Positions 1 through 64,000 of a DNA stretch of 64,000 bases are shown here, in pieces (position 1 is the stretch's first letter; each line of letters begins with the position of its first letter). This DNA is from Blastocatellia bacterium. Lineage in GTDB: Bacteria > Acidobacteriota > Blastocatellia > Chloracidobacteriales > Chloracidobacteriaceae. The notes under the pieces are model-generated. The model did no database searches and was not told the origin of the DNA. It saw nothing but the letters and a program-made list of their open reading frames with translations. The translations under genes and the position numbers were made by a program. The DNA is taken from assembly GCA_019695185.1 (NCBI GenBank), contig JAIBAN010000002.1, positions 62,001-126,000 on the forward strand. The letters run 5' to 3'.

Positions 1-1
1 C

Positions 2-373
2 AAAGAGCTGTACCTGGCAGCCAATAAAATCGAAGCGTTGCCACAGGTTTTGGGCAACCTGACGGCCCTGCAAACACTGGGCTTGAGCGTCAATCAACTA
101 ACTCAGGTACCGGCAGACCTGGACAAACTGGTTTCCCTCCGGAACTTGCACCTGAACAACAATCAAATCACGGTGCTCCCGGTCAGCATTGCCAAAATGA
201 AGAAACTTGAACAACTCTTCATCAACAACAACCGGCTGACCGATTTGCCGATGGAACTGAAAGGCGTGCCCACGCTGAGGGCGCTGCGGTATGAAGAAAA
301 CCCGTTCCCGCCGGAACGGCAAACCGAAATTGACAAGGTGTTTGGAGCCTTGCAACAAGCCCCCATCCAATAA
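2..373 (+). CDS. Leucine-rich-repeat protein, 3' part only
   Basis: The reading frame is open from the first bases of the window, so the start lies upstream. The visible 123 residues hold about four leucine-rich repeats of roughly 23 residues, each with the LxxLxLxxNxLxxLP pattern (for example LHLNNNQITVLP and LFINNNRLTDLP). They end in a short capping segment with ENPFPPE. This is the bacterial LRR type resembling small Ras-like/LRR proteins and generally mediates protein binding. No enzymatic part is visible. A strong hairpin follows the stop codon. Confidence 0.8.
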   Translation, partial: KELYLAANKIEALPQVLGNLTALQTLGLSVNQLTQVPADLDKLVSLRNLHLNNNQITVLPVSIAKMKKLEQLFINNNRLTDLPMELKGVPTLRALRYEENPFPPERQTEIDKVFGALQQAPIQ

Positions 374-415
374 TGCTTGAGCAGGTGACAACACCTCACC
401 AGAGATGGGACAAAA

Positions 416-473
416 GCCGCCGGTTTCTGAGAAACTTCTCCCTGGCTCTCAAAAACCGGCGGCCTTCTCTTTT
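416..473. terminator. Bidirectional intrinsic terminator
   Basis: An 11-bp GC-rich inverted repeat (GCCGCCGGTTT at 416-426, AAACCGGCGGC at 453-463) is followed on the plus strand by CTTCTCTTTT. On the minus strand the stem is followed by TTTT. It lies between the convergent LRR gene and the YggT-like gene and can serve both. Confidence 0.75.
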
Positions 474-513
474 AAAATGCAAGAATAAAGCCTGCTGTTC
501 CCAATGCCTGAGG

Positions 514-1035
514 TCAGGCAGGGACCCGATGGTTGAAAACCACCAGCTTGACCAGTCGTTTGATGGCCCAGTGCAGCAGCACATACACCAGTAACGCCGC
601 CACATATGAAAGCCGCAATTGGAAGGGTCCAATCCCCGGCTCAAACAACAGCCGCCGAAACGGCCCCAGAATTGGAGTACTGACCAAGTGGATAAACTGG
701 CGGAATCCGTTTCCTTCACGGGCTCCCAATAACTCCAGCAAAAACTCCATCCCAATCAGCCAGTACATCACATAAAAACCAAAATCGACAAATTGCAGCG
801 CCCTGGTGACCAGCTTGACCTGCTTGAGGTTCTTTTCAGTTTGCACCACCTCCAGGATGGCTTCCTTTTTGAGGTGTTCGCCAACCAGGGCAGCCTGAGC
901 TTGTTCTTCCGGGGCCAGTTCGGCAGCCTGTCGTTTGACTTCGGCCTGCACTTCCTGCCGAACCTCATTTTTGACAGCTTCCAGGTGTTCCAGGCGACCG
1001 ACCACATCCAGAGACAGATTATTCAGTTCAGCCAT
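514..1035 (-). CDS. YggT-like membrane protein with N-terminal coiled coil
   Basis: 173 residues. Residues 1-70 are charged and helical, rich in Glu, Gln, Ala and Lys, and look like a coiled coil. Residues about 75-170 hold three hydrophobic segments around a motif FIHLVSTPILGPFRRLL. That motif matches the YggT family pattern of a helix, a T-x-P-[IL]-x-P-[IF]-R-R-[LI] loop and another helix. YggT proteins are inner-membrane proteins linked to osmotic protection or division in some bacteria, with no defined biochemical activity. The start is well supported by AAGGAGG nine bases upstream of the ATG. The gene is longer than usual YggT proteins because of the N-terminal extension. Confidence 0.7.
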   Translation of the reverse strand: MAELNNLSLDVVGRLEHLEAVKNEVRQEVQAEVKRQAAELAPEEQAQAALVGEHLKKEAILEVVQTEKNLKQVKLVTRALQFVDFGFYVMYWLIGMEFLLELLGAREGNGFRQFIHLVSTPILGPFRRLLFEPGIGPFQLRLSYVAALLVYVLLHWAIKRLVKLVVFNHRVPA

Positions 1036-1086
1036 TCAAAAGTTCCTCCTTTTTCAAAATGAAGCGTCTGCGACCAGTCAAAAAGA

Positions 1087-1359
1087 TTAGCGCCGTTTTA
1101 AGATCAAACTGAGAATTCCAACAAAGACTGCCGAGCCAATGATTGACCACAACACCGGAAACACCTGTCCTCCGATATGAAGCGCCAAAAACTCATGCAT
1201 TCCCAGCATCCGCGCCATCCACATGCCAAACATGGCTCCGATGAATCCAAGGACAATTGAGGTTAAACACCCGCCATGGCTGTATCCCACCAGGCTTTGG
1301 CCTAACGAACCGCAGACTCCGGCCACCAATAACAAAATCAAAAAAGAAATGAATGACAT
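1087..1359 (-). CDS. GlsB/YeaQ/YmgE family membrane protein
   Basis: 90 residues with three hydrophobic helices and the Gly-rich pattern of the family (GSLGQSLVGYSHGGCLTSIVLGFIGAMFG). These small membrane proteins are often called transglycosylase-associated or general-stress proteins. Their molecular role is unsettled. AGGAG stands eight bases before the ATG. The gene is 51 bp upstream of the YggT-like gene on the same strand, so the two may be cotranscribed. Confidence 0.85.
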   Translation of the reverse strand: MSFISFLILLLVAGVCGSLGQSLVGYSHGGCLTSIVLGFIGAMFGMWMARMLGMHEFLALHIGGQVFPVLWSIIGSAVFVGILSLILKRR

Positions 1360-1646
1360 GTTGTCTTCTCCTCATCGAGTTGCGAGCAATCTGCCCGTTT
1401 CAACCGGCCAGATGACCGATGACCTGTCGTAGCGATGAAGCCCACGCAAGCACGAGTTGCCCTTGAACTGTAAAAACATACAGTCATTTTTATCCAGTAA
1501 ACCTGAAAAACACTATTTGCAAAGGTGGGTTCCCACTCTCAAAAGAAGCTTCAGGAAAACTGTAAAACACTGAAATAAAAAATCTTGCAAAGAACATTAG
1601 CCGGTTCTGCGAAATACCTGTTTGTTCCTGGCGGACAAGTCAAAGA
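1360..1646. other. Intergenic region upstream of the GlsB-type gene
   Basis: No convincing coding frame. It contains a short dyad (ACTGTA at 1467-1472 and TACAGT at 1479-1484) in an AT-rich stretch that could be an operator or promoter element for the divergent-upstream side of the GlsB-type gene. This is a visual call only. Confidence 0.3.
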
Positions 1647-1684
1647 AAAACGGGAACAGATTTTTCATCATCTGCTCCCGTTTT
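1647..1684. terminator. Intrinsic terminator of the FGE-fold gene
   Basis: A 14-bp inverted repeat (1647-1660 and 1671-1684, one G-T pair) with a 10-base loop. The arms end in AAAA and TTTT, so on the minus strand the stem is followed by T residues just after the stop codon of the gene at 1713-2552. Confidence 0.75.
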
Positions 1685-1712
1685 GATTTGCAGTTTTCCG
1701 CCGCAGGTACAG

Positions 1713-2552
1713 TCAGGGAATCTGTTCCATGACGACCCGGAGCCCATTGAAAGGGCTTGCCACGCGTGGATTGCCCCGGTCCCGAAAGGCCGAGCGACAG
1801 CCATGGGCGACATAATCCCAGGAACCGCCGCGCAACACCCGTAAAGCCTGATTTCCGCCTGTGGTCCAGGAACTGCCATCCGTGGGGGCACCGACATAAC
1901 TGTCATGCCAGACATCCAGGCACCATTCCCATACATTGCCATGCAGGTCGAACAGGCCGAATTCATTGGCAACGCCTAAACTTCCGACCTCCACCGTGCG
2001 AAAGCGGTATTCGCCTTCCGGTTCGGATTTATAAGGAAGGTGTGCATCAAAATTGGCAATTGCCCCGGTCAGGGTTTCACCAAAGGCAAAGGGCGTCGTG
2101 GTTCCCGCCCGGCAGGCATATTCCCATTCCGCTTCGCTGGGTAACCGCCATATCCTGCCGGTCAGGTGGCTCAACCGGGCACAGCCTTCGAGGGCGTCAA
2201 ACCAAGTCACCTTTTCCACTGGCAGGCGGTCACCTTCAAAATGGGACGGTTGGGCGGCAAGCTCGGTTTTAACTTGGGGAAGACTGGCAATGGCCCGCCA
2301 TTCGGCCTGGGTGATTTGGAATCGTCCCATGAAAAAGGAAGGAATCGTGACCCAATGCGGCGGACGCTCGTCGGGCTCGCCTTCGCTGGCAGGTGAGCCC
2401 ATCAGAAAGGTTCCGCTCGGAATTTCAACCAGTTCAAGCATAATTCCGTCGGGTAAAGTCTGGCTCCAACCGGATACAGTGCCGGAAGCCCGCTCGACTT
2501 CCTGGCCTTCTTCGTTGAGAGTGCTTGTTTCAAATGAAAAAGTCGTCAACAT
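1713..2552 (-). CDS. Formylglycine-generating-enzyme-fold (SUMF1) protein
   Basis: 279 residues. The FGE-sulfatase fold starts near residue 40 with LVEIPSGTFLMGS, continues with QITQAEWRAI, the VEKVTWFDALEGC segment, RLPSEAEWEYACRAG, GNVWEWCLD and LRGGSWDY, and ends with FNGLRVVM. Family members either oxidise a sulfatase cysteine or are C-type-lectin-like binding modules. No sulfatase is nearby and there is no signal peptide, so a cytosolic role of unknown target is likely. The C-terminal cysteines that serve copper binding in true FGEs are not obvious here. The frame is preceded by about 35 residues of unrelated sequence. It is a monocistronic gene ending in a terminator. Confidence 0.85.
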   Translation of the reverse strand: MLTTFSFETSTLNEEGQEVERASGTVSGWSQTLPDGIMLELVEIPSGTFLMGSPASEGEPDERPPHWVTIPSFFMGRFQITQAEWRAIASLPQVKTELAAQPSHFEGDRLPVEKVTWFDALEGCARLSHLTGRIWRLPSEAEWEYACRAGTTTPFAFGETLTGAIANFDAHLPYKSEPEGEYRFRTVEVGSLGVANEFGLFDLHGNVWEWCLDVWHDSYVGAPTDGSSWTTGGNQALRVLRGGSWDYVAHGCRSAFRDRGNPRVASPFNGLRVVMEQIP

Positions 2553-2651
2553 AAAGGTACCTGATACAATTTAATGCTACCTTTGGCGGCTGGGAAAACG
2601 TACCGGAATCCAGCAGTTTTCAACTCAACCTGATACAGAAAGGCATGTCCC

Positions 2652-3332
2652 ATGGCAATTTTTGAAGTAATTGAAAACGAAGGTGTGCGATTGGTCAAAA
2701 TCACCCTCAACCAGGAAACCGTGCGCGCCGAATCCGGCGCGCTGTACTATATGCGGGGGCCCATCACGATGGAATCGAAAGCGCCCAGTGTCGGAGGGTT
2801 TCTCAAAGCGATGGCAACCGGCGAGACCATCTTTCGTCCCACCTACACCGGCAGCGGCGAGCTTTATCTGGAACCGAATTTCACCAACTTTCATGTCTTT
2901 GAACTGGGCGGCCAGGAGTGGATTCTGGAAAGGGGGGCATATTGGGCCTCCGACGGCAGCATCGAAGTTGATGTCCACCGTGACAGCACCATGACAAGCC
3001 TGCTCAGTGGTCAAGGTTTCCTCAATTTCCAGACCAAAGTCAAAGGATTCGGAAAAGTCGTCGTTGTCGCCCAAGGGGATGTTCAGGAAATGGTTCTCAC
3101 CAATGACCGACTGGTCGTGGATGGAACCTTTGTGGTTGCCCGCACCGGAGGTCTCAAGTACCGGATTGAACGGGCCACCAAATCCCTTTTGGGCTCAATG
3201 TCATCCGGGGAAGGGTTGACCAGTACGTTTGAAGGTACCGGCAAGGTGTTGATTGCCCCAATCCCCTACTGGAGACTGCGGATGATTTCAACCTGGTCTG
3301 CATTCATGAGTTCGACCCAACAACATAAGTAG
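2652..3332 (+). CDS. AIM24 family protein
   Basis: 226 residues, all beta-rich, matching the AIM24/DUF124 family. Visible features are the N-terminal FEVIENEGVRLVKITL, ESGALYYMRGPITME, the central TGSGELYLEP and the C-terminal FEGTGKVLIAP. The family folds as a trimeric double-stranded beta barrel. Its bacterial role is not established. The mitochondrial namesake affects inner-membrane organisation. AAAGG lies about nine bases before the ATG. It is divergent from the FGE-fold gene across about 100 bp, so both promoters must lie in that gap. Confidence 0.85.
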   Translation: MAIFEVIENEGVRLVKITLNQETVRAESGALYYMRGPITMESKAPSVGGFLKAMATGETIFRPTYTGSGELYLEPNFTNFHVFELGGQEWILERGAYWASDGSIEVDVHRDSTMTSLLSGQGFLNFQTKVKGFGKVVVVAQGDVQEMVLTNDRLVVDGTFVVARTGGLKYRIERATKSLLGSMSSGEGLTSTFEGTGKVLIAPIPYWRLRMISTWSAFMSSTQQHK

Positions 3333-3340
3333 CTGTTCAA

Positions 3341-3391
3341 GTTCACGTTTCATCCGTTCAAGAATTCTGCCAAGCCGGATGAAACGTGAAC
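3341..3391. terminator. Perfect 16-bp inverted repeat between convergent genes
   Basis: GTTCACGTTTCATCCG at 3341-3356 is repeated in inverse at 3376-3391 with a 19-base loop. It sits between the stop codons of two convergent genes (3332 plus, 3396 minus). There is no clear T tract, so it may be a weak terminator or a repeat element. Confidence 0.55.
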
Positions 3392-3395
3392 GCTT

Positions 3396-4940
3396 TCAGG
3401 CCTGTTGGTTTTGTGCCTCCGTCTGTTCCTGCGCCAGCACGGCGTCACGGTTTTTCTTCCATTGCCAGTAGGAAAGAGCAATGGAAACGATGGCCAACAG
3501 GAGTTCGACGAGAAGGGCTTTGAGACTCAACCCTACAGCATGTTCTGGTTTCAACAAGACACCTACTATCATTGAAATCGGAGTATTGAGCCAGATCATG
3601 CTGTCAAAACCTGCCTTGACACCAATCACAACCATCAAAAATAAAAAACCGATCCAGATTCCAATTCCGGAAAAGGGGTTCGCTTTCGGGCGTGTCAGGG
3701 ACCAGTATTGGGTAAAGCCAACCATGGCCGCCACTGAAAGAAGCCAGGCAGCAGTGAGGGTCAGCCAACCCAAAAATGAAAATCCAGAATACCAGTCTGT
3801 AAAATCACTGTGCGGCTTAAAAATGGTTATCCCCAGGAATTGATTTTTGAGGTTGATCCAAACCAAACCCAAACTCACAACAGCAGTGCCAATCGCCACC
3901 AGCAAAGATTTGAAGGCATTGATTATACTTTGTCGGCGAAAAGCCGAGTAATGGTCGTTCACAGGGCTGAACCACTCTCGCAGTCGCTCGCGGGTCATCA
4001 GGGTTTCAGCCAAAGGCCCCAATACCAAAAAGAAATTGACCGCGATGATGGCTGTCAGACGAGCAGCGGCAGCTTGATAAAAATACCCAAGATGACCTGT
4101 CTGGCCAGTATCTGGATTCCATAAGAAACCAATCGCCATAAAATTGACCGAGCCCAGGAAGAACCAGGTTGGAACCGGGGACAGATACTTATTTTGGAGC
4201 TTTTGATAACTCCGAACGGCTCCTCCATACGACCACCCGCCAATAAAAAGACCCAACATGACAATGACGACAATTCCCGGTAAGGACATCCCCCAAAATG
4301 AAATCGGAAGGTTGTGAAACAGAGCCTCTCCAAATATTCCGAACGCAGGAAACAGCAGCACCCCGGATGCAACTCCCAGAGCGGGACCAACGCCCTCCAG
4401 CCGACGGATTTTGGCCGGGTTGGCATATGCAGCATCTGCCGCTGCGCCGATTGAAGCCCGCATGGCCAGCATCTGAAAAGCCACCCCTCCAACCAGTAGA
4501 ATTAAATAGGACTGTCCCACAAACCACCAGTCAAGATTGGCCAAACCTGCTGCCAGTAGCGAAAACGGGAGTAACATGGCCGTCCACAGATAACAAGGGG
4601 CGGCAGCCCCCAACAGTTTGCCGAGAATCATTTCATGTGGCGATAAAAGAGTCATTTGTTGAAACAACAAGGTCCCAGCCACCCGCTCCTTTGCAAAGGA
4701 AGAACCAATCGCCCCGGCAGCAGCACAAAAAAACAAAATAAACTCGCCAAACAACAACACATAAAAACTGGTTTGACCAAATTTTGACCAGATTTCCCAA
4801 GGCGGGACAATATTTGAATACACCGACATCCACAGCAGCATTTCAACCAACGCCAGCACGACAACGAGGATAACCGTTCCGCCCAGCATCAGATTGTGCT
4901 GCAAGCGAACGTTGCGTACAAACTCAGGATTGGAAAACAT
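3396..4940 (-). CDS. Multi-spanning membrane protein resembling ABC-2 permeases
   Basis: 514 residues with about 12 hydrophobic segments. Residues about 75-140 carry the signature seen in ABC-2 type permeases: FAKERVAGTLLFQQMTLLSP followed by a glycine/leucine helix and a further helix. This resembles the KERE.GTLE.L..TPLS segment in which an export permease contacts its ATPase. The rest is less conserved, and the C-terminus is short, charged and Gln-rich. No ATPase gene is next to it. The closest candidate in the window (41064-41792) is far away. AGAAGG precedes the ATG by eight bases. Export function is inferred. Confidence 0.6.
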   Translation of the reverse strand: MFSNPEFVRNVRLQHNLMLGGTVILVVVLALVEMLLWMSVYSNIVPPWEIWSKFGQTSFYVLLFGEFILFFCAAAGAIGSSFAKERVAGTLLFQQMTLLSPHEMILGKLLGAAAPCYLWTAMLLPFSLLAAGLANLDWWFVGQSYLILLVGGVAFQMLAMRASIGAAADAAYANPAKIRRLEGVGPALGVASGVLLFPAFGIFGEALFHNLPISFWGMSLPGIVVIVMLGLFIGGWSYGGAVRSYQKLQNKYLSPVPTWFFLGSVNFMAIGFLWNPDTGQTGHLGYFYQAAAARLTAIIAVNFFLVLGPLAETLMTRERLREWFSPVNDHYSAFRRQSIINAFKSLLVAIGTAVVSLGLVWINLKNQFLGITIFKPHSDFTDWYSGFSFLGWLTLTAAWLLSVAAMVGFTQYWSLTRPKANPFSGIGIWIGFLFLMVVIGVKAGFDSMIWLNTPISMIVGVLLKPEHAVGLSLKALLVELLLAIVSIALSYWQWKKNRDAVLAQEQTEAQNQQA

Positions 4941-5144
4941 AAAACAGACCTTCTTTCACTGATACAGAGGTTCCACCAGGGAAGTAACGACCATCGGCAG
5001 GCATCCGGCTGTCGCGTGCCGCCGAAAAAAGAGGGACAACGTCGGGGATTGTTTTGTTTGCCGGGATTGATTATGGCGGTTTGACTCGTTACGCGCGAGC
5101 CGTTTCAGGAAGAGACACTTTTTCTCAACGAAAGTTCCATTTTT
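4941..5144. other. Intergenic region
   Basis: About 200 bp with no convincing frame. It should hold the promoter of the ABC-2-like gene and the 3' end of the histidine kinase transcript. Confidence 0.4.
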
Positions 5145-5411
5145 TCAATGGATTGACCCGGAGCCCACAATCCAGGCGGAGAGAATGGTGCGCAGTTCTT
5201 CCATTTTGAAAGGTTTGGTGAGGTAATCGTCCATTCCGACTGCCAGACACCGTTCGCGGTCCCCTTCCATGGCATTGGCGGTCATGGCAACTACATAGGC
5301 ACGAGTTGTGTTTCCGGCCTCATCTTCCCGGCGGCGAATCATGGCGGTTGTTTCATAACCGTCCAGTTCCGGCATTTGACAATCCATAAACACAACCCTG
5401 TAGGTTTTATG
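5145..5411 (-). pseudogene. Detached C-terminal half of the kinase's second receiver domain
   Basis: Directly after the TAG at 5412-5414 the same frame continues for 88 codons and completes a response-regulator receiver domain. It contains [17 protein letters not shown] with the phospho-accepting Asp, the VAMTAN segment with the conserved Thr, and YLTKPF with the conserved Lys. No start codon with a ribosome site precedes it; the first possible start is a GTG at 5393 inside the domain core. A half receiver domain cannot fold alone, so this is best read as the tail of the gene at 5412-7859, cut off by a nonsense codon or reached by readthrough. Confidence 0.85.
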
Positions 5412-7859
5412 CTAGAGCAAGTTGAGTGCTGCCAGGCCATCCGGAGCAATTTCAACCTGACAGCCGAGGTTTTCCAGCATCCGCCGGGCTACAACCTGAT
5501 TCACCTGATTGTCTTCGACCACCAGCACTCGCAAGCCTGACTGACTGGCTGGCCCTGATTGAGTGGCAGAAATGAAAGGACTGACAGCAGATTCTTTACC
5601 AGTTCCCATAGCCTGGACCAGCGCGCTGTACAGTTGAGCGCGCCGCAGGGGTTTCTGATACGTACCAGCCAAGTCCAAATCGGCAGTTTCAATGAGGTCT
5701 GGAACCGGATATGAGGTCAGGAGCAGAATTTTGAGATTTTTCGCCTCTGGAAAACCTCGCAATCGGCGAATCAATTCCAAGCCATCCATTTCCGGCATCC
5801 CCAAATCAATCAAAGCCACATCAAAGGGCGTTCCAGCGGTCACACTCTCCTGCCAAAGTTCCAGTGCCCGCCGTCCGCTCTCGGCACAGGTTGCCCGGAC
5901 GTGCCACAATCCAACCTGCTCCTGCAAAACAAAGCGATTGATTTGATTGTCGTCCACAATCAGCATCCGGGACTGCGCCAGTAACCGGTCTGCCACCGGA
6001 GCCTCAGCAACCGCCAGTTTTGATTTTTCCAGACAAACCACAAACCAAAAGGTACTGCCTTGCCCTGGCATACTCTCCACGCCAATCTTACCGCCCATCA
6101 TTTCGACCAATTGTTTACAAATTGCCAGCCCCAAACCGGTGCCACCGTATTTGCGTGTGGTTGAGCCATCAACCTGGGTGAAGGATTGAAACAAACGTGG
6201 CAGGGCTTGGGGTTCAATCCCAATGCCCGTATCGGAAACTTCAAAGCGGAGAGCAATGTGTTGTGGTTTCGGGGTTGACTGGAGCTGAACCCGCAGACAA
6301 ATCTCCCCTCTTTGGGTGAACTTGAGGGCATTGCCAATCAAATTATTCAGAACCTGGCGCAACCTCACTGGGTCTCCAACCAGATAGGAAGGAACGTCAC
6401 GATTGATTGCCGGAATCAATTCGACCTTTTTCTGAGCGGCTTTTTCCCCAAACAAGGCAAAAAGTTCTTCGATTTCATGACGGAGGTCAAACTCGATTCT
6501 CTCAAAAGTAAGTTTCCCAGCCTCAATTTTGGAAAAATCGAGAATGTCATTAATGATGGTCAGCAAGGTGTCGCTCGAATGCTTGATGGTTTTGACATAA
6601 TCCCGTTGAGGGGAATTCATTTCCATATCCAGCAACAGGTCGGTCATGCCCACCACGCCGTTCAACGGTGTCCGGATTTCATGGCTCATGTTGGCCAGAA
6701 ACTGCGATTTCAACTGAGCTGATTCAAGCGCAGCCTCTTTGGCAGCTTTTAATTCATTTTCCGCCTGTTTGCGTTCAGTAATGTCACGCACGATTCCGGT
6801 ATATTTGGTTCCGCCGGAAAGCGTCATCAGGTTCAAACCAATTTCAACCGGAAAAGCGGCTCCATTCAATCGCTTCCCAATACTTTCCCCGCTGAGTCCA
6901 ATTTTTCTGCGCCCGGTTTTGAGCAGATAGTCGGAAAGCTCGCCCAAGGCGAAATCCTGGTAAAAAGAAGGCAGCAACTGTTTAATGCTTTGACCTTTCA
7001 GCTCTGCTTCAGTTTGGAAGAACATGTCCTCCAAAGCCGGATTGACCGATTCAATAACCCCGGCGGCATCCATAATGAACAAACCATCCACGGCTGAACG
7101 AAAAACACTGGCGGTGCGGGTTTCGGCCTCCTGCAAGGTTTGGATAAATCGTTCCCGTTCGTTTTCAGTGGCAGCCAGCCGTTTGGCGATAGAATTTCCA
7201 TATACCAGCGCTGCCCCTACCATGACACAGACAAAAGCAGCAATCAGATATTCAAAACGTTTGAGAAACCGGACCTGCTCTGTTTCAGTGGTAAAGATGC
7301 GGCCTTGAATCCCGCCAATATCCTCCCGGACACGGGCCAGCAAGGTATTGATGACCATCAGATTCCGGTCCATCACGGCCATTTGCCGACCCGCATCGTC
7401 CATTCGCTTCTGGCGTACCATGAAAAAAATGGCCTGGGAGTCAGCCGCCATTTTTTTCATCGCAAGGTCGAGTAAGGTTAAGCGGTCCAGAACTATCTGA
7501 ACCGGCTCAGAAAACTCCGCCTGGATTCCATTTTGGCGCAATTCAGCCCGGATTTCCGTGATTCGGGTTTCAAACTGAAGCCGGGCCACCTCTAACCGTT
7601 GTTCTTCCCGGTCAGGGTCCTGACTGTCAAAAACATCATTGCCCGGCGCATTGACGGCAGCCGCAATTTCGCTCAGTTGGGAATAACGGTTCAGCCGCTC
7701 GGCCCATTCCCGATTGACGCGGATGGAATTTTCATAGGTCGAGATAATTCGTTGACTGAGATACAAACTTCCCAGCACTGTGAACAAATCAAACAACGCC
7801 AGACAGTAGTAGATATAATGCCACTGCGGACGTTTGTTTTTAGGAACATCGGTTTTCAT
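5412..7859 (-). CDS. Hybrid sensor histidine kinase, truncated by an in-frame TAG
   Basis: From the ATG at 7859 ([11 protein letters not shown]) the protein has 815 residues. Order: TM helix near residues 17-37, a helical extracytoplasmic sensor of about 150 residues, a second TM near 205-225, a PAS domain (about 255-380, ending [10 protein letters not shown]), the HisKA box with H393 in [11 protein letters not shown], and a HATPase with [16 protein letters not shown] and GGTGLGL. Next come a first receiver with [14 protein letters not shown], and the first half of a second receiver ([11 protein letters not shown]). TAG at 5412-5414 stops it before the second receiver's Asp. An upstream ATG at 7982 adds 41 unconvincing residues. 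It is divergent from the glycosyltransferase gene. The downstream remnant in the same frame shows that the ancestral protein was about 900 residues. Confidence 0.85.
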
Positions 7860-8068
7860 GAAGATGAAAAAAACCAAACCAATTTGAAAGGCAGGCGAGC
7901 TGTGCGGCCAGTATGCCTGAGAAACCCTAATCAAAACAACCGTCGGATTAGTCCTGTCTCCGGCCCGGTCGGCTGGAACCATTCCATTTTCAGGCGGTGC
8001 TGTTTCAGTTTTGTTTGAAAAACCGTGTTTGGAGATTCCCCTTCGTATTTTTTAAGACTTTGCGGGGA

Positions 8069-8081
8069 TATAATGTTGCGA
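8069..8081 (+). promoter_or_regulatory. TATAAT box seven bases before an ATG
   Basis: A perfect TATAAT lies at 8069-8074, with the ATG of the glycosyltransferase at 8081. If this is a real -10 box, transcription would start at or next to the ATG and give a leaderless mRNA. There is no Shine-Dalgarno sequence here. The -35 region (TATTTT near 8046) is poor. Confidence 0.4.
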
Positions 8082-9229
8082 TGAATTTACTCCACCTCAG
8101 TTCCGGGAAAACCTTTGGCGGTGGCGAACGGCACGTCCTGGAACTGGTGACGGCTCTGGCTGCGCGAGGACACTCCTTGCACGTGGCTGTCCGTCCGCAA
8201 AGCGCGCTCCGGGAACAACTTGCCGCCTTTCCGGAAATCCGGCTCCATGTGCTGGGAATGCGCAATGCCCTGGATGTGGTTTCCATGACCAAACTGGCCC
8301 GACTCATCCAAAGCGAACGGATTGCGGTGGTGCATGCCCATTATGGCCGCGATTACACCCTGGCGGCTGGCGCAGTGCGGCTGGCGCGGAATCTTTTCAA
8401 AATGGAATGCCGACTGGTTTTGACCCGGCACCATTACCTGCCGCTTTCTTCACATCCACTCAATCGAACATGGCTCTCGGGCACGGATGCGGCCATTGCG
8501 GTTTCAGGCAGTGTCCGTGCGACCTTGTGCGCTTCACTGGGCTGGCCACCTGACCGGGTGCGGGTGATTCCCAACTGGGTCAACCCCGAGCCATTTCGCC
8601 ACCCGTTGGAAAAGCCAAACGCCCGCCAGTTTTTCAATTTGCCGCAGGAAGGCAAGCTGGTTGGGGTCATCAATCAACTGGCTCCGGCCAAAGGGCAACT
8701 TGAAGCGTTACAGGCAGTCAGCCACCTGGCGACCAGCTTCCCCAATCTCCATCTGGTGCTGGCCGGAACCGAACATGGCGGCACAACCTTTACGGAAGAA
8801 TTGAAAGCTGCCGCCCGCCGGATGAACCTTACGGAACGGATTCACTGGTTAGGGTTTGTCACCGAAGTGCCAAAACTGCTGGCAGCACTCGACATCGTGC
8901 TGATTCCATCCTGGAACGAAGCCTTTTCCCTGGGAGCGCTCGAAGCCCTGGCCGCTGGCGTACCCGTGATTGCGTCACAGGTTGGCGGACTGGCTGAAAT
9001 CCTGACCCATGAACAGACCGCCCTGCTTGTTCCACCCCAAAATGGAAAAGAGCTGGCCACGGCCCTGCACCGACTTTTGATTGATGAACAGTACTGTAAA
9101 CATCTTATCCAGTCTGGATTTTCACGAGTGGAAACTGAGTACACGCTGGAACGGGCAGTGGAAAGAGTGGAAAAACTGTATCAGGAAATCGAGGGTTCCG
9201 GGTTCAACAAATTGAGAATTGAGAATTGA
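8081..9229 (+). CDS. Glycosyltransferase, GT4 type
   Basis: 382 residues from ATG 8081 (MNLLHLSSGKTFGGGERH). The N-terminal Rossmann domain has the donor-loop signature GGGERHVLEL. The C-terminal domain has the GT4 nucleotide-sugar site: VIPSWNEAFSLGALEALAAGVPVIAS, with the EX7E motif, then GGLAEIL. GT4 enzymes transfer sugars with retention, commonly in lipopolysaccharide or exopolysaccharide assembly. No polysaccharide cluster surrounds it. The last residues KLRIEN and the TGA stop are encoded by three copies of the AATTGAG repeat, so the original C-terminus was probably slightly different. Confidence 0.9.
   Translation: MNLLHLSSGKTFGGGERHVLELVTALAARGHSLHVAVRPQSALREQLAAFPEIRLHVLGMRNALDVVSMTKLARLIQSERIAVVHAHYGRDYTLAAGAVRLARNLFKMECRLVLTRHHYLPLSSHPLNRTWLSGTDAAIAVSGSVRATLCASLGWPPDRVRVIPNWVNPEPFRHPLEKPNARQFFNLPQEGKLVGVINQLAPAKGQLEALQAVSHLATSFPNLHLVLAGTEHGGTTFTEELKAAARRMNLTERIHWLGFVTEVPKLLAALDIVLIPSWNEAFSLGALEALAAGVPVIASQVGGLAEILTHEQTALLVPPQNGKELATALHRLLIDEQYCKHLIQSGFSRVETEYTLERAVERVEKLYQEIEGSGFNKLRIEN
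9210..9229 (+). repeat. AATTGAG heptamer array forming a gene end
   Basis: Two full AATTGAG units plus AATTGA (9210-9229). The TGA at 9227-9229 is the stop codon of the glycosyltransferase. No inverted partner is seen before the next gene. Confidence 0.85.
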
Positions 9230-9243
9230 AAAGACCGAAACCC

Positions 9244-9250
9244 AAAGGAG
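9244..9250 (+). promoter_or_regulatory. Ribosome binding site deciding a TTG start
   Basis: AAAGGAG stands seven bases before the TTG at 9258 and fixes the start of the acetyltransferase there rather than at in-frame codons inside the repeat at 9219. Confidence 0.65.
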
Positions 9251-9257
9251 TATCCCC

Positions 9258-9815
9258 TTGCCTTCGAAATCTGAAAAACTGCTTCCACAACAACAATATT
9301 TCCTTCACAGTCAACGACTTGGATGGCGACAATGGCAGGTCTCGGACCTTGCGCTGGCACTCGGATTGTGGGGTGACCAGGAGGTTACGGCCCTCATCGG
9401 CGGGCCATTTTCGGCTGCACAGGTACAGGCTAGGCTTGCACAGGAAATCAAAAATCAACAGGAATTCGGCCTGCAATATTGGCCCATCTTTCATGTGACG
9501 ACCGGGGACCATATTGGTTGTTGCGGGTTACGGCCCTATCGAACCGATGAACTGGTGTACGAGTTGGGTTTTCATCTCAGGAAAGCTCATTGGGGTCAAG
9601 GTTACGCGCAGGAAGCAGCCCAAATTGTCATTTCCTATGCGTTTGAAGCATTGGGGGCAGCCGCCCTGTTTGCCGGCCATAATCCGGCCAACGGGTCTTC
9701 CCGCAGGTTGCTGGAAAAGCTTGGATTCACCTACACCCATCACGAATTCTATGCCCCAACCGGCCTGGACCATCCCTGTTATCTGCTGCGCAAACCAACT
9801 GAGCCCCTCGCCTGA
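9258..9815 (+). CDS. GNAT family N-acetyltransferase
   Basis: 185 residues from TTG 9258. The fold is that of RimJ/RimL-type acetyltransferases: residues about 20-60 give the first strand and helices, then IGCCGLRPY, then ELGFHLRKAHWGQGYAQEAAQ with the acetyl-CoA pyrophosphate loop (Q/R-x-x-G-x-G/A equivalent WGQGYA). It ends with FAGHNPANGSSRRLLEKLGF, the N-x-x-S-x-x-L-x-x-x-x-G-F motif of this subfamily. The substrate cannot be read from sequence. It follows the glycosyltransferase by 28 bp on the same strand and is probably cotranscribed. Confidence 0.88.
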   Translation: MPSKSEKLLPQQQYFLHSQRLGWRQWQVSDLALALGLWGDQEVTALIGGPFSAAQVQARLAQEIKNQQEFGLQYWPIFHVTTGDHIGCCGLRPYRTDELVYELGFHLRKAHWGQGYAQEAAQIVISYAFEALGAAALFAGHNPANGSSRRLLEKLGFTYTHHEFYAPTGLDHPCYLLRKPTEPLA

Positions 9816-9869
9816 CGCTTGACGAAACGATTCCTGCACGGTCATCCTGCCACTACACAAAAACACTTT

Positions 9870-9883
9870 CATTTGCGATTTGC
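9870..9883 (+). repeat. CATTTGC/GATTTGC heptamer pair before an ATG
   Basis: Two 7-bp units of the same family as the array at 50141-50168. The ATG of the sigma-54 activator follows three bases later, and no Shine-Dalgarno sequence is visible. Confidence 0.6.
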
Positions 9884-9886
9884 CCT

Positions 9887-12800
9887 ATGTCGAAGCCTCT
9901 TTTTGTTCGGCCACTGACAACTGAAGAACGCCATCAACTGGAATTGTTTCTGCGGGCGGAAAGCTCTGACCTGCGGCAGCGGGCGGAAAGCATTTTAGGG
10001 TCGGCAGCCGGAAAAATCGCGCCGGACATGGCCCACCGAATGGGTATTTCCGCCGAGAATGTCAAACGCTGGATCCGCCGTTTCAATGCAGAAGGATTGG
10101 ATGGCATCGCCGAACGCAAACGAGGACCGGAGCCCCGTTTTACCTCCAGGGAAATCGCGGCCATTCGGGGTCTGGCTTCCCAGTCCCCACGCGCCCTGGG
10201 ATATGATTTTGACACATGGTCACCGCAACGGCTGGCTGACGCCGCCCGTGAACGTGGTCTGGTGCCGCACATTTCCCATGTGACGGTGCGCAAATTTCTG
10301 AATCAGGGTTCAGGGTTCAGGGTTCAGGGTTCAGGGTTTGAAATTCCAGGCTTCCCAGACTCCCCAGACTCCCCAGACTCCCCAGACTCTCAAGACTCGC
10401 CAAACTCGGTTATTCGACGCATTGCATTGCTGGAAGCCAAATTAACGGCGGTGGGACTCTCCCCGGAAGATGAAGCGGCCATTCGGTGTGCCCTCAGCGA
10501 AGCGCACGAGAATATCGGGCATTATCCGGAATCGCTGGAAGTGGTGGCACTGTACGATTCAGCCGACACCCATTTGCCGCCCGCCCCCTATTGGCAGGCC
10601 CAAATCAAACTGCGGCTGGGTTGGGGGCACGCCTGGCAAGGGAATCAGCCGCGCGCCCTGGCCCGGTTGAACGAAGCCTTACGATTGTTTTTGGAGCAGC
10701 ATTACCCGGATGGCGTCAGCGCGGCCCATTACGCCATCGGACGGACCTATGCTGAAATCAACGAATTCAAAATCGGGCGGGACCGTATCTGGCAGGGGCT
10801 CAGAATTGTTCAGGCTGAGACGGAAACCAAAGAATCCAGACGCTGGAATCCTGAACACCCTGAGGGCACGGCAGCCCAGTGGCGCTCAACCCTCATGGCC
10901 CGCATGCACCTCAGTTTGGGGGTGATTGATTACTGCGAAGGAAATTTCGAGGCGGCCAAGAAAAGCTACGTGCGGGCGCTTGAACTGGCTCAATCAACCG
11001 CTCAGGACCTGAACCTGCAAGGGCTGGTTGCCATGAATCTGGCCCTCATCCATGACCAAGTGGGCGAACGCCGCGATGCCAAACGCTATTACGAACAGGC
11101 CATCGAGGATTTTACCCTGGGCGGCCACGAAGGGTTTCTGGCCCGCTGCCACAACAACCTGGGCGAAAGCCTGATGCACCACGGTTTGTGGCAGCAGGCA
11201 GCCGAACATCTGGAACGTGCCCTGCAATTGGCGGAACGGCATCAGGTTCGTGAAAATGAAGCCCTGACCCTGATTACCCTGGCCGAACTCCGTCTGTTGC
11301 AGGGCCAGCAACTCGTCGCCGAACGTCACTTGGCGCGTGCGATTGAACTTCTGGTGGACGGCGACAAATGGGCCGAAGCCTATGCCCAACGGGTCTTGGG
11401 GAAAGTCTATCTGGGCCTGGGGCGGGATGCCGAAGGGTTGGCCAAGTTACAACTGGCGCTTCAAATGACCTCCGATATTGGCGACCAGCATGGCATGTGC
11501 CTGTCCTATCTGGAGCTTTCCGACTATGACCTGACCCATGGGAATCTGGAACAGGCGGAATCCTCGCTGGCACTGGCGCGCGAACTGCTGGAAAACAGTT
11601 CCGGGTTTTATGCCACCGGCGTCACCCAACGGTTGACCGGGAAACTGGAAGCCGCCCGCAACCGGGCTGCCGAAGCCGAGCAGCATTTACTGCAAAGCAT
11701 CTCGATTTTCATGGCCAATGACGACCAGTATGAAGTCGGGGTCAGCCGGTTTGAGGTTGGTCGGCTCCTGCTTGATGTGCAGGACTATGCCCAGGCTCAA
11801 ACCCAACTCCAACAGGCGGAAGAACTGTTTACCCAACTGGGGGCGGAAACAGCACTCGCCAAAGTGCGCGAGTTACGCCAGAAAACGGCTTCCTTTTCCG
11901 GCATGATGCAGACCAAGGCGGTTGCGCCGCCGCCTTCGGAGGCCCTGCTTTTGCAACGCCTGATTGAAGCCTGCACCGCCCGCGAATTGCTCTTGCAGGA
12001 ACTGGCTGCCATTTTGCAGGAAAATTTTGCCGCCCAATCGGTTGTTATCTGGGAGGCGGACGAACATACGGCACTGCGGGTGCTGCTGGCCCATGTCCAT
12101 CCGCATGATGACGCCTATCATCTGGCGGCACGGGGTGAAGACCTGCTCCTGCACAACAAACGGCTGGCCGACAGCCGGGTTTTTGACGAACAGGCCGCTC
12201 CGGAATGGGCCCGGATTCTGTTTGAGCGGGACCATCACCAAATCGGACTGTTTGTCCGTTGCGAACCGGCTGGAATGAAACTGCCCTTCAAAGGTCTGGC
12301 CCCGTTGCTCAAACAAATCCACCTGGGGCTGGAAATCGCCACCCTGCGGACAGCCCAGGCCAACGCCGCCGCCACACCGGTTTCAGCCAAAACACAACGG
12401 CCTTCCTCCCTCATTCCGGGCTTTCTTTTTTGCAGCCCGGCCATGTGCGAAGTGGTGGACCATATCCGGAAAATCCGAACCTCTGACGTAACCGTGCTGA
12501 TTACCGGTGAATCAGGCACCGGCAAGGAACTGATTGCGCGGGCAATTCACGTTGGTTCAGCCCGGCGGGATGCGGTTTTCCTGCCGTTTAACTGTACCGC
12601 CACCCCCCGTGATTTGATTGAAAGCCAGCTTTTTGGCCACCGGCGCGGCGCTTTTACCGGCGCGGTCAGCAACTATCCGGGAATTATTCGGGCAGCCGGA
12701 GGCGGCACCCTGTTTCTGGACGAAATTGGCGATTTGACCCTGGAAACCCAGCCCAAGCTGATGCGCTTTTTGCAGGAGGGCGAAATTCAGCCGCTGGGCG

Positions 12801-13477
12801 AAACCAAACCGCTCAAAATTGACGTGCGGGTGCTGGCCGCCACCAATGTGGATTTGGAACGGGCCGTCAATGAAGGCCGTTTCCGCGAAGACCTCTATCA
12901 CCGGCTGAATATCATTCGGATTCACGTTCCGCCGCTCAGGGAACGCCGCGAAGACATCCCCTTGCTCGTCAATCATTACCTGGAACATTTCGCGCAACGT
13001 GACGGCAAGCGTGACCTGCGATTGGCTCCGGAAGCATTGGATTTGATGACGGCCTACCATTGGACCGGCAACGTCCGCCAACTGCGGAACGAAATCGAGC
13101 GATTGGTGGCCTTTGCCACCCCCGGCACGGTTCTGGGCGTCCGCGACCTGTCACCCGATATTGCCCGTCCACGTACCAGCGCATTGCCCGGCAATGGATA
13201 CAAAGTGCCTGAGTCCGGCAAATCTCCCGAATTTCAGACGGAATCAACCCTTCCTCCAATATCGAATGGAACCCAGACAGCCTCACTGACCTACCCGGTC
13301 CGAGCCTCTTTGCGCGAAGCCGTGGAACGATTGGAACTCCAGATGATTTCCCAGGTACTGGAACGAACCGGCTCCAATATCTCGCAGGCAGCCCGCGAAC
13401 TCGGCTTGTCACGGCGGGGATTGCGGTTGAAGATGGAACAGCTTGGAATTTTCAAAGGACTGAGGACTGAGGACTGA
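9887..13477 (+). CDS. Sigma-54-dependent activator with transposase-like HTH and TPR domains
   Basis: 1196 residues. Residues 1-140 resemble the N-terminal HTH pair of IS630-type transposases (AHRMGISAENVKRWIRRFNAEGLDGIAERKRG, then a second helical unit ending SHVTVRKFL). Residues 140-175 are a linker encoded by repeats. Residues 175-690 carry about a dozen TPR units, and 690-830 look GAF-like. Residues 850-1080 are the sigma-54 AAA+ domain with Walker A GESGTGKE (about 873), GAFTGA (about 919) and Walker B FLDEIGDL (about 943). A Fis-type HTH occupies 1140-1190. GAFTGA shows it can remodel the sigma-54 holoenzyme. There is no receiver Asp, so TPR or GAF ligands probably control it. The stop codon lies inside a GGACTGA repeat. 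Confidence 0.88.
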   Translation: MSKPLFVRPLTTEERHQLELFLRAESSDLRQRAESILGSAAGKIAPDMAHRMGISAENVKRWIRRFNAEGLDGIAERKRGPEPRFTSREIAAIRGLASQSPRALGYDFDTWSPQRLADAARERGLVPHISHVTVRKFLNQGSGFRVQGSGFEIPGFPDSPDSPDSPDSQDSPNSVIRRIALLEAKLTAVGLSPEDEAAIRCALSEAHENIGHYPESLEVVALYDSADTHLPPAPYWQAQIKLRLGWGHAWQGNQPRALARLNEALRLFLEQHYPDGVSAAHYAIGRTYAEINEFKIGRDRIWQGLRIVQAETETKESRRWNPEHPEGTAAQWRSTLMARMHLSLGVIDYCEGNFEAAKKSYVRALELAQSTAQDLNLQGLVAMNLALIHDQVGERRDAKRYYEQAIEDFTLGGHEGFLARCHNNLGESLMHHGLWQQAAEHLERALQLAERHQVRENEALTLITLAELRLLQGQQLVAERHLARAIELLVDGDKWAEAYAQRVLGKVYLGLGRDAEGLAKLQLALQMTSDIGDQHGMCLSYLELSDYDLTHGNLEQAESSLALARELLENSSGFYATGVTQRLTGKLEAARNRAAEAEQHLLQSISIFMANDDQYEVGVSRFEVGRLLLDVQDYAQAQTQLQQAEELFTQLGAETALAKVRELRQKTASFSGMMQTKAVAPPPSEALLLQRLIEACTARELLLQELAAILQENFAAQSVVIWEADEHTALRVLLAHVHPHDDAYHLAARGEDLLLHNKRLADSRVFDEQAAPEWARILFERDHHQIGLFVRCEPAGMKLPFKGLAPLLKQIHLGLEIATLRTAQANAAATPVSAKTQRPSSLIPGFLFCSPAMCEVVDHIRKIRTSDVTVLITGESGTGKELIARAIHVGSARRDAVFLPFNCTATPRDLIESQLFGHRRGAFTGAVSNYPGIIRAAGGGTLFLDEIGDLTLETQPKLMRFLQEGEIQPLGETKPLKIDVRVLAATNVDLERAVNEGRFREDLYHRLNIIRIHVPPLRERREDIPLLVNHYLEHFAQRDGKRDLRLAPEALDLMTAYHWTGNVRQLRNEIERLVAFATPGTVLGVRDLSPDIARPRTSALPGNGYKVPESGKSPEFQTESTLPPISNGTQTASLTYPVRASLREAVERLELQMISQVLERTGSNISQAARELGLSRRGLRLKMEQLGIFKGLRTED
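10303..10337 (+). repeat. Five TCAGGGT (GGTTCAG-family) heptamers inside a coding region
   Basis: Five perfect 7-bp units inside the sigma-54 activator gene. They encode the linker SGFRVQGSGF. The same heptamer occurs between genes at 23662-23703 and 27465-27603. Confidence 0.9.
10352..10405 (+). repeat. Six 9-bp units inside a coding region
   Basis: Units close to TCCCCAGAC repeat six times and encode a Ser-Pro-Asp run. A related 9-bp repeat (GACTCCCAA) lies between genes at 56713-56757. Confidence 0.85.
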
Positions 13478-13575
13478 GGACTGAGCAAACAACTGTGCTT
13501 TGGCTTGTTTCATTTACAAAGTCTGACATACCGATTGGTGCTTTTACTCAGTCCTCAGTCCTCAGTCCTCAGTCC
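13457..13575. repeat. Inverted GGACTGA arrays (4 + 4 units)
   Basis: Four perfect GGACTGA units at 13457-13484 and four perfect TCAGTCC units at 13548-13575, separated by 63 bp. Together they can form a stem of at least 28 bp. The third unit supplies the TGA stop of the sigma-54 activator. The right array ends two bases before the GGAG ribosome site of the next gene. Confidence 0.92.
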
Positions 13576-13586
13576 TTGGAGTTAAT

Positions 13587-14450
13587 ATGGCCAGTTTGAA
13601 AAAGCGGGTTCCGGAAAATGTGGCCGGGGATTTTTTTGTGGATGCAACCTGTATTGATTGCGACACCTGCCGCCAGATAGCTCCGACGGTGTTTGACGAT
13701 GCGGGCAATTACTCGTTTGTGCATCATCAACCGCAGACTGAGGATGAATTACGGACGGCCACCCAGGCCCTGCTGGCCTGTCCGACTGGTTCCATCGGGA
13801 CGACCGGCGTCAATCTTTCCAAGTCGGTCATCCGGGATTTCCCACAGGAACTTGAAAACGGGGTTTTCTACTGCGGGTTTAATTCCCCAAAGTCCTATGG
13901 CGGGCACAGCTATTTCATCCGTCATCCGCAAGGCAACTGGCTGGTGGATTCACCCCGGTTTCTGCCGCATCTGGTCAAACGGTTCGAGGAAATGGGTGGC
14001 CTGCGGTTTATTTTTCTCACCCATCGGGATGATGTGGCCGAGGCCGAAAGTTACGCCGAAAAGTTTGGCGCGGAGCGCATCATTCACCGGCACGAACTTT
14101 CCGCTCAACCCAATGCCGAACAGGTACTGGAAGGAACCGAACCGGTTCAACTCGCGCCTGATTTTCTGGTCATTCCGACGCCCGGTCATACGCGGGGTCA
14201 TCTCGTTCTGCTGTATCAAAACTGGTTTCTCTTCACCGGTGACCATCTCTGGTGGAGCCGTCACCGCAACGGACTTTCCTTCTCGACGGAATATTGCTGG
14301 CACTCTGTCAGCGAGCAGAAAAAATCCCTCGCCAAATTGCAGGATTACCGGTTTTCCTGGGTGTTGCCCGGCCATGGTGAGCGGAAATATCTACCAGAAT
14401 CCAAGATGTCCGCTCACTTGCAGGTCCTCATTCAATCACATCAGGTTTAA
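13587..14450 (+). CDS. Ferredoxin-metallo-beta-lactamase fusion
   Basis: 287 residues. Residues 15-70 form a single-cluster ferredoxin: CIDCDTC supplies three cysteines and ACPTGSI the fourth, enough for one 4Fe-4S cluster. Residues 85-287 form a metallo-beta-lactamase fold with FLTHRDDVAEAE in place of the usual HxHxDH, then PTPGHTRGH, FTGDHLWW and VLPGHGE. HRDD is a recognised variant in this subgroup, where the second His is replaced by Arg. Such fusions are thought to be redox-linked hydrolases or oxidoreductases, but no substrate is established. GGAG precedes the ATG by five bases, directly after the inverted repeat array. Confidence 0.88.
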   Translation: MASLKKRVPENVAGDFFVDATCIDCDTCRQIAPTVFDDAGNYSFVHHQPQTEDELRTATQALLACPTGSIGTTGVNLSKSVIRDFPQELENGVFYCGFNSPKSYGGHSYFIRHPQGNWLVDSPRFLPHLVKRFEEMGGLRFIFLTHRDDVAEAESYAEKFGAERIIHRHELSAQPNAEQVLEGTEPVQLAPDFLVIPTPGHTRGHLVLLYQNWFLFTGDHLWWSRHRNGLSFSTEYCWHSVSEQKKSLAKLQDYRFSWVLPGHGERKYLPESKMSAHLQVLIQSHQV

Positions 14451-14451
14451 T

Positions 14452-14505
14452 ACAGAGGCGCACAGAGGAAAGACAAAACCTCTGTGCGCCTCTATGCGCC
14501 TCTGT
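14452..14505. terminator. Hairpin of CAGAGGCGCA repeats between convergent genes
   Basis: AGAGGCGCACAGAGG (14454-14468) pairs perfectly with 14479-14493 around a 10-base loop, and TGCGCCTCTGT (14495-14505) gives an alternative partner for 14452-14462. It lies between the plus-strand stop at 14450 and the minus-strand stop at 14520. It may act as a terminator or belong to a dispersed repeat family. Confidence 0.6.
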
Positions 14506-14519
14506 GGTTGAAATGAAAA

Positions 14520-15749
14520 TCAGGTAGCTTCCTGCGGTTCTTCCACGGCCAGAACCGCCTGGGTTTCGCTTTGAGCCGAGGGCTTCATCCGCAAAAACAT
14601 GAGAGCGGAAATGGTTGCCACCACAAAAGTCGAAGGCCACAGGATGTGAGAACCAAAACGTTCCAACACCACGTTTCCCAGCCACGGACCAACCGCAAAC
14701 GACAGATTGAAGGCCATCATGTACAGCCCCATGTAGGAACCGCGTTGCGCCGCCGGAGCGATTTCCGCCACATACGCCGACAAGGTGGGAAACAAAACCA
14801 TTTCGCCAAAGGTCCAGATAATGACCGTGACGACCAGACTCCAGACGTTATGAGCGAACAGCATGGCCCCAAAACCCACGGCGTAACACATGGAACCAAG
14901 TGCCATCGTCCGGCGATGGTCCCAATTCACCATGGCCAGATTAAGCGGGACTTCAAGAAACACAATCAGCACGGTGTTCAACGTAAACATCATGCCAAAA
15001 TAGAATTCCGGCATGTGCAGTTCGCGCACCATATAGAGCGGCATGGCCGATTCGTGCTGAAAAAAGACGATGCCCACCGGCACCACGGCCAGCAGAAAAA
15101 AGGCAAACGTGCGGTCAATTGAAATTTTGAAAAGTGCCAGCGGATGGGGACGCGCGCTGGTTTCCGCCGGGGCCGGAGTCTTTGTCGGCCACGGAGCCAG
15201 CGTCAACATGATGCCCGCCAAAAGCGAGGTCAATCCATCAATCCAAAAAAGTGAGCGGAAGGAAAAAACAATTAAAAATCCGCCCAGCGCCGGGCCGATG
15301 CTCATCCCCAGATTGATGGCCAGCCGGATAAAAGCAAAGGCGGGTTTGCGGTCTTCTGCCGGAACCAGTTCCGACACAGCCGCCATCGAAGCCGGGCGAA
15401 ATCCTTCGTTGGCAACCGCCAGCAAGGCGGTGATGGCTAGGATTGGCCCAAACCCGGACACAAACGGGCAGACAAGCAAAACCAGTCCGGTCAGATAGAG
15501 CGAGGCATTCATCATCCGGTAGGTGCCCAACCGGTCCGTCAGCCGCCCCAAAATAGGCGAGGCCACCAGCGCGCTCAACCCGTAGACCATCAACACCGTT
15601 CCGGCCTGCACCACCGTCAAATCACGGTACTTCGTCAGGTAGAGCGCCATAAACGGCAACACCATGGAACCGGTCCGGTTGACCAGAATGGCGAGGCATA
15701 AAATCCACACCTCGCGCGGCATGCGTTTTATATTTTCCACATAGGTCAT
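14520..15749 (-). CDS. MFS transporter
   Basis: 409 residues from ATG 15749 (MTYVENIKRM), with about 12 membrane helices. The cytoplasmic loop 2-3 motif A is visible as GRLTDRLGTYRMM. Helix 5 has NLGMSIGPALGGFL, which resembles the antiporter motif C of drug-efflux carriers. The protein is likely a proton-linked exporter or an uptake carrier of the major facilitator superfamily; the substrate is not readable. A TTG 33 bases further upstream would add 11 hydrophilic residues and lacks a ribosome site. The protein ends with a Gln/Glu-rich tail. Confidence 0.9.
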   Translation of the reverse strand: MTYVENIKRMPREVWILCLAILVNRTGSMVLPFMALYLTKYRDLTVVQAGTVLMVYGLSALVASPILGRLTDRLGTYRMMNASLYLTGLVLLVCPFVSGFGPILAITALLAVANEGFRPASMAAVSELVPAEDRKPAFAFIRLAINLGMSIGPALGGFLIVFSFRSLFWIDGLTSLLAGIMLTLAPWPTKTPAPAETSARPHPLALFKISIDRTFAFFLLAVVPVGIVFFQHESAMPLYMVRELHMPEFYFGMMFTLNTVLIVFLEVPLNLAMVNWDHRRTMALGSMCYAVGFGAMLFAHNVWSLVVTVIIWTFGEMVLFPTLSAYVAEIAPAAQRGSYMGLYMMAFNLSFAVGPWLGNVVLERFGSHILWPSTFVVATISALMFLRMKPSAQSETQAVLAVEEPQEAT

Positions 15750-15925
15750 TGATTTTTTTCTCGTGAAGGAATGCGAGAGCAAACGAGAACCTGACAGTCG
15801 GAACGCAGGTCATAAAGGAAATGTTGCACCTTGTTCCACTTGGTATCTCAAACGACTTTCCCAAAAGATGAAAGGGCTGGATGATACCAGCCCTTCCCCC
15901 AAAATTGTCAAAATCCGTGACCACC

Positions 15926-16564
15926 TCACCGAGCCGAATGTTCCCAATTTTCCGGAACGCCCAGGACCCGATACATTCGCTTTGTGAATTCTTCGTTGAC
16001 CACAAGTCGTGAACCTTCGGCGGGCGAGAGGAACCGCCCGTTGAAGTCCCACCACACCCCCTCAAATTCGACGTTCCACACTTCAAAAACGGACTTTTGC
16101 GAACAATCGAAAGTCTGCTGGAGCGACTGGTTGTGATTCCGGGGCACAGAGCAATAAAGCACGCAGGTGCCATTTGGTTCCAACACCTGCCGCTTTTCAG
16201 CCGGAAGCGGGGCCAGACACGCAGCCCCATCAGGCAGCGAAGGTGAGCGCCACCCGTTCAGGTGAAACGGAATCACCTTATTCACTCCACCAGTTTGCAG
16301 GTACAAACCTATCGTAAGGTCAGAAATGCGTTCGGAGGTCCGGTTGCGCACCACAATTTCCACGTCATGCCAAAAAAATTCCCGCCTGGGATTCACATTC
16401 CGGATTTCCAGAATTTCAACCGGGCAGGTCGGATGTTTGGCAACCAGCGGAGCAGCCCGAAATTGAGCCGGATGAATCATGCGGGTTTTCGGTGGAAGGG
16501 CCACCGTTGGCAAACTCACAGCCAACAGCAAAAAAGTCAAATAAGCAAACAAGGTTCGTGTCAT
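15926..16564 (-). CDS. Secreted protein of unknown function
   Basis: 212 residues from ATG 16564. A signal peptide is clear (MTRTLFAYLTFLLLAVSLPTVA, then LPPK). The mature part is beta-rich, with a segment VEIVVRNRTSERISDLTIGLYLQ typical of an immunoglobulin-like or FxLD-type extracellular beta sandwich. It has two or three cysteines that could pair. I do not recognise the family. The ATG starts one base after the TGA of the preceding gene (TGA-A-ATG), so the two are translationally coupled and probably work together outside the cytoplasm. Confidence 0.7.
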   Translation of the reverse strand: MTRTLFAYLTFLLLAVSLPTVALPPKTRMIHPAQFRAAPLVAKHPTCPVEILEIRNVNPRREFFWHDVEIVVRNRTSERISDLTIGLYLQTGGVNKVIPFHLNGWRSPSLPDGAACLAPLPAEKRQVLEPNGTCVLYCSVPRNHNQSLQQTFDCSQKSVFEVWNVEFEGVWWDFNGRFLSPAEGSRLVVNEEFTKRMYRVLGVPENWEHSAR

Positions 16565-16565
16565 T

Positions 16566-19500
16566 TCAATTTTTGTTTCCTTCTGGTACTTGAAAATACA
16601 TTTCCCAGCTTTTTCCAGTTGCGCCGCCCAGCAGTTTTCCGGAAAAGGCAACCGAAAGTTTGTAAATTCCGGCCCGGTGGAAATCTCCCACTTGACGTAA
16701 ATCCAGGGAAAAACCTTCGGTATAGCTTCCGGGCTGCACCATTCTGGCTTCCAGCGTATTTTTTCCACTTGCAGCCAGACGCAAAGGAACCGGTTCCCAG
16801 GCTCGTTTTTCATCCAACAGCAAGTATTGTCGCTCATCCCCGGTCAACGGAGCCGCCGAATAGGAAAGGTTCAGTTGCATTCCTTCCGCCAACCAGACAG
16901 TGTTCTGCGCCTCGGCTGTGGCCAGCGGAAACGCCGCCGTCTGGTCAAGTCCACTCCGGTTACGCAGCCACAATGTCAGTTGCAACGCATCTTCAGGATG
17001 CTCGACAAAAAAGAAGGTGCCATTCGGGGTTTTCCCCGGCGGCGTCAGGTTGACTTCCCAAAGTTTGGAAAGCGGGGACCAGAGTGCCCCTTCACCGGGG
17101 AACTCAATTTCCTCCGCCGGAACTTTGGCCAGCCCAAACGGGCCGACCAAACCATAGAAACGCTTTGTTTTGCCTCCAACCTGGATTTCTTCCGCCTGCC
17201 AGACAGTGCCGTCCCGGAGGAATTGAATTTCCGTCTTGGGATTTCCCTGCTCATCCACTGATTTCATGATGACCGGAAATTTTTTCAGCGTGCTCCATCT
17301 GGCTTGCAGCGGCACTTGGCCAGTCAAGACAGGTTTGGCTTTGGCAATCCTCGGCAAGGCAAAAATGGCGTTCCCCTGTGCCACATCGGTGGCTGTGGCC
17401 GGTTGCTCAAGAAGCGGAAACGTCATGACGGCAGGGTCAGTCAAATTCGACTGTATTTGAGTTTTGGAAAATTGAAACCTGTCACCATAGCGTTTGAGCA
17501 TCAGCACACATTCCGCCACCGCTTGGTTGCGTTTGAGGAGTGGCCAGTACAATTCGATTGGGGGAGCCCCCCCAAGCCCGGCGAGTTCCCTGGCAAATTC
17601 ATCACACACGCGGAATTCGGTTTTGGTTCCAATTTTGAACTGCCGAATGTCACTGGAAGTCCATTGCCCTGTGGTTGTCCATCCACTGCGGGCCGTCACC
17701 TGGCAGGTATCGTTAGGCTCAATTGTCACAGTACCAGCCAGTTCACGCCGGGCCAGCATGTTTCCGACTTCACGGCGAAATGAAGCCATTCCCAGAAGTG
17801 GGGTTCGGACTAACCGAACCCGCTCCATGTCGAGGTTTTCAGGAACAAAAAACGGCTTCCAGGGTGAGTCGGCACCTGCCAACATCCAGTCCAGAACAGC
17901 AACTGCCAGTGGGTTCTGCGGAGCACGCCAGAGTGGAGCAAACAGTTGCGCCAGCCTCCCGGATGCCTGCTTGGGTTGGATGGTGCGGACCCATTCGCAA
18001 TATTCCCTGAGGGCTTCGGTGTCCCCCACCTCCATGCGGATTTTGGCCAACTCTGACAAATGGCTCAGGCAGAGGCTCAGCGGAACCGTTACATTCCGGC
18101 CAAAGGCTGCCCGGTAGAAAACAAACTGCTGGTGGAGCATGTCACGTGCCCCGGAACCATCCCATCTGGCCAGCCGCAAAGTCAGTTGACAGGCCAACTC
18201 CTGAAGGTTCCCATCATTTTCCTGAGCGGCTTTTGCACTCAAAGCCGTAATCCGTTTGACCAGCAGGTCAGTCACCGAGGGGTTTTCCTTAACCCGGAGC
18301 ACATCCCCGGCCACCGGCAACGAATGAGCCTTTCCGGCTCGACCAGCCACCCTGACCGGAGGTTGTTCCAAAATGTTGTCACAGGCTTTCAACCACTGCT
18401 CCGGCTGGGCATTGTCATCAGCCAGGGTTTGATACCAACGGAATTCAGGAGAGAGTCCCGCCGAAGCGTTCCAATAAGATTTCAGGCGTTCAATCAAGGC
18501 AGCTCGTTTTTCCGCACTGCCGTAATGCAATTCATAGCCGGGGCCGAAATCCGCTTTGAGCACTTTGGTAATGACAAAATACGCCGCCTCAGCCACCGAC
18601 ACCATAAACCGGGCGCGGTTGTATTCCCCCCGAAAACTGACCGAACGCGTCAACCGCCGGTCAGTTTCAACCGTGGCAATCAGTTGCGGAATGGCAGCTT
18701 CGCCTTGGGCCAATAATGCCTGAATGATGGGGTCCCGGCCCAGGTTTGCGCCTCCGTTTTGACTTTCCTGGCGGGCGGCAACCTGCTCCAGGTCTGCAAT
18801 CAAGGCAGCGGTCCGGGTTTGGGTATCTGGAAATGACTGCAATCCTTTTTCCAAAGCTACAGAGGCGTTTCGGGAAGGAGCAGCCAGCCGCCGCTGGTTG
18901 TCTTCAGCCAGTTGGGAGAGACGGTCCAGAAAAGGAAACCATGCCAGCACCGGATTGGTTTCAAGCAGCGCAGGGTTGGGTGGCGTGAATCCCCGTTTGC
19001 GGGCTTCCGCAGCCAAAACCGGAGCATAGGTCAGCAACCACTGGCTTTCCTCCCGGACAATTTCCGGGTTTCCCTGCTGGTGCCAGCCCAGCATCCGGTC
19101 GTAATGGGACCAGACCAAATCCCTGGCCAGCAACCAGAACGGGTCATCATTGAAACCAGGATTCCCGTCTTTCCCCGGTCCTCCACCTGTCCATAACAGC
19201 CAATGCAAGGTTGCCAGCTTTTCAAAATCCGGATGATTGCATTGCAACAGTAAAAATATCTGAAAGGGTACGTGCTCAGTGGGAGAAACCGTCAGGCTTT
19301 CGCTCATGGCATAGCTGGGCTTGACCGATTCAGGATTTGCCCCAGTTTGTTCAAAAAGACGCCACAGTCGCCCCACATCCTGAGATTCAAACGTCACTGC
19401 GTCTCTTTTCGTGGAATCCAGTTCTCCAACTGGATTTGCTGGAAGGACCAACTCTGCACAATACAACAGAAGCGTCTTTCCGTTTCCACGAAACCCTCCG

Positions 19501-19877
19501 TAATCCGGTGTTGCGTCTTTTGCCAACACCCCCACCGAAACCGCCGGATAGACAACCCCATTCCAACAGAGGACACGCGCTTGCCCGGTTCGTTGATCTT
19601 TTTCGGGCAGCACCCATCCATGAGTCCTGGTTTGGGCTTTGGTTCCCCAAACGGTGACCGTTTCCACCACCACTTCCCGGTATTCGGCCTTTTCAATGGA
19701 GGGAATCGCAGTTTGGAGCACTGACCCCTTCAATGCCTTGACGGATGGCGGAAGCTCAATTGGGGTCTGGGTGGCAGGTGTCGGTTCCTGCCGCCGGGCA
19801 GCACCTTCGATGGTTGAAAAAAAACAAAGACCCAGGAAAAGCGTCATAACGCTTTTCCACATCCCGGAAGACACCAT
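16566..19877 (-). CDS. Large secreted protein of unknown function
   Basis: 1103 residues. A signal peptide is visible (MVSSGMWKSVMTLFLGLCFFSTIEGA, cleavage near AARRQ). The body is mainly helical to about residue 650 with regular 30-40-residue helical spacing, then beta-rich to the end. Residues about 640-740 contain a LARREL-TVTIEP junction between the halves. The last 110 residues resemble a beta-sandwich domain. I recognise no catalytic motif. It is the first gene of a coupled pair with the smaller secreted protein at 15926-16564. A GAGG-like site precedes the ATG. Periplasmic or surface location is inferred from the signal peptide. Confidence 0.65.
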   Translation of the reverse strand: MVSSGMWKSVMTLFLGLCFFSTIEGAARRQEPTPATQTPIELPPSVKALKGSVLQTAIPSIEKAEYREVVVETVTVWGTKAQTRTHGWVLPEKDQRTGQARVLCWNGVVYPAVSVGVLAKDATPDYGGFRGNGKTLLLYCAELVLPANPVGELDSTKRDAVTFESQDVGRLWRLFEQTGANPESVKPSYAMSESLTVSPTEHVPFQIFLLLQCNHPDFEKLATLHWLLWTGGGPGKDGNPGFNDDPFWLLARDLVWSHYDRMLGWHQQGNPEIVREESQWLLTYAPVLAAEARKRGFTPPNPALLETNPVLAWFPFLDRLSQLAEDNQRRLAAPSRNASVALEKGLQSFPDTQTRTAALIADLEQVAARQESQNGGANLGRDPIIQALLAQGEAAIPQLIATVETDRRLTRSVSFRGEYNRARFMVSVAEAAYFVITKVLKADFGPGYELHYGSAEKRAALIERLKSYWNASAGLSPEFRWYQTLADDNAQPEQWLKACDNILEQPPVRVAGRAGKAHSLPVAGDVLRVKENPSVTDLLVKRITALSAKAAQENDGNLQELACQLTLRLARWDGSGARDMLHQQFVFYRAAFGRNVTVPLSLCLSHLSELAKIRMEVGDTEALREYCEWVRTIQPKQASGRLAQLFAPLWRAPQNPLAVAVLDWMLAGADSPWKPFFVPENLDMERVRLVRTPLLGMASFRREVGNMLARRELAGTVTIEPNDTCQVTARSGWTTTGQWTSSDIRQFKIGTKTEFRVCDEFARELAGLGGAPPIELYWPLLKRNQAVAECVLMLKRYGDRFQFSKTQIQSNLTDPAVMTFPLLEQPATATDVAQGNAIFALPRIAKAKPVLTGQVPLQARWSTLKKFPVIMKSVDEQGNPKTEIQFLRDGTVWQAEEIQVGGKTKRFYGLVGPFGLAKVPAEEIEFPGEGALWSPLSKLWEVNLTPPGKTPNGTFFFVEHPEDALQLTLWLRNRSGLDQTAAFPLATAEAQNTVWLAEGMQLNLSYSAAPLTGDERQYLLLDEKRAWEPVPLRLAASGKNTLEARMVQPGSYTEGFSLDLRQVGDFHRAGIYKLSVAFSGKLLGGATGKSWEMYFQVPEGNKN

Positions 19878-19941
19878 GGTTCAACACCTCGTTCAATTCA
19901 AACCGGTTGCTTGTGACGCCGCCAAAACTGACTGGGCTGAA

Positions 19942-20802
19942 TCAGGAAATTTTTTGTTCCGTCACTGCCAGCGCATCCCGCAGCCCTTCGCCAAGCAGGT
20001 TCAAACCAATCAACGTAACGGTCATCAGCAAGCCGGGAAACAAAACCTGCCAGGGGTAAACCGCCAGGGCTGGCACCCCGGCACTGACCAAAGTTCCCCA
20101 ACTGGCCATTGGTGGGCGCACGCCCAATCCTAGGAAGCTGAGAAAGGATTCCTCCAACATCACCGTGGGAATGGTCAAGGTGGAGTAAACCAAAACCGTG
20201 CCCAGCACATTGGGCACCAAATGGAAAAAGACAATCCGGGCGGGAGAGGCCCCCAATGCTACGGCAGCCTCAACAAAGGGCTGGGTTTTGAGTGAAAGCA
20301 CCTGCCCCCGCACAATCCGCGCCATGGTCAGCCAGGAGATGGCCCCCAAGGCGGCATAAAGCAACCACAAATCGTTTCCGAAAAAACTGAACAGGACAAT
20401 CACGACAAAAATGAATGGCAACGCATAGAGCACATCCACCGTTCGCATGAGGAGTGCATCGAGGCGGCCACCGGCGTACCCTGCAATCGCTCCATACAAA
20501 ACACCAATCACTACACTGACTAAGGTGGCAATCAGGCCAACCTGTAACGAAATCCGCCCGCCAACCAGGCACCGGACCAGCACATCACGCCCCAGTTCAT
20601 CCGTCCCGAACCAATGTTCCCAACCGGGAGGCTGATTCAGTTGGGAAAAATCCTGCCGGTCAAACTGATAGCCGGAGCACCACGGACCTGCCACCACCGC
20701 CAGCGAAATCACCAGCACCAAGGTCGCTCCAAAGAGAATTTTGGAGTGGTGTGACCCGTTGCGGTGATAGGTTCCTGACAGAAAGGCAGACTCGGAAATC
20801 AT
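19942..20802 (-). CDS. ABC transporter permease, DppC/OppC type
   Basis: 286 residues with six membrane helices. The N-terminal segment ends in GTDELGRDVLVRCLVGGRISLQVG, the OppC-N signature. The ATPase-contacting EAA loop is EAAVALGASPARIVFFHLVPNVL. The C-terminal helix region has LNLLGEGLRDAL. These permeases pair with a DppB-type partner, two ATPases and a solute-binding protein to import peptides, nickel or related solutes. Only the DppB-type partner (22644-23654) is nearby, and a peptidase-like gene separates the two. The 21-bp gap to that gene suggests one operon. Confidence 0.92.
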   Translation of the reverse strand: MISESAFLSGTYHRNGSHHSKILFGATLVLVISLAVVAGPWCSGYQFDRQDFSQLNQPPGWEHWFGTDELGRDVLVRCLVGGRISLQVGLIATLVSVVIGVLYGAIAGYAGGRLDALLMRTVDVLYALPFIFVVIVLFSFFGNDLWLLYAALGAISWLTMARIVRGQVLSLKTQPFVEAAVALGASPARIVFFHLVPNVLGTVLVYSTLTIPTVMLEESFLSFLGLGVRPPMASWGTLVSAGVPALAVYPWQVLFPGLLMTVTLIGLNLLGEGLRDALAVTEQKIS

Positions 20803-20823
20803 GAAACTGGGGTCTCCAGGCGA

Positions 20824-22620
20824 TTATTGACTGCTTGTTCCGGTTTCCGTTTTTTTCCGGGAAAGGCGGTTCAGTTCGGCCACGGCAAAATCATATTCAA
20901 CAAAAGTTTTGGTGCCATGGTCCCGAACCCATTCCAGATGTTCGACCGCAACTGCTGTTTCACCATTCAAAGATAAATCAAGTCCAACGTAGGCATGGGC
21001 TTCGGTCAACTGGTCATTGTCCTTGGCCTGTTTGAGCAACTCAGCGGCAGTGATTTCTTTTTTGAGGTATTTGAAAACAGGAACCGGCCAGTCATCCGGT
21101 TTGAGGTTGGTCAGAGCCTCATTGAGAATGTTGGCAGCCGGAACCATACGCTGCGCCTGACGGTATCCCAAATGAGCAGTCAGCGCCATGTACGGGGCGG
21201 ATTCATCATCCCATCCTTTGCGTTGAATATAGGTGGCACCGTAAATGGCAGCCAGATTGCCCTCTCCCCGCTGCACATGCAGGTTGCTCAAAGCCCGGAG
21301 CGGCAATAAATTCAGCGGGGCCAGACTCAGGCTTTTTTTGAACGCCTCGATTGCCTTTTCCTCATTTCCCAAAGCCTTTTGGAAAAGGCCAAAGCTGTAT
21401 TGCAGGTGGGGAACATTGGGATTGATTTCCAACGCCTTATGAAAGGCAGCCAAGGCCGGTTCCGGCTTTCCCGCCTGAAGCAGCAAGCGGGCAAGCTGAA
21501 AATGCGCCAGATGACTTTGGGGATTTTTGGAAACGGCGTTTTCAAAGCACTTCTCTGCTTCACTGTTCCGGTCCTGCAAAAGGTGCAAGCGCCCCATTGA
21601 ATAATGCGCCGAGGCAAGATTGGAGTCGCGTTGGAGAGCTTCCGCAAAATGGGCCTGGGCTTCCGGATAACGTCGTTGCATTAACAACAAGTCTCCCAAA
21701 ACCACTTTGACTTCAGCTTCAGAGAGCGTGCGCAACGTGGTTTCTTTGGCGAAATCAAGCTCAGACTTGAAGGAGTAGGTAATGTAAGGAAACGTGAACA
21801 AATGAGCGTATTGCCGCAACTCTTCTTCCATGCCCCGATAATCAGTCTGAAACGATTCCCGAAAGAGTTGTTCCAACGGCACATTGGAGTTAAGTCGTCC
21901 GAGAAACTGAACCAATTGCGGTTGCCGTTTCCCGTTGTTTCCCAACATCAAATAATGAACCAAAGCCCAGGACTGCGCATAAAACAATCCTGCCCGGCTT
22001 CCTTCGTTGTACTGCGGTGACTTGCGATTGACTTGAAACAACTCGGCGAGCGGGAACAAGGTTTTTTCCCGTAAGCGCTGCACATGTTCGTCAATCAGTT
22101 GGCCAATCAAGGCTTTCTGGCCGTCTTCCCGAGTATCAAACGAACTGTAGAATTCAGCCAGCCCTTCATTGAGCCAAACCGGAGGACGCGGAATATTGTT
22201 ATTGATAACAAAATGCGTGTATTCGTGAAAAATGACGGAAGAACGTGACCCTTGCTCTGCTCCGGCAAACAGAGCAATGTAGTTCCCCTCATTGGAGGGG
22301 ATGAAATATCCTGCCACATTATCGCGGGTTTTTCCCTTGTACAGCGGCGCATAGTCGTGAAACGACTCTTGGTCCTTGAATAACACAACAGTGGTTGGGA
22401 CCGGGGTGACAAGCTGCGCCTTATTGAGAATGATTCCCAGAACGTGCCGAAACTGCTCCAGTTTGACGGCCATTTTCTGCAAATCCTTCTCGCTTCCGTT
22501 CCCCACTACCAGAAAGTTTTTGGATTGCACACTCCGCCATGTCTCTTTGGCCGAAGCGGTTGACACCCCCAGCAACAACAGGCACACGACCAGCGCGGCC
22601 AAATTTCGCAGTACCATCAT
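20824..22620 (-). CDS. TPR protein with gluzincin-like metallopeptidase domain (DUF1570-like)
   Basis: 598 residues. There is a signal peptide (MMVLRNLAALVVCLLLLGVSTASA). Residues 30-270 form a peptidase MA-like domain with the zinc motif HEYTH (about residue 131) and a downstream Glu in WLNEGLAEFYSS, the gluzincin arrangement. Residues about 295-560 hold seven or more TPR units. The family is usually annotated DUF1570; catalysis is plausible because His, Glu and the third ligand are all present. It sits between the two permease genes with 21- and 23-bp gaps, so it is cotranscribed with them and may process a peptide handled by the transporter. AAGGAG lies 12 bases upstream. Confidence 0.82.
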   Translation of the reverse strand: MMVLRNLAALVVCLLLLGVSTASAKETWRSVQSKNFLVVGNGSEKDLQKMAVKLEQFRHVLGIILNKAQLVTPVPTTVVLFKDQESFHDYAPLYKGKTRDNVAGYFIPSNEGNYIALFAGAEQGSRSSVIFHEYTHFVINNNIPRPPVWLNEGLAEFYSSFDTREDGQKALIGQLIDEHVQRLREKTLFPLAELFQVNRKSPQYNEGSRAGLFYAQSWALVHYLMLGNNGKRQPQLVQFLGRLNSNVPLEQLFRESFQTDYRGMEEELRQYAHLFTFPYITYSFKSELDFAKETTLRTLSEAEVKVVLGDLLLMQRRYPEAQAHFAEALQRDSNLASAHYSMGRLHLLQDRNSEAEKCFENAVSKNPQSHLAHFQLARLLLQAGKPEPALAAFHKALEINPNVPHLQYSFGLFQKALGNEEKAIEAFKKSLSLAPLNLLPLRALSNLHVQRGEGNLAAIYGATYIQRKGWDDESAPYMALTAHLGYRQAQRMVPAANILNEALTNLKPDDWPVPVFKYLKKEITAAELLKQAKDNDQLTEAHAYVGLDLSLNGETAVAVEHLEWVRDHGTKTFVEYDFAVAELNRLSRKKTETGTSSQ

Positions 22621-22643
22621 AAAATGTGAAAACTCCTTGCCAA

Positions 22644-23654
22644 TTAACGGGAAATTTCATGCCGGATTCTGGGATCCACCCAGGCTGTCACGACATCCGT
22701 TACCAGATTGGCAACCAGAATCAGAACAGCAGTCACAATCACAATTCCCATCACAACGGTGTAATCGCGGGCGGTGGCGGCTTCGATGAAAAAACTCCCC
22801 AGACCGGGAATGACAAAGAGACGTTCAACCACAACCGTCCCTCCGAGCAAAAACGCGAGAACCGGCCCGGAAAAGGAAATCACCGGCAGCACGGCATTGC
22901 GGAGCGCATGCCGCAGCACAATCACGGCTTCGCGCAGTCCTTTGGCGCGGGCCGTGCGGATGTAATCCGCCTGCAAGGCAGCCGCCATGCCGTCACGGGT
23001 CAATCGGGCTATGATGGCGGTATAGGCCAGACTGAGCGTCAGCACCGGCAAAATCAAATGCCGCACTCCGCCCCAACGGGCTGGCGGCAACCAATACCAA
23101 GTCAACGAAAACAGAAGCACCAGCACCGGCCCCAGCACAAACGCCGGAACCGACACAGCAACCGTCGTCAAAAGAAAAACCAGTCGGTCAAGCCCGGAGT
23201 TTTGCCGCACGGCAGCCCCAACCCCCAGAGCCAGCCCAACCGTCAGGGCCAGTGCAAATGAAATTGCTCCCAAAATGGCCGAATAGGGAAAATGCTCAAA
23301 GATGATGTCGCCCACCCGGCGGCCTTCGTAACGGGTTGAAGGCCCCAGGTCACCCCGCGCAATGGAACTCACATAGTTCCAATATTGGTTATTGACGCCG
23401 TTCCAGCGAAAAGTCAGGCGGGTCAGCCAGGAAGTTGGTTGCTCCAGAGTCTGTGGCTCAAGCAGCGTTACAAAAAATATCGGTTTGTCCAGCCCATACT
23501 GCCGATTCAAAGACTCCACCACTTCCGGTGAAAAGGTTCGGGAATTGACAAACGGACTTCCGGGCGCGCTCCGCATCAGAAAAAAGGATGCCGTGACCAC
23601 CAGCAATGTGATGGGAAGAATGGTCAGCAGGCGGAGGAGGATAAAGCGAAGCAT
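22644..23654 (-). CDS. ABC transporter permease, DppB/OppB type
   Basis: 336 residues with six membrane helices. The first helix and the following LNRQYGLDKP segment fit DppB/OppB. An insertion around residues 70-100 (LTRFRWNGVNNQYWNY) is longer than in enterobacterial DppB. The EAA loop is RTARAKGLREAVIVLRHALRNAVLPVIS, and the last segment contains VTDVVTAWVDPRIR, a classic ending. It is the partner of the permease at 19942-20802. No Shine-Dalgarno sequence is seen; instead a GGTTCAG array starts eight bases before the ATG. Confidence 0.92.
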   Translation of the reverse strand: MLRFILLRLLTILPITLLVVTASFFLMRSAPGSPFVNSRTFSPEVVESLNRQYGLDKPIFFVTLLEPQTLEQPTSWLTRLTFRWNGVNNQYWNYVSSIARGDLGPSTRYEGRRVGDIIFEHFPYSAILGAISFALALTVGLALGVGAAVRQNSGLDRLVFLLTTVAVSVPAFVLGPVLVLLFSLTWYWLPPARWGGVRHLILPVLTLSLAYTAIIARLTRDGMAAALQADYIRTARAKGLREAVIVLRHALRNAVLPVISFSGPVLAFLLGGTVVVERLFVIPGLGSFFIEAATARDYTVVMGIVIVTAVLILVANLVTDVVTAWVDPRIRHEISR

Positions 23655-23661
23655 GATTTCG

Positions 23662-23809
23662 GGTTCAGGGTTCAGCGTTCAGGGTTCAGCGTTCAGGGTT
23701 CAGGGTTTTCGAATAACTGAAAAATTGAAGGATTGAACGGGGAGATAATTGTCCATTGTCCATTGTCCATATATCCATTCAAAAGACCCTGAACCCTGGA
23801 CCCTGTTCC
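23662..23809. repeat. Composite repeat element, left copy (before dppB, after fic)
   Basis: Six GGTTCAG/CGTTCAG heptamers (23662-23703), a core starting GGTTTTCGAATA (23704-23715), three TTGTCCA heptamers (23749-23769), and three inverted CTGAACC-like heptamers (23789-23809) that touch the Fic stop codon at 23810. The core and internal order recur at 24650-24740. Confidence 0.88.
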
Positions 23810-24616
23810 TCAAAGTTTCCCTCCTGAAAGGGATTGCCACTCGTCAAAAGTGCGGGTCAGAGCACGCGCAAACAACTCGACGCCGGGCTGGGTTATCATC
23901 TGAAAGGCATATCCCAGAGTTTCCTGATACACCGGTCGGTCGTCAGGCAGCAAAATCAAGGGCGGGTAACCGCCACGCAACAGATAAAAGCTGGCCAGAA
24001 GACGCACCAACCGGTTGTTGTGGGCGGCAAACGGCTGCAAATCCAGCAACCGCAAGTGAAAGAGGGTGGCTTGTTCCACCGGATGGATTTCCGCAAAGGC
24101 ATCCGTCGTGAACCAGTCAAGTGCCATTTCCAGCAGTTTGGGCAAGGCAAAGGCCACTGCTGGTTGGTGGGTTTCAATTTGCGGCACTCCGGCAACAGTG
24201 CGAAACATTTCCGTCTTGGGAACGGTTTTGCGCCCGGTGGTCAACCGGAAAAAATGATGAATGTCATCTTCCGTCAAAGGGTCGCGCTCACCTGAAGGCA
24301 AGGTTTCAGCCCGTGCCTGCAAAGCCTGCCACGCTTCACGCAAGGCCAGAGCTTCAGCCTGGAAGGCCACTGAAGCTGTTTGTGAAGCTGCGTCTCCGGC
24401 AGTAAACCATTGGGCAATTTGTTCGCGGGTTATCTCAGGATGGTCAAAATGGAGTGCACCGTAGGTTGCTTCCACCTCGGTCCATAATCCCACCGCTGCC
24501 CGGTGTATAGGTGTGAGCGTTTGGGCCTGCCATGCCTTTTTCTTTGTATCCAGGGCAGCAGTCCAATGTGAAGAAGGATGGTAGGAATCTCCGTAATTCG
24601 GCAAAATTGGTAACAT
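23810..24616 (-). CDS. Fic-fold protein with degenerate catalytic motif
   Basis: 268 residues. The Fic core helix reads LDLQPFAAHNNRLVRLL (about residues 192-208), followed by LRGGYPPL. In active Fic AMP-transferases this motif is HPFxx(G/D)(N/K)GRxxR. Here the catalytic His is Gln (CAG) and the glycines are His and Asn, while Arg and the second Arg remain. An N-terminal helix with WTEVEATYGA resembles the inhibitory (S/T)xxxE(G/N) helix. AMPylation is therefore unlikely by the known mechanism; a binding role or altered chemistry is possible. No antitoxin gene is adjacent. The gene is bracketed by two direct copies of a repeat element and lacks a visible ribosome site. Confidence 0.78.
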   Translation of the reverse strand: MLPILPNYGDSYHPSSHWTAALDTKKKAWQAQTLTPIHRAAVGLWTEVEATYGALHFDHPEITREQIAQWFTAGDAASQTASVAFQAEALALREAWQALQARAETLPSGERDPLTEDDIHHFFRLTTGRKTVPKTEMFRTVAGVPQIETHQPAVAFALPKLLEMALDWFTTDAFAEIHPVEQATLFHLRLLDLQPFAAHNNRLVRLLASFYLLRGGYPPLILLPDDRPVYQETLGYAFQMITQPGVELFARALTRTFDEWQSLSGGKL

Positions 24617-24626
24617 AAAAGTTTAG

Positions 24627-24740
24627 CGTTCAGGGTTTCGGGGTTTCGGGGTTTTCGAATACCAGAAAATTTGAAATCTTGCATGGGACTTTGATTGTTC
24701 ATTGTCTATTGTCCATTCAGAAGCCCCTGAAACCCTAGCC
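24627..24740. repeat. Composite repeat element, right copy (before fic)
   Basis: Degenerate CGTTCAG/GGTTTCG units (24627-24657), the same 12-bp core GGTTTTCGAATA (24650-24661), three TTGTTCA/TTGTCTA/TTGTCCA heptamers (24695-24715), an ATTCAGAAG segment and a CCCTGAAACCC right arm. It is a diverged direct copy of 23662-23809. Confidence 0.82.
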
Positions 24741-24882
24741 CTTTGGCCCCTCTTTTTGCAAACCCTCTTCCCTCTCGACCGGGATTGATATAGACGCTGA
24801 CCACTTTTTTTCGCTACAGTGCGGGTTCTCTCGCGCACACCTCACAGCACGCTCACATTATCCACCTTCAAGGAGCTTTTCC

Positions 24883-26637
24883 ATGCACCTGTCGAGATTG
24901 TTTGGCCGGTATGCGGCTGGGTTACTGGTTTTGGGGTTATTGACCGGATTTCTGCCCAATCTGGCACAAAACCGACGGGTTCCCCCGACAGCTTCAACTG
25001 CCCTCAAAGTAACCGGCCCAGCCAAACCGAAATTGATTCTGACGATTGTGGTTGACCAGTTTCGGAATGATTATCTCTCCCGCTTTGGCGATTTGTACTC
25101 AGAAAATGGCTTTCAACGGCTCGTAAAGAACGGTGCTTATTTCACGAATGCCCATTACCTGCATGCCTGTACCTATACAGCATGTGGGCATGCGGTCATT
25201 TTGTCGGGTTCGGTTCCGGCCATGACCGGTATTATTGGAAATCAGTGGTTTGAGCGTGAATCGGGACTGCCGGTCACCAGTGTGACCGATGCCCGTTTTA
25301 TGGGACTTCCTTCCGGGCGCGGAGGTGCCCCAACCCGCCTGTTGGTGACGACGCTGGGTGACCAGATGCGCATGAACTCCAATTATCGGTCAAAGGTGAT
25401 TGGCATTTCCCTTAAAGACCGAAGCGCCATGTTGCCAGTGGGGAAAAGCGCCAATGCCGCCTACTGGTTTGATACTGCCGGAGGCAATATGCAAACCAGC
25501 GCCTACTATATGGACAGCCTGCCACCCTGGGTCACCGCTTTTAATGCCCGCAAATATGCTGACAGTTATTTTGGCAAAACCTGGGAACGCCTGCTGCCCG
25601 AAGCCGTCTATAACCGCTCCGACCGGGATGACGCACCCTATGAAGGAAAGTTCGCCGGAGACAGCAACAAATTCCCCCATGTGATTACCGGCGGAGGCAC
25701 CCAGCCCGGCCCCAAATATTACGACGATTTCACCAAAACCCCATGGGCAAATGACCTTCAGGTTGATTTTGCCGAAGCCGCCATTGAAAACGAACAACTG
25801 GGGCAGGACGATGACACGGACCTCCTGTCCGTCAGCTTTTCGGCGTTTGATATTTTGGGACATGCCTTTGGTCCGTTCAGCCAGGAAATGGAGGATATGG
25901 CTCTCCGCACGGACCTGGCAGTGGCTCGCTTGCTTGACGTGGTGGATAAAAAAGTGGGACTGGCCAACACCCTGGTGGTTTTCACTGCCGACCACGGAGC
26001 GGCACCTGTTCCGGAATATGCTCAGGAAAAGAAAATGGGAGGCCGGCGCATCAAGGAACTGGATGTGATGGATGCCGTCACCAAAGCCCTCAATGCCGCC
26101 TACGGCCAGGGAACCTGGATTTCCGATGTGCAAAACGGCTCCGTCTATCTCAACCTGGAAACCATTCAAGCCAAAAAGCTGGACCGGAGCACGGTCGAAC
26201 GGTTGGCGGGTGAAACAGCGCTCAAAGTTCCCGGTGTGGCCACCTATTTTACCCGTACTCAAATGCTCAACGGGCCTTTGCCGCCAACTGAGATTGCCCG
26301 GCGCGTGGCGGCGGCGTTCCATCCCCACCGCAGCGGCGATGTGTATTTGGTTCCCGAACCATATTCATTTTTTGAGGAACCGCAGGTCCGTTTAAGCACC
26401 ACCCACGGCACGCCCTACAGCTATGATACCCATGTGCCTGTCATTCTGATGGGGCGGGGTCTGAAACCGGGACAGTACCAAACAGCCAGTTCTCCGGCGG
26501 ATATTGCCCCCACCCTGGCCACTCTTTTGAATGTGGAGGCTCCCAGCGGAACTGTCGGACGGGTGCTCAATGAAGCCCTGGAAACGGAACCCCTGCCTGC
26601 CAAAGCCCTGGCCCCGAAAGCGAAGGGCCGGCGTTGA
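24883..26637 (+). CDS. PafA-like alkaline phosphatase / nucleotide pyrophosphatase family protein
   Basis: 584 residues with a signal peptide (about 1-29, ending NLAQN). The alkaline phosphatase superfamily metal site is visible: LILTIVVDQFRNDYLSRF with the first Asp, the nucleophile Thr in HACTYTACGHAVILSG, VSFSAFDILGHAFGP, and VVFTADHGAAPVPE, plus a late HVPVILMG. The length and THAC-like nucleophile environment fit PafA, the zinc-dependent phosphate-irrepressible phosphatase found in Bacteroidota and Acidobacteriota. It would release phosphate from monoesters in the periplasm. AAGGAG is seven bases before the ATG. A basic C-terminal tail ends the protein. Confidence 0.88.
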   Translation: MHLSRLFGRYAAGLLVLGLLTGFLPNLAQNRRVPPTASTALKVTGPAKPKLILTIVVDQFRNDYLSRFGDLYSENGFQRLVKNGAYFTNAHYLHACTYTACGHAVILSGSVPAMTGIIGNQWFERESGLPVTSVTDARFMGLPSGRGGAPTRLLVTTLGDQMRMNSNYRSKVIGISLKDRSAMLPVGKSANAAYWFDTAGGNMQTSAYYMDSLPPWVTAFNARKYADSYFGKTWERLLPEAVYNRSDRDDAPYEGKFAGDSNKFPHVITGGGTQPGPKYYDDFTKTPWANDLQVDFAEAAIENEQLGQDDDTDLLSVSFSAFDILGHAFGPFSQEMEDMALRTDLAVARLLDVVDKKVGLANTLVVFTADHGAAPVPEYAQEKKMGGRRIKELDVMDAVTKALNAAYGQGTWISDVQNGSVYLNLETIQAKKLDRSTVERLAGETALKVPGVATYFTRTQMLNGPLPPTEIARRVAAAFHPHRSGDVYLVPEPYSFFEEPQVRLSTTHGTPYSYDTHVPVILMGRGLKPGQYQTASSPADIAPTLATLLNVEAPSGTVGRVLNEALETEPLPAKALAPKAKGRR

Positions 26638-26693
26638 GGAGATTTGATTTGTTTGTTGCTCGCTCTGAGTTTCTGAAGAAAGGGATGTGAGTT

Positions 26694-27464
26694 ATGGGTT
26701 ATGTGAAGTATGAAGCGATTCGGTACGAAGTTGCGGATGCAGTTGCAACTCTGACCATGAATCGCCCGGACAAACGGAACGCCTTAAATGACACGACCTT
26801 GCATGAATTGCTTGATGCGCTGGAGGCAGCCCATGCGGATTCAACCGTCCGGGTGGTGGTGCTGGCCGGTGCTGGCAAGGATTTTTGTGCCGGAGCAGAT
26901 CTTTCCGCCCTTGAAAAAATCGCCAGTGCCGGCACGCTTGAAAATCTGGCCGATGTCCAGAGTTTTGTGAATCTGTTCATTGCCATGCGCCAGCTTCCCA
27001 AGCCGATTGTGGCCAAAGTCCAGGGCCGGGCACTGGCCGGAGGCTGCGGACTGGCGACCGCCTGCGACCTGATTGTGAGCACGCAGAGCGCCCAATTCGG
27101 CTATCCGGAAGTCAAAATCGGTTTTATTCCGGCGATGGTGATGGCGATTTTGCGGCGGAACATCAGCGAAAAACGGGCTTTTGAGTGGATGGCCATCGGT
27201 GACCCAATTTCGGCTGCCGAAGCCCAGGGTTACGGCTTGGTCAACCAGGTTTTTGCCGACGAGGGGTTTGAAACCAAAGTGGGAGAATATGTTTCGACCC
27301 TGGCTTCGCGCAGTGCCTCGGCACTTCATCTGATGAAAAAACTGCTTTACCACATGGACGGCATGTCCTTTGAAACAGCGCTTCGTTCAGGCGCTGACCT
27401 CAATGTGCTGTGCCGGACGACGGCTGACTGTCAGGCTGGGGTGGCAAAATTCTTAAAGAAATAG
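26694..27464 (+). CDS. Enoyl-CoA hydratase/isomerase family protein, LiuC-like
   Basis: 256 residues, full length for a crotonase. The oxyanion-hole segments are KDFCAGADLSAL and RALAGGCGLATACDL. The catalytic Glu corresponding to E164 of rat crotonase is present in YPEVKIGFIPA, while the position of E144 is Gly (GGCGL). This single-Glu pattern matches methylglutaconyl-CoA hydratase (LiuC, leucine breakdown) and some isomerases more than classical enoyl-CoA hydratase. AAAGGGATG precedes the ATG. No other leucine-degradation gene is nearby, so the pathway is not certain. The TAG stop runs directly into a GGTTCAG array. Confidence 0.88.
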   Translation: MGYVKYEAIRYEVADAVATLTMNRPDKRNALNDTTLHELLDALEAAHADSTVRVVVLAGAGKDFCAGADLSALEKIASAGTLENLADVQSFVNLFIAMRQLPKPIVAKVQGRALAGGCGLATACDLIVSTQSAQFGYPEVKIGFIPAMVMAILRRNISEKRAFEWMAIGDPISAAEAQGYGLVNQVFADEGFETKVGEYVSTLASRSASALHLMKKLLYHMDGMSFETALRSGADLNVLCRTTADCQAGVAKFLKK

Positions 27465-27603
27465 GGTTCAGGGTTCAGGATCTTTTTAATTGAGAATTGA
27501 GAATTGAGAGTTGAGAGTTGAAAGCCAATTCACAATATCGATCCTTCTGATAGGCGAAACCCCTGAACCCTAACCCCTGAACCCTGAACCCTGAACCCTG
27601 AAC
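27465..27603. repeat. Nested GGTTCAG and AATTGAG repeat element
   Basis: Two GGTTCAG units (27465-27478) start immediately after the TAG stop. Then come five AATTGAG/AGTTGAG units (27488-27522), followed by a right arm of CCTGAAC units (27562-27603, five units and one 6-bp variant) inverted relative to the first array. Confidence 0.9.
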
Positions 27604-27611
27604 GACGGTTC

Positions 27612-27639
27612 TTGCATTGTTTTGCTGCCGTGCTAGACT
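27612..27639 (+). promoter_or_regulatory. Possible sigma-70 promoter of the FHA gene
   Basis: TTGCAT (27612-27617) and TAGACT (27634-27639) are separated by 16 bases, about 48 bases upstream of the ATG at 27687 and just after the repeat element. Confidence 0.4.
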
Positions 27640-27686
27640 GTGCGAACCCTGCCAGGGAAACCTTCTTGATTTTTCATGAGTACGCT

Positions 27687-28763
27687 ATGCAGTGTCCGCA
27701 ATGTGGTATTCCCAATCGAGATGAGGCGAAATTCTGCACCAAGTGTGGCTTTGTGTTGTCGTCGGCCAAATCGTTGAAGGAGCCGGCGGTGGTCGTCCCC
27801 AAACCGAGAGAAGAGGAAGACCCGACGTTTCCGCCCGAACGACCGCAGGCAGCCGTCATTACGCTCACTGACCCGGTGCCAAGTCCAGCGCCCACCCCCT
27901 ATCTGGAAGCTGTTTTCACGGTTGGATTACGTGCCGGCGAGCGGGTCACCGTAGTTGATTTTCCTGCCACCATTGGACGTGACCCTAACAGCACGTTACC
28001 CATGGCGCTGAATGACACACTGGCCTCCACCCGCCATGCCCAGTTGAATTTTAATGGGCGGAACTTTTCACTCCGGGATGTTGGCAGCACCAATGGAACC
28101 TATTATCAGGGCCGGCGCATCAAGGAAATGATGATTTCCCACGGGGATACCATTGAATTTGGGATTGGCGGCCCGCAAATCCGGTTTGAGTTTCCGGCAG
28201 CCGTTCAGACCCCGCGAGTGGTTCGGGCTGACCCTCCGGCACCGCCTGCTGCCAACCCGGCACGGGAAGTGGAACCAGCCGCTGCCAAACAGGATAAAAT
28301 CCCGGCCTGGGCTAAAAACCCGCCGCCGCCGCCGATTCTGGCGGTTGCCACGCCGGACCCGCTCAATGCTCCGCCCGCCATCAGTCCGGGCATGTATGAC
28401 CAGCCCAACGGCTCGGCAGTACCGCCAACCCTGAATCAGCCTCCTGGTCAGGCAGCTTCGTTTCGTCCGAATCCCCCAGTATTCCCCAGTCCGCCCGTTC
28501 CCGCAGGCATGCCGCTGGCGGCAGCCCCACCCGCCATGCCCGCCCCCCCTGAAACGGCAACTCCGCCTCAGTCCAAAGCCCTGGCTTTGGTGAAAATCGC
28601 TGCCGGATTTCTTTTTCTGGTGGCCGGTATCGGGGTGTCGGTTCTCTTTCGCCAAATGCAGATTCTGGTTGGCTTTATGATTTGCGTCATGTTAATCGGA
28701 TTGGCGCTCATGATTTGGGGAGCGATGCAGTTTGTGCTTGGCCCCACCGCGAAAAAAAATTGA
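27687..28763 (+). CDS. Zinc-ribbon, FHA-domain membrane protein
   Basis: 358 residues from ATG 27687. Residues 1-22 are a zinc ribbon (CPQCGIPNRDEAKFCTKCG). Residues about 75-150 form an FHA domain with TIGRDPNS, STRHAQL and DVGSTNGTYYQG, the residues that read phosphothreonine. A Pro/Ala-rich linker of about 120 residues follows, then two membrane helices (LVKIAAGFLFLVAGIGVSVLF and LVGFMICVMLIGLALMIWG). FHA proteins of this sort bind substrates of Ser/Thr kinases, and two such kinases lie elsewhere in the window. An upstream start at 27612 would add 25 unconvincing residues. The last codons and TGA stop come from an AATTGAG repeat. Confidence 0.85.
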   Translation: MQCPQCGIPNRDEAKFCTKCGFVLSSAKSLKEPAVVVPKPREEEDPTFPPERPQAAVITLTDPVPSPAPTPYLEAVFTVGLRAGERVTVVDFPATIGRDPNSTLPMALNDTLASTRHAQLNFNGRNFSLRDVGSTNGTYYQGRRIKEMMISHGDTIEFGIGGPQIRFEFPAAVQTPRVVRADPPAPPAANPAREVEPAAAKQDKIPAWAKNPPPPPILAVATPDPLNAPPAISPGMYDQPNGSAVPPTLNQPPGQAASFRPNPPVFPSPPVPAGMPLAAAPPAMPAPPETATPPQSKALALVKIAAGFLFLVAGIGVSVLFRQMQILVGFMICVMLIGLALMIWGAMQFVLGPTAKKN

Positions 28764-28894
28764 GAATTGAGAATTGAGAATTGAAGGGCTTCCTTTCTTT
28801 TGCTTTTTGCCAATATTTTGCAAAACAAGTTTCAATTCCCTGTGCCCAATTTGAAATGTCTCAATTCTCAATTCTCAATTCTCGATTCTCAATT
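28758..28894. repeat. Inverted AATTGAG arrays between two plus-strand genes
   Basis: Three full AATTGAG units plus a partial (28758-28785) supply the TGA stop at 28761-28763. Five inverted CTCAATT units, one with a C-to-G change (28860-28894), end 10 bases before the GTG start of the next gene. The 74-bp spacer has no similarity to the spacers of other such pairs. Confidence 0.92.
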
Positions 28895-28904
28895 CAAAAA
28901 ACCA

Positions 28905-30089
28905 GTGCTTGAAAATCAATCAATTATCTGTTTTGCCGGCGAGGATTGGTGGTATCACCACCCGCATTCGAAAAACCATTTGATGAAACGGTTTGTCCGC
29001 CACAACCGGGTCATGTTCATCAATTCGATTTCGATGGGCCTGCCAAGCGTCCGCAGCCGCGACTTCTTTGCCAAAGTCAAACGAAAACTGAAAAGCTACG
29101 CCAAGTTTGTACGGCGTACCCCGGAAGGAATCTGGGTGGTGACACCGATTGTCCTTCCGTTTTTTTCCAGTTCGGCGGGCCGCGCCCTGAATTTGTTCCT
29201 GTTGGTTTTCCAAATCCGACTGCTGGCATTGCTGCTGGGATTTCGCTCGCCGGTCCTTTGGATTGCCATTCCCACCGCCCGCGATATGGTCGGCAGGCTG
29301 CATGAATCGGCATTGATTTATCAGGTTTCGGATAAATATGACGCCAATTCCATGGACCATGGCGACCGCTCTGCCCTCATTCGGCGGCTTCACGAAGAGC
29401 TGATTGCAGCGGCTGACGTGGTTTACTACTCCGGTAAAAAACTGTTGGCAGAGGCTGAAACCGGGCGGGAAAAATCAATTCTGCTCGAACAGGCGGTGGA
29501 TTTTGAACATTTTGCCTCGACCACGGCTCAAACCTGGCCAGTCCCAGTGGAAATGCAGCCCTTCCGCAAAGAAGGAAAAGTCATCCTGGGGTATTTCGGA
29601 GCCATTGAAACCTGGTTGATTGACCAGAATCTGGTCCGCTATGTGGCGGAACGGCGTCCTCATTGGCAGTTTGTTTTTATTGGACTCAAAACCCGCCCCC
29701 TGGAAGTTGAATCCCTGCCCAACGTCCATTGCATCGGTTCCCAGCCTTACACAAGTCTGCCGGCCTTTGCCGCGCACTTTGATGTCTGCGTATTGCCCTG
29801 GGTGACAGACAACGAGTTTGTCAGCTACGGTAGCGCCATCAAAGTGCGTGAGTATCTGGCTACCGGAAAACCGGTTGTTATGACGCCGCTCTATGAGTAT
29901 GAGCCACTGGATGGAATTTTACGGATTACCCGGAGCTACGATCATTTTATCGACTGTGTGGAACAGGCTCTCACTGCTGACACCCAGGCGGATAAGGAAG
30001 CCCGCCAGCAGGCAGTCAAAGGCAATACCTGGGACGTGCGGGCCGAACAGGTGGGCGCAATCATCACAAACATTGTGGGTAAATCCTGA
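28905..30089 (+). CDS. Glycosyltransferase, TuaH-like
   Basis: 394 residues from GTG 28905. The N-terminus IICFAGEDWWYHHPHSKNHLMKRFVRHNRVMFINS matches the TuaH-like group (phrase DW...RP/H..LM.RLA...V.FV). The C-terminal Rossmann half has ILGYFGAIETWLIDQNLVRYVAERRPHWQFVFIG, then VLPW...FVSYGSAIKVREYLATGKPVVMTPLYEYE, the donor-binding region of GT4-type enzymes. It probably builds a surface polysaccharide. The start is uncertain: there is no ribosome site, codons further upstream fall in the repeat array, and the next ATG is at 28983. Confidence 0.82.
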   Translation: MLENQSIICFAGEDWWYHHPHSKNHLMKRFVRHNRVMFINSISMGLPSVRSRDFFAKVKRKLKSYAKFVRRTPEGIWVVTPIVLPFFSSSAGRALNLFLLVFQIRLLALLLGFRSPVLWIAIPTARDMVGRLHESALIYQVSDKYDANSMDHGDRSALIRRLHEELIAAADVVYYSGKKLLAEAETGREKSILLEQAVDFEHFASTTAQTWPVPVEMQPFRKEGKVILGYFGAIETWLIDQNLVRYVAERRPHWQFVFIGLKTRPLEVESLPNVHCIGSQPYTSLPAFAAHFDVCVLPWVTDNEFVSYGSAIKVREYLATGKPVVMTPLYEYEPLDGILRITRSYDHFIDCVEQALTADTQADKEARQQAVKGNTWDVRAEQVGAIITNIVGKS

Positions 30090-30349
30090 ACTGCCTCCTT
30101 ATTTTTGGGATTCGTCAAATATTACTGGCATGAATCACATCTTCCTGCTAGGATGCTTTCCGTTACGCGCTCAACGTCCAAGTGGACCCACCGAAATCTC
30201 AAACTTTTTGTTTAAGCTTCGCGCCGGCGCATTGCATTTAATCAGGACTGCACGCGCTTGAGTAGAAGAAGCGAGAATCCCCTTACGAATTCCTGTTACC
30301 ATCTGCCTTCCGTCGCTGCTCCCTCACCAAGATAGGATTTATCAAAAAT
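30090..30349. other. Intergenic region before the RRM gene
   Basis: About 260 bp with no coding frame. The last 100 bases form a long untranslated leader candidate ending in AGATAGGA twelve bases before the ATG. No riboswitch-like structure was recognised. Confidence 0.35.
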
Positions 30350-30709
<360 letters not shown>

Positions 30710-30731
30710 ACAGAAACCCGCAACGGTAAAG

Positions 30732-30770
30732 AAAATGGCGGAGGGGGCTTGCCCCTTCCGCCATTTTCTT
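30732..30770 (+). terminator. Intrinsic terminator of the RRM gene
   Basis: A 17-bp stem (AAAATGGCGG..GGGGC at 30732-30748, inverse at 30751-30767) with a tight loop, followed by CTTTT, 22 bases after the stop codon. Confidence 0.85.
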
Positions 30771-31215
30771 TTGGCAGCTCCTGCTTTGCTGAAAACCATC
30801 CCTGGTTCGGTCGTGAAACACTGCTTCATTGGGCCTGATTTTGAGCACAATAAAATCCGAGGCCAGCAGGCTGTGGAAATCTTGCCCCACCTCGTCCAAA
30901 TACGGCGTGCCGTACAAGGGAAATTTCCTGATAACAAAGTCCGGTGTAAGGTACGCACAAGGAGCCATTCTACCCGACCTTGCAAATCCTCAACCCCGAA
31001 TTGTCGAATTCATGAATGGTGTTTGACGACTTAACTCATTCATTTTGCACTGCGTGCGGTAAAATACACGGCTCCGGTCAACGTTCGCTGAGGCGACCGC
31101 ATTACCAAAAAAGAAAGCAAAGGCCATCCATGAATTCGCTGAGTCAGATGCTTTCACAAAGTTCATTCGTTCTTGTGTCATTCATTAGAGAACAATGTGA
31201 ATCAAAGCCCTCGGG
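30771..31215. other. Intergenic region without a supported gene
   Basis: Short frames exist on both strands, but none has a ribosome site, a credible start or recognisable similarity. A minus-strand frame (about 30790-30968) reads like protein for some 55 codons and could be a gene remnant. Confidence 0.35.
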
Positions 31216-32925
31216 TCAGGAGTGAAGCCACCATGCATGTTCTGCAAACTCCACATCCAACCACCAATTGGGTCTTCCGGTACCATACCTGAAGTTTTTT
31301 GCACCAGCCTGGCTTTGCAACGGTGCAACGACTTCCCCGGTTGCATTCCGGCGTGCTTGATGGCTTTGCGTTTCTGGGACAACTGCCACAATGTGCCCCG
31401 AACGGCCATCATTTCTTCGCCGTGCCACCAGAATTCCAATCGCACCTTGATTCACTTCGAGCTGCAATTTGCTCAGGGTCCCTGTTTGCCGCCATCCGAA
31501 CTGCAATCCGAAATCCCGCAGCCAGCGATACAAATCATTCGCACGTTGCTCTTCGATGGTTTTCCCAAGCAAGGGCACGACTGATTTTCCTTGGGCTAAC
31601 GCCACCAGTGCTGCCTGGGTCCACCAAACTCGAGGAAGATAGACACCTGCCAAATGACAGTAGTCATGGGCATAAATGTTGCAAAAGGTATGATTATTTC
31701 CAGGTTGGTACCTTCGATGGGTCAAGTCATCCACTGCCAGCCAATCAATAATAGCCGCCAGTTCCTGCCGGAGTTCATCCGGGGTTGCCCCCTTTCTGCC
31801 CGGTTGCCCTGGTTCATTCAGAGAGAGCGGACCGGCAGGCTTGTTCCGTGTGGTTATGATTCCCTCCTTGCGTGGCATCATTACCGGGGCAATCGCACGG
31901 TGGAGCGGGGCCAAGCCTGGGGTATCGACTGAAATGATTCTCTCCGCTGTCAATTTCAAAAGCCTGACTGCTGCGAACCCACGGAGGTGCGCCCCGCGAA
32001 GACTGGTTTCCACTTCCAAAAATCCGTTGCTTGCTTCACCTGTTACCGCTTGCACCAAGTGACCGTCCGGCAGTCGTGCGATGACGTTGCCATTGGGATT
32101 TTGCTCGTCAATTATTGGTTCCCGTCGTAATCGGAGCATATTTTCCTGAACGTTCACTTCATATACATCCCCTGTAACCGATACCGGAGTTGGGGGCGGC
32201 ACAGAGGCGTTCCCAGGTGCCGCTGGTGCCAATGCCGGAGGAACCCCTTCTGTTCCAGACACTGTCTGCGCAAGCCGTAGGAAATCAAACACCGCTTCAC
32301 CATAAAATTTGCTTCCATCAAAAAACCCTTGCTTGAGCCCTTTTTGGGGTTTGAAACCGCCTGTGTTGTAGACAATCGCCACGGCAACCATTTCAAAGTC
32401 AGAAAGAGAGGTTCGATTTCCCCAACCAAGCTTTTTGAGTGCTGTTTGCAACTCTCCAATACATTTGGCCAAACTGGCATCAAAATCAGCGTATTTTTTT
32501 TCAAGAAAGTAATCTGGGTCTTTCAGAAAAAACTGTAAATCAAGCTGAAAAATACCAAACCCATGACAAAATTTATTCGGGTTTTTTGCAACTTTTTTAT
32601 AACCTGCAATATGTTCAGCCATATCCTCCAAAGCCTGGCGGGCAATGGCAAACATCTCTCCCCCATTTTGTACAGCAAGCAAAGCGGCTTTGGTTTGAGG
32701 GAATGCCTTTCTCCCCTTGTCTGCATCCAGAGTGTCCCCGACACAAAGTTCCAAAAGACGATCCACCTCCATTGCTTTTTTTCGCAATACCGGCCAAACC
32801 TCCCCTGTTTCCTGACAGGCAATAGCCGTAATGAGATCAATGCTGAACGGCGTGCCTTGAATGGTTGCCTCAATCTGCTTTTGAAACTGTTGCTTAAACC
32901 AAAGAATGTCTTCTTTATTTGGCAT
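31216..32925 (-). CDS. Multidomain peptidoglycan hydrolase candidate without signal peptide
   Basis: 569 residues. Residues 1-200 look lysozyme/transglycosylase-like: the likely catalytic Glu is in IACQETGEVW, with HGFGIFQLD further on, as in goose-type or phage lysozymes. Residues about 245-320 resemble an SH3b domain (MLRLRREPI..NGNVIARLPDGHLVQAV). Residues 400-555 resemble a CHAP/NlpC-type amidase, with Cys in HTFCNIYAHDYC and His in RSGHIVAVVPE. The combination suggests a cell-wall-degrading enzyme or effector. No signal peptide or membrane helix is visible, so release would need lysis or a secretion machine. AGGGG precedes the ATG. Domain calls are by eye. Confidence 0.65.
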   Translation of the reverse strand: MPNKEDILWFKQQFQKQIEATIQGTPFSIDLITAIACQETGEVWPVLRKKAMEVDRLLELCVGDTLDADKGRKAFPQTKAALLAVQNGGEMFAIARQALEDMAEHIAGYKKVAKNPNKFCHGFGIFQLDLQFFLKDPDYFLEKKYADFDASLAKCIGELQTALKKLGWGNRTSLSDFEMVAVAIVYNTGGFKPQKGLKQGFFDGSKFYGEAVFDFLRLAQTVSGTEGVPPALAPAAPGNASVPPPTPVSVTGDVYEVNVQENMLRLRREPIIDEQNPNGNVIARLPDGHLVQAVTGEASNGFLEVETSLRGAHLRGFAAVRLLKLTAERIISVDTPGLAPLHRAIAPVMMPRKEGIITTRNKPAGPLSLNEPGQPGRKGATPDELRQELAAIIDWLAVDDLTHRRYQPGNNHTFCNIYAHDYCHLAGVYLPRVWWTQAALVALAQGKSVVPLLGKTIEEQRANDLYRWLRDFGLQFGWRQTGTLSKLQLEVNQGAIGILVARRRNDGRSGHIVAVVPETQSHQARRNATGEVVAPLQSQAGAKNFRYGTGRPNWWLDVEFAEHAWWLHS

Positions 32926-33391
32926 AAATTCCCCTTTTGATGAAGTGAGAGGGCGTGTAAGCCCCCTTTTGAGTGTTTGAAAGAGGGTGCTGCCCCAAGT
33001 GCATCACACCTTGGACAAATCAGCTTCAACTTCGCTTGGGCTTGGTGATACCTCCCCGCAACTCGCCTGAGGTTGCCAAATCCCAACTGTGCCAGAAAAC
33101 CGTTATCCTGCCTGTAATCAGTTTGAAAGGACTGCCAGGAAAGCACGGGGAGTTACATTTGAAATATGCAAATCAGAGAAAACAACAGACAATTTCCATG
33201 CTTTTGTAGATGGATATTTTCCTGACAAACAGTCAGTCTGCCCCAACCTGTGGGTCAAAAAAGCAACTCCCCTGGCCCATCGCCACTCATTCAGTCTCTG
33301 CCAGGTTCACTTTTCATTTCTACTTGATAAAGCGCAAAAGAGTGAGAAATGAGGACAAAAATTTGGGATATCAGGAAAAATGTAGCTTGTG
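32926..33391. other. Intergenic region without a supported gene
   Basis: About 465 bp. Only short frames without ribosome sites are present. It must contain the promoter of the hydrolase gene at 31216-32925. Confidence 0.35.
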
Positions 33392-36300
33392 TCAAACTGC
33401 CGGATCCTTCACACCCTCTCCGGTACTGTTTGTCTCGAACCCGGACCAACCGGCATCCGACTCAATTCTGGTGGTGGGAATGGGGTCTGCCTCGTCCGAT
33501 TCAGAGGCGCGTAAGGTCTGCACGGATTCCTTTTGTTGAACCAGCGTGACAGCCTTTTCCCGACTCCTGGCAACCGGCTTGTCCCGATAGATTCCGGTCA
33601 TGTCAGCCGTCAGGGTAGACTGATTGGGGTCCGGCTGACGAAAGGCCACAGTTTCCTCCGGCCCTGGCTCCTGCAACCGGGCGGTGGGGGTTTCCTTGAC
33701 ACGGGAAATATGCCGGTCCGCCACCGCCACCCATTCCGTCAGCCATTCGGTAATGGGCAACCGAGCTTTCGGGTCTTTGATGAGTGACTTCATCACTACT
33801 GCTTCGATATCGGGAGGGATGGCAGGATTGTGGTCCCGGAGCGGGACAGGCGGTTCCTGGAGGATTTTCCGTACCAGGTCCCACATCTTCCGACCCGTCG
33901 TATGATGCGGGGTGTAGCCACTTAACATTTGATAGACCACAACCCCAACACTATACACATCAGACCGTTCGTCGTAGGCGTCACCTTGCAATCGTTCGGG
34001 AGCCATATAGAGCGGTGTCCCGATAATCAATCCGGTTACGGTGATTTTGGTCGGAATGTCGGCCTCATCGTCGCCCAGCATTTTGGCAATGCCGAAATCC
34101 ACCACCTTGACCACTTCGCCTTCATCGGACTGATGGAGAAAGATATTTTCCGGCTTGATGTCGCGGTGAATGATATTTTGCCGATGGGCTTCGGCCAGGG
34201 CCTCGCAGACCGGCACAATCACCTGCCGACAGCGCAGCACGGAACAATGCCGCTGCCTCATTTCATCCGCCAGGGAATGCCCCTCCAGCAGTTCCATCAC
34301 CAGATAGGCAATCCCTTCAGCGGAAATCCCCGAATCAAAAATTTGGATGATATTCGGATGACGCAACCGGGAAGCCGAAATTCCTTCACGTTTGAAGCGC
34401 TCCACGGCTTCGGCACTGTCGTTTCCGGCTTTGGGTCGAAACACCTTGACGGCAATCGGGCGATCCAGCCCCAGATGGGTGGCTCTGAAGACGACGCCAA
34501 ACCCACCGGCTCCGAGCTTTTCATCCAGCCGGTATTTTCCATCCAGAATGGTTCCCGGCAGGGCCTCAGCCAGAGCGGAAAAAATCCGGTCGGCCTGTTG
34601 CTGAGCTTCCTGTAATTCCTGGTTTTTGCATTCCAGTGCGAAGTTTTTATCTTCCAGTTCCAGGTTTTTGTGGGCCAGTTCACCGGCCACCTGGGCTCCG
34701 ATTTCAGCCAGTTCCGCCCGTGCCTGAGCAGCTTCTTTTTCTGATAGAGCGGCCTCAGCCTTGGCTTCAATCGCCCGCCGTTCGGCTTCGGCAGCCAGGG
34801 CCCTGGTTTGAGCCAGTTGCAATTGCGTCTGCGCCCGTACCTGTTGGGCCTGGAAGTAAAAGGCTCCGGCCAACAAACTGATACCAGTCAGACTGTAAAG
34901 CAGATAGGCCCACCAGGTGCGCCAGGGCGGTGGGGTGATGACCAGCCGCACAGCAGCCCCGGTCTCATTCCAGACCCCATCATTGTTGGAGCCTTTGACC
35001 TGGAACAGATACGTCCCCGGAGCCAAATCGGTATAACTGGCCGCACGGCGCGTGCCGCAGTAAATCCAGTCGCGGTCCACTCCGACCAACCGATAGGCAT
35101 AGGTGTTTTTTTCCGGGTGAATGTAATTGAGTGCGGCAAACTCAAAAGTGACAAAATTGTCGGAATAGGGTAACGGGTCCAGTTTTTTTCCGTTAAACGA
35201 TTCCACCTTTTTGTCAAACTTGTAAAAGGCGGAAATCACCACCGGCGGCACAAACGTATTGCTTCCTTTGATGGCACTGGGGTGAAACCGGGTAAAGCCA
35301 CCCGTCCCGCCAAAATACATTTCCCCTTGAGCGGTCTGAAAGCAGGAGCCGACATCAAACTCATTGCTTTGCAGCCCATCCGAGACATCAAAATTCTGAC
35401 AGGTCCCGGTTTGTGGGTTAAACCTGCAGATTCCGTAATTGGTGCTCAACCAAAGATGGCCTGCCTGGTCTTCCAAAATGCCGTGAATGGCATCATTTGG
35501 CAAACCGTTTTTGGTCGTGTAGGCAGCAAATTTTCCCGTGACCGGATCCATTCGGTTGAGCCCGCCACCATAGGTGCCAATCCAGAGCACGCCGGTGCGG
35601 TCCTCGTGCAAAAACGAGACATTGTTGTGGCTGAGACTCGCAGGATCCTGGGGATCATGCAGATACCGAAAACACCGCCCGGTTTGCGGGTCCAGCCGGT
35701 TGAGGCCGTCATAAGTTCCCAACCAGAGGTTCCCGGCACGGTCTTCCAGGATGGTCCAAGTGGTGCTGCTGCTGATGGTGACCGGGTTTTTGGGGGTGGA
35801 GATATACTTGCTGAACAGACCGGTTTGGGGATCAAACCGATTCAACTCCCCGCTTACGGTCCCAATCCATAAACTCCCGGTCCGATCTTCATACAAAGCA
35901 CAGATATTGTTCCAACTGAGACTATTCGGTTTTTCCGGGTCCCGTTGGTAGCAGGTAAAGCGCCCGGTCCGGCGGTCCAATCGGTTCAGCCCCCCGGATC
36001 GGGTTCCGACCCACAAAGCCCCGTCCTTTGTTTCACAAATGGCTGACACCCAATCCGCCGACAGACTGGCAGGGTCTTTGGGATCATGGTGATACCGGAT
36101 GAAATCTCCGGTTTGGGGATCCAATCGGTTCAACCCTCCATCCACGGTTCCAATCCAGACTTTGCCTTCCCGGTCCCCATACAAGGCTCGGACGGCATCA
36201 TGACTCAAACTGTTTGGGTCGCCGGGATCGTGCTGATAGCTGGTAAACTTTTGGGGTGTTGGGTCCAACTGATTGAGGCCGCTGGCAGTTCCAATCCAAA

Positions 36301-37381
36301 GGATTCCCCCCTGATCCTCATAAATGGCCCGGATGCTGTTATTGCTGAGCGTATCGGCATGATTGGGGTGATGGCGAAAATGGGTAAAACCACCGGTTTG
36401 ACGGTCCAACCGGTCCAGGCCGCCGTTGTAGGTTCCCACCCACAACCTTCCCTGGCGGTCTTCAAAGAGAGTTTGCACGTCATTATGGCTGAGACTGGCG
36501 GGATGGTTGGGGTCATTCAAAAAACGGGTAAACCGCCCGGTGGCCCGGTCCATCAGGTTGAGTCCGCCGTTGTGGGTGCCAACCCAGAAGTTACCGAGGT
36601 GGTCCTCACACATTGTGCGGACCCAGTCATCCCCCAAGCTGGTGGGGTCCTGCGGGTTATGTTGAAACCGCTGACAGTATCCGGACACCGGGTTAAGCCG
36701 GCTCATACCGCCAAATCCTGGTGTTCCAACCCAAAAAGCACCGGCTTTGTCTTCATACACCACGGAAACATAATTGGCCCCCAGGGTATGTTGGTTTTGC
36801 GGGTCATGCTGATAGCGGGTGCAGCGCCCGGTGGCCGGATCCATCCGGTTCAGTCCGCCCCCCGATGTTCCCACCCACATCTGCCCTTGCCGGTCTTCAT
36901 AAAGGTACCGAATAATGTTGGCGCTTAAACTGGCGGGATTGGCCGGGTCGTTGAGGTAGCGGATAAATTGTCCCGTTCCACGGTCAAACCGGTTCAAACC
37001 ATAATCCGTCCCAACCCACAAATCCCCTTTCCGATCCTCGCACAAAGCCCAAATAAAACTGTTGCTGAGACTGTTGGGGTTCGTCACCTGATGGCGAAAA
37101 ATCGTGAAGCCCCGCCCGTCAAACCGGTTCAGCCCGTCTTCCGTACCGACCCAAATATAGCCGTCCCGGTCCTGCAAAATGCAGTTGATTACGCTTTGCG
37201 AAAGCCCGCTTTCAATTGAAAACCGGGTAAAGCGCGCTTCCTGCGGTTGTGCCCACACAACCCCGCACCAGGCCAGCAGGACCAGTGCCGCCAGGCAGGC
37301 CCGTGCTGAAACAGTGGCAAATACAGATATCAAAGGGAATCGCACCACAGGTTTTGGGAGTCTTTCAGAAATGAAGCACAA
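33392..37381 (-). CDS. Beta-propeller sensor fused to a Ser/Thr protein kinase
   Basis: 1329 residues. An N-terminal hydrophobic signal or anchor ends near residue 45 (WCGVVWAQ). Residues 48-690 contain about 14 two-component-regulator-propeller repeats (pattern LYEDRxGxLWIGTxxGGLNRLDPxTGxFTRYxHDPxxPxSLSxNxV). Residues about 735-805 are a Y_Y_Y domain (YRLVGVDRDWIYC..YTDLAPGTYLFQVKG), followed by a TM helix near 820-840 and a coiled coil to 930. Residues 950-1220 are a Hanks-type kinase with GAGGFGVVF, AVKVF, HRDIKPEN, DFGIAK and GTPLYMAPE. In Bacteroides-type HTCS proteins the same sensor feeds a histidine kinase; here the output is Ser/Thr phosphorylation. The tail is polar. TTG is used as start; a GTG near residue 12 is an alternative. 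Confidence 0.92.
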   Translation of the reverse strand: MCFISERLPKPVVRFPLISVFATVSARACLAALVLLAWCGVVWAQPQEARFTRFSIESGLSQSVINCILQDRDGYIWVGTEDGLNRFDGRGFTIFRHQVTNPNSLSNSFIWALCEDRKGDLWVGTDYGLNRFDRGTGQFIRYLNDPANPASLSANIIRYLYEDRQGQMWVGTSGGGLNRMDPATGRCTRYQHDPQNQHTLGANYVSVVYEDKAGAFWVGTPGFGGMSRLNPVSGYCQRFQHNPQDPTSLGDDWVRTMCEDHLGNFWVGTHNGGLNLMDRATGRFTRFLNDPNHPASLSHNDVQTLFEDRQGRLWVGTYNGGLDRLDRQTGGFTHFRHHPNHADTLSNNSIRAIYEDQGGILWIGTASGLNQLDPTPQKFTSYQHDPGDPNSLSHDAVRALYGDREGKVWIGTVDGGLNRLDPQTGDFIRYHHDPKDPASLSADWVSAICETKDGALWVGTRSGGLNRLDRRTGRFTCYQRDPEKPNSLSWNNICALYEDRTGSLWIGTVSGELNRFDPQTGLFSKYISTPKNPVTISSSTTWTILEDRAGNLWLGTYDGLNRLDPQTGRCFRYLHDPQDPASLSHNNVSFLHEDRTGVLWIGTYGGGLNRMDPVTGKFAAYTTKNGLPNDAIHGILEDQAGHLWLSTNYGICRFNPQTGTCQNFDVSDGLQSNEFDVGSCFQTAQGEMYFGGTGGFTRFHPSAIKGSNTFVPPVVISAFYKFDKKVESFNGKKLDPLPYSDNFVTFEFAALNYIHPEKNTYAYRLVGVDRDWIYCGTRRAASYTDLAPGTYLFQVKGSNNDGVWNETGAAVRLVITPPPWRTWWAYLLYSLTGISLLAGAFYFQAQQVRAQTQLQLAQTRALAAEAERRAIEAKAEAALSEKEAAQARAELAEIGAQVAGELAHKNLELEDKNFALECKNQELQEAQQQADRIFSALAEALPGTILDGKYRLDEKLGAGGFGVVFRATHLGLDRPIAVKVFRPKAGNDSAEAVERFKREGISASRLRHPNIIQIFDSGISAEGIAYLVMELLEGHSLADEMRQRHCSVLRCRQVIVPVCEALAEAHRQNIIHRDIKPENIFLHQSDEGEVVKVVDFGIAKMLGDDEADIPTKITVTGLIIGTPLYMAPERLQGDAYDERSDVYSVGVVVYQMLSGYTPHHTTGRKMWDLVRKILQEPPVPLRDHNPAIPPDIEAVVMKSLIKDPKARLPITEWLTEWVAVADRHISRVKETPTARLQEPGPEETVAFRQPDPNQSTLTADMTGIYRDKPVARSREKAVTLVQQKESVQTLRASESDEADPIPTTRIESDAGWSGFETNSTGEGVKDPAV

Positions 37382-37467
37382 GTCTCACACAAAGATAATC
37401 CGGCACAGACGAAAAAAATCTGCCTGCCCCCGTTATGGACCGGATGCAAACAGGCTCATCCAGAACG

Positions 37468-38265
37468 TCACCCTCTGGTTCCTTCCCATGCAATCAGAGG
37501 GGCAAACCCTTCAGTCACCAAGTCGGGAATCTGCTCAAAAGCAGGTTTGGCAAAATAGAAGCCCTGATAATACTGAATGCCGATTTCCTGCAAAAAGGAC
37601 AGCTCTTCAGCCGTTTCGACTCCTTCGGCAATGACCCGGCAACCGATGTCCCGGCTCAACTGGGCAATGCCTTTGACGATTGCCTGCCGAACCCGGTCAG
37701 TATCAATCCGGCGGATCAGCTCCATGTCAATTTTCAGCAGGTCGGGCTGAAATCGTGCCAACAGGTTCAACCCGGCGTAACCGGCTCCAAAGTCATCAAT
37801 CGCGGTCTTGAAGCCGAGGCGTTTGTATTCCTGAATAACCCCCAACAAATGGGAATGGTCTTCGATTTGTTCGCCTTCGGTAAACTCGAACATAATGCGG
37901 TGGGTGGGAAATCCGAATCGCCCGGCGGCTTCAAAGGTGGTTCTGATACAGGTTTCGGGCCGATAGACGGCATTCGGCATAAAATTGATGGAAAGCAAGG
38001 TTTCAATTCCCAGCCGGGCGGCCAATTCAATCGCCTTGACCCGGCATGCCTGGTCAAACCGGTAACGATTGGCATGATTCACCTGCGAGAGCACCCAGCC
38101 GGCGGGCTGGCCGGCAGCCCCGCGTACTAAAGCTTCATAGGCCAGCACTTGCCGGTTCACCACATCCACAATCGGTTGAAACGCCATCGAGAAGTCAAAC
38201 CCAAGGCCGGCTCCGTGCGCGCATTCAACACAACTCAATTGTTTGGGAGGTTGCATTTCATCCAT
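37468..38265 (-). CDS. EAL-domain c-di-GMP phosphodiesterase
   Basis: 265 residues, essentially one EAL domain with a short N-terminus carrying CVEC. Catalytic and metal residues are visible: YEALVRG (EAL), SINFMPNAVYRPE (Asn), EFTEGEQIED (Glu), AIDDFGAGYAGLN (DDFG), LLKIDMELI, VIAEGVET and YYQGFYFAKP. All expected residues are present, so hydrolysis of c-di-GMP to pGpG is likely. It lies 86 bp upstream of the propeller-kinase gene on the same strand and may be cotranscribed, which would link c-di-GMP turnover to that sensor. Confidence 0.92.
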   Translation of the reverse strand: MDEMQPPKQLSCVECAHGAGLGFDFSMAFQPIVDVVNRQVLAYEALVRGAAGQPAGWVLSQVNHANRYRFDQACRVKAIELAARLGIETLLSINFMPNAVYRPETCIRTTFEAAGRFGFPTHRIMFEFTEGEQIEDHSHLLGVIQEYKRLGFKTAIDDFGAGYAGLNLLARFQPDLLKIDMELIRRIDTDRVRQAIVKGIAQLSRDIGCRVIAEGVETAEELSFLQEIGIQYYQGFYFAKPAFEQIPDLVTEGFAPLIAWEGTRG

Positions 38266-38385
38266 AACTGAATCAGGCGGGCAGAACTGAGAACTTCGAC
38301 TTCACACCCTTGTGAATTTGTTGACCTGAATATTCCGCAAGGCGACTGAATCACATGGCAGTTCCACCTTGAGTCCTGCATGTTG

Positions 38386-39558
<1,173 letters not shown>

Positions 39559-39570
39559 AGGAACCTCCCG

Positions 39571-39707
39571 AATTGAGAATTGAGAATTGAGAATTGAGAA
39601 TTCTCCTCTGTTGGATTGAACTGGTTTCGGGTCAGAGCCGCCAGTTTTCAGCTTTTTGCCGGTAACTTCATTCTCAATTCTCAATTCTCAATTCTCAATT
39701 CTCAATT
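39571..39707. repeat. Inverted AATTGAG arrays between yhbH and an alpha/beta hydrolase gene
   Basis: Four AATTGAG units (39571-39598, extended by AATT) abut the yhbH ribosome site. Five inverted CTCAATT units (39673-39707) share one base with the stop codon (39707-39709) of the upstream hydrolase gene. The spacer is 74 bp. Confidence 0.93.
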
Positions 39708-40747
39708 CATTCATTGCTGTCAACGGCTACGGTTTTCTTCCGGCCTGCCGACTTGGTGCGCCGACTGCCTGACCCGGTTGGTTTGGTCCGGCGGCAAAAA
39801 TCAATCATGATTTCAGCAGTTGTTTCAGGCTGCTCCTCCTGCGGCAGATGCCCGCATTCGGGAATCACGATAAATTCCGAGTTCGGCACGGAAAGATGCA
39901 GCCGGGCCCCCTGGGTGAGTGGAATCACCGGGTCAAACTCGCCCCACAAAACCAGTGTCGGCACATGCACGTCGCCCAGTTCTGACTCAATCCAGTTCAA
40001 GTCCCATTGCCGCGAGGCCGCCAGAATCGCCTGCTGGCAATTGGATGACCGGAGCGGGCGATGATAGGCCCGGACCCGCTCCTCCGTAACCGCCGACTTG
40101 TCATGAAACATGCCGCGCAACCCATTTCGGATAAAAGCCTTGGACCCCAACAGCAGCGGCGCTCCGACTTCGCCCAGCCCCCAAGTGCGGGCCAACAACA
40201 ACGAAAGGCCATAAGGTTTTTGGGTAATCGGAACGTCGTTAAAAGCGGCGTCCACCAAAATCAGCCCCCGGACCCGCTGAGGATGCATCAGGGCACAGGC
40301 CAGCGACGTACCACCACCATAAGAGTTACCGCAAAAGACCGCCCGCTCCACGCCCAGGTGGTCCAGCAATCCGATGATTAAATGAGCCTGGTCCTGAATG
40401 TGATACCGGTTGTCAGCCGGCTTTTCGGAAAACCCAAACCCTTTCAGGTCCGGAGCAATCACATGATAACCGGCCTCCACCAGCGGTGCGAAACAGTCTT
40501 TCCAGGTGTAGTTTGAAGAAGCGAACCCGTGCAGCAGCACAATGGTTTCATTGTTGCGCGCACCGCGCTCCTGAAAATGCAACCGGACGCCATCCACCAC
40601 GGCAAAATTGCTGGTGGTCGCCTGGTGCATTTCACCAGCATAGTCAATCCATCGAATATCGCGTGGGCGCGAAGCGTAGCGCCACGCAATGCCACCTGCC
40701 AGAGCCATTCCCGAAGCGGCAATGAGTGCCTTTTGTTTGTTGTTCAC
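39707..40747 (-). CDS. Alpha/beta hydrolase
   Basis: 346 residues from GTG 40747, preceded by AGAGGGA six bases away. Residues 8-23 form a membrane helix or signal anchor (ALIAASGMALAGGIAW). The alpha/beta hydrolase core shows the oxyanion HGFASSNYTWKD, the nucleophile elbow GNSYGGG with Ser, the acid in LWGEFDPVIP and the His in PECGHLPQEEQPE, so the Ser-Asp-His triad is complete. Closest general relatives are haloperoxidase/epoxide-hydrolase-like or lipase-like enzymes; the substrate is unknown. A basic tail (residues about 320-346, rich in Arg, Lys and Thr) is unusual. Confidence 0.9.
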   Translation of the reverse strand: MNNKQKALIAASGMALAGGIAWRYASRPRDIRWIDYAGEMHQATTSNFAVVDGVRLHFQERGARNNETIVLLHGFASSNYTWKDCFAPLVEAGYHVIAPDLKGFGFSEKPADNRYHIQDQAHLIIGLLDHLGVERAVFCGNSYGGGTSLACALMHPQRVRGLILVDAAFNDVPITQKPYGLSLLLARTWGLGEVGAPLLLGSKAFIRNGLRGMFHDKSAVTEERVRAYHRPLRSSNCQQAILAASRQWDLNWIESELGDVHVPTLVLWGEFDPVIPLTQGARLHLSVPNSEFIVIPECGHLPQEEQPETTAEIMIDFCRRTKPTGSGSRRTKSAGRKKTVAVDSNE

Positions 40748-40776
40748 TATCGGTCCCTCTTCCTTGCATGTGAAAA

Positions 40777-40804
40777 GGACTGAGATTCCCGGACTGAGGA
40801 CTGA
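40777..40804. repeat. GGACTGA units upstream of the hydrolase gene
   Basis: Three GGACTGA units (40777-40783, 40791-40797, 40798-40804) in the same family as 13457-13575. No inverted partner array is seen nearby. Confidence 0.75.
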
Positions 40805-40917
40805 GTTCAAATGAAACCCGCGCACAGACTCCGGTTTCAGTGCTTTTCGGAATAGTTTCTTGAGTTGTTACCTGCTGGTTTTGATTTATACCACTTGATT
40901 CCCAACACACCCAAGCT

Positions 40918-41056
40918 ACTGAAAGGAAAAAGGAAAAAGGAAAGAAGCAAAAGACGAAAGACGCGCGGAAAATCAAAAATAATGCAGCCAAAATTCCCAT
41001 TGGCCCGCCGTACATTGCTTCCGTCTTTATTTCCTTTTTCCTTTTTCCTTTTTCCT
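40918..41056. repeat. Inverted GGAAAAA arrays
   Basis: GGAAAAA units at 40925-40945 (two perfect, one variant, preceded by a partial) face three CCTTTTT units at 41033-41053. The right array ends seven bases after the TAA of the ABC ATPase gene. The rest of 40748-41063 has no coding frame. Confidence 0.8.
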
Positions 41057-41063
41057 TGAATCG

Positions 41064-41792
41064 TTATCCCTGCCACATGGCCATCAATGCCTGTTCCAGC
41101 GAAGCGGACCCCGTGGCCGCACATATTTCCTCCGGAGTTCCAACCGCCTGTATTTGGCCACGACTGAGAACTGCTATCCGGGTGCAGATTTTCTCGACCA
41201 CATCAATGATATGCGACGAGTAAAAAACGGTTTTCCCTTGGGCAGCCAGGTAGTTCATCAATTCTTTGGCCCGCGATATGGCTTCGACATCCAGGCCGTT
41301 CAAAGGTTCATCCAGAATAAACACCTGGGGGTCATGCAGCATGGCGGCAATCCAGCAGACCTTCTGTTTGGTCCCCTTGGAAAAAGTTTCCATGCGCTGG
41401 TCAATCCGGTCCAGAATGCTGAAATAATCCAGCCATTGCTCCACCAACCGGCTGACGGTCTTTTCCGGCAACAGATAGAGCATTCCGACCGAGGTCAGGA
41501 ACTCGCGCGGGGAGAGTTTTTCATACAAGGCACCGGATTCCGGGACATACCCGATTTTGGCTTTTCCATGCAGCGGAAACCGGGCCATGCTCCTTCCGCA
41601 AATCCGGGCTTCGCCAAAAGTGGGGCGTATCAGGCCGGTTAAAATCTTGATGGTGGTGGTCTTTCCGGCTCCATTGGCCCCCACATAGCCAAAAATTTCC
41701 CCCCGGTGAACCGTCAGGCTGACATTGTTGAGTGCCCGCATGGCTGGCCCGTAATCTTTGGTAACCTGACAGAGTTCAATCACTGGTTCCAT
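41064..41792 (-). CDS. ABC transporter ATP-binding protein, export type
   Basis: 242 residues from ATG 41792 (MEPVIELCQVTKDYG). Walker A is GANGAGKTT, the Q-loop region GYVPESGALYEKLSPREFL, the signature FSKGTKQK (variant of LSGGQ), Walker B VFILDEPLNGLD, and the switch His YSSHIID. This is the DrrA/CcmA-like group that drives ABC-2 exporters. No permease gene is adjacent. The ABC-2-like membrane protein at 3396-4940 is too distant to assign as partner. No ribosome site is visible, because an AATTGAG array begins eight bases upstream of the ATG. Confidence 0.92.
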   Translation of the reverse strand: MEPVIELCQVTKDYGPAMRALNNVSLTVHRGEIFGYVGANGAGKTTTIKILTGLIRPTFGEARICGRSMARFPLHGKAKIGYVPESGALYEKLSPREFLTSVGMLYLLPEKTVSRLVEQWLDYFSILDRIDQRMETFSKGTKQKVCWIAAMLHDPQVFILDEPLNGLDVEAISRAKELMNYLAAQGKTVFYSSHIIDVVEKICTRIAVLSRGQIQAVGTPEEICAATGSASLEQALMAMWQG

Positions 41793-41799
41793 GTTTTTT

Positions 41800-42015
41800 A
41801 ATTGAGAATTGAGAATTGAGAATTGAGAATTGCATAAATCATCGCTGGTTTTTGAATGAATTACAAAAATGTAAGTCGTAAAAGCAAGCGGCAAAACCTT
41901 GTATTTTTCTTGTAACCAGTTGAAAAAGAATAAGATGAATTATGTAACAACATCCTTCCAGCAATTCTCAATTCTCAATTCTCAATTCTCAATTCTCAAT
42001 TCTCAATTCTCAATT
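41800..42015. repeat. Inverted AATTGAG arrays between an ABC ATPase gene and an ECF sigma gene
   Basis: Four and a half AATTGAG units (41800-41832) lie eight bases upstream of the ATPase ATG. Seven perfect inverted CTCAATT units (41967-42015) contain the stop codon of the sigma factor at 42010-42012. Spacer 134 bp, AT-rich, no coding frame. Confidence 0.93.
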
Positions 42016-42585
42016 CCCCGCTCCCTTTTGCAATTCCCGAAACAGCCACATTTTGGCAATCCGCCAGTCACGCATGACGGTTGCCACGGAAAGGCCCAAG
42101 GCTTCGGCGGTTTCCTCAACCGACAGCCCGCCAAAAAACCGGAGTTCGACAATCCGGCTTTGCCGCTCGTCAAGCGTGGCCAGGGTTTTCAAGGCATCGT
42201 CCAAAAGAATCAGGTCAATATCCTTGTCTTCCGCCAGATTGAGTGCAGCATCCAACGTGAGGCGGACGGCTTCTCCACCCCGTTTATCGGCGGCCCGGCT
42301 ACGGGCATAATCCACCAGAATCCGGCGCATCATCTGGGCTGCCACACCCAGAAAATGCGCCCGGTTTTTCCATTCGACGTGATGCTGGTCAATTAACCGC
42401 AAATAGGCTTCATTAACCAAAGCCGTTGGTTGCAACGTGTGGCCTCGGCGCTCGCGGCTTAAATAAATCCGGGCGGAGCGATGCAAATCATCATACAAGG
42501 CTGCCATCAATTGTGCCTGTGCCTGTTCGTCGCCAGCGTTCCACTTGAGGAGCAGTTCCGTCACATTGGGGTTGGATTCGGGCAT
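42010..42585 (-). CDS. ECF-family RNA polymerase sigma factor
   Basis: 191 residues. Sigma region 2 runs from about residue 10 to 90 (LMAALYDDLHRSARIYLSRE..TLQPTALVNEAYLRLI), with LGVAAQMMRRILVDYARSRAADKRGG typical of the acidobacterial/planctomycete subfamily TIGR02999. Region 4 is LATLDERQSRIVELRFFGGLSVEETAEALGLSVATVMRDWRIAKMWL, a complete HTH. Members of this subfamily are often encoded near Ser/Thr kinases, as here. No anti-sigma gene is adjacent. It is divergent from the NHL-repeat gene. The TGA stop is supplied by the AATTGAG array. Confidence 0.93.
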   Translation of the reverse strand: MPESNPNVTELLLKWNAGDEQAQAQLMAALYDDLHRSARIYLSRERRGHTLQPTALVNEAYLRLIDQHHVEWKNRAHFLGVAAQMMRRILVDYARSRAADKRGGEAVRLTLDAALNLAEDKDIDLILLDDALKTLATLDERQSRIVELRFFGGLSVEETAEALGLSVATVMRDWRIAKMWLFRELQKGAGN

Positions 42586-42773
42586 AGAAAACTTCCATTA
42601 GGTCATCAGGATGGGTCCAACCTTAAAGCAGCGGAACAGCCGACACAAGTATTCCCAGAACGTGAAAGGACGAGAAAGATTTTTTGGCCAACTGCTTGAT
42701 AATTTTCCCGGTACTTTTCCGCGTTCAAAAACAAGGAGGGATTCCCGCCGTTTTCCCACCTGCCAATGCAGGT

Positions 42774-42779
42774 TATAAT
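42774..42779 (+). promoter_or_regulatory. Candidate -10 box for the NHL-repeat gene
   Basis: A perfect TATAAT lies about 52 bases before the ATG at 42831. The -35 position (TTTTCC at 42751) is weak. The box lies in the 245-bp gap shared with the divergent ECF sigma gene. Confidence 0.4.
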
Positions 42780-42830
42780 GGCCGGATTCATATTCTCCTT
42801 TTCAAAACTTCTCTTGTGACAGGTGGCGGT

Positions 42831-45800
42831 ATGATTCAATTAAACCGATTCAGCTTGGTATTTTTTTTCCTGATTTTATGGAGTGGCGGGTATGCACTGG
42901 CTCAAACCACAGTGGAAACACCCCCCCTCCAGGTACAAAAACCGAAAGAGGCGCTTTCGATCAAACAACGCAATCCGGTGGTCAACGAAGGCAATCAAAT
43001 TGGCCTGACCGCCATTGATGCAGCCGGAAAAACCGTTTCGAATGTAACCTGGGCCTCCGGCAGCCCCGACATTGCCCAGGTTGACCCCAAGACCGGAACC
43101 GTTACCGGCGTCCGGCAAGGGTTTGCCACCATCACCACGACCAATGGGACGGACAGTTCCTCGGTTTTCGTGGTGGTAGCCCGCATTCAAAAAGGCAATG
43201 GCGACAAAATTCCCGGTGATTCCAAATCAGACCCCAACGGACGGCTCTATATCAGCAGCCCCATTCAGAATGTAATTTTGCAAACCGGAAATGTGTTCTC
43301 GGCCCCCGCTCAAATTTTCGCCGGGCAACGCAACACCAAAGGACGTGTGGATGGTGAAGCCAAATCCGCCCTTTTCGCCGGACCAACAGCCATTGCCATT
43401 GATAACAGCGTTCAAGGGGGGCTTTATGTGGCTGACACCTTAAACCATTGCATTCGCCGGATTGGGTTCAACCAGCAGGTGGAAAAGTTTCTGGGCGACT
43501 GGAATCCCGGTCAGCCTCAATTTAATGAAGTCGGCTTTGCCACCTTTGGACAAACCCGGTTCAGCAGTCCGCGTGGAATCGCCACCGATGGCAAAGGCAA
43601 TCTGTTTCTGGCCGACACCGATAATCATGCCGTCTATTACATTCAGATTCCGGAACAACGGGTGGTCCTGTTGGCAGGCAAACCCGGTGAACGAGGAACC
43701 CAGGACGGCGTTGGGCGTTCGGCCAGGTTTTTCCACCCCGCCGGACTTTCACTCAGTACCGATGGCCGGGTGCTGGCGGTGGCAGACGAAGCCAACCATC
43801 AGGTGCGACTGTTGGAACTGACCTACACTGCCGAGGGTATTCCCCAAAGCCGGGTGACGACGATTTCGGCGGCTGCTTCCAACACAGCGACACTCAACTC
43901 CGACTCTTTTCCTGGCCCGTTGAAAGCAAACCTCTTCTTCAATCCGCAATCCGTCAGTTTTGACACGGCTGGCAACGTTCAGGTGGTGGACCAGCGAGGG
44001 GTCTATGTTATCACCCAGCCCCTGACCAAACCCCAAGTTGTCAATCTCGCCCAGCCCGGTGTCAGTTTCCGGCAGGCAGTCAGTGTTTCCATGCAGGGAA
44101 CCCGCAGCATCATTCTGGATGCAGCCGAACCCAATGCCGCCGAATCGGTTAAAATTGTCACCGTTGGGGCCCCTGAAATAGCCAGCCTGAACCAGGACCT
44201 GGCCCGGCTGGAAGGTGGCACCAAGGTTCGCATTGCCGGGAAGAATTTTGCCCCGGAAACGCTGCTCTTTCTGGGTGACACCCCCATTACCAAGTTTGAA
44301 GTTGTCAGCGCAACTCAGATTCATTTTACGGTTCCATCCCAACGTTATTCCGGCAACCGGACCCTGACGGTCCAAACCCGAGGCGGCATTGCCCAAATTC
44401 CGTTTCGGATTATCCCTGAACCCCTGGCTGATTTGAAAAAAGGCGAAGTCACGACGTTTGTCGGCAGCCAGGTCAGCTATGTTGGAGACGGCGGCATGGC
44501 CACGGCTGATGTGGTTGGCCTGACCCCCCATCACGTGGCGGTTGATGCCTTGGGGAACCTCTTTATTGCTGACACCGAAAATCATCGCATTCGGCGGGTG
44601 GATGCTCAAAGCGGCAGTATCACCACCGTTGCCGGGAACGGCGCGCCGGGGTTCAGCGGTGACAACGGCCTGGCGCTTGGTGCCGGACTGTTTCGCCCCG
44701 CCGGGCTGGCATTTGATTCTCAAGGTCGCCTGTTTGTGGCGGATTTCGGGAACAACCGGGTGCGGCGGATTGACCTCCAAACCGGGTTGATTTCCACCGT
44801 TGCCGGTACGGGAGACCCAACCCCGACCAATTCCGAAGGACTTTCGGCCACGTCCACCAATATCGCCTCACCTGTGAGTGTTGCCCTTGACCGGAACGGG
44901 AATCTGTTTATTGGTACCTTGGGCAACCATGCAGTCCTGCGAGTGGATGCCCAAACCAATCGGGTATCCCGCCTTTTGGGCAGTGGCGACTACTTTCCCA
45001 ATCCGCTTGCACTGACGGTGGATGCCAGCGGAAATCTGTATATCGCAGACTCGGCCATCAGTCAGGTTTTACGCTGGGATGCAAAAACGGAAACGTTGGA
45101 ACCGTTTGCCGGCAGTGGAATCGCAGGCAATGGAGGCGACAGCGGTTTGGCAACGGCGGCCCAGCTTCTCGCTCCTGCCGGTCTGGCGATTGATGGTGCC
45201 GGCAATCTCCTGATAGCTGACAGTGGCAACCATCGGATTCGGCGGGTGGATACCAAAACCGGAATCATTGCCGGAGTGGCTGGCAGGTCCGGTCGCCCTG
45301 GTTTTTCCGGAGATGGGGAATCGGCTATCCTGGCTACCTTTAACACACCCTTAGGAATTGCCTTTGATGGAAATGGGAATTTATATATTGCCGATTCGGA
45401 AAATTACCGGGTTCGCCAAATTCGGGCTGACTCGAAAACGATTTCCACGATTGCAGGCTCAGGAGAAGAGCAGGTGTTGGGCAAGGACGGTTTGGCCACC
45501 AGTCTTTCCGTCGAAAATTTTGGGTCCCTGGCAGTGGATTCCAACGGAAATCTGTTTTTGACGGATGTCTATCAAAACCGGGTTTTCCGGGTCGAAAACA
45601 AAACCGGTACCTTTCGCCTGCTGGCCGGGAATGGACAATCCGGATTTGCCGGCGACGGCAGCCCCGCCAGCCAGGCTCTGTTGCACGGACCCAATGGAAT
45701 TCAACTGGATGAAGCCAATCAAAAATTATTCATTGGTGACAGCGGGAACAACCGGATTCGCAGCATTGATTTGAAAACCGGCATTATCACCACGATTGCC

Positions 45801-46499
45801 GGAACCGGAGCCCTAGGCACAACCAACGGAGACGGAGACGGAGGCCCGGCCCTGGCCGCCAGATTCGGTTATCTGGGAAGATTGGGCCTGGCCCGCAACA
45901 ACCTGCTTGTCCTGGATGTAATTCACGCCAACATTCGCTCTATCAATCTTTCCACCGGAATCATCACTCGTTTGGCCGGCACCGGACTTAACGGCTACAG
46001 CGGTGACGGTGGAAACGCCCTTGAAGCCAGTCTGAACCGCCCCACAGCAGTGGCCACGGACCGGGCCGGGAACATTTTCGTGGCCGATACGCAAAACAAC
46101 CTGATTCGAAAAATCAACCCACAAACGGGGGTCATTACCACTGTAGCCGGAAAACCGCTGGGGGCTTCTCCCAACCCAATCCGATTCAGCGGTGACGGCG
46201 GCCCGGCCACAGAAGCCAATCTCTTTGCTCCTGTTGGAGTTACGGTGGATGGCCAAGGCCATCTTTTTATCGCCGACAGTGGCAACAATCGGATTCGCCG
46301 GGTGGACGCCCAAACTGGCATCATTACCACCGTGGCCGGAAATGGTATCCCGAATCGAGCTGATGACCGGACTCAGCCGGCTCTTCAAACACCCTTTCTC
46401 TCCTTGGGTACGTTGGCGATTGACGCAACTGGAAACCTCTATGTCACTGATGGACCCCGTGTCCGGGTGATTAAAAAAATTGGAGAACCGCTCCGGTAG
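42831..46499 (+). CDS. Secreted NHL-repeat protein with Ig-like and IPT domains
   Basis: 1222 residues from ATG 42831. A signal peptide ends at GGYALAQ. Residues about 45-120 form a bacterial Ig-like (Big2) domain. NHL beta-propeller repeats (pattern GDGGPATEANLxxPxGVAVDxxGNLFIADTxNHRIRRVDxxTGIITTVAG) fill about 130-440 and 590-1215. An IPT/TIG domain (SLNQDLARLEGGTKVRIAGKNFAP) separates the blocks. Such proteins are common in Acidobacteriota and probably bind ligands or polymers at the cell surface. No catalytic residues or sorting signal are seen. AGGTGG stands close before the ATG. The stop codon TAG overlaps the first base of a GAGTTTT array. Confidence 0.9.
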   Translation: MIQLNRFSLVFFFLILWSGGYALAQTTVETPPLQVQKPKEALSIKQRNPVVNEGNQIGLTAIDAAGKTVSNVTWASGSPDIAQVDPKTGTVTGVRQGFATITTTNGTDSSSVFVVVARIQKGNGDKIPGDSKSDPNGRLYISSPIQNVILQTGNVFSAPAQIFAGQRNTKGRVDGEAKSALFAGPTAIAIDNSVQGGLYVADTLNHCIRRIGFNQQVEKFLGDWNPGQPQFNEVGFATFGQTRFSSPRGIATDGKGNLFLADTDNHAVYYIQIPEQRVVLLAGKPGERGTQDGVGRSARFFHPAGLSLSTDGRVLAVADEANHQVRLLELTYTAEGIPQSRVTTISAAASNTATLNSDSFPGPLKANLFFNPQSVSFDTAGNVQVVDQRGVYVITQPLTKPQVVNLAQPGVSFRQAVSVSMQGTRSIILDAAEPNAAESVKIVTVGAPEIASLNQDLARLEGGTKVRIAGKNFAPETLLFLGDTPITKFEVVSATQIHFTVPSQRYSGNRTLTVQTRGGIAQIPFRIIPEPLADLKKGEVTTFVGSQVSYVGDGGMATADVVGLTPHHVAVDALGNLFIADTENHRIRRVDAQSGSITTVAGNGAPGFSGDNGLALGAGLFRPAGLAFDSQGRLFVADFGNNRVRRIDLQTGLISTVAGTGDPTPTNSEGLSATSTNIASPVSVALDRNGNLFIGTLGNHAVLRVDAQTNRVSRLLGSGDYFPNPLALTVDASGNLYIADSAISQVLRWDAKTETLEPFAGSGIAGNGGDSGLATAAQLLAPAGLAIDGAGNLLIADSGNHRIRRVDTKTGIIAGVAGRSGRPGFSGDGESAILATFNTPLGIAFDGNGNLYIADSENYRVRQIRADSKTISTIAGSGEEQVLGKDGLATSLSVENFGSLAVDSNGNLFLTDVYQNRVFRVENKTGTFRLLAGNGQSGFAGDGSPASQALLHGPNGIQLDEANQKLFIGDSGNNRIRSIDLKTGIITTIAGTGALGTTNGDGDGGPALAARFGYLGRLGLARNNLLVLDVIHANIRSINLSTGIITRLAGTGLNGYSGDGGNALEASLNRPTAVATDRAGNIFVADTQNNLIRKINPQTGVITTVAGKPLGASPNPIRFSGDGGPATEANLFAPVGVTVDGQGHLFIADSGNNRIRRVDAQTGIITTVAGNGIPNRADDRTQPALQTPFLSLGTLAIDATGNLYVTDGPRVRVIKKIGEPLR

Positions 46500-46582
46500 A
46501 GTTTTGAGTTTTGAGTTTTGAGTTTTAACATCTTGAGCTTAAAAGGGATTTCCACTCAAATCTCAAAACTTAAACCTCAAAA
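46499..46582. repeat. Inverted GAGTTTT arrays (4 + 4 units)
   Basis: Four perfect GAGTTTT units (46499-46526) begin at the last base of the TAG stop. Four CTCAAAA-type units, two of them variants (46555-46582), end 13 bases before the ATG of the next gene. Spacer 28 bp. Confidence 0.9.
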
Positions 46583-46595
46583 CTTCCTCCTCAAC

Positions 46596-48716
46596 ATGAC
46601 TCCTGCATACTGGCAAAAGGTAAAAGCCGTGATGGAACAGGTTTTGGAGCAGGCACCTGAGAACCAGGCGACCTTCCTGCGGGAAACCTGTGCCGGGGAC
46701 ACCCAGCTTTACCACGAAGTCTGCCAATTGCTGGCGGCTGAAGTCGAAATGCAGGGCTTTTTGGAAACACCGGCTATGAAACAGCTTGAGGGAACCCAGT
46801 CAACCCTGACCGGTGAGCGAACCCTGCCGGATTTTTCCCAGCATGACCCCGTTGCGGTGGGGCACCGCTTTCTGAACAAGTATGAAATCCTGCGGGTTTT
46901 GGGACAGGGCGGAATGGGCAAGGTTTTCCAGGCCCGGCACGTGGGACTTGGTTCAATGGTGGCCATTAAGGTCCTCAATCCGCTGTTCACCCAGAATCCG
47001 GATGCAGGCGAACGCTTTCAGCGCGAGGCCCGCACCGCCGCCAAAATCGAACACCCCAACACGGTGCGTGTTTTTGATTTCGGCGTGCAGGAAACCACCT
47101 GTTATCTGGTCATGGAATATCTGGAAGGGGAAACCCTGGGACAACGTCTGAAACGCTGCTCCCACCTGCCGCTGGCTGAGGTTCAGGTCTTTGCCGAACA
47201 GGTCTGTGCGGCTTTGGAGTTTGTTCACCAGAAGGGAGTGATTCACCGCGACCTGAAACCCGACAATATCTTTTTTCAAAGGCGGGAACTGGGGGAAACC
47301 GTCAAAATCCTTGATTTCGGCATTGCCAAGCTCAATACCCTGACCATTGGAGGGGGAACCCTCACCAACCCCGGCTCGGTTTGTGGCACGCCAACCTATA
47401 TGTCACCCGAACAATGCCAGGGCGTACCGGTTGACCGCCGGACCGACCTCTATTCGCTGGGAGTGATTTTGTACGAAATGCTTTCAGGCCAACGTCCCTT
47501 TGCTGCCGACGGAGCCCTCAGCCTGATGTATGCCCATGTCAATCTGCCCCCCAAACCTTTGCAAGAGGCTGCTCCGGAAATCCCTCCCAACGTTGCCGAA
47601 ATTGTCATGCGGTTATTGGCCAAGCCAGCCGGAGACCGGTTTCAATCAGCCTTGGAATTTTTGAACGCTTTTGTCACAGCCCTGGAAAACCCCGAAACTG
47701 GAAGAATGCAGGTCCGACACACCGTTGAAATCCATTCCGGGACTCAAAATTCACCCCAGGTGGTGACCTTGGCTCCCACCCTGATTGACCAATCGGCCCC
47801 CGCGCTGGAAAGAAATCCTCCGGTTGAACAGTTGGCATCACGTTTGCGGGTCAAACGGCTGGCTCCGTTGGCGGCTTTGTTTGTATTGGCGTTCGGCTCA
47901 ATCGGCGTGTGGCAATGGAACGGCTTCCAGTCAACTCCGGCGGTTGCTCCGGTGACAACCACACCAGCCCAGCCGAATCTGGCCCAGAAGCTGGGAAACT
48001 CTTTTGTCTTCATTCCAGGCGGCACATTTTCGATGGGGCATAGCCCTGTTTCTCAAACAAAAATGGATTACGACCAGCCAACGCCTGATGAAATACCCGC
48101 ACACGTTGTGACTGTGGCACCTTACTACCTGAGTATGTATGAGGTTACTAACCGTGAATATCGGGATTTTGTCCGGGATACCAATCATCGGTTGCCCAAC
48201 CGCTGGCTGCAATCACAAACGGTTCCGGATGATTGGCCAGTCACGGACGTTAGTTGGGAGGATGCAATCGCTTATTGCGAGTGGCGTAGCAAGCGGGACG
48301 GGATTTCCTATCGGCTTCCCACCGAGGCTGAATGGGAATTTGCCGCTCGTGGTCAGACTGAAAACCTTTTTCCCTGGGGAAATGAATGGAAAACCCAGTC
48401 TTGCAACCTAGCCCAAACGGTAACGGCCCTGTGCCAGCCAGATATAATCACCTCAAAACTGAATACCAAACTGGATAAAAGTCCGTTCGGTATTTATTCA
48501 CTGGCCGGCAACGTCAGTGAATGGACGGCCTCTGACTTTACAGTTTATCCTGGCAGCACCTATCAGCTTCAACCCAAGGACAAAGGATGTAAGGTTTATC
48601 GCGGAGGAAGCTATATTACTGAAGTCAACAATGCGCGTACTCAATGCCGCGCTTGGCGAAAACCCAAGGAAACGGACCGTGACCTGGGGTTTCGCATTGC
48701 TGCCAGCGCACTATAA
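46596..48716 (+). CDS. Ser/Thr protein kinase fused to an FGE-sulfatase domain
   Basis: 706 residues from ATG 46596. The N-terminus (residues 1-80, WQKVKAVMEQVLEQAPENQATFL..LLAAE) is the extension typical of acidobacterial kinases found near ECF sigma factors. The kinase core is at about 94-360: GQGGMGKVF, AIKVL, HRDLKPDN (about 217), DFGIAK (about 240), GTPTYMSPE. There is a TM helix at about 423-443. Residues 468-706 form an extracytoplasmic FGE-sulfatase domain (FIPGGTFSMGH, YEVTNREYRDFV, YRLPTEAEWEFAARG, AGNVSEW, YRGGSYI, LGFRIA). The outer domain may sense a ligand. The PEGA gene starts two bases after its stop. Confidence 0.93.
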   Translation: MTPAYWQKVKAVMEQVLEQAPENQATFLRETCAGDTQLYHEVCQLLAAEVEMQGFLETPAMKQLEGTQSTLTGERTLPDFSQHDPVAVGHRFLNKYEILRVLGQGGMGKVFQARHVGLGSMVAIKVLNPLFTQNPDAGERFQREARTAAKIEHPNTVRVFDFGVQETTCYLVMEYLEGETLGQRLKRCSHLPLAEVQVFAEQVCAALEFVHQKGVIHRDLKPDNIFFQRRELGETVKILDFGIAKLNTLTIGGGTLTNPGSVCGTPTYMSPEQCQGVPVDRRTDLYSLGVILYEMLSGQRPFAADGALSLMYAHVNLPPKPLQEAAPEIPPNVAEIVMRLLAKPAGDRFQSALEFLNAFVTALENPETGRMQVRHTVEIHSGTQNSPQVVTLAPTLIDQSAPALERNPPVEQLASRLRVKRLAPLAALFVLAFGSIGVWQWNGFQSTPAVAPVTTTPAQPNLAQKLGNSFVFIPGGTFSMGHSPVSQTKMDYDQPTPDEIPAHVVTVAPYYLSMYEVTNREYRDFVRDTNHRLPNRWLQSQTVPDDWPVTDVSWEDAIAYCEWRSKRDGISYRLPTEAEWEFAARGQTENLFPWGNEWKTQSCNLAQTVTALCQPDIITSKLNTKLDKSPFGIYSLAGNVSEWTASDFTVYPGSTYQLQPKDKGCKVYRGGSYITEVNNARTQCRAWRKPKETDRDLGFRIAASAL

Positions 48717-48718
48717 AG

Positions 48719-50137
48719 ATGCAACATCATCCAGCTTCATCCAGCCCAATTTGGTTTCATTTCCCGACATGGTTCAGTTTGCTGTTGGTGTTGGCTGGGC
48801 TTGTCGGTTGCCCCACAAGGGTCGCAGCCCAAAAATATACCAAGAAAGTTCGTCCGGAGCCTACGAAACAAACCCCGATGGTCAAAAAACCCACCATCGG
48901 CAGCCTTGTCATCTTGACCGACCCACCCACCGCCGAAGTCTTTCTCAATCAGCGTTCCCAAGGCAAAACCAGTCTGGATGGCTCGCTGGCAAAAACGCTG
49001 TCAGTCAAGCCGGGAACCTATGTGGTTACGGTCAAACATCCCGACTATGAAGAATTTCAGCAGAAAATCGCGGTTCGGGCTGGAGTGCCCACCCCGGTCA
49101 AGGCAACCCTGACCGCCAGGTTCGGTTTTCTGCGGATTTCTTTTACGGATGCAACCGCCGGAAATGAAATCCAACTGGATGGGAAACCAGTTGCACCGGA
49201 TGCCCTCACCGCCGTTTCAGACAGAATTTTTCAGTTCAAAACCACGGTTGGAACTCACCGCCTCACGGTTTCACGCCCGGTTCATCAACCTTTTTCCGAA
49301 ACGGTCGAGGTACTTCCCGGTCAAACCGCCACCCTTCCCGTGAACCTGACTCGCCAAACGGCAGAATTGCTGGTCCGGGCTACTGCCGGAGCCCAAATTT
49401 TCCTGGACGGCAAGGCCAAAGGAATCGTCCCTCAAACCGGGCAACTCCTGCTGGCAGAACTTCCGGTGGGACAGGAAATCAAAGTTTCAGTGGAAGCCTT
49501 TGGCTATGAAACCTTTGAAAAAAAACTCACATTGCAGGCGGCGCAAAAAAACAGCTTTGAACCGGTACTGGTCCCCCTCCCGACCGTCACCGAATTTGCC
49601 GATAATTTTCAGGAAGGGCTCAAATTCTGGGACGCTCCGCCGGAATGGAGCGCCGCCAATTCCATCATGTTGGTCAAACCCGGCAAGACAGCCGGATTTG
49701 TGAAAAACAAAAGGTTCTGTGATGGTGACCTTTATTTTGGATTGCGGATGCAAAATGAACGTGGCGCAAGCTGGATTGTCCGCGCCCAGGATGAAAAAAA
49801 CTATTACCTGTTTTGTCTGAACGGTCCTGGTGGACCATTTCCCAACACCTTTCAAACCTATCTGTGCCGGGACGGCGTGCTCAACCTGAACGAACCGCTG
49901 GTTCCCGGCATCAAACTGCCACCGGTCAAACCGGGTGAAACCTACCGGGTGCATCTGCGGATGCAGGGAACTGTGATTGAACATTGGCTGACCCCATCCA
50001 GAACCGGCGAAGACATTTCCATTGGGTTCTTCAAGGCATCAACCGGACTGTTTCCCTGCGGCGGCGTTGGCTTTGCCACTCCCAATGGTGAAGACTTTCA
50101 GGTCAACGGCTTTTTGGTGCAACCATTGGCCAAGTAG
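48719..50137 (+). CDS. PEGA-domain lipoprotein candidate
   Basis: 472 residues. The N-terminus has a hydrophobic segment ending in the lipobox LVGC (Cys31); cleavage at VAAQ is an alternative. Residues about 60-130, 132-210 and 212-290 are three PEGA-type beta domains (LVILTDPPTAEVFLNQRSQGKTSLDG; FLDGKAKGIVPQTGQLLLAELPVGQE). Residues about 295-470 resemble a concanavalin-like/DUF1080 beta sandwich (EFADNFQEG..GDLYFGLRMQNERGASWIVRAQDEKNYYLF). The protein is likely an envelope binding protein acting with the kinase-FGE protein, because the genes are two bases apart. The stop is followed at once by a CATTTGC array. Confidence 0.85.
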   Translation: MQHHPASSSPIWFHFPTWFSLLLVLAGLVGCPTRVAAQKYTKKVRPEPTKQTPMVKKPTIGSLVILTDPPTAEVFLNQRSQGKTSLDGSLAKTLSVKPGTYVVTVKHPDYEEFQQKIAVRAGVPTPVKATLTARFGFLRISFTDATAGNEIQLDGKPVAPDALTAVSDRIFQFKTTVGTHRLTVSRPVHQPFSETVEVLPGQTATLPVNLTRQTAELLVRATAGAQIFLDGKAKGIVPQTGQLLLAELPVGQEIKVSVEAFGYETFEKKLTLQAAQKNSFEPVLVPLPTVTEFADNFQEGLKFWDAPPEWSAANSIMLVKPGKTAGFVKNKRFCDGDLYFGLRMQNERGASWIVRAQDEKNYYLFCLNGPGGPFPNTFQTYLCRDGVLNLNEPLVPGIKLPPVKPGETYRVHLRMQGTVIEHWLTPSRTGEDISIGFFKASTGLFPCGGVGFATPNGEDFQVNGFLVQPLAK

Positions 50138-50139
50138 GG

Positions 50140-50949
50140 TCATTTGCGATTTGCCATTTGCGATTTGCGAGGGTGAAACCTTCTTCGCAGATGAGAGAGG
50201 CCTCTCTCAGACAATCCTGCGAGCCAAACCACCATTCCCAAGGCGAACCCGAATGCCCCGCAGAGGGAACAAAAAATCCAGACAAATAAAGCAAACCAAT
50301 CAAGATATGACCTTGCTGAGGCAAGCTGACCGTGCCACCCATCACCAACCAGACCAATTATTGTCAAACCCATTCCCAGCAAAAGCCCAATGCCAAGACC
50401 ACCGACCAAACCTTGAAACGGATTGACTGTTCGATAAGGCCCTCCGCTGGCTGGTCCCCATAACGCTGTCGGGGAGCAAAGGAAATCAGGTGTGGAAACG
50501 CTACGAGGTTTTTTCCTGTACTGGTGCAAAGCCTTTTCACGCCATCGTTCCCAGATGCGTTCCAACCACATCATCGTTCCATACAACACTGTGACCGGAG
50601 TAAACAAAATGAAGAAAAATACGGTCAGCCCCCAAAACAGTCCCAGTACGTCTGAAATGGAAACGTCTCTGAGGTGTACTTGCAAAAGGAAAAATCCTCC
50701 TATCCCCAGGGCTGCACCCGGAGCCCAGCAGATTCCTGCCAGTAAACCTTCAATTGGATTTTGAGGAGAAGCCAAGACTGTCAGCCAATGCCGGGAAGTC
50801 CTGGAAAGCACACGATTCTGCTCAGGGGAAATCCTGGTTTGGGGATATTTCTGACAGCGGGAACAGCGATTGGCAACCGGGTTGAAACAATCCCGCTGAT
50901 GGCATATCTCGCACCGGGTGGGCAACGTCTGATTTCGAATCACCAGCAT
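50140..50949 (-). CDS. Zinc-ribbon membrane protein of unknown function
   Basis: 269 residues. Residues 12-33 have two CxxC pairs (RCEICHQRDC and RCSRCQ), a zinc-ribbon pattern. Four or five hydrophobic segments follow (LLAGICWAPGAALGIGGFFLL, VLGLFWGLTVFFFILFTPVTVLYG, LVGGLGIGLLLGMGLTIIGLVG, FALFVWIFCSLCGAFGFALGMVVWL). The family is not recognised. The C-terminal nine residues and the TGA stop are encoded by the CATTTGC/GATTTGC array, so the native end was probably replaced. It is convergent with the PEGA gene, with two bases between the stop codons. Confidence 0.72.
   Translation of the reverse strand: MLVIRNQTLPTRCEICHQRDCFNPVANRCSRCQKYPQTRISPEQNRVLSRTSRHWLTVLASPQNPIEGLLAGICWAPGAALGIGGFFLLQVHLRDVSISDVLGLFWGLTVFFFILFTPVTVLYGTMMWLERIWERWREKALHQYRKKPRSVSTPDFLCSPTALWGPASGGPYRTVNPFQGLVGGLGIGLLLGMGLTIIGLVGDGWHGQLASARSYLDWFALFVWIFCSLCGAFGFALGMVVWLAGLSERGLSHLRRRFHPRKSQMANRK
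50141..50168. repeat. CATTTGC/GATTTGC array covering two gene ends
   Basis: Four alternating 7-bp units. The minus-strand reading gives the C-terminus and TGA stop of the zinc-ribbon gene. The plus-strand PEGA gene stops three bases to the left. Confidence 0.9.
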
Positions 50950-50963
50950 ATTGACAGCCTCTT

Positions 50964-51521
50964 TTATTGAACCGGTTCACTTTGGGCATCCGGCCAGACT
51001 TTGGGGTCATGTGAGTGTCGTATCACGCCGCTTTCATCCAGAAAGAACCCATCGTTTCCCGTCCGGGTCAGGCCGGAACTGGCAACCGGCATATTTCGCA
51101 GGGAGTAAGCTGCCGGTCGGAACATTTTGTTTTGGTTGTCCGATACCAATGTGACCGTCCTAATGGGACTGAGCAGATAGCCGTTTTTGGGAACCCTTTG
51201 GGCCTGTACCACCGACTGGTCGAGCAGACCCAGGTTATTCCGGTCCGTCCCTCCCAGTTTTGTCAAATCAGCGGTGTAGCTTCCTCGCCCCAACGTCAAG
51301 GCAAAGGAGGTTTCGGCAGTATGCAGATTGCGCAGGGTTTGCTGGGCCGCAGCCGTATTGGCGGAATACCGTGCTGACACCACGCACGGTACTGCAATGG
51401 CCGCCAACATCAGTACAATGAGCAACAAAATCAGCAATTCAACCAGACTAAAACCCAATCCGGGTGAATTTCGTGTCCGGTTTCCGGCTTTTCGGATTTG
51501 GGTTGAGAATTGTCGCCGCAT
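50964..51521 (-). other. Possible internal start producing a free type IV prepilin
   Basis: ATG at 51521 (MRRQFSTQIRKAG) lies five bases after a GGAG. It would give a 185-residue protein with a basic 23-residue leader ending in LG before FSLVEL, exactly what prepilin peptidase needs. Confidence 0.5.
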
Positions 51522-52256
51522 CCCGGCTCCAGGACTGGCTTGCACATCCTCCCCCAGCAACATTCCCCAAAATTGTTCTTCCTGCCCGGCCTCAAATCCG
51601 CACCGGACGGGAGCCTCAGCCGGGTTGACATAGGTGCCAAAGAGCATGTCCCACCACACAATCTCGCCAAAATTCGAAGCATGATACCCGTATGCATGGT
51701 GCAGTCGGTGCATTTCCGGGCGTTGGAAAACGTATCCAACCCAACGGGGCGTGCGCACGTTCAGATGCACAAAGAATTGTCCTGCGGCTGTGAATAACCC
51801 GTAATAAACCGGAGCTTCAGGGGGTAGCCCAAATACCGTATAGACCAGAAAACTCCCAATCACAGCATTGAGCACCACCTCCAGCGGGTGCCGATACAAA
51901 GCAGTCAGAACCTCCATCCGCCGGGGGCTGTGATGAAGTTGGTGCAACACCCGCCACAAAAATGCCGATTGATGGCGGGCCCGATGCCACCAGTAATACA
52001 CAAACGTCGAAACAATATAGGCCAGCGCTCCGCCGGTCAGTGGGTGCACGTAACAGCCCAGGTCCAGCATCGAACCCTTGTTCAGGGAAACTTCCCAAAG
52101 AAATCCCAGGGCAACCGTCAGCACGGTTTGACAGCCTGTGAGGATCGCAATTCTGGTTGCCCAACCGGAAACCTGGGGCAGTTTCCAGCCTGGAATGAAT
52201 TTTTCCACCAGGATGTAAGACAGAAAACAAAACGGCGTATACAACAGTGACAGCAT
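50964..52256 (-). CDS. Fatty acid hydroxylase/sterol desaturase fused to a type IV pilin-like domain
   Basis: 430 residues from ATG 52256, which has GGAGG seven bases upstream. Residues 1-245 are a membrane-bound di-iron hydroxylase with the three His clusters HRARH, HQLHH and HRLHHAYGYH, plus WWDMLFGTY. Residues about 270-430 are a type IV pilin/pseudopilin: G-FSLVELLILLLIVLMLAAIAVP, the prepilin peptidase site and hydrophobic helix, then a globular part. The frame runs through without a stop. An internal ATG at 51521 would start the pilin with a normal 23-residue leader. This is either a true fusion or two genes joined by loss of a stop codon. A pilin needs a free N-terminal leader, so the fused form could not assemble. 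Confidence 0.88.
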   Translation of the reverse strand: MLSLLYTPFCFLSYILVEKFIPGWKLPQVSGWATRIAILTGCQTVLTVALGFLWEVSLNKGSMLDLGCYVHPLTGGALAYIVSTFVYYWWHRARHQSAFLWRVLHQLHHSPRRMEVLTALYRHPLEVVLNAVIGSFLVYTVFGLPPEAPVYYGLFTAAGQFFVHLNVRTPRWVGYVFQRPEMHRLHHAYGYHASNFGEIVWWDMLFGTYVNPAEAPVRCGFEAGQEEQFWGMLLGEDVQASPGAGMRRQFSTQIRKAGNRTRNSPGLGFSLVELLILLLIVLMLAAIAVPCVVSARYSANTAAAQQTLRNLHTAETSFALTLGRGSYTADLTKLGGTDRNNLGLLDQSVVQAQRVPKNGYLLSPIRTVTLVSDNQNKMFRPAAYSLRNMPVASSGLTRTGNDGFFLDESGVIRHSHDPKVWPDAQSEPVQ

Positions 52257-52550
52257 AGGAGTCCCTCCGAAAGTGCAGAAAGTAAAGCCGGAAAAGGCCA
52301 CCCTTTACGCGCAATCAAAGGACGATTTCACTCATCTGAAAAAAATAAATTTCACTGGTTTGAAGCCATTCGCAGGGGGTTCACCAGGGCAAACAGGAAA
52401 GGAAAAAAGACTTCAAAAAACTGTTGGGAATCTTCAAATTCCTCAAAATATTTTGGAACTTTGACGAAACTTTCTGTAGGGGGTCGCGTATACGCGTCCA
52501 ACAATCCCACAACTCATAACAATCCAAACAAATTTGAGAGGCAGCAAACC
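52257..52550. promoter_or_regulatory. Divergent intergenic region with a 12-bp palindrome
   Basis: This 294-bp gap separates the hydroxylase gene (minus) from the adaptor gene (plus). It contains the perfect palindrome CGCGTATACGCG at 52485-52496, 54 bases before the adaptor ATG. A regulator could bind it. No coding frame is supported. Confidence 0.45.
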
Positions 52551-54017
52551 ATGGCACTCAGTCGTACCAAGAAGTTTTTCCTTGTCGGTGGCATCGCATT
52601 TGTCCTGATTGCGATTGTCGCAGCAAGCGTCTTGACACGCCGCACCAACGCAGTGGGCGTGCAGTTTGAAGAGGTAAAGAAGCATGACGTCCTGGAGTCG
52701 AAAGTTTCCGCTTCGGGCGAAGTGCGACCGGTGGAACTTTACAACTTAACGGCTGAAGTGGCGGGTCGCGTGACAGACATCTACATTAAAGAAGGTGATG
52801 TCGTGAAAAAAAATCAGCCGTTGCTGAAAGTTGACCCGACGCAACAGGCGAATTCAGCCGCCAGCGCAGAAGCCAGTTACCGTGCTTCTGAACAAGACCT
52901 CCGGCAGACCGAAACCCAACATCTCAGCGCCATCAACAACGTCAATCAAACCAAAACCCTGCTCATCGCCACGGAAGCTGATTTGCAACGCACCAAAGCC
53001 AACCTGGCGCTTTCCGAAGCAGAATTCAAACGGGTTACCGATTTGCTTGAAGCCGGGGTTTCCTCCCGTTCGGACTTTGACAAAGCCAAGGCCAATTACG
53101 AAACTGCCAAGGCAACCTATCAAGCCCAGCAGGCCCAGGTTGACCGGTTGAAAGAACAAATCAAAGACGCGGAATTAGGTGTCAAGCGGGCAGAAGCTGC
53201 TATGAAAGCGGCTGAACAACGTTCAACGGCATCCCGTGCCAGCATGTCCAACGCTCAGGATTTTCTGAGCAAAACCATCAAAGCTTCCCCTATTGATGGA
53301 GTGGTTTCCAGCCTTCCGATTCGGGTCGGTGAATTTGCCCTGGCCAATTTCAGCAGCACCCCGTTGATGACGATTGCCGATATGTCCAAGGTGAATGTTG
53401 AAATCAAAGTTGACGAAACTGACATTGCCAACGTCAAAATCGGCCAACCGGCCAAAATCAAAGTTGATGCTCTGGGCGAGGCTGAAATTGACGGCGAAGT
53501 GGTCGAAGTCGGTCAAAGCGCAGTAACTCGTTCCGGCCAGACCATCGCAGCAGCGACGACTTCGCAGGAAGCCAAAGACTTCAAAGTGAAAGTTCGCCTG
53601 AAACCGAATGCTGATATGCAAAACCGTCTGCGTCCGGGTATGTCCGCGACGGCGGTGATTACCACTGACACGCGCAAAGATGTGATTGCGATTCCATTGC
53701 AAGCACTGGTTGCCCGTGACAAGGACGAAGGCAAAAAACCGGAACCGGCAAAGACTCCGGAACCAGGTCAACCAACCAACGTGAAAACCAAGCGGGAAGA
53801 AATTCAGGGTGTGTTCATTGAAGAAGCCGGTAAATCAAAATTCGTTGCAGTCAAAACCGGGATTACCGGAGAAACGGAAATTGAAATTACCGAAGGACTT
53901 CGGGGTGGTGAAAAAATCATCATCGGACCTTATCGGCAGCTTCGGACGCTCAAAGACGGAACTGCGGTGACCAAGGAAACCAAGCCCGAAGGCGGCGATG
54001 CAGCCAACAAGAGCTAA
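52551..54017 (+). CDS. Efflux periplasmic adaptor, MacA/HlyD-like
   Basis: 488 residues from ATG 52551. There is an N-terminal membrane anchor ([22 protein letters not shown]). A lipoyl-like half ([39 protein letters not shown]) is followed by a long alpha-helical hairpin coiled coil (about residues 100-245) and the second lipoyl half ([22 protein letters not shown]). A beta-barrel ([26 protein letters not shown]) and a membrane-proximal domain ([38 protein letters not shown]) complete it. It bridges an inner-membrane ABC transporter and an outer-membrane channel. The ATPase gene follows after 125 bp. A variable Pro/Lys-rich insert lies near residues 390-410. Confidence 0.92.
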
Positions 54018-54142
54018 CCAGCAACCGTCCGGAGCCGGTCACGACAGGTAGTGCTGCTGGCTGGCTCCTGGTTCCTGCAAAAAAACACTGGACATTCATT
54101 CCACGACTCGGAACAATTGCACTCACACCTACGAGAGGATCT

Positions 54143-54895
54143 ATGTCAGCGATCATGATGGAAGCAGATGTTGCCCCTGAAAGCCGTTACACTTCAACCC
54201 CAGGGCCGGATGATATTATTCGGACCGACAATTTGTGGAAAACCTACAAAATGGGGGATGAAGAGATTCATGCCCTGCACGGTGTCAGTTTCTCAATTCG
54301 GCGCAATGAATACATCGCCATCATCGGACCGTCCGGTTCAGGAAAATCAACCCTGATGAACCTGATTGGCTGTCTGGATTCACCCACCCAGGGTGAATAT
54401 TGGCTCAACGGCAAACTGGTTTCCCAGATGGACGATGACGAGCTGGCTTATATCCGTAACAAGGAAATCGGGTTTGTGTTCCAGACATTCAACCTGTTGC
54501 CTCGTGCAACGGCCTTGCACAACGTGGAACTGCCGCTGATCTATAATGGAACCCCATCCAGCGAACGTGCTACCCGAGCCAAAAAAGCTCTGGAGCAAGT
54601 GGATTTGGCCCAGCGTATGAACCACCGCCCCAATGAGCTTTCAGGTGGACAGCGCCAGCGGGTCGCCATTGCCCGTGCCTTGGTCAACAATCCTTCCATT
54701 ATTTTGGCTGACGAACCAACGGGAAACCTTGACTCAACCACCAGCCGGGAAATCATGGCGCTGTTTGATGTGCTGCACAGCCGGGGGAATACCATCATCC
54801 TGGTGACCCACGAACCCGATATTGCAGCCCATGCCCATCGAATTCTTTCCATCCGGGATGGTCGGATCGAAAAGGACTACACGAATAAACGTTAA
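54143..54895 (+). CDS. ABC ATPase, MacB/LolD type
   Basis: 250 residues. Walker A is GPSGSGKST, the Q-loop [11 protein letters not shown] is diagnostic of the MacB/LolD/FtsE group, the signature is LSGGQRQR, Walker B is [12 protein letters not shown] and the switch is VTHEPDIA. About 25 extra residues precede the usual start. GAGAGGA directly precedes the ATG. With the upstream adaptor it fits a tripartite MacAB-like exporter, but the FtsX-type permease that should follow is absent here; the next gene is an RsbW-like ATPase. The permease may be encoded elsewhere. Confidence 0.94.
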
Positions 54896-54904
54896 ATATT
54901 TGCG

Positions 54905-54975
54905 AGTTTTGAGCCGGGCGTTTTATAGTTTTCGAACGGTTTTCCGTTTCGAACTCTCTAACCCGGCTCAAAACT
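54905..54975. repeat. Inverted repeat filling the gap before the RsbW-like gene
   Basis: AGTTTTGAGCCGGG (54905-54918) is inverted perfectly at 54962-54975 and followed by TTTTATG, with the ATG at 54980. It resembles a terminator stem ending at a start codon. The arms contain the GAGTTTT unit seen at 46499-46526. Confidence 0.7.
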
Positions 54976-54979
54976 TTTT

Positions 54980-55438
54980 ATGTCCCAAACCGAGCATCCC
55001 TTCACATTCTCCGCCCCGATTCCCGAAGGGCCATTTTCCCACGAACACATTGAGTTCACGATTCCAAGCGTCATCGACCACATGCATGGCGTGCTCAATT
55101 ATCTGATTGAGCGAACTACCGCTCTGGGATTGGCCAATGCCTCATCCAATTTGTTTGTCGCCCTCGACGAAGCAATTGCCAATGCCATTAAGCATGGCAA
55201 CAAAAACGATCCGACCAAACAGGTTTCCATCGTTGCTGAACTCACCCCTTCGGAAGCAATTTTTACGATTACTGACGAAGGTGACGGTTTTGACCTCAAA
55301 AAACTGCCGGACCCAACTGATCCGGATTACATCATGCGGCCCTGCGGTCGCGGGGTGATGTTGATTTACCATCTGATGGATGAAGTACGTTACAACACCC
55401 GTGGCAATCAGGTGATTATGGTGAAACGGCCTGAATAG
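54980..55438 (+). CDS. RsbW-like ATP-binding anti-sigma/regulatory protein
   Basis: 152 residues, one GHKL ATPase domain. The N box is NLFVALDEAIANAIKHGN, the G1 box TDEGDGFD and the G2-like box PCGRGVMLIYHLMD. The short length and order fit the HATPase_c_2 family of RsbW/SpoIIAB-type serine kinases that bind sigma factors or phosphorylate anti-anti-sigma factors. No STAS-domain partner is adjacent. The ECF factor at 42010 is not a usual target of this family, which acts on sigma-B-like factors. The stop TAG runs into a GGTTCAG-like unit. Confidence 0.88.
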   Translation: MSQTEHPFTFSAPIPEGPFSHEHIEFTIPSVIDHMHGVLNYLIERTTALGLANASSNLFVALDEAIANAIKHGNKNDPTKQVSIVAELTPSEAIFTITDEGDGFDLKKLPDPTDPDYIMRPCGRGVMLIYHLMDEVRYNTRGNQVIMVKRPE

Positions 55439-55544
55439 GGTTCAGAGTTGAGCGACCAGGGTTTATTGCCATGGACTCCAGTCTGTATCTTGAGTTTCCA
55501 GGCTTGGAATACCATCCATCCTGCCCCCTGAGCCCTCAACTCTG
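55436..55544. repeat. Short inverted repeat after the RsbW-like gene
   Basis: CAGAGTTGAG (55443-55452), right after TAG-GGTT, is inverted at 55535-55544. The right arm ends nine bases before the ATG of the next gene. It is a degraded form of the stop-to-start pattern seen with the heptamer arrays. Confidence 0.6.
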
Positions 55545-55553
55545 GTTTCAATT

Positions 55554-56657
55554 ATGAATGACAAAACTGTTCTTGAACCACTTTCCACCGGAGATATTAT
55601 TGACCGGGCGCTCAAAATCTATCGGCAGAATTTTGGTGCAATGCTGGGAATTGTAGCCATACCGGGGTTGGTCACCTATTCCGGGTCGTTGTTGACATTG
55701 CTTGGTTCATCCAAAATGGCAATGGGTGGTGCCAGTACGGTCAACGGTGGGATTCTGATTGTATTAGGGTATGGAATTGCGCTACTGGTCGGCCCGTTGC
55801 TGAACCTGTTGGCCATTGGAGGACTTTCCCGCACGGTGGCCGACTGTGTCATGCTTGACCAGCCAATCGAGTTCCGACAAACCTTAAAGATGATTCAGGG
55901 GCGATTTGGTCAATTGTTGGCCGGGCAGTTTTTAGGAATGTTGATTGCAGGTGGGCTGCTGATGGGCTTGTTCATGGTGGCCTATTTTGTACTGATTTTT
56001 CTGTTCATTATATTGATGATGTTCAAACCAACGCCAGGAGTGATCGTGTCAATCACAATTCCCCTGACATTGCTCCTGCTGGCTGGCATGGCGTTGGGAT
56101 ACTGCGCAGTTTATGCACGGCTTGTCTTTATTCCCTGCTCCATTATGATCGAAGGACAAACCGCCTCCACCTGTATTTCCCGCAGCTTTACGTTGGGTAA
56201 GGGAAATACTTGGAAAATGCTCCAGATTTTTCTTTTCGACTTTGCCATTGCGGCTGCAATCGTCTCTGCATTGGGAATTCCTCTGGGAATCTGGGGGTTT
56301 TTCAATGGTTCCTTTGACGACCTGGCCAATTTGCCGCCGTGGATTACGATTGCCTACAGTACGGTGGACCAACTGGCCAAACTTCTGACAGTTCCCATCG
56401 CCACGATTGCCTACTGCCTGCTCTATTTTGACAGCCGGGTGCGCAAAGAAGGATACGATGTCGAATTGATTGCCAGCCGGATTGGGCCTCCGATTCCCCC
56501 GCCTCAACCAGCTTGGGCTCCTCCACAGCAAGTCTGGGGGACTCCCGGAATGTCCACCATGCCTGGAATGCCCATGCCCAACCCCTGGTATCCACCGGGA
56601 GCCTACCCGACGCCACACCGGCGACCACCGCCGCCCGGAAGCATGTTGGGGCTTTGA
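55554..56657 (+). CDS. Multi-spanning membrane protein, DUF7544/GDPD-membrane-domain-like
   Basis: 367 residues. The N-terminus LSTGDIIDRALKIYRQNFGAML matches the start of the widespread glycerophosphoryl-diester-phosphodiesterase membrane-domain-like family. Five or six hydrophobic helices follow. FIPCSIMIEGQTASTCISRSFTLGKGNTWKML is the conserved re-entrant or amphipathic segment (E/G-x-x-x-x-x-A-L-x-R-S-x-x-L-x-x-G). The last 60 residues are Pro/Met/Gly-rich. No catalytic domain is present and the function is unknown. No ribosome site is visible. Confidence 0.75.
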   Translation: MNDKTVLEPLSTGDIIDRALKIYRQNFGAMLGIVAIPGLVTYSGSLLTLLGSSKMAMGGASTVNGGILIVLGYGIALLVGPLLNLLAIGGLSRTVADCVMLDQPIEFRQTLKMIQGRFGQLLAGQFLGMLIAGGLLMGLFMVAYFVLIFLFIILMMFKPTPGVIVSITIPLTLLLLAGMALGYCAVYARLVFIPCSIMIEGQTASTCISRSFTLGKGNTWKMLQIFLFDFAIAAAIVSALGIPLGIWGFFNGSFDDLANLPPWITIAYSTVDQLAKLLTVPIATIAYCLLYFDSRVRKEGYDVELIASRIGPPIPPPQPAWAPPQQVWGTPGMSTMPGMPMPNPWYPPGAYPTPHRRPPPPGSMLGL

Positions 56658-56679
56658 AAATTGTCTTGGCAGTCTCCAA

Positions 56680-56757
56680 CCTGACAGGGTGACAGGGTGA
56701 CAGATATGTTTTGACTCCCAAGACTCCCAAGACTCCCAGGACTTCCAAACCTTCCAA
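56680..56757. repeat. 8-bp and 9-bp tandem repeats between convergent genes
   Basis: About two and a half GACAGGGT units (about 56683-56703) are followed by five 9-bp units near GACTCCCAA (56713-56757). The latter is the same family as the 9-bp repeat inside the sigma-54 activator gene. Confidence 0.8.
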
Positions 56758-56763
56758 GCCTTT

Positions 56764-57843
56764 TCAAACTTTTTTCTGAATCAACACTTTGAAACGGTCA
56801 CCCATTCCGCCAGGTACCAGAAAATGTTTCAAGGCCAATCGTTCTTTGAGCGCAGCCAGGGAGTCTTGTTCCAGGTCCGTGATCTTTTCCAATTTTTCCA
56901 GTAACCCCAGCCCAATCAGAAAATCGCCTTGCCGGTCCAGCTTGACCAGTTTCAAACCCAATTCCGTACCATAGACCATCAAAGCCGAGAAATTGACATC
57001 AGCCGTCATATCCTGTTCCCCCAATCGCTCAAGAAAATCCGAATTGACGGCGTGCCGGTAAAAACATCTGAGCGTTCCATTGGGTTCAACAGCCAGATGG
57101 TCGCTTAAATCCCCATAATCAATGATGAGCACAGTTCCGGCAGTCAAGGCTTTTGCCACGTCGGTGAGCCAGGAGATTGCATTCAGACCAATTTCAAATT
57201 GGTAGCCGTCCGGAACCGACATTCCGGTTTTTTCCAGAAATGTACTGAAAGCAATTGGATTGGACGGTTTTTTCCACCTCAAAGCCAAATTATTGTGGTG
57301 TACCGTTACAAAGGATTCTTCAAGCTGCCCCTGCCGGTATCTAAGCCGGTGAACCGGTAACGCATCCACCACTTCATTGGCAATGACCAAACCAATGATG
57401 GGATTTCCTGCCAGACTGCTCAAACCCGACCAGGTTACCTGGGAGGTAAATTCCCGGAGCCGTGTCTGCTGCGCACCTTGCAGGAGAGGGCTTGGTTCGC
57501 ACATCACCAGCCGAACTTTTTCAAACAGGATTGGGTGATTGCGGCGCAATGCCGTCAACAAATCACAGGCCAGGTAGCCTTCGCCACCTCCGACCTCAAC
57601 CAGATAAAACCGGTCCGGAGTTCCAAGTTCTTTCCAGACACGGACTGCAAACTCCGCCAGCAGTTCTCCAAAATGGGCTGAGATATGGCTGCTGGTATAA
57701 TAATCACCCTGTTTTCCAATCGGGTTCCGGCGGGTCGTGTAGTAGCCGAATTCCTCATCGAATAAAGCCATGCCCATCAATTCAGTGAAAGGCAAATCCC
57801 CTTCGGTCAAAATTCTTTGTTTGATTTTATGAGTCAGATTCAT
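56764..57843 (-). CDS. SAM-dependent methyltransferase, NDUFAF7/MidA family
   Basis: 359 residues from ATG 57843 (MNLTHKIKQRI). Family marks are LPFTELMGMALFDEEFGYYTTR near the N-terminus, GDYYTSSHISAHFGELLAEF, the SAM-binding loop VEVGGGEGYLACDLL, and VIANEVVDALPVHRL followed by LIIDYGD. Human NDUFAF7 dimethylates an arginine of complex I subunit NDUFS2. Bacterial members are widespread with targets mostly unknown. No complex I gene is nearby. No ribosome site is visible; a GTG 15 bases upstream is an alternative start. Confidence 0.9.
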   Translation of the reverse strand: MNLTHKIKQRILTEGDLPFTELMGMALFDEEFGYYTTRRNPIGKQGDYYTSSHISAHFGELLAEFAVRVWKELGTPDRFYLVEVGGGEGYLACDLLTALRRNHPILFEKVRLVMCEPSPLLQGAQQTRLREFTSQVTWSGLSSLAGNPIIGLVIANEVVDALPVHRLRYRQGQLEESFVTVHHNNLALRWKKPSNPIAFSTFLEKTGMSVPDGYQFEIGLNAISWLTDVAKALTAGTVLIIDYGDLSDHLAVEPNGTLRCFYRHAVNSDFLERLGEQDMTADVNFSALMVYGTELGLKLVKLDRQGDFLIGLGLLEKLEKITDLEQDSLAALKERLALKHFLVPGGMGDRFKVLIQKKV

Positions 57844-57994
57844 GGTGTTTGAAAGCACTTCGGTACATCCCCCAGGGCTGTGGTTTCATCATGTGGAATT
57901 ACCTCCCGGTCACATTTCCCTTTCCTCCAGGTCAGCTCTAGATACATTCTTCGCTCAAGTCTTCGGATTCTTCATTTTCCAGCCAAGGAGATGT

Positions 57995-58537
57995 ATGAAA
58001 CCCTTCCGATTTGTGATGTTGCCCGCCATCGGTTTGACCCTCTGTTCCGTTCCCTCCCCTGTCTTCCCGCAGACTGCTCCCTCTGTCCAATCGCAGCCCT
58101 CCAAACCCTGCCAGTCCAAACCGGAAGCCCGTCAACTTGATTTTTGGCTTGGAGAATGGGTGGTCACGACAGACGGTCAGGAAATCGCCGTCAGCTCCAT
58201 CCAAAATATCATTGATGGTTGTGTCATCTTTGAAAACTATACTGAAAAAGATGGCTTCAACGGAAAGAGTTTCAATTTTTACGATGCCCATCTGGGAAAA
58301 TGGCGGCAAACCTGGGTGGACCATACCGGACGAATCTGTGACTTTGTCGGAGAAGTGAAAGACGGTGAAATGCGCTACGATGGATTCACCTATCTCCCTG
58401 ATGGAAAAAAAATGCTGCGGCGCATGACCATCACACCTTTGACAGCCAACAAAGTCAGACAAAAAGTGGTGCGCTCACTCGATGACGGTAAAACCTGGGT
58501 TCCGGCGTATGATTTCGTTTACGTGCGGAAATCGTGA
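57995..58537 (+). CDS. Secreted DUF1579-like protein
   Basis: 180 residues from ATG 57995, with AAGGAG immediately upstream. The signal peptide is MKPFRFVMLPAIGLTLCSVPSPVFPQ. The mature protein begins with a Pro/Gln/Ser-rich stretch, then a lipocalin-like beta barrel starting QLDFWLGEWVVTT and continuing GCVIFENYTEKDGFNGKSFNFYDAHLGKWRQTWVD. This is the pattern of DUF1579 and related periplasmic proteins. No catalytic function is established for the family. It is divergent from the methyltransferase gene across about 150 bp. Confidence 0.85.
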   Translation: MKPFRFVMLPAIGLTLCSVPSPVFPQTAPSVQSQPSKPCQSKPEARQLDFWLGEWVVTTDGQEIAVSSIQNIIDGCVIFENYTEKDGFNGKSFNFYDAHLGKWRQTWVDHTGRICDFVGEVKDGEMRYDGFTYLPDGKKMLRRMTITPLTANKVRQKVVRSLDDGKTWVPAYDFVYVRKS

Positions 58538-58600
58538 CATCGGGGAACACGCTTTCAAAATCGTTAATGCCCCTTGGACCAGGTGCTTGTCACTCAGTCC

Positions 58601-59341
58601 TTAATCCGTTTTTCCGGCTAGCAGTTCCGGCAGCAGTGTTTCCGCTGGTCCGAAATAAACCTCGTTGAAGGAGGTTACATTCGATTGACCTTCCTCAAGG
58701 TTGATCAAAATTGTATGGGCACCGTGGGAACGGGCCGTTACTACAAAATCAGCCGCCGGGAAAACAGTTCCCGAAGTCCCCACTGCCAAAAACAGGTCAC
58801 ATTTCCGAATGGCCTGTTTGGCCAGTCGTTGTGCGTCCATGGGGATCAATTCGCCAAAAAGCACTATATCGAACCGAAGCGGGTCACCGCAAAACGGACA
58901 GACCTGGGGTTCTTCCAGATGGGCATCGAAATCCTCAAAGGGTTCAAAAAAACAGGAGCGATTGCTGCATCTGGTCCGGTAAATCCCCCCATGGTACTCA
59001 ATCACGTTTTTACTTCCGGCACGTTGATGCAGGCCATCCACATTTTGGGTAATCAGGGTAAACCCTTGTTCCGGTTGCAGGTCGGCTTCCAGTGTTGCCA
59101 AGGCCAAGTGTCCAGGGTTGGGCTGAACCGATTTCAGTTTTTCCCGTAAGGGGGCAAAAAACCGCCAAACCTCAAAGGGACGCTCGCGCAGGGCGTCAAC
59201 CGTGCCAAATTCCAGGATTTTGGCATCACTCCATAGCCCTCCCGGACCGCGAAACGTCGGCAACCCTGAACCCGCCGAAATACCGGCACCGGTTAAGACC
59301 ACAATGCTCCGATAGTTTTGCCAATCTATTTTTCCTCTCAT
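58601..59341 (-). CDS. NAD-dependent protein deacylase (sirtuin)
   Basis: 246 residues, a complete small sirtuin. NAD-binding GAGISAGSGLPTFRG, TQNVDGLHQRAG with the catalytic region, EYHGGIYRTRC with the catalytic His, a four-Cys zinc ribbon (TRCSNRSC..CPFCG) and VGTSGTVFPAADFV are all present. It removes acyl groups from lysines with NAD as co-substrate. The Tyr-x-x-Arg pair that marks desuccinylases such as CobB and SIRT5 is not clearly seen; the region reads FFAPLRE, so acyl preference is open. It stands alone, divergent from the DUF4185-like gene. Confidence 0.93.
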   Translation of the reverse strand: MRGKIDWQNYRSIVVLTGAGISAGSGLPTFRGPGGLWSDAKILEFGTVDALRERPFEVWRFFAPLREKLKSVQPNPGHLALATLEADLQPEQGFTLITQNVDGLHQRAGSKNVIEYHGGIYRTRCSNRSCFFEPFEDFDAHLEEPQVCPFCGDPLRFDIVLFGELIPMDAQRLAKQAIRKCDLFLAVGTSGTVFPAADFVVTARSHGAHTILINLEEGQSNVTSFNEVYFGPAETLLPELLAGKTD

Positions 59342-59458
59342 CTGGTACAGTCCTTTTTCATTCGTTTCAATTTCCCGGTTTGGGTTGGTGATTGCCCAAA
59401 TTTGTATGGTTATGTGTTACACACTCAGCCCGTTTTTTGCTGTTTCCGAGGTCCTGCC

Positions 59459-60682
59459 ATGAAAAAGTCAGATTCCCACTGGTTTTCCGTCTCAAGGTTA
59501 GGCGTCGGGCTGGTATTTTTAATTTACTGGATGAGTATACCTCCGGTACGACCTTCCTCCGCAGCACCCATTCCTGGTTTCCGGGAAAAAACAGTTCTCC
59601 CTTATAGTGCTGTGGCAGCTCCTGAATGGGAAGCTTTGTTTAACCGAAGTACAGGTTGGACCGGGGCCGACGGAATTTATTCAATTCCTTTTTCTGGCGA
59701 TGAACGCCCTGGCAGTGGGACAAAAACCAATACGTTTTGGATTTTCAACGATACGTTCATTGGCGAAGTTGATTCCAGCGGGCAACGATTGCCGGGCAGT
59801 ACCCTGGTCAATAATACAACCGCTTGGCAACGGGGAGCCAAGCCGGTAGGAGCCTCAATTCAGTTTCTCTGGCGGAAAAATACCGCCGGTGCCCCCCTCC
59901 CGCTTGTCACGCCGAACACTTCCCCACAGCATTGGTTCTGGCCGAATGATGGCGTGTTTTTCAAAGGCCGGTTGTTTCTTTACGCTTTACGGATGCGTCC
60001 TGGAGGAAGTGGGGCGTTCGCCTTTGAGATGGACGGAATTTCCTTACTGCAAAGCCGGGCCGAAGATGTGACCCTACTCAAGTCCTATCAACAATCGAAC
60101 ACCCCCCTGTATGTCCCCGCCAATGGGAATTTGGGTGAAATCGCCTTTGGGATGGCAGTTATGCCCAACACCAACGAGGCTGGTGCGCCAAATCCGGACG
60201 GGTTTCTGTATGTGTATGGGCTTCGGAATGATGCTTTCAACAAAAAATTACTAGTTGCACGAGTTCCGATGGGTTCAATCAGTGATTTTTCAGCCTATCG
60301 GTTCTGGAATGGAACCCAATGGGTCGGGCAGGTGGCCAATGCCGTACCGGTTTCCACCCGACTCTCCTCTGAATTCAGTGTCAGTCCTTTGCCGGACGGA
60401 AGGTTTCTCTTGGTCTTTCAACTTGATACCCTGAGCAATACCGTCGCTGTCCGCTATGGAACTTCGCCGGTCGGTCCCTGGGGTGAAGTCATTCCGATTT
60501 GGACTTGTTCGGAAGCAACTTTGACACCCAACACCCTGACCTATAATGCCAAAGGCCACCCCCATCTGTCAGAACCCGGTGAAATGTTGATTAGTTATAA
60601 TGTCAACACAACTTCATTTCCCGAACACTTTACCCATGCTTCCATTTACCATCCCAGATTCATTCGCCTGCGCCTCAACTGA
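59459..60682 (+). CDS. Secreted DUF4185-like protein
   Basis: 407 residues from ATG 59459 (MKKSDSHWFSVSRLG), with GAGG before it. A signal peptide or anchor runs to about residue 37. The body resembles five-bladed propeller glycosidase-like families (DUF4185/DUF5005): FWIFNDTFIGEV..LVNNTTAWQ, HWFWPNDGVFFKGRLFLYALRM, and DGFLYVYG near the middle. It ends with GEMLISYNVNTTSF typical of such folds. Hydrolysis of a polysaccharide is possible but not supported by clear catalytic residues. No sugar-utilisation genes surround it. Confidence 0.75.
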   Translation: MKKSDSHWFSVSRLGVGLVFLIYWMSIPPVRPSSAAPIPGFREKTVLPYSAVAAPEWEALFNRSTGWTGADGIYSIPFSGDERPGSGTKTNTFWIFNDTFIGEVDSSGQRLPGSTLVNNTTAWQRGAKPVGASIQFLWRKNTAGAPLPLVTPNTSPQHWFWPNDGVFFKGRLFLYALRMRPGGSGAFAFEMDGISLLQSRAEDVTLLKSYQQSNTPLYVPANGNLGEIAFGMAVMPNTNEAGAPNPDGFLYVYGLRNDAFNKKLLVARVPMGSISDFSAYRFWNGTQWVGQVANAVPVSTRLSSEFSVSPLPDGRFLLVFQLDTLSNTVAVRYGTSPVGPWGEVIPIWTCSEATLTPNTLTYNAKGHPHLSEPGEMLISYNVNTTSFPEHFTHASIYHPRFIRLRLN

Positions 60683-60821
60683 CCGGGAAACGGGACTGCG
60701 AGCTGTGCGGACCGAGTCTGTTGTCAATGCCGACGGTGAACCGCCACGTCACACAGTCTGACAGGCAAAACCCAACCAACAGCATATTTTGTGGGTTGCG
60801 CAAAAGGAAATGACCAGGGAA

Positions 60822-61106
60822 CTACCGTTTGACCGGGGTGGCCTGGGTAATTGTCTCAACAGTCTGGCGGAAACTGAAAATCTCCATCACCCCCATGACA
60901 ATATTGACGATTCCCAAACCGGTGACGGCACCGCGCAGGTATCCGCTTTGCATCAAATGCAGAATCAAATCAGAACGAAAGCGGCTGGCCAGATAGAAAA
61001 GAAAGAAATTGTCGCTCCAATAAGCGGACCAGGGAAGGAAAATCAGCAGGGCACCGATTTCAAAACAAATCAGGATATAAAAAATAACAGTTAATTTTGC
61101 AGACAT
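60822..61106 (-). CDS. Small membrane protein of unknown function
   Basis: 94 residues from ATG 61106. Two hydrophobic helices (about 5-26 and 56-74) are separated by a polar loop with FRSDLILHLMQSGYLRG. The family is not recognised. AAAGGG lies close to the ATG. A TTG at 61118 would add four residues, but its codon overlaps the AATTGAG array. The preceding 139 bp after the DUF4185-like gene hold no other frame. Confidence 0.6.
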   Translation of the reverse strand: MSAKLTVIFYILICFEIGALLIFLPWSAYWSDNFFLFYLASRFRSDLILHLMQSGYLRGAVTGLGIVNIVMGVMEIFSFRQTVETITQATPVKR

Positions 61107-61116
61107 CCCTTTTTCC

Positions 61117-61247
61117 AATTGAGAATTGAGAATTGAGAATTGAGAATGAACAACATTTGGTGACCGGAACAGATAAAATTGGATTGCGCAGGATACACAT
61201 TTGGGTGAGGTCCTGAATTCTCAATTCTCAATTCTCAATTCTCAATT
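61117..61247. repeat. Inverted AATTGAG arrays between a TPR gene and a small membrane-protein gene
   Basis: Four AATTGAG units (61117-61144) start 11 bases upstream of the ATG at 61106. Four inverted CTCAATT units (61220-61247) end seven bases after the TAG stop of the TPR gene. Spacer 75 bp. Confidence 0.93.
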
Positions 61248-61254
61248 GATTTCC

Positions 61255-63999
61255 CTATCCATGTTTGATCTTCTCTTTGACTTCCTTGATTTTCTCACCG
61301 ACATCGCGGTAATTGATGTCAAGTGCGTAGACGGTTTCAAAGAGTTCCAAAGCGGTTTCGAATTTGCCCTGCTCTTCGTTGGCCAGCGCCAAGTCAAACC
61401 GCATGGCCTGATATTCATCTTCACTTCGACCTGGAGCATCCAGCCCGCGTTTGAACCAGACAGCCGCTGGTTGAGGCATCCCTTTGGCCATAAAACACAA
61501 GCCCAGCATATTGCAGGACTGGAAGTAGTGGCCGTCTGGGGCCTTGCTGTCCGTGGCCCGAATAGCGGTCTGGAATTCCTCAACAGCTTCGTCAAAGAGT
61601 TCCATATCCTTGTAGGCTAAACCAAGGTTGTAATGGGTTTCGAAATCCGGTTTTTCGTCGTCGGCTTCCTGCTCGATGCTTTGCTTGAATTCATCAAAAA
61701 TGTCCTGCAAACCTGACTCGGCGAGCGAACCAAACAGATTGTCGTTGGCCGGAGCCGGAGCGGCTGCCACCGGAGCGGCAGGAGGCGCAGCCTTGTGCGC
61801 ACCGGTAATTCGCTTCGCTTCCTCTTCAAGACCATCAAGGCTATCGCCCAAGTCAGTAATCAGGCTGCTAATGAGTGAGTCAACTGATGGCGGCCCAGGA
61901 AAACGCAAGGGATCATTCGGATCATACCCAACCCCAACCGGTGTGGTCACTGGAGGTGGTGACACCACTGGCGGCGGTGGTGGTGGTGTTAACTCCGCTG
62001 TAGGTTGAGGGTTGGAAAACGAAGGGACCGGCATCGGATAGGGCGGCGTGACCGGCGGCATCGGAATGGCTGCCCCACCGCCGCCCCAATCATCGAACCC
62101 AAAAGGCGGCGGAGCCACTGGTTGTGGTGGTGTGGCCGGCTGGGACATCAAATTCGAGAAGTCAAACGACGGTGTGGCCTGCCCAAAGGAAGGCATGGGT
62201 GGTTGTGGCGGGGCCGATGCAGCATTCAAACGGGCCCGCCGGGACTGTACTTCCGGATTATTCGGATACAGTGCTTCCAGCCGATTCAGGGTATCATTGG
62301 CCAGGTCGGAATATCCTTGACTGAGATAAAAGTCCACCCCTTCCAGCTCTTCACGCAGTTTTTCCTGGTCAACCACAGCAGCCGTCAAACTGCCGGTTGG
62401 AATTCCAAATTGAGGCGGAGGGGTAAACACATCCCCGCCCCCAACGGAAAGGTGGGGGGCACCACCGTAAAAATTATCCACCAAAGGTTGCGGCGGTGGC
62501 GGAGCTGGAGCCGGGAAACTACCACTAATCGGAGCATTAAACCCGCCACTGATATCAATTTCGATTGAATCGCCGCTGCTTGATTCTACCTGCGCAATGT
62601 TTTCAAAGCGGGCGGCACTGACCTGTGGATTCAGGGTATAGGCTTCAGCCAGCATCACCTGCGCCTGTGCCGGATTCCCCTGCGTGTCATACAAATGGGC
62701 CAGTTCCATACACTGGTCAGCGGCTTTTTCATTCAGACCGCTGTTGAGGAAAATATCTTTGAGGCGTAACCGGACATCTATCAAATGTGGCGACCCGGCC
62801 AGAATCTCCTCCAGGATTTCGACTGCTTTATCGGCATACCCTCGGCTGGCATAGCGGTCCGCATCGGAAATCCGCTTTTGGATGTCCTGGGTGACAACCG
62901 GCTTGGAAAACTGGCTGCCGGAAACAAAACCGCTGAAACCCGGACCACTTTCCACGGAAAACCCGCTTCCGGAAGTGAATCCCGAAAAACCGGTTCCGCT
63001 GGTGGATCCAGCTCCGGGTGCAGCCGGAGTCGGGGCCGGAGTGGAAAACCCGGTACCACTGACAAAACCAAAATTCGCACCGCCAGCCCCCCCAGCGTCG
63101 CTGGGATACAAATCAGTCCCTAACTGAAAGTTGGCACTCCCTCCAATACTGGGAACCAACGGTGCGGTTGAGGGCGGAGGAACCGCACCAATGTCCCGTG
63201 TCGCCAAGGTCGGGCTGATAGCACTGCTCATTCCCAATGCTTGGAGCCGTTGCCGATAAGAGGGGTCCTCCGGTTCCAGTTCACACAATTGCCGCAATGC
63301 AATCCCGGCTGCTTCCTTGTCGTCATGATGGAGGGCTGCTTCAACCATTCCTTTCAAGGTTTCGCCCAGATTATGGTCCTCGCCCATCCGTGTGTAGATG
63401 GTTCGCAACGACTTGAAAGCACCGACGTGATGCGGGTCAAACTCGGTAATGGTATTCAAAATATCGACCGCTTTGGATTCCTGGCGGCGGGTAATCATGA
63501 TCTCCATACAGGCGTCAACCAATGAGACGGCACGGTCAAACTGCCCCCGGTCAACAAACTGTTTGCCCAACTGAAGCAGGTATTCAAACCGGCTCTTATC
63601 CACCTCCAGCAAAGCCAAAAAGGTCCGCTCGGCGTCCTCAAGCATATTGGCACCCAGGTAGGTGCGCCCCATGAGGGTCATCAGATCCGGGTCGTTTGGA
63701 TTGTTTTCAATAACCCGCGACAACATGGCGACCGCTTTTTGCGGGTCCCCTTGCTGGATAAAAATATTGGCCAGCGAGCTGAGAGCCTGTTTGCTGGACG
63801 GGTCCACACTCAGGGCCTTCATGAAAACCTGTTGGCTTTCGTCCAGATTGCCTTTCCGCAGGAGTTGTGAACCGGCTGCGACATAGGCTTCGTGAGCCTT
63901 GTCGTTCATGCGTTCGCGCTGATAGTTCTCCGCCAGTTTGAGCCGGACTGAAGTGTTTTCAGGGTCAAGGTCCGCAATTTTCCGCAATACATCCAAAGC
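61255..63999 (-). CDS. Large TPR protein with proline-rich segments, 5' end missing
   Basis: The frame is open to the window edge, giving at least 914 residues. The N-terminal visible third (1-260) is TPR repeats (LRLKLAENYQRERMNDKAHEAYVAAG and on). A Gly/Ser/Phe-rich linker near 285-365 holds repeats of the type SGTGFSGF. A second TPR block is at about 365-450, then Pro-rich low-complexity segments, a short TPR block near 545-590, another Pro-rich stretch, and a C-terminal TPR block at about 780-905 ending VKEKIKHG. No enzymatic domain is visible. It probably acts as a scaffold in a large assembly; what it assembles is unknown. Confidence 0.85.
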   Translation of the reverse strand, partial: ALDVLRKIADLDPENTSVRLKLAENYQRERMNDKAHEAYVAAGSQLLRKGNLDESQQVFMKALSVDPSSKQALSSLANIFIQQGDPQKAVAMLSRVIENNPNDPDLMTLMGRTYLGANMLEDAERTFLALLEVDKSRFEYLLQLGKQFVDRGQFDRAVSLVDACMEIMITRRQESKAVDILNTITEFDPHHVGAFKSLRTIYTRMGEDHNLGETLKGMVEAALHHDDKEAAGIALRQLCELEPEDPSYRQRLQALGMSSAISPTLATRDIGAVPPPSTAPLVPSIGGSANFQLGTDLYPSDAGGAGGANFGFVSGTGFSTPAPTPAAPGAGSTSGTGFSGFTSGSGFSVESGPGFSGFVSGSQFSKPVVTQDIQKRISDADRYASRGYADKAVEILEEILAGSPHLIDVRLRLKDIFLNSGLNEKAADQCMELAHLYDTQGNPAQAQVMLAEAYTLNPQVSAARFENIAQVESSSGDSIEIDISGGFNAPISGSFPAPAPPPPQPLVDNFYGGAPHLSVGGGDVFTPPPQFGIPTGSLTAAVVDQEKLREELEGVDFYLSQGYSDLANDTLNRLEALYPNNPEVQSRRARLNAASAPPQPPMPSFGQATPSFDFSNLMSQPATPPQPVAPPPFGFDDWGGGGAAIPMPPVTPPYPMPVPSFSNPQPTAELTPPPPPPVVSPPPVTTPVGVGYDPNDPLRFPGPPSVDSLISSLITDLGDSLDGLEEEAKRITGAHKAAPPAAPVAAAPAPANDNLFGSLAESGLQDIFDEFKQSIEQEADDEKPDFETHYNLGLAYKDMELFDEAVEEFQTAIRATDSKAPDGHYFQSCNMLGLCFMAKGMPQPAAVWFKRGLDAPGRSEDEYQAMRFDLALANEEQGKFETALELFETVYALDINYRDVGEKIKEVKEKIKHG

Positions 64000-64000
64000 C

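What the first reader, a model, noticed from the sequence alone, without database searches (positions are those of the whole stretch)
9210..61247. Several unrelated heptanucleotide repeat families share one intergenic architecture
At least seven tandem-repeat families have a 7-bp unit: AATTGAG, GGTTCAG, GGACTGA, GAGTTTT, CATTTGC/GATTTGC, TTGTCCA and GGAAAAA. They sit almost only between genes. In the clearest cases they form inverted pairs around 28-134 bp spacers whose sequences are unrelated to each other. One array touches the stop codon of the upstream gene and the inverse array ends near the start of the next gene. Cyanobacterial STRRs are heptamers too, but a constant unit length with different sequences and paired inverted placement suggests a common copying or slippage mechanism, perhaps guided by the hairpin, rather than common descent of the units.
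Basis: partly seen in the sequence, partly recalled or inferred. Interest (0 to 1): 0.85.

Follow-up and report, generated by a model that had tools for sequence, protein, structure and literature searches.

The report
Heptamer-armed hairpin elements after stop codons
This bacterium's gene gaps hold hundreds of small inverted-repeat elements whose two arms are runs of a 7-letter DNA word, always in the same polarity and usually starting right after a stop codon; they look like tiny mobile elements whose 7-letter word drifts over time, which goes beyond the one-word precedent known in Xanthomonas.

Summary
In 1.08 Mb of the host genome, perfect arrays of three or more copies number 271 for 7-bp units and at most 24 for any other unit length (2-30 bp). 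I found 116 inverted pairs: 114 with the G-rich arm left, spacers of median 70 bp, arms usually starting within a few bp of a stop codon. Reversed-polarity pairs are absent genome-wide in the three families searched. A second genus of the same family has the same architecture with mostly different heptamers.

GGGTTCA elements carry a homologous 77-bp interior at 41 genomic places (10 at 99-100% identity), so they disperse. The one AATTGAG spacer searched genome-wide has a 75%-identical second copy, also between AATTGAG arms. Homologous copies show AATGGAC, AATTGAC and AATTGAG arrays at one position, with 7-bp length steps: units drift by substitution and slippage.

Best reading: non-autonomous, REPIN/MITE-like hairpin elements with heptamer-array arms. 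The enzyme is unknown; the Y1/RAYT genes inspected are not flanked by heptamers. Closest precedent: Xanthomonas GGGAATC pairs (PMC4692102). G-quadruplexes cannot explain GG-free units.

The parts
9210..9229 (+). single AATTGAG array at the end of the ORF 7997-9229; no partner found
13456..13576 (.). GGACTGA element: arms 13456-13485 and 13547-13576, 61-bp loop; left arm overlaps the stop of ORF 9887-13477 (sigma-54 regulator), right arm ends 10 bp before the ATG at 13587
23661..23805 (.). GGGTTCA element: arms 23661-23707 and 23786-23805; its 77-78 bp loop is homologous to the dispersed interior and holds the ATTGTCC array 23748-23770; right arm ends 4 bp from the stop of the minus-strand ORF 23810-24616
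24629..24717 (.). degenerate element of the same kind (8-bp TTCGGGGT array and an ATTGTCC array) before the start of ORF 23810-24616
27463..27603 (.). GGGTTCA element with an inner AATTGAG array (27488-27521); left arm overlaps the stop of ORF 26694-27464 (enoyl-CoA hydratase), right arm ends 8 bp before ORF 27612-28763
28758..28895 (.). AATTGAG element, 74-bp loop, overlapping the stop of ORF 27612-28763
39570..39708 (.). AATTGAG element, 67-bp loop; right arm at the stop of minus-strand ORF 39707-40825
40922..41057 (.). GGAAAAA element, 86-bp loop between approximate arms; right arm ends 6 bp from the stop of minus-strand ORF 41064-41894
41800..42016 (.). AATTGAG element with a 129-bp loop (41833-41961) that has a 75%-identical second copy at G000:C203:61823-61928, also between AATTGAG arrays
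46499..46585 (.). GAGTTTT element, degenerate right arm, 27-bp loop, directly after the stop of ORF 42684-46499
50142..50170 (+). single GATTTGC/CATTTGC array after the stop of ORF 48719-50137
61117..61247 (.). AATTGAG element, 68-bp loop; right arm ends 7 bp from the stop of minus-strand ORF 61255-63996
10303..10338 (+). GGGTTCA array inside ORF 9887-13477 (not intergenic)

Best explanation
These are small (about 130 bp) non-autonomous mobile hairpin elements. Each has two inverted arms, commonly 4-5 tandem heptamers long, a G-rich 5' arm and a C-rich 3' arm on either strand, and a loop of about 70 bp that is free to vary. An unidentified enzyme acting in trans copies arms and loop together into gene junctions, usually just behind a stop codon. 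After insertion the arms gain and lose copies in 7-bp steps. Point changes in a unit spread through its array, so one heptamer family can turn into another while the paired, strand-polar layout is kept. Shown: the layout, polarity, position bias, dispersal of one family, and unit change between homologous copies. Inferred: the enzyme, that all families move the same way, and any effect on the host.
For: Polarity: 114 of 116 pairs have the G-rich arm left, the other 2 being CATTTGC, a variant of the left-arm unit GATTTGC; no family with two or more pairs is mixed. The reverse order has 0 matches genome-wide for AATTGAG, GGACTGA and GGGTTCA. A 77-bp GGGTTCA interior has 41 matches in G000, 6 at 100% and 4 at 99%. 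Of 40 copies examined, 29 have a plus-strand gene on the left and 27 of these begin -2 to +13 bp from its stop. Sister loops: three GGACTGA pairs and one AATTGAG loop whose second copy has AATTGAG arms. Arm phase preference. Unit series AATGGAC, AATTGAC, AATTGAG at one place in homologous copies, with 7-bp and 14-bp length differences. Possible empty sites: a 20-bp gap in G003 against an AATTGAG element in G000, and an 8-bp overlap in G000 against a 207-bp gap with arrays in G003. Same architecture, mostly other units, in G003.
Against: No enzyme is identified, and the Y1/RAYT genes inspected carry other repeats. No target-site duplication was established. The sampled AATTGAG loops resemble each other no more than shuffles. 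Elements leave almost no other sequence in convergent gaps (24 of 26 with 40 bp or less, against 13 of 69 array-free gaps that short), which plain insertion into ordinary gaps does not predict; gap length minus arms is close to that of array-free gaps (p 0.04), as if arms had been added to native gaps. The GGGTTCA family has only a weak preferred phase at the outer arm end (15 of 52). The second empty site rests on a best hit that may be a paralogue.
Confidence: 0.6

Rival explanations
1. One reading: heptamer arrays arise by polymerase slippage at the edges of native gene gaps, and the second arm is copied from the first through a hairpin (template switch), with no mobile unit.
For: AATTGAG loops in the sample are not alike; gap length minus arms is near that of array-free gaps; 7-bp length steps and spreading of unit variants are seen; several GGACTGA pairs have mirrored interruptions.
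Against: Dispersed shared interior, sister loops with their arms, preferred arm phase, constant polarity. Random partners of the same family matched as well as true partners in two of three families.
Confidence: 0.2
2. The pairs are RNA structures at gene 3' ends (terminators, mRNA stabilisers or quadruplexes) kept by selection.
For: Arms start close to stop codons (median 3 bp for paired arms facing a stop) and pairs are rare in divergent gaps (6 of 111 against 83 of 525 tandem and 26 of 109 convergent).
Against: Changes that keep a G-U pair and changes that break pairing are equal, 21 and 21, in tandem gaps. T-runs follow 13 of 232 arm ends against 23 of 732 random gap positions. Loops fold no better than array-free gaps (p 0.78). 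No Rfam match in the window. AATTGAG, GAGTTTT and ATTTGCG contain no GG, so quadruplexes cannot be general.
Confidence: 0.1
3. They are true REPINs moved by one of the genome's RAYT proteins.
For: Two inverted conserved arms around a short, diverse loop is the REPIN layout (PMC8049555, passages); PF01797 has 11 matches in G000 and 9 in G003.
Against: Five of the 11 G000 genes and three of the 9 G003 genes were inspected: none has a heptamer array of three or more copies within 450-500 bp, and several have other palindromic repeats instead. Arms are tandem arrays, not tagged palindromes.
Confidence: 0.09
4. Assembly artefact of a metagenome-derived genome.
For: The genome is a 222-contig draft and some elements lie at contig ends.
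Against: The same layout occurs in a second assembly with mostly other units, and a like layout is published for Xanthomonas (PMC4692102).
Confidence: 0.01

Closest known systems
GGGAATC heptamer repeats of Xanthomonas (Rehm et al. 2015, PMC4692102; sections 10, 13, 15 and passages seen)
   Same: Heptamer arrays, mostly four units, 89-93% intergenic, 70 and 75 close inverted pairs in two species, G-rich strand leading away from the nearest gene, often within 50 bp of or overlapping a stop codon, rare between divergent genes.
   Different: One G-rich unit per genome, read as a quadruplex; no shared interior and no link to mobile elements reported. Here many units, several without GG, share the layout, and one family has a dispersed interior.
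REPINs of Pseudomonas and others (PMC8049555, passages)
   Same: Two inverted conserved arms, short diverse spacer, singlets alongside doublets, intergenic, non-autonomous.
   Different: Arms here are heptamer arrays that change unit and length; no RAYT association in the genes inspected.
MITEs
   Same: Small, non-coding, terminal inverted repeats, dispersed copies of one interior (GGGTTCA family).
   Different: Most AATTGAG loops lack relatives in the sample; no target duplication or autonomous partner established.
P6b stem of the Nostoc trnL intron (PMC4476775, passages)
   Same: A stem built of heptamer repeats on both sides, with one heptamer class replacing another while the stem is kept.
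   Different: One site inside an intron, not a dispersed element.
TAACTGA repeats of Beggiatoaceae (MacGregor 2015, PMC4679880; abstract and sections 3 and 10 seen)
   Same: Abundant intergenic heptamer arrays; indels mostly in 7-nt increments between two Cyanothece strains.
   Different: Direct repeats (169 direct sets and one indirect in that genome), mostly just before start codons.

Membership tests
REPIN | two inverted conserved arms around a short, highly diverse spacer | tested here: met
   116 pairs, median spacer 70 bp; AATTGAG loops not alike in the sample
REPIN | arm is a REP: a short imperfect palindrome, often with a GTAG-type tag (recalled; PMC3733652 seen in listing only) | tested here: not met
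   arms are tandem heptamer arrays
REPIN | RAYT gene flanked by the same element | tested here: not met
   5 of 11 PF01797 matches in G000 and 3 of 9 in G003 inspected; no array of 3 or more heptamers within 450-500 bp; the others were not inspected
MITE | terminal inverted repeats, small size, no coding capacity | tested here: met
   arms of about 30 bp, about 130 bp in all
MITE | dispersed copies with a common interior | tested here: inconclusive
   met for GGGTTCA (41 matches); three sister pairs for GGACTGA; one second copy for the one AATTGAG loop searched genome-wide
MITE | target-site duplication | tested here: inconclusive
   a T before AGGGTTC and CCCTA on the right occur in part of the copies, but the stop codon TAG confounds this
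MITE | autonomous partner with the same ends | not tested
   no search was made for it
Xanthomonas-type GGGAATC repeat pairs | heptamer arrays in close inverted pairs by stop codons | tested here: met
Xanthomonas-type GGGAATC repeat pairs | G-tract able to form a quadruplex | tested here: not met
   AATTGAG, GAGTTTT and ATTTGCG hold no GG; GGGTTCA does
Cyanobacterial STRR | direct tandem heptamers in Cyanobacteria (recalled) | tested here: not met
   heptamers yes, but often in inverted pairs; the host is probably not a cyanobacterium: FMO gene in relatives G001 and G005, and G005 has 3.7 Mb in 2 contigs, which I read from recall as Chloracidobacteriaceae

The most novel reading that the evidence does not exclude
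A separate class of bacterial mobile element, present in several phyla, whose recognition signal is the strand-polar heptad array pair itself (5' G-rich, 3' C-rich, about 70-nt loop) rather than a fixed sequence, so that the unit word can change without loss of mobility and each lineage ends up with its own vocabulary of heptamers.
Probability: 0.28. Interest if true: 0.82.

Novelty: new variant of a known kind. Interest (0 to 1): 0.64.

Why it matters
The excess of heptamer repeats in bacteria has been put down to polymerase slippage or quadruplexes. Here the same layout is carried by GG-free heptamers and by mostly different heptamers in two genera, with a constant polarity that neither idea explains, and one family clearly disperses. 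If general, many 'simple sequence repeats' near bacterial stop codons are the arms of small mobile elements, and the question becomes which enzyme reads them and why they settle behind stop codons.

Tried and rejected
RNA selection: wobble test null, only 13 of 232 arm ends with a T-run, loops not special against array-free gaps, no Rfam match. With simple mononucleotide shuffles the loops had looked structured (mean z -1.14, 29 of 110 below -2); dinucleotide shuffles and the gap control removed that. RAYT link: not found in the genes inspected. Quadruplex: excluded as a general cause because some units lack GG.

Mirrored interruptions as proof of hairpin copying: dropped, because several interruptions share similar sequence across GGACTGA elements, and random partners did as well as true ones in two of three families. 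Insertion at TA: suggestive only; stop codons next to elements were TAA 43, TAG 26, TGA 33 against a background of 283, 91, 274, and the TAG excess is partly made by the array itself. Naming the host from genome contigs: one weak locus only.

Limits: gene calls came from my own hexamer-based script (765 genes in 1.08 Mb), so start codons and some small genes are uncertain, and negative distances partly reflect wrong starts. Gaps were matched by best hits, not strict reciprocal ones, and its array flag also counts short 7-bp and 9-bp repeats; at least one of its 'G003 only' gaps holds no convincing array.
Full report
WHAT IS THERE. The window is G000:C86:62001-126000 of an 8.33-Mb draft in 222 contigs. 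I fetched further stretches of the same genome, 1.08 Mb or 13% with the window, and called genes with my own script. Perfect arrays of three or more copies: 271 for period 7, 24 for period 9, 10 for period 3, 8 for period 6, 3 or fewer for each other period in 2-30. In a 459-kb part the count was 124 for period 7 against 0 in an order-3 Markov copy. Period-7 arrays of at least 2.5 copies lie 292 between and 45 within called genes.

PAIRING AND POLARITY. With approximate arrays (433 in all) there are 116 inverted pairs within 250 bp and 201 arrays left unpaired. The left arm has more G than C in 114 of 116; the 2 others are CATTTGC, a variant of the left-arm unit GATTTGC. No family with two or more pairs is mixed. 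With strict perfect arrays, 75 of 75 inverted neighbours have the G-rich arm left. Genome-wide searches for the reverse order found 0 for AATTGAG, GGACTGA and GGGTTCA. The right order of AATTGAG gave 169 matches, overlapping registers counted; the right order was not searched genome-wide for the other two. Unpaired arrays mostly follow the same rule: in 130 of 159 intergenic ones the G side is nearer the flanking gene, and in 196 of 219 paired ones. Spacers have median 70 bp, with means of 71, 72 and 74 bp in the three main families. Arm ends prefer one phase in two families: 47 of 70 GGACTGA arms start AGGACTG and 46 of 70 end GACTGAG on the loop side; 51 of 64 AATTGAG arms start AATTGAG or GAATTGA. 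The GGGTTCA family prefers one phase at the inner end (28 of 52) but hardly at the outer end (15 of 52).

POSITION. Pairs lie in 83 of 525 tandem, 26 of 109 convergent and 6 of 111 divergent gaps. For 135 paired arms that face a stop codon the distance quartiles are -2, 3 and 7 bp. In convergent gaps 40 bp or less remains besides the element in 24 of 26, whereas only 13 of 69 array-free convergent gaps are that short. So elements tend to fill gaps from gene end to gene end. This fits insertion into very tight junctions, or arms added to native gaps, but not random insertion into ordinary gaps.

RELATIVES. Of 57 other genomes searched, 8 hold the AATTGAG triple, with at most 34 matches against 885 in G000. 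G003, another genus of the same family, has 86 perfect period-7 arrays of three or more copies in 511 kb (next: 14 of period 8) and 36 pairs: 34 with G-rich left arms, 2 ties, 0 reversed. Its pair units include AGTGGTT, GTAGTCA, GCGAGTA, GAATGAA and GGGTTCC, plus the shared GGGTTCA. Of 20 gaps with matching neighbours in both genomes, 10 carry arrays in both, 5 in G000 only, 2 in G003 only, 3 in neither (short arrays and 9-bp units are counted, and one of the 'G003 only' flags is not convincing). In the ten with both, the main units differ, in two of them only as GGG-variants. Two gaps look like empty sites: an AATTGAG element in G000 against a 20-bp gap in G003, and an 8-bp gene overlap in G000 against a 207-bp gap with arrays in G003. 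The second is a best hit and may be a paralogue; the reciprocal match pairs that junction with an 86-bp gap without heptamers.

DISPERSAL. The 77-bp interior of one GGGTTCA element has 41 matches in G000, 6 at 100% and 4 at 99% identity, 8 weak ones in G001 and none in G003. I examined the flanks of 40 of the 41. A plus-strand gene lies on the left in 29, and 27 of these start -2 to +13 bp from its stop. Among copies with both neighbours called, 21 lie ++, 4 --, 4 +- and 2 -+; in 13 of the 21 the next start is within 17 bp. Two copies at contig ends (L201, L207) show the same flanks and may be one locus. Of 116 loops, 27 have some match elsewhere in the sample, many of these to nested arrays. 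GGACTGA loops include 3 mutually similar pairs and one further match. The 129-bp AATTGAG loop of the window has a 75%-identical second copy, bracketed by an AATTGAG array and a degenerate inverse one. Otherwise the 32 AATTGAG loops of the sample resemble each other no more than shuffles (0 of 496 comparisons at score 34 or more, against 41 of 325 for GGGTTCA), so for most of that family movement is inferred.

UNIT CHANGE. An alignment of 18 GGGTTCA elements shows, at one place in the loop, AATGGAC repeats, AATGGAC/AATTGAC mixtures, AATTGAC, and one to four AATTGAG; two copies are longer by 7 and 14 bp. Arms of copies with identical loops differ in length and in unit variants.

FUNCTION TESTS. 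G-U-keeping and pair-breaking transitions in arms of tandem gaps are 21 and 21 (five families, strongly interrupted arms left out). T-runs next to the 3' arm occur at 13 of 232 ends against 23 of 732 random gap positions. Loops fold like array-free gaps (p 0.78), somewhat better than coding sequence (p 0.0009). No Rfam family reaches its threshold in the window. I therefore do not claim a terminator role.

ENZYME. PF01797 has 11 matches in G000 and 9 in G003. I inspected five of the 11 and three of the 9. None has a heptamer array of three or more copies within 450-500 bp, and several RAYT-like ones carry other palindromic repeats. The enzyme is open.

HOST. FMO (PF02327) is in G001 and G005 but not in G000, G003, G010 or G014, and G005 has 3.7 Mb in 2 contigs. 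From recall this fits Chloracidobacteriaceae; it is an inference.

LITERATURE. Seven searches were made in an open-access library. Rehm et al. 2015 (PMC4692102; sections 10, 13 and 15 read, passages) already describe inverted pairs of one heptamer near stop codons in Xanthomonas. Heptamer excess is older (Mrazek 2007, seen only through the introduction of PMC4679880). In these searches I found no account of many heptamers sharing this layout, of its polarity with GG-free units, or of a dispersed interior; most subscription papers are not covered.

VERDICT. It works like a REPIN or MITE but does not meet two of the REPIN features tested. I rate it a new variant of a known kind.

Noticed in passing
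window 10303-10407: A 7-bp GGGTTCA array and an adjacent 9-bp CCAGACTCC array lie inside the long ORF 9887-13477 (sigma-54 regulator with TPR repeats), so one array pair of this kind appears to be tolerated inside a gene.
   Followed up: no
window 56713-56748; gap at G000:C17:36682-36870: A second unit length, 9 bp (such as GACTCCCAA), is also in excess (24 perfect arrays) and can form an outer inverted pair around an inner 7-bp pair.
   Followed up: partly
window 27463-27603; L188-L192: Elements nest: an AATTGAG array sits inside the loop of GGGTTCA elements.
   Followed up: yes
L138, L140, L153, L162 and G000:C11 near 85828: RAYT-like genes flanked by GC-rich palindromic repeats, probably their own REP families, distinct from the heptamer elements.
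   Followed up: partly
G001 and G005 versus G000 and G003: The FMO bacteriochlorophyll protein family is found in two members of the family and not in the two large-genome members.
   Followed up: no
G000:C11:5436-6950 and C2:41282-42632: Neighbouring gaps around one gene carry inverted copies of the same GGACTGA element (similar loops), as if copied locally.
   Followed up: no
window 30601-30696: A 27-bp tandem repeat of 3.6 copies (CGGCGGCGGTGGTCGCGGCGGATTCGG) in a region of ORFs.
   Followed up: no
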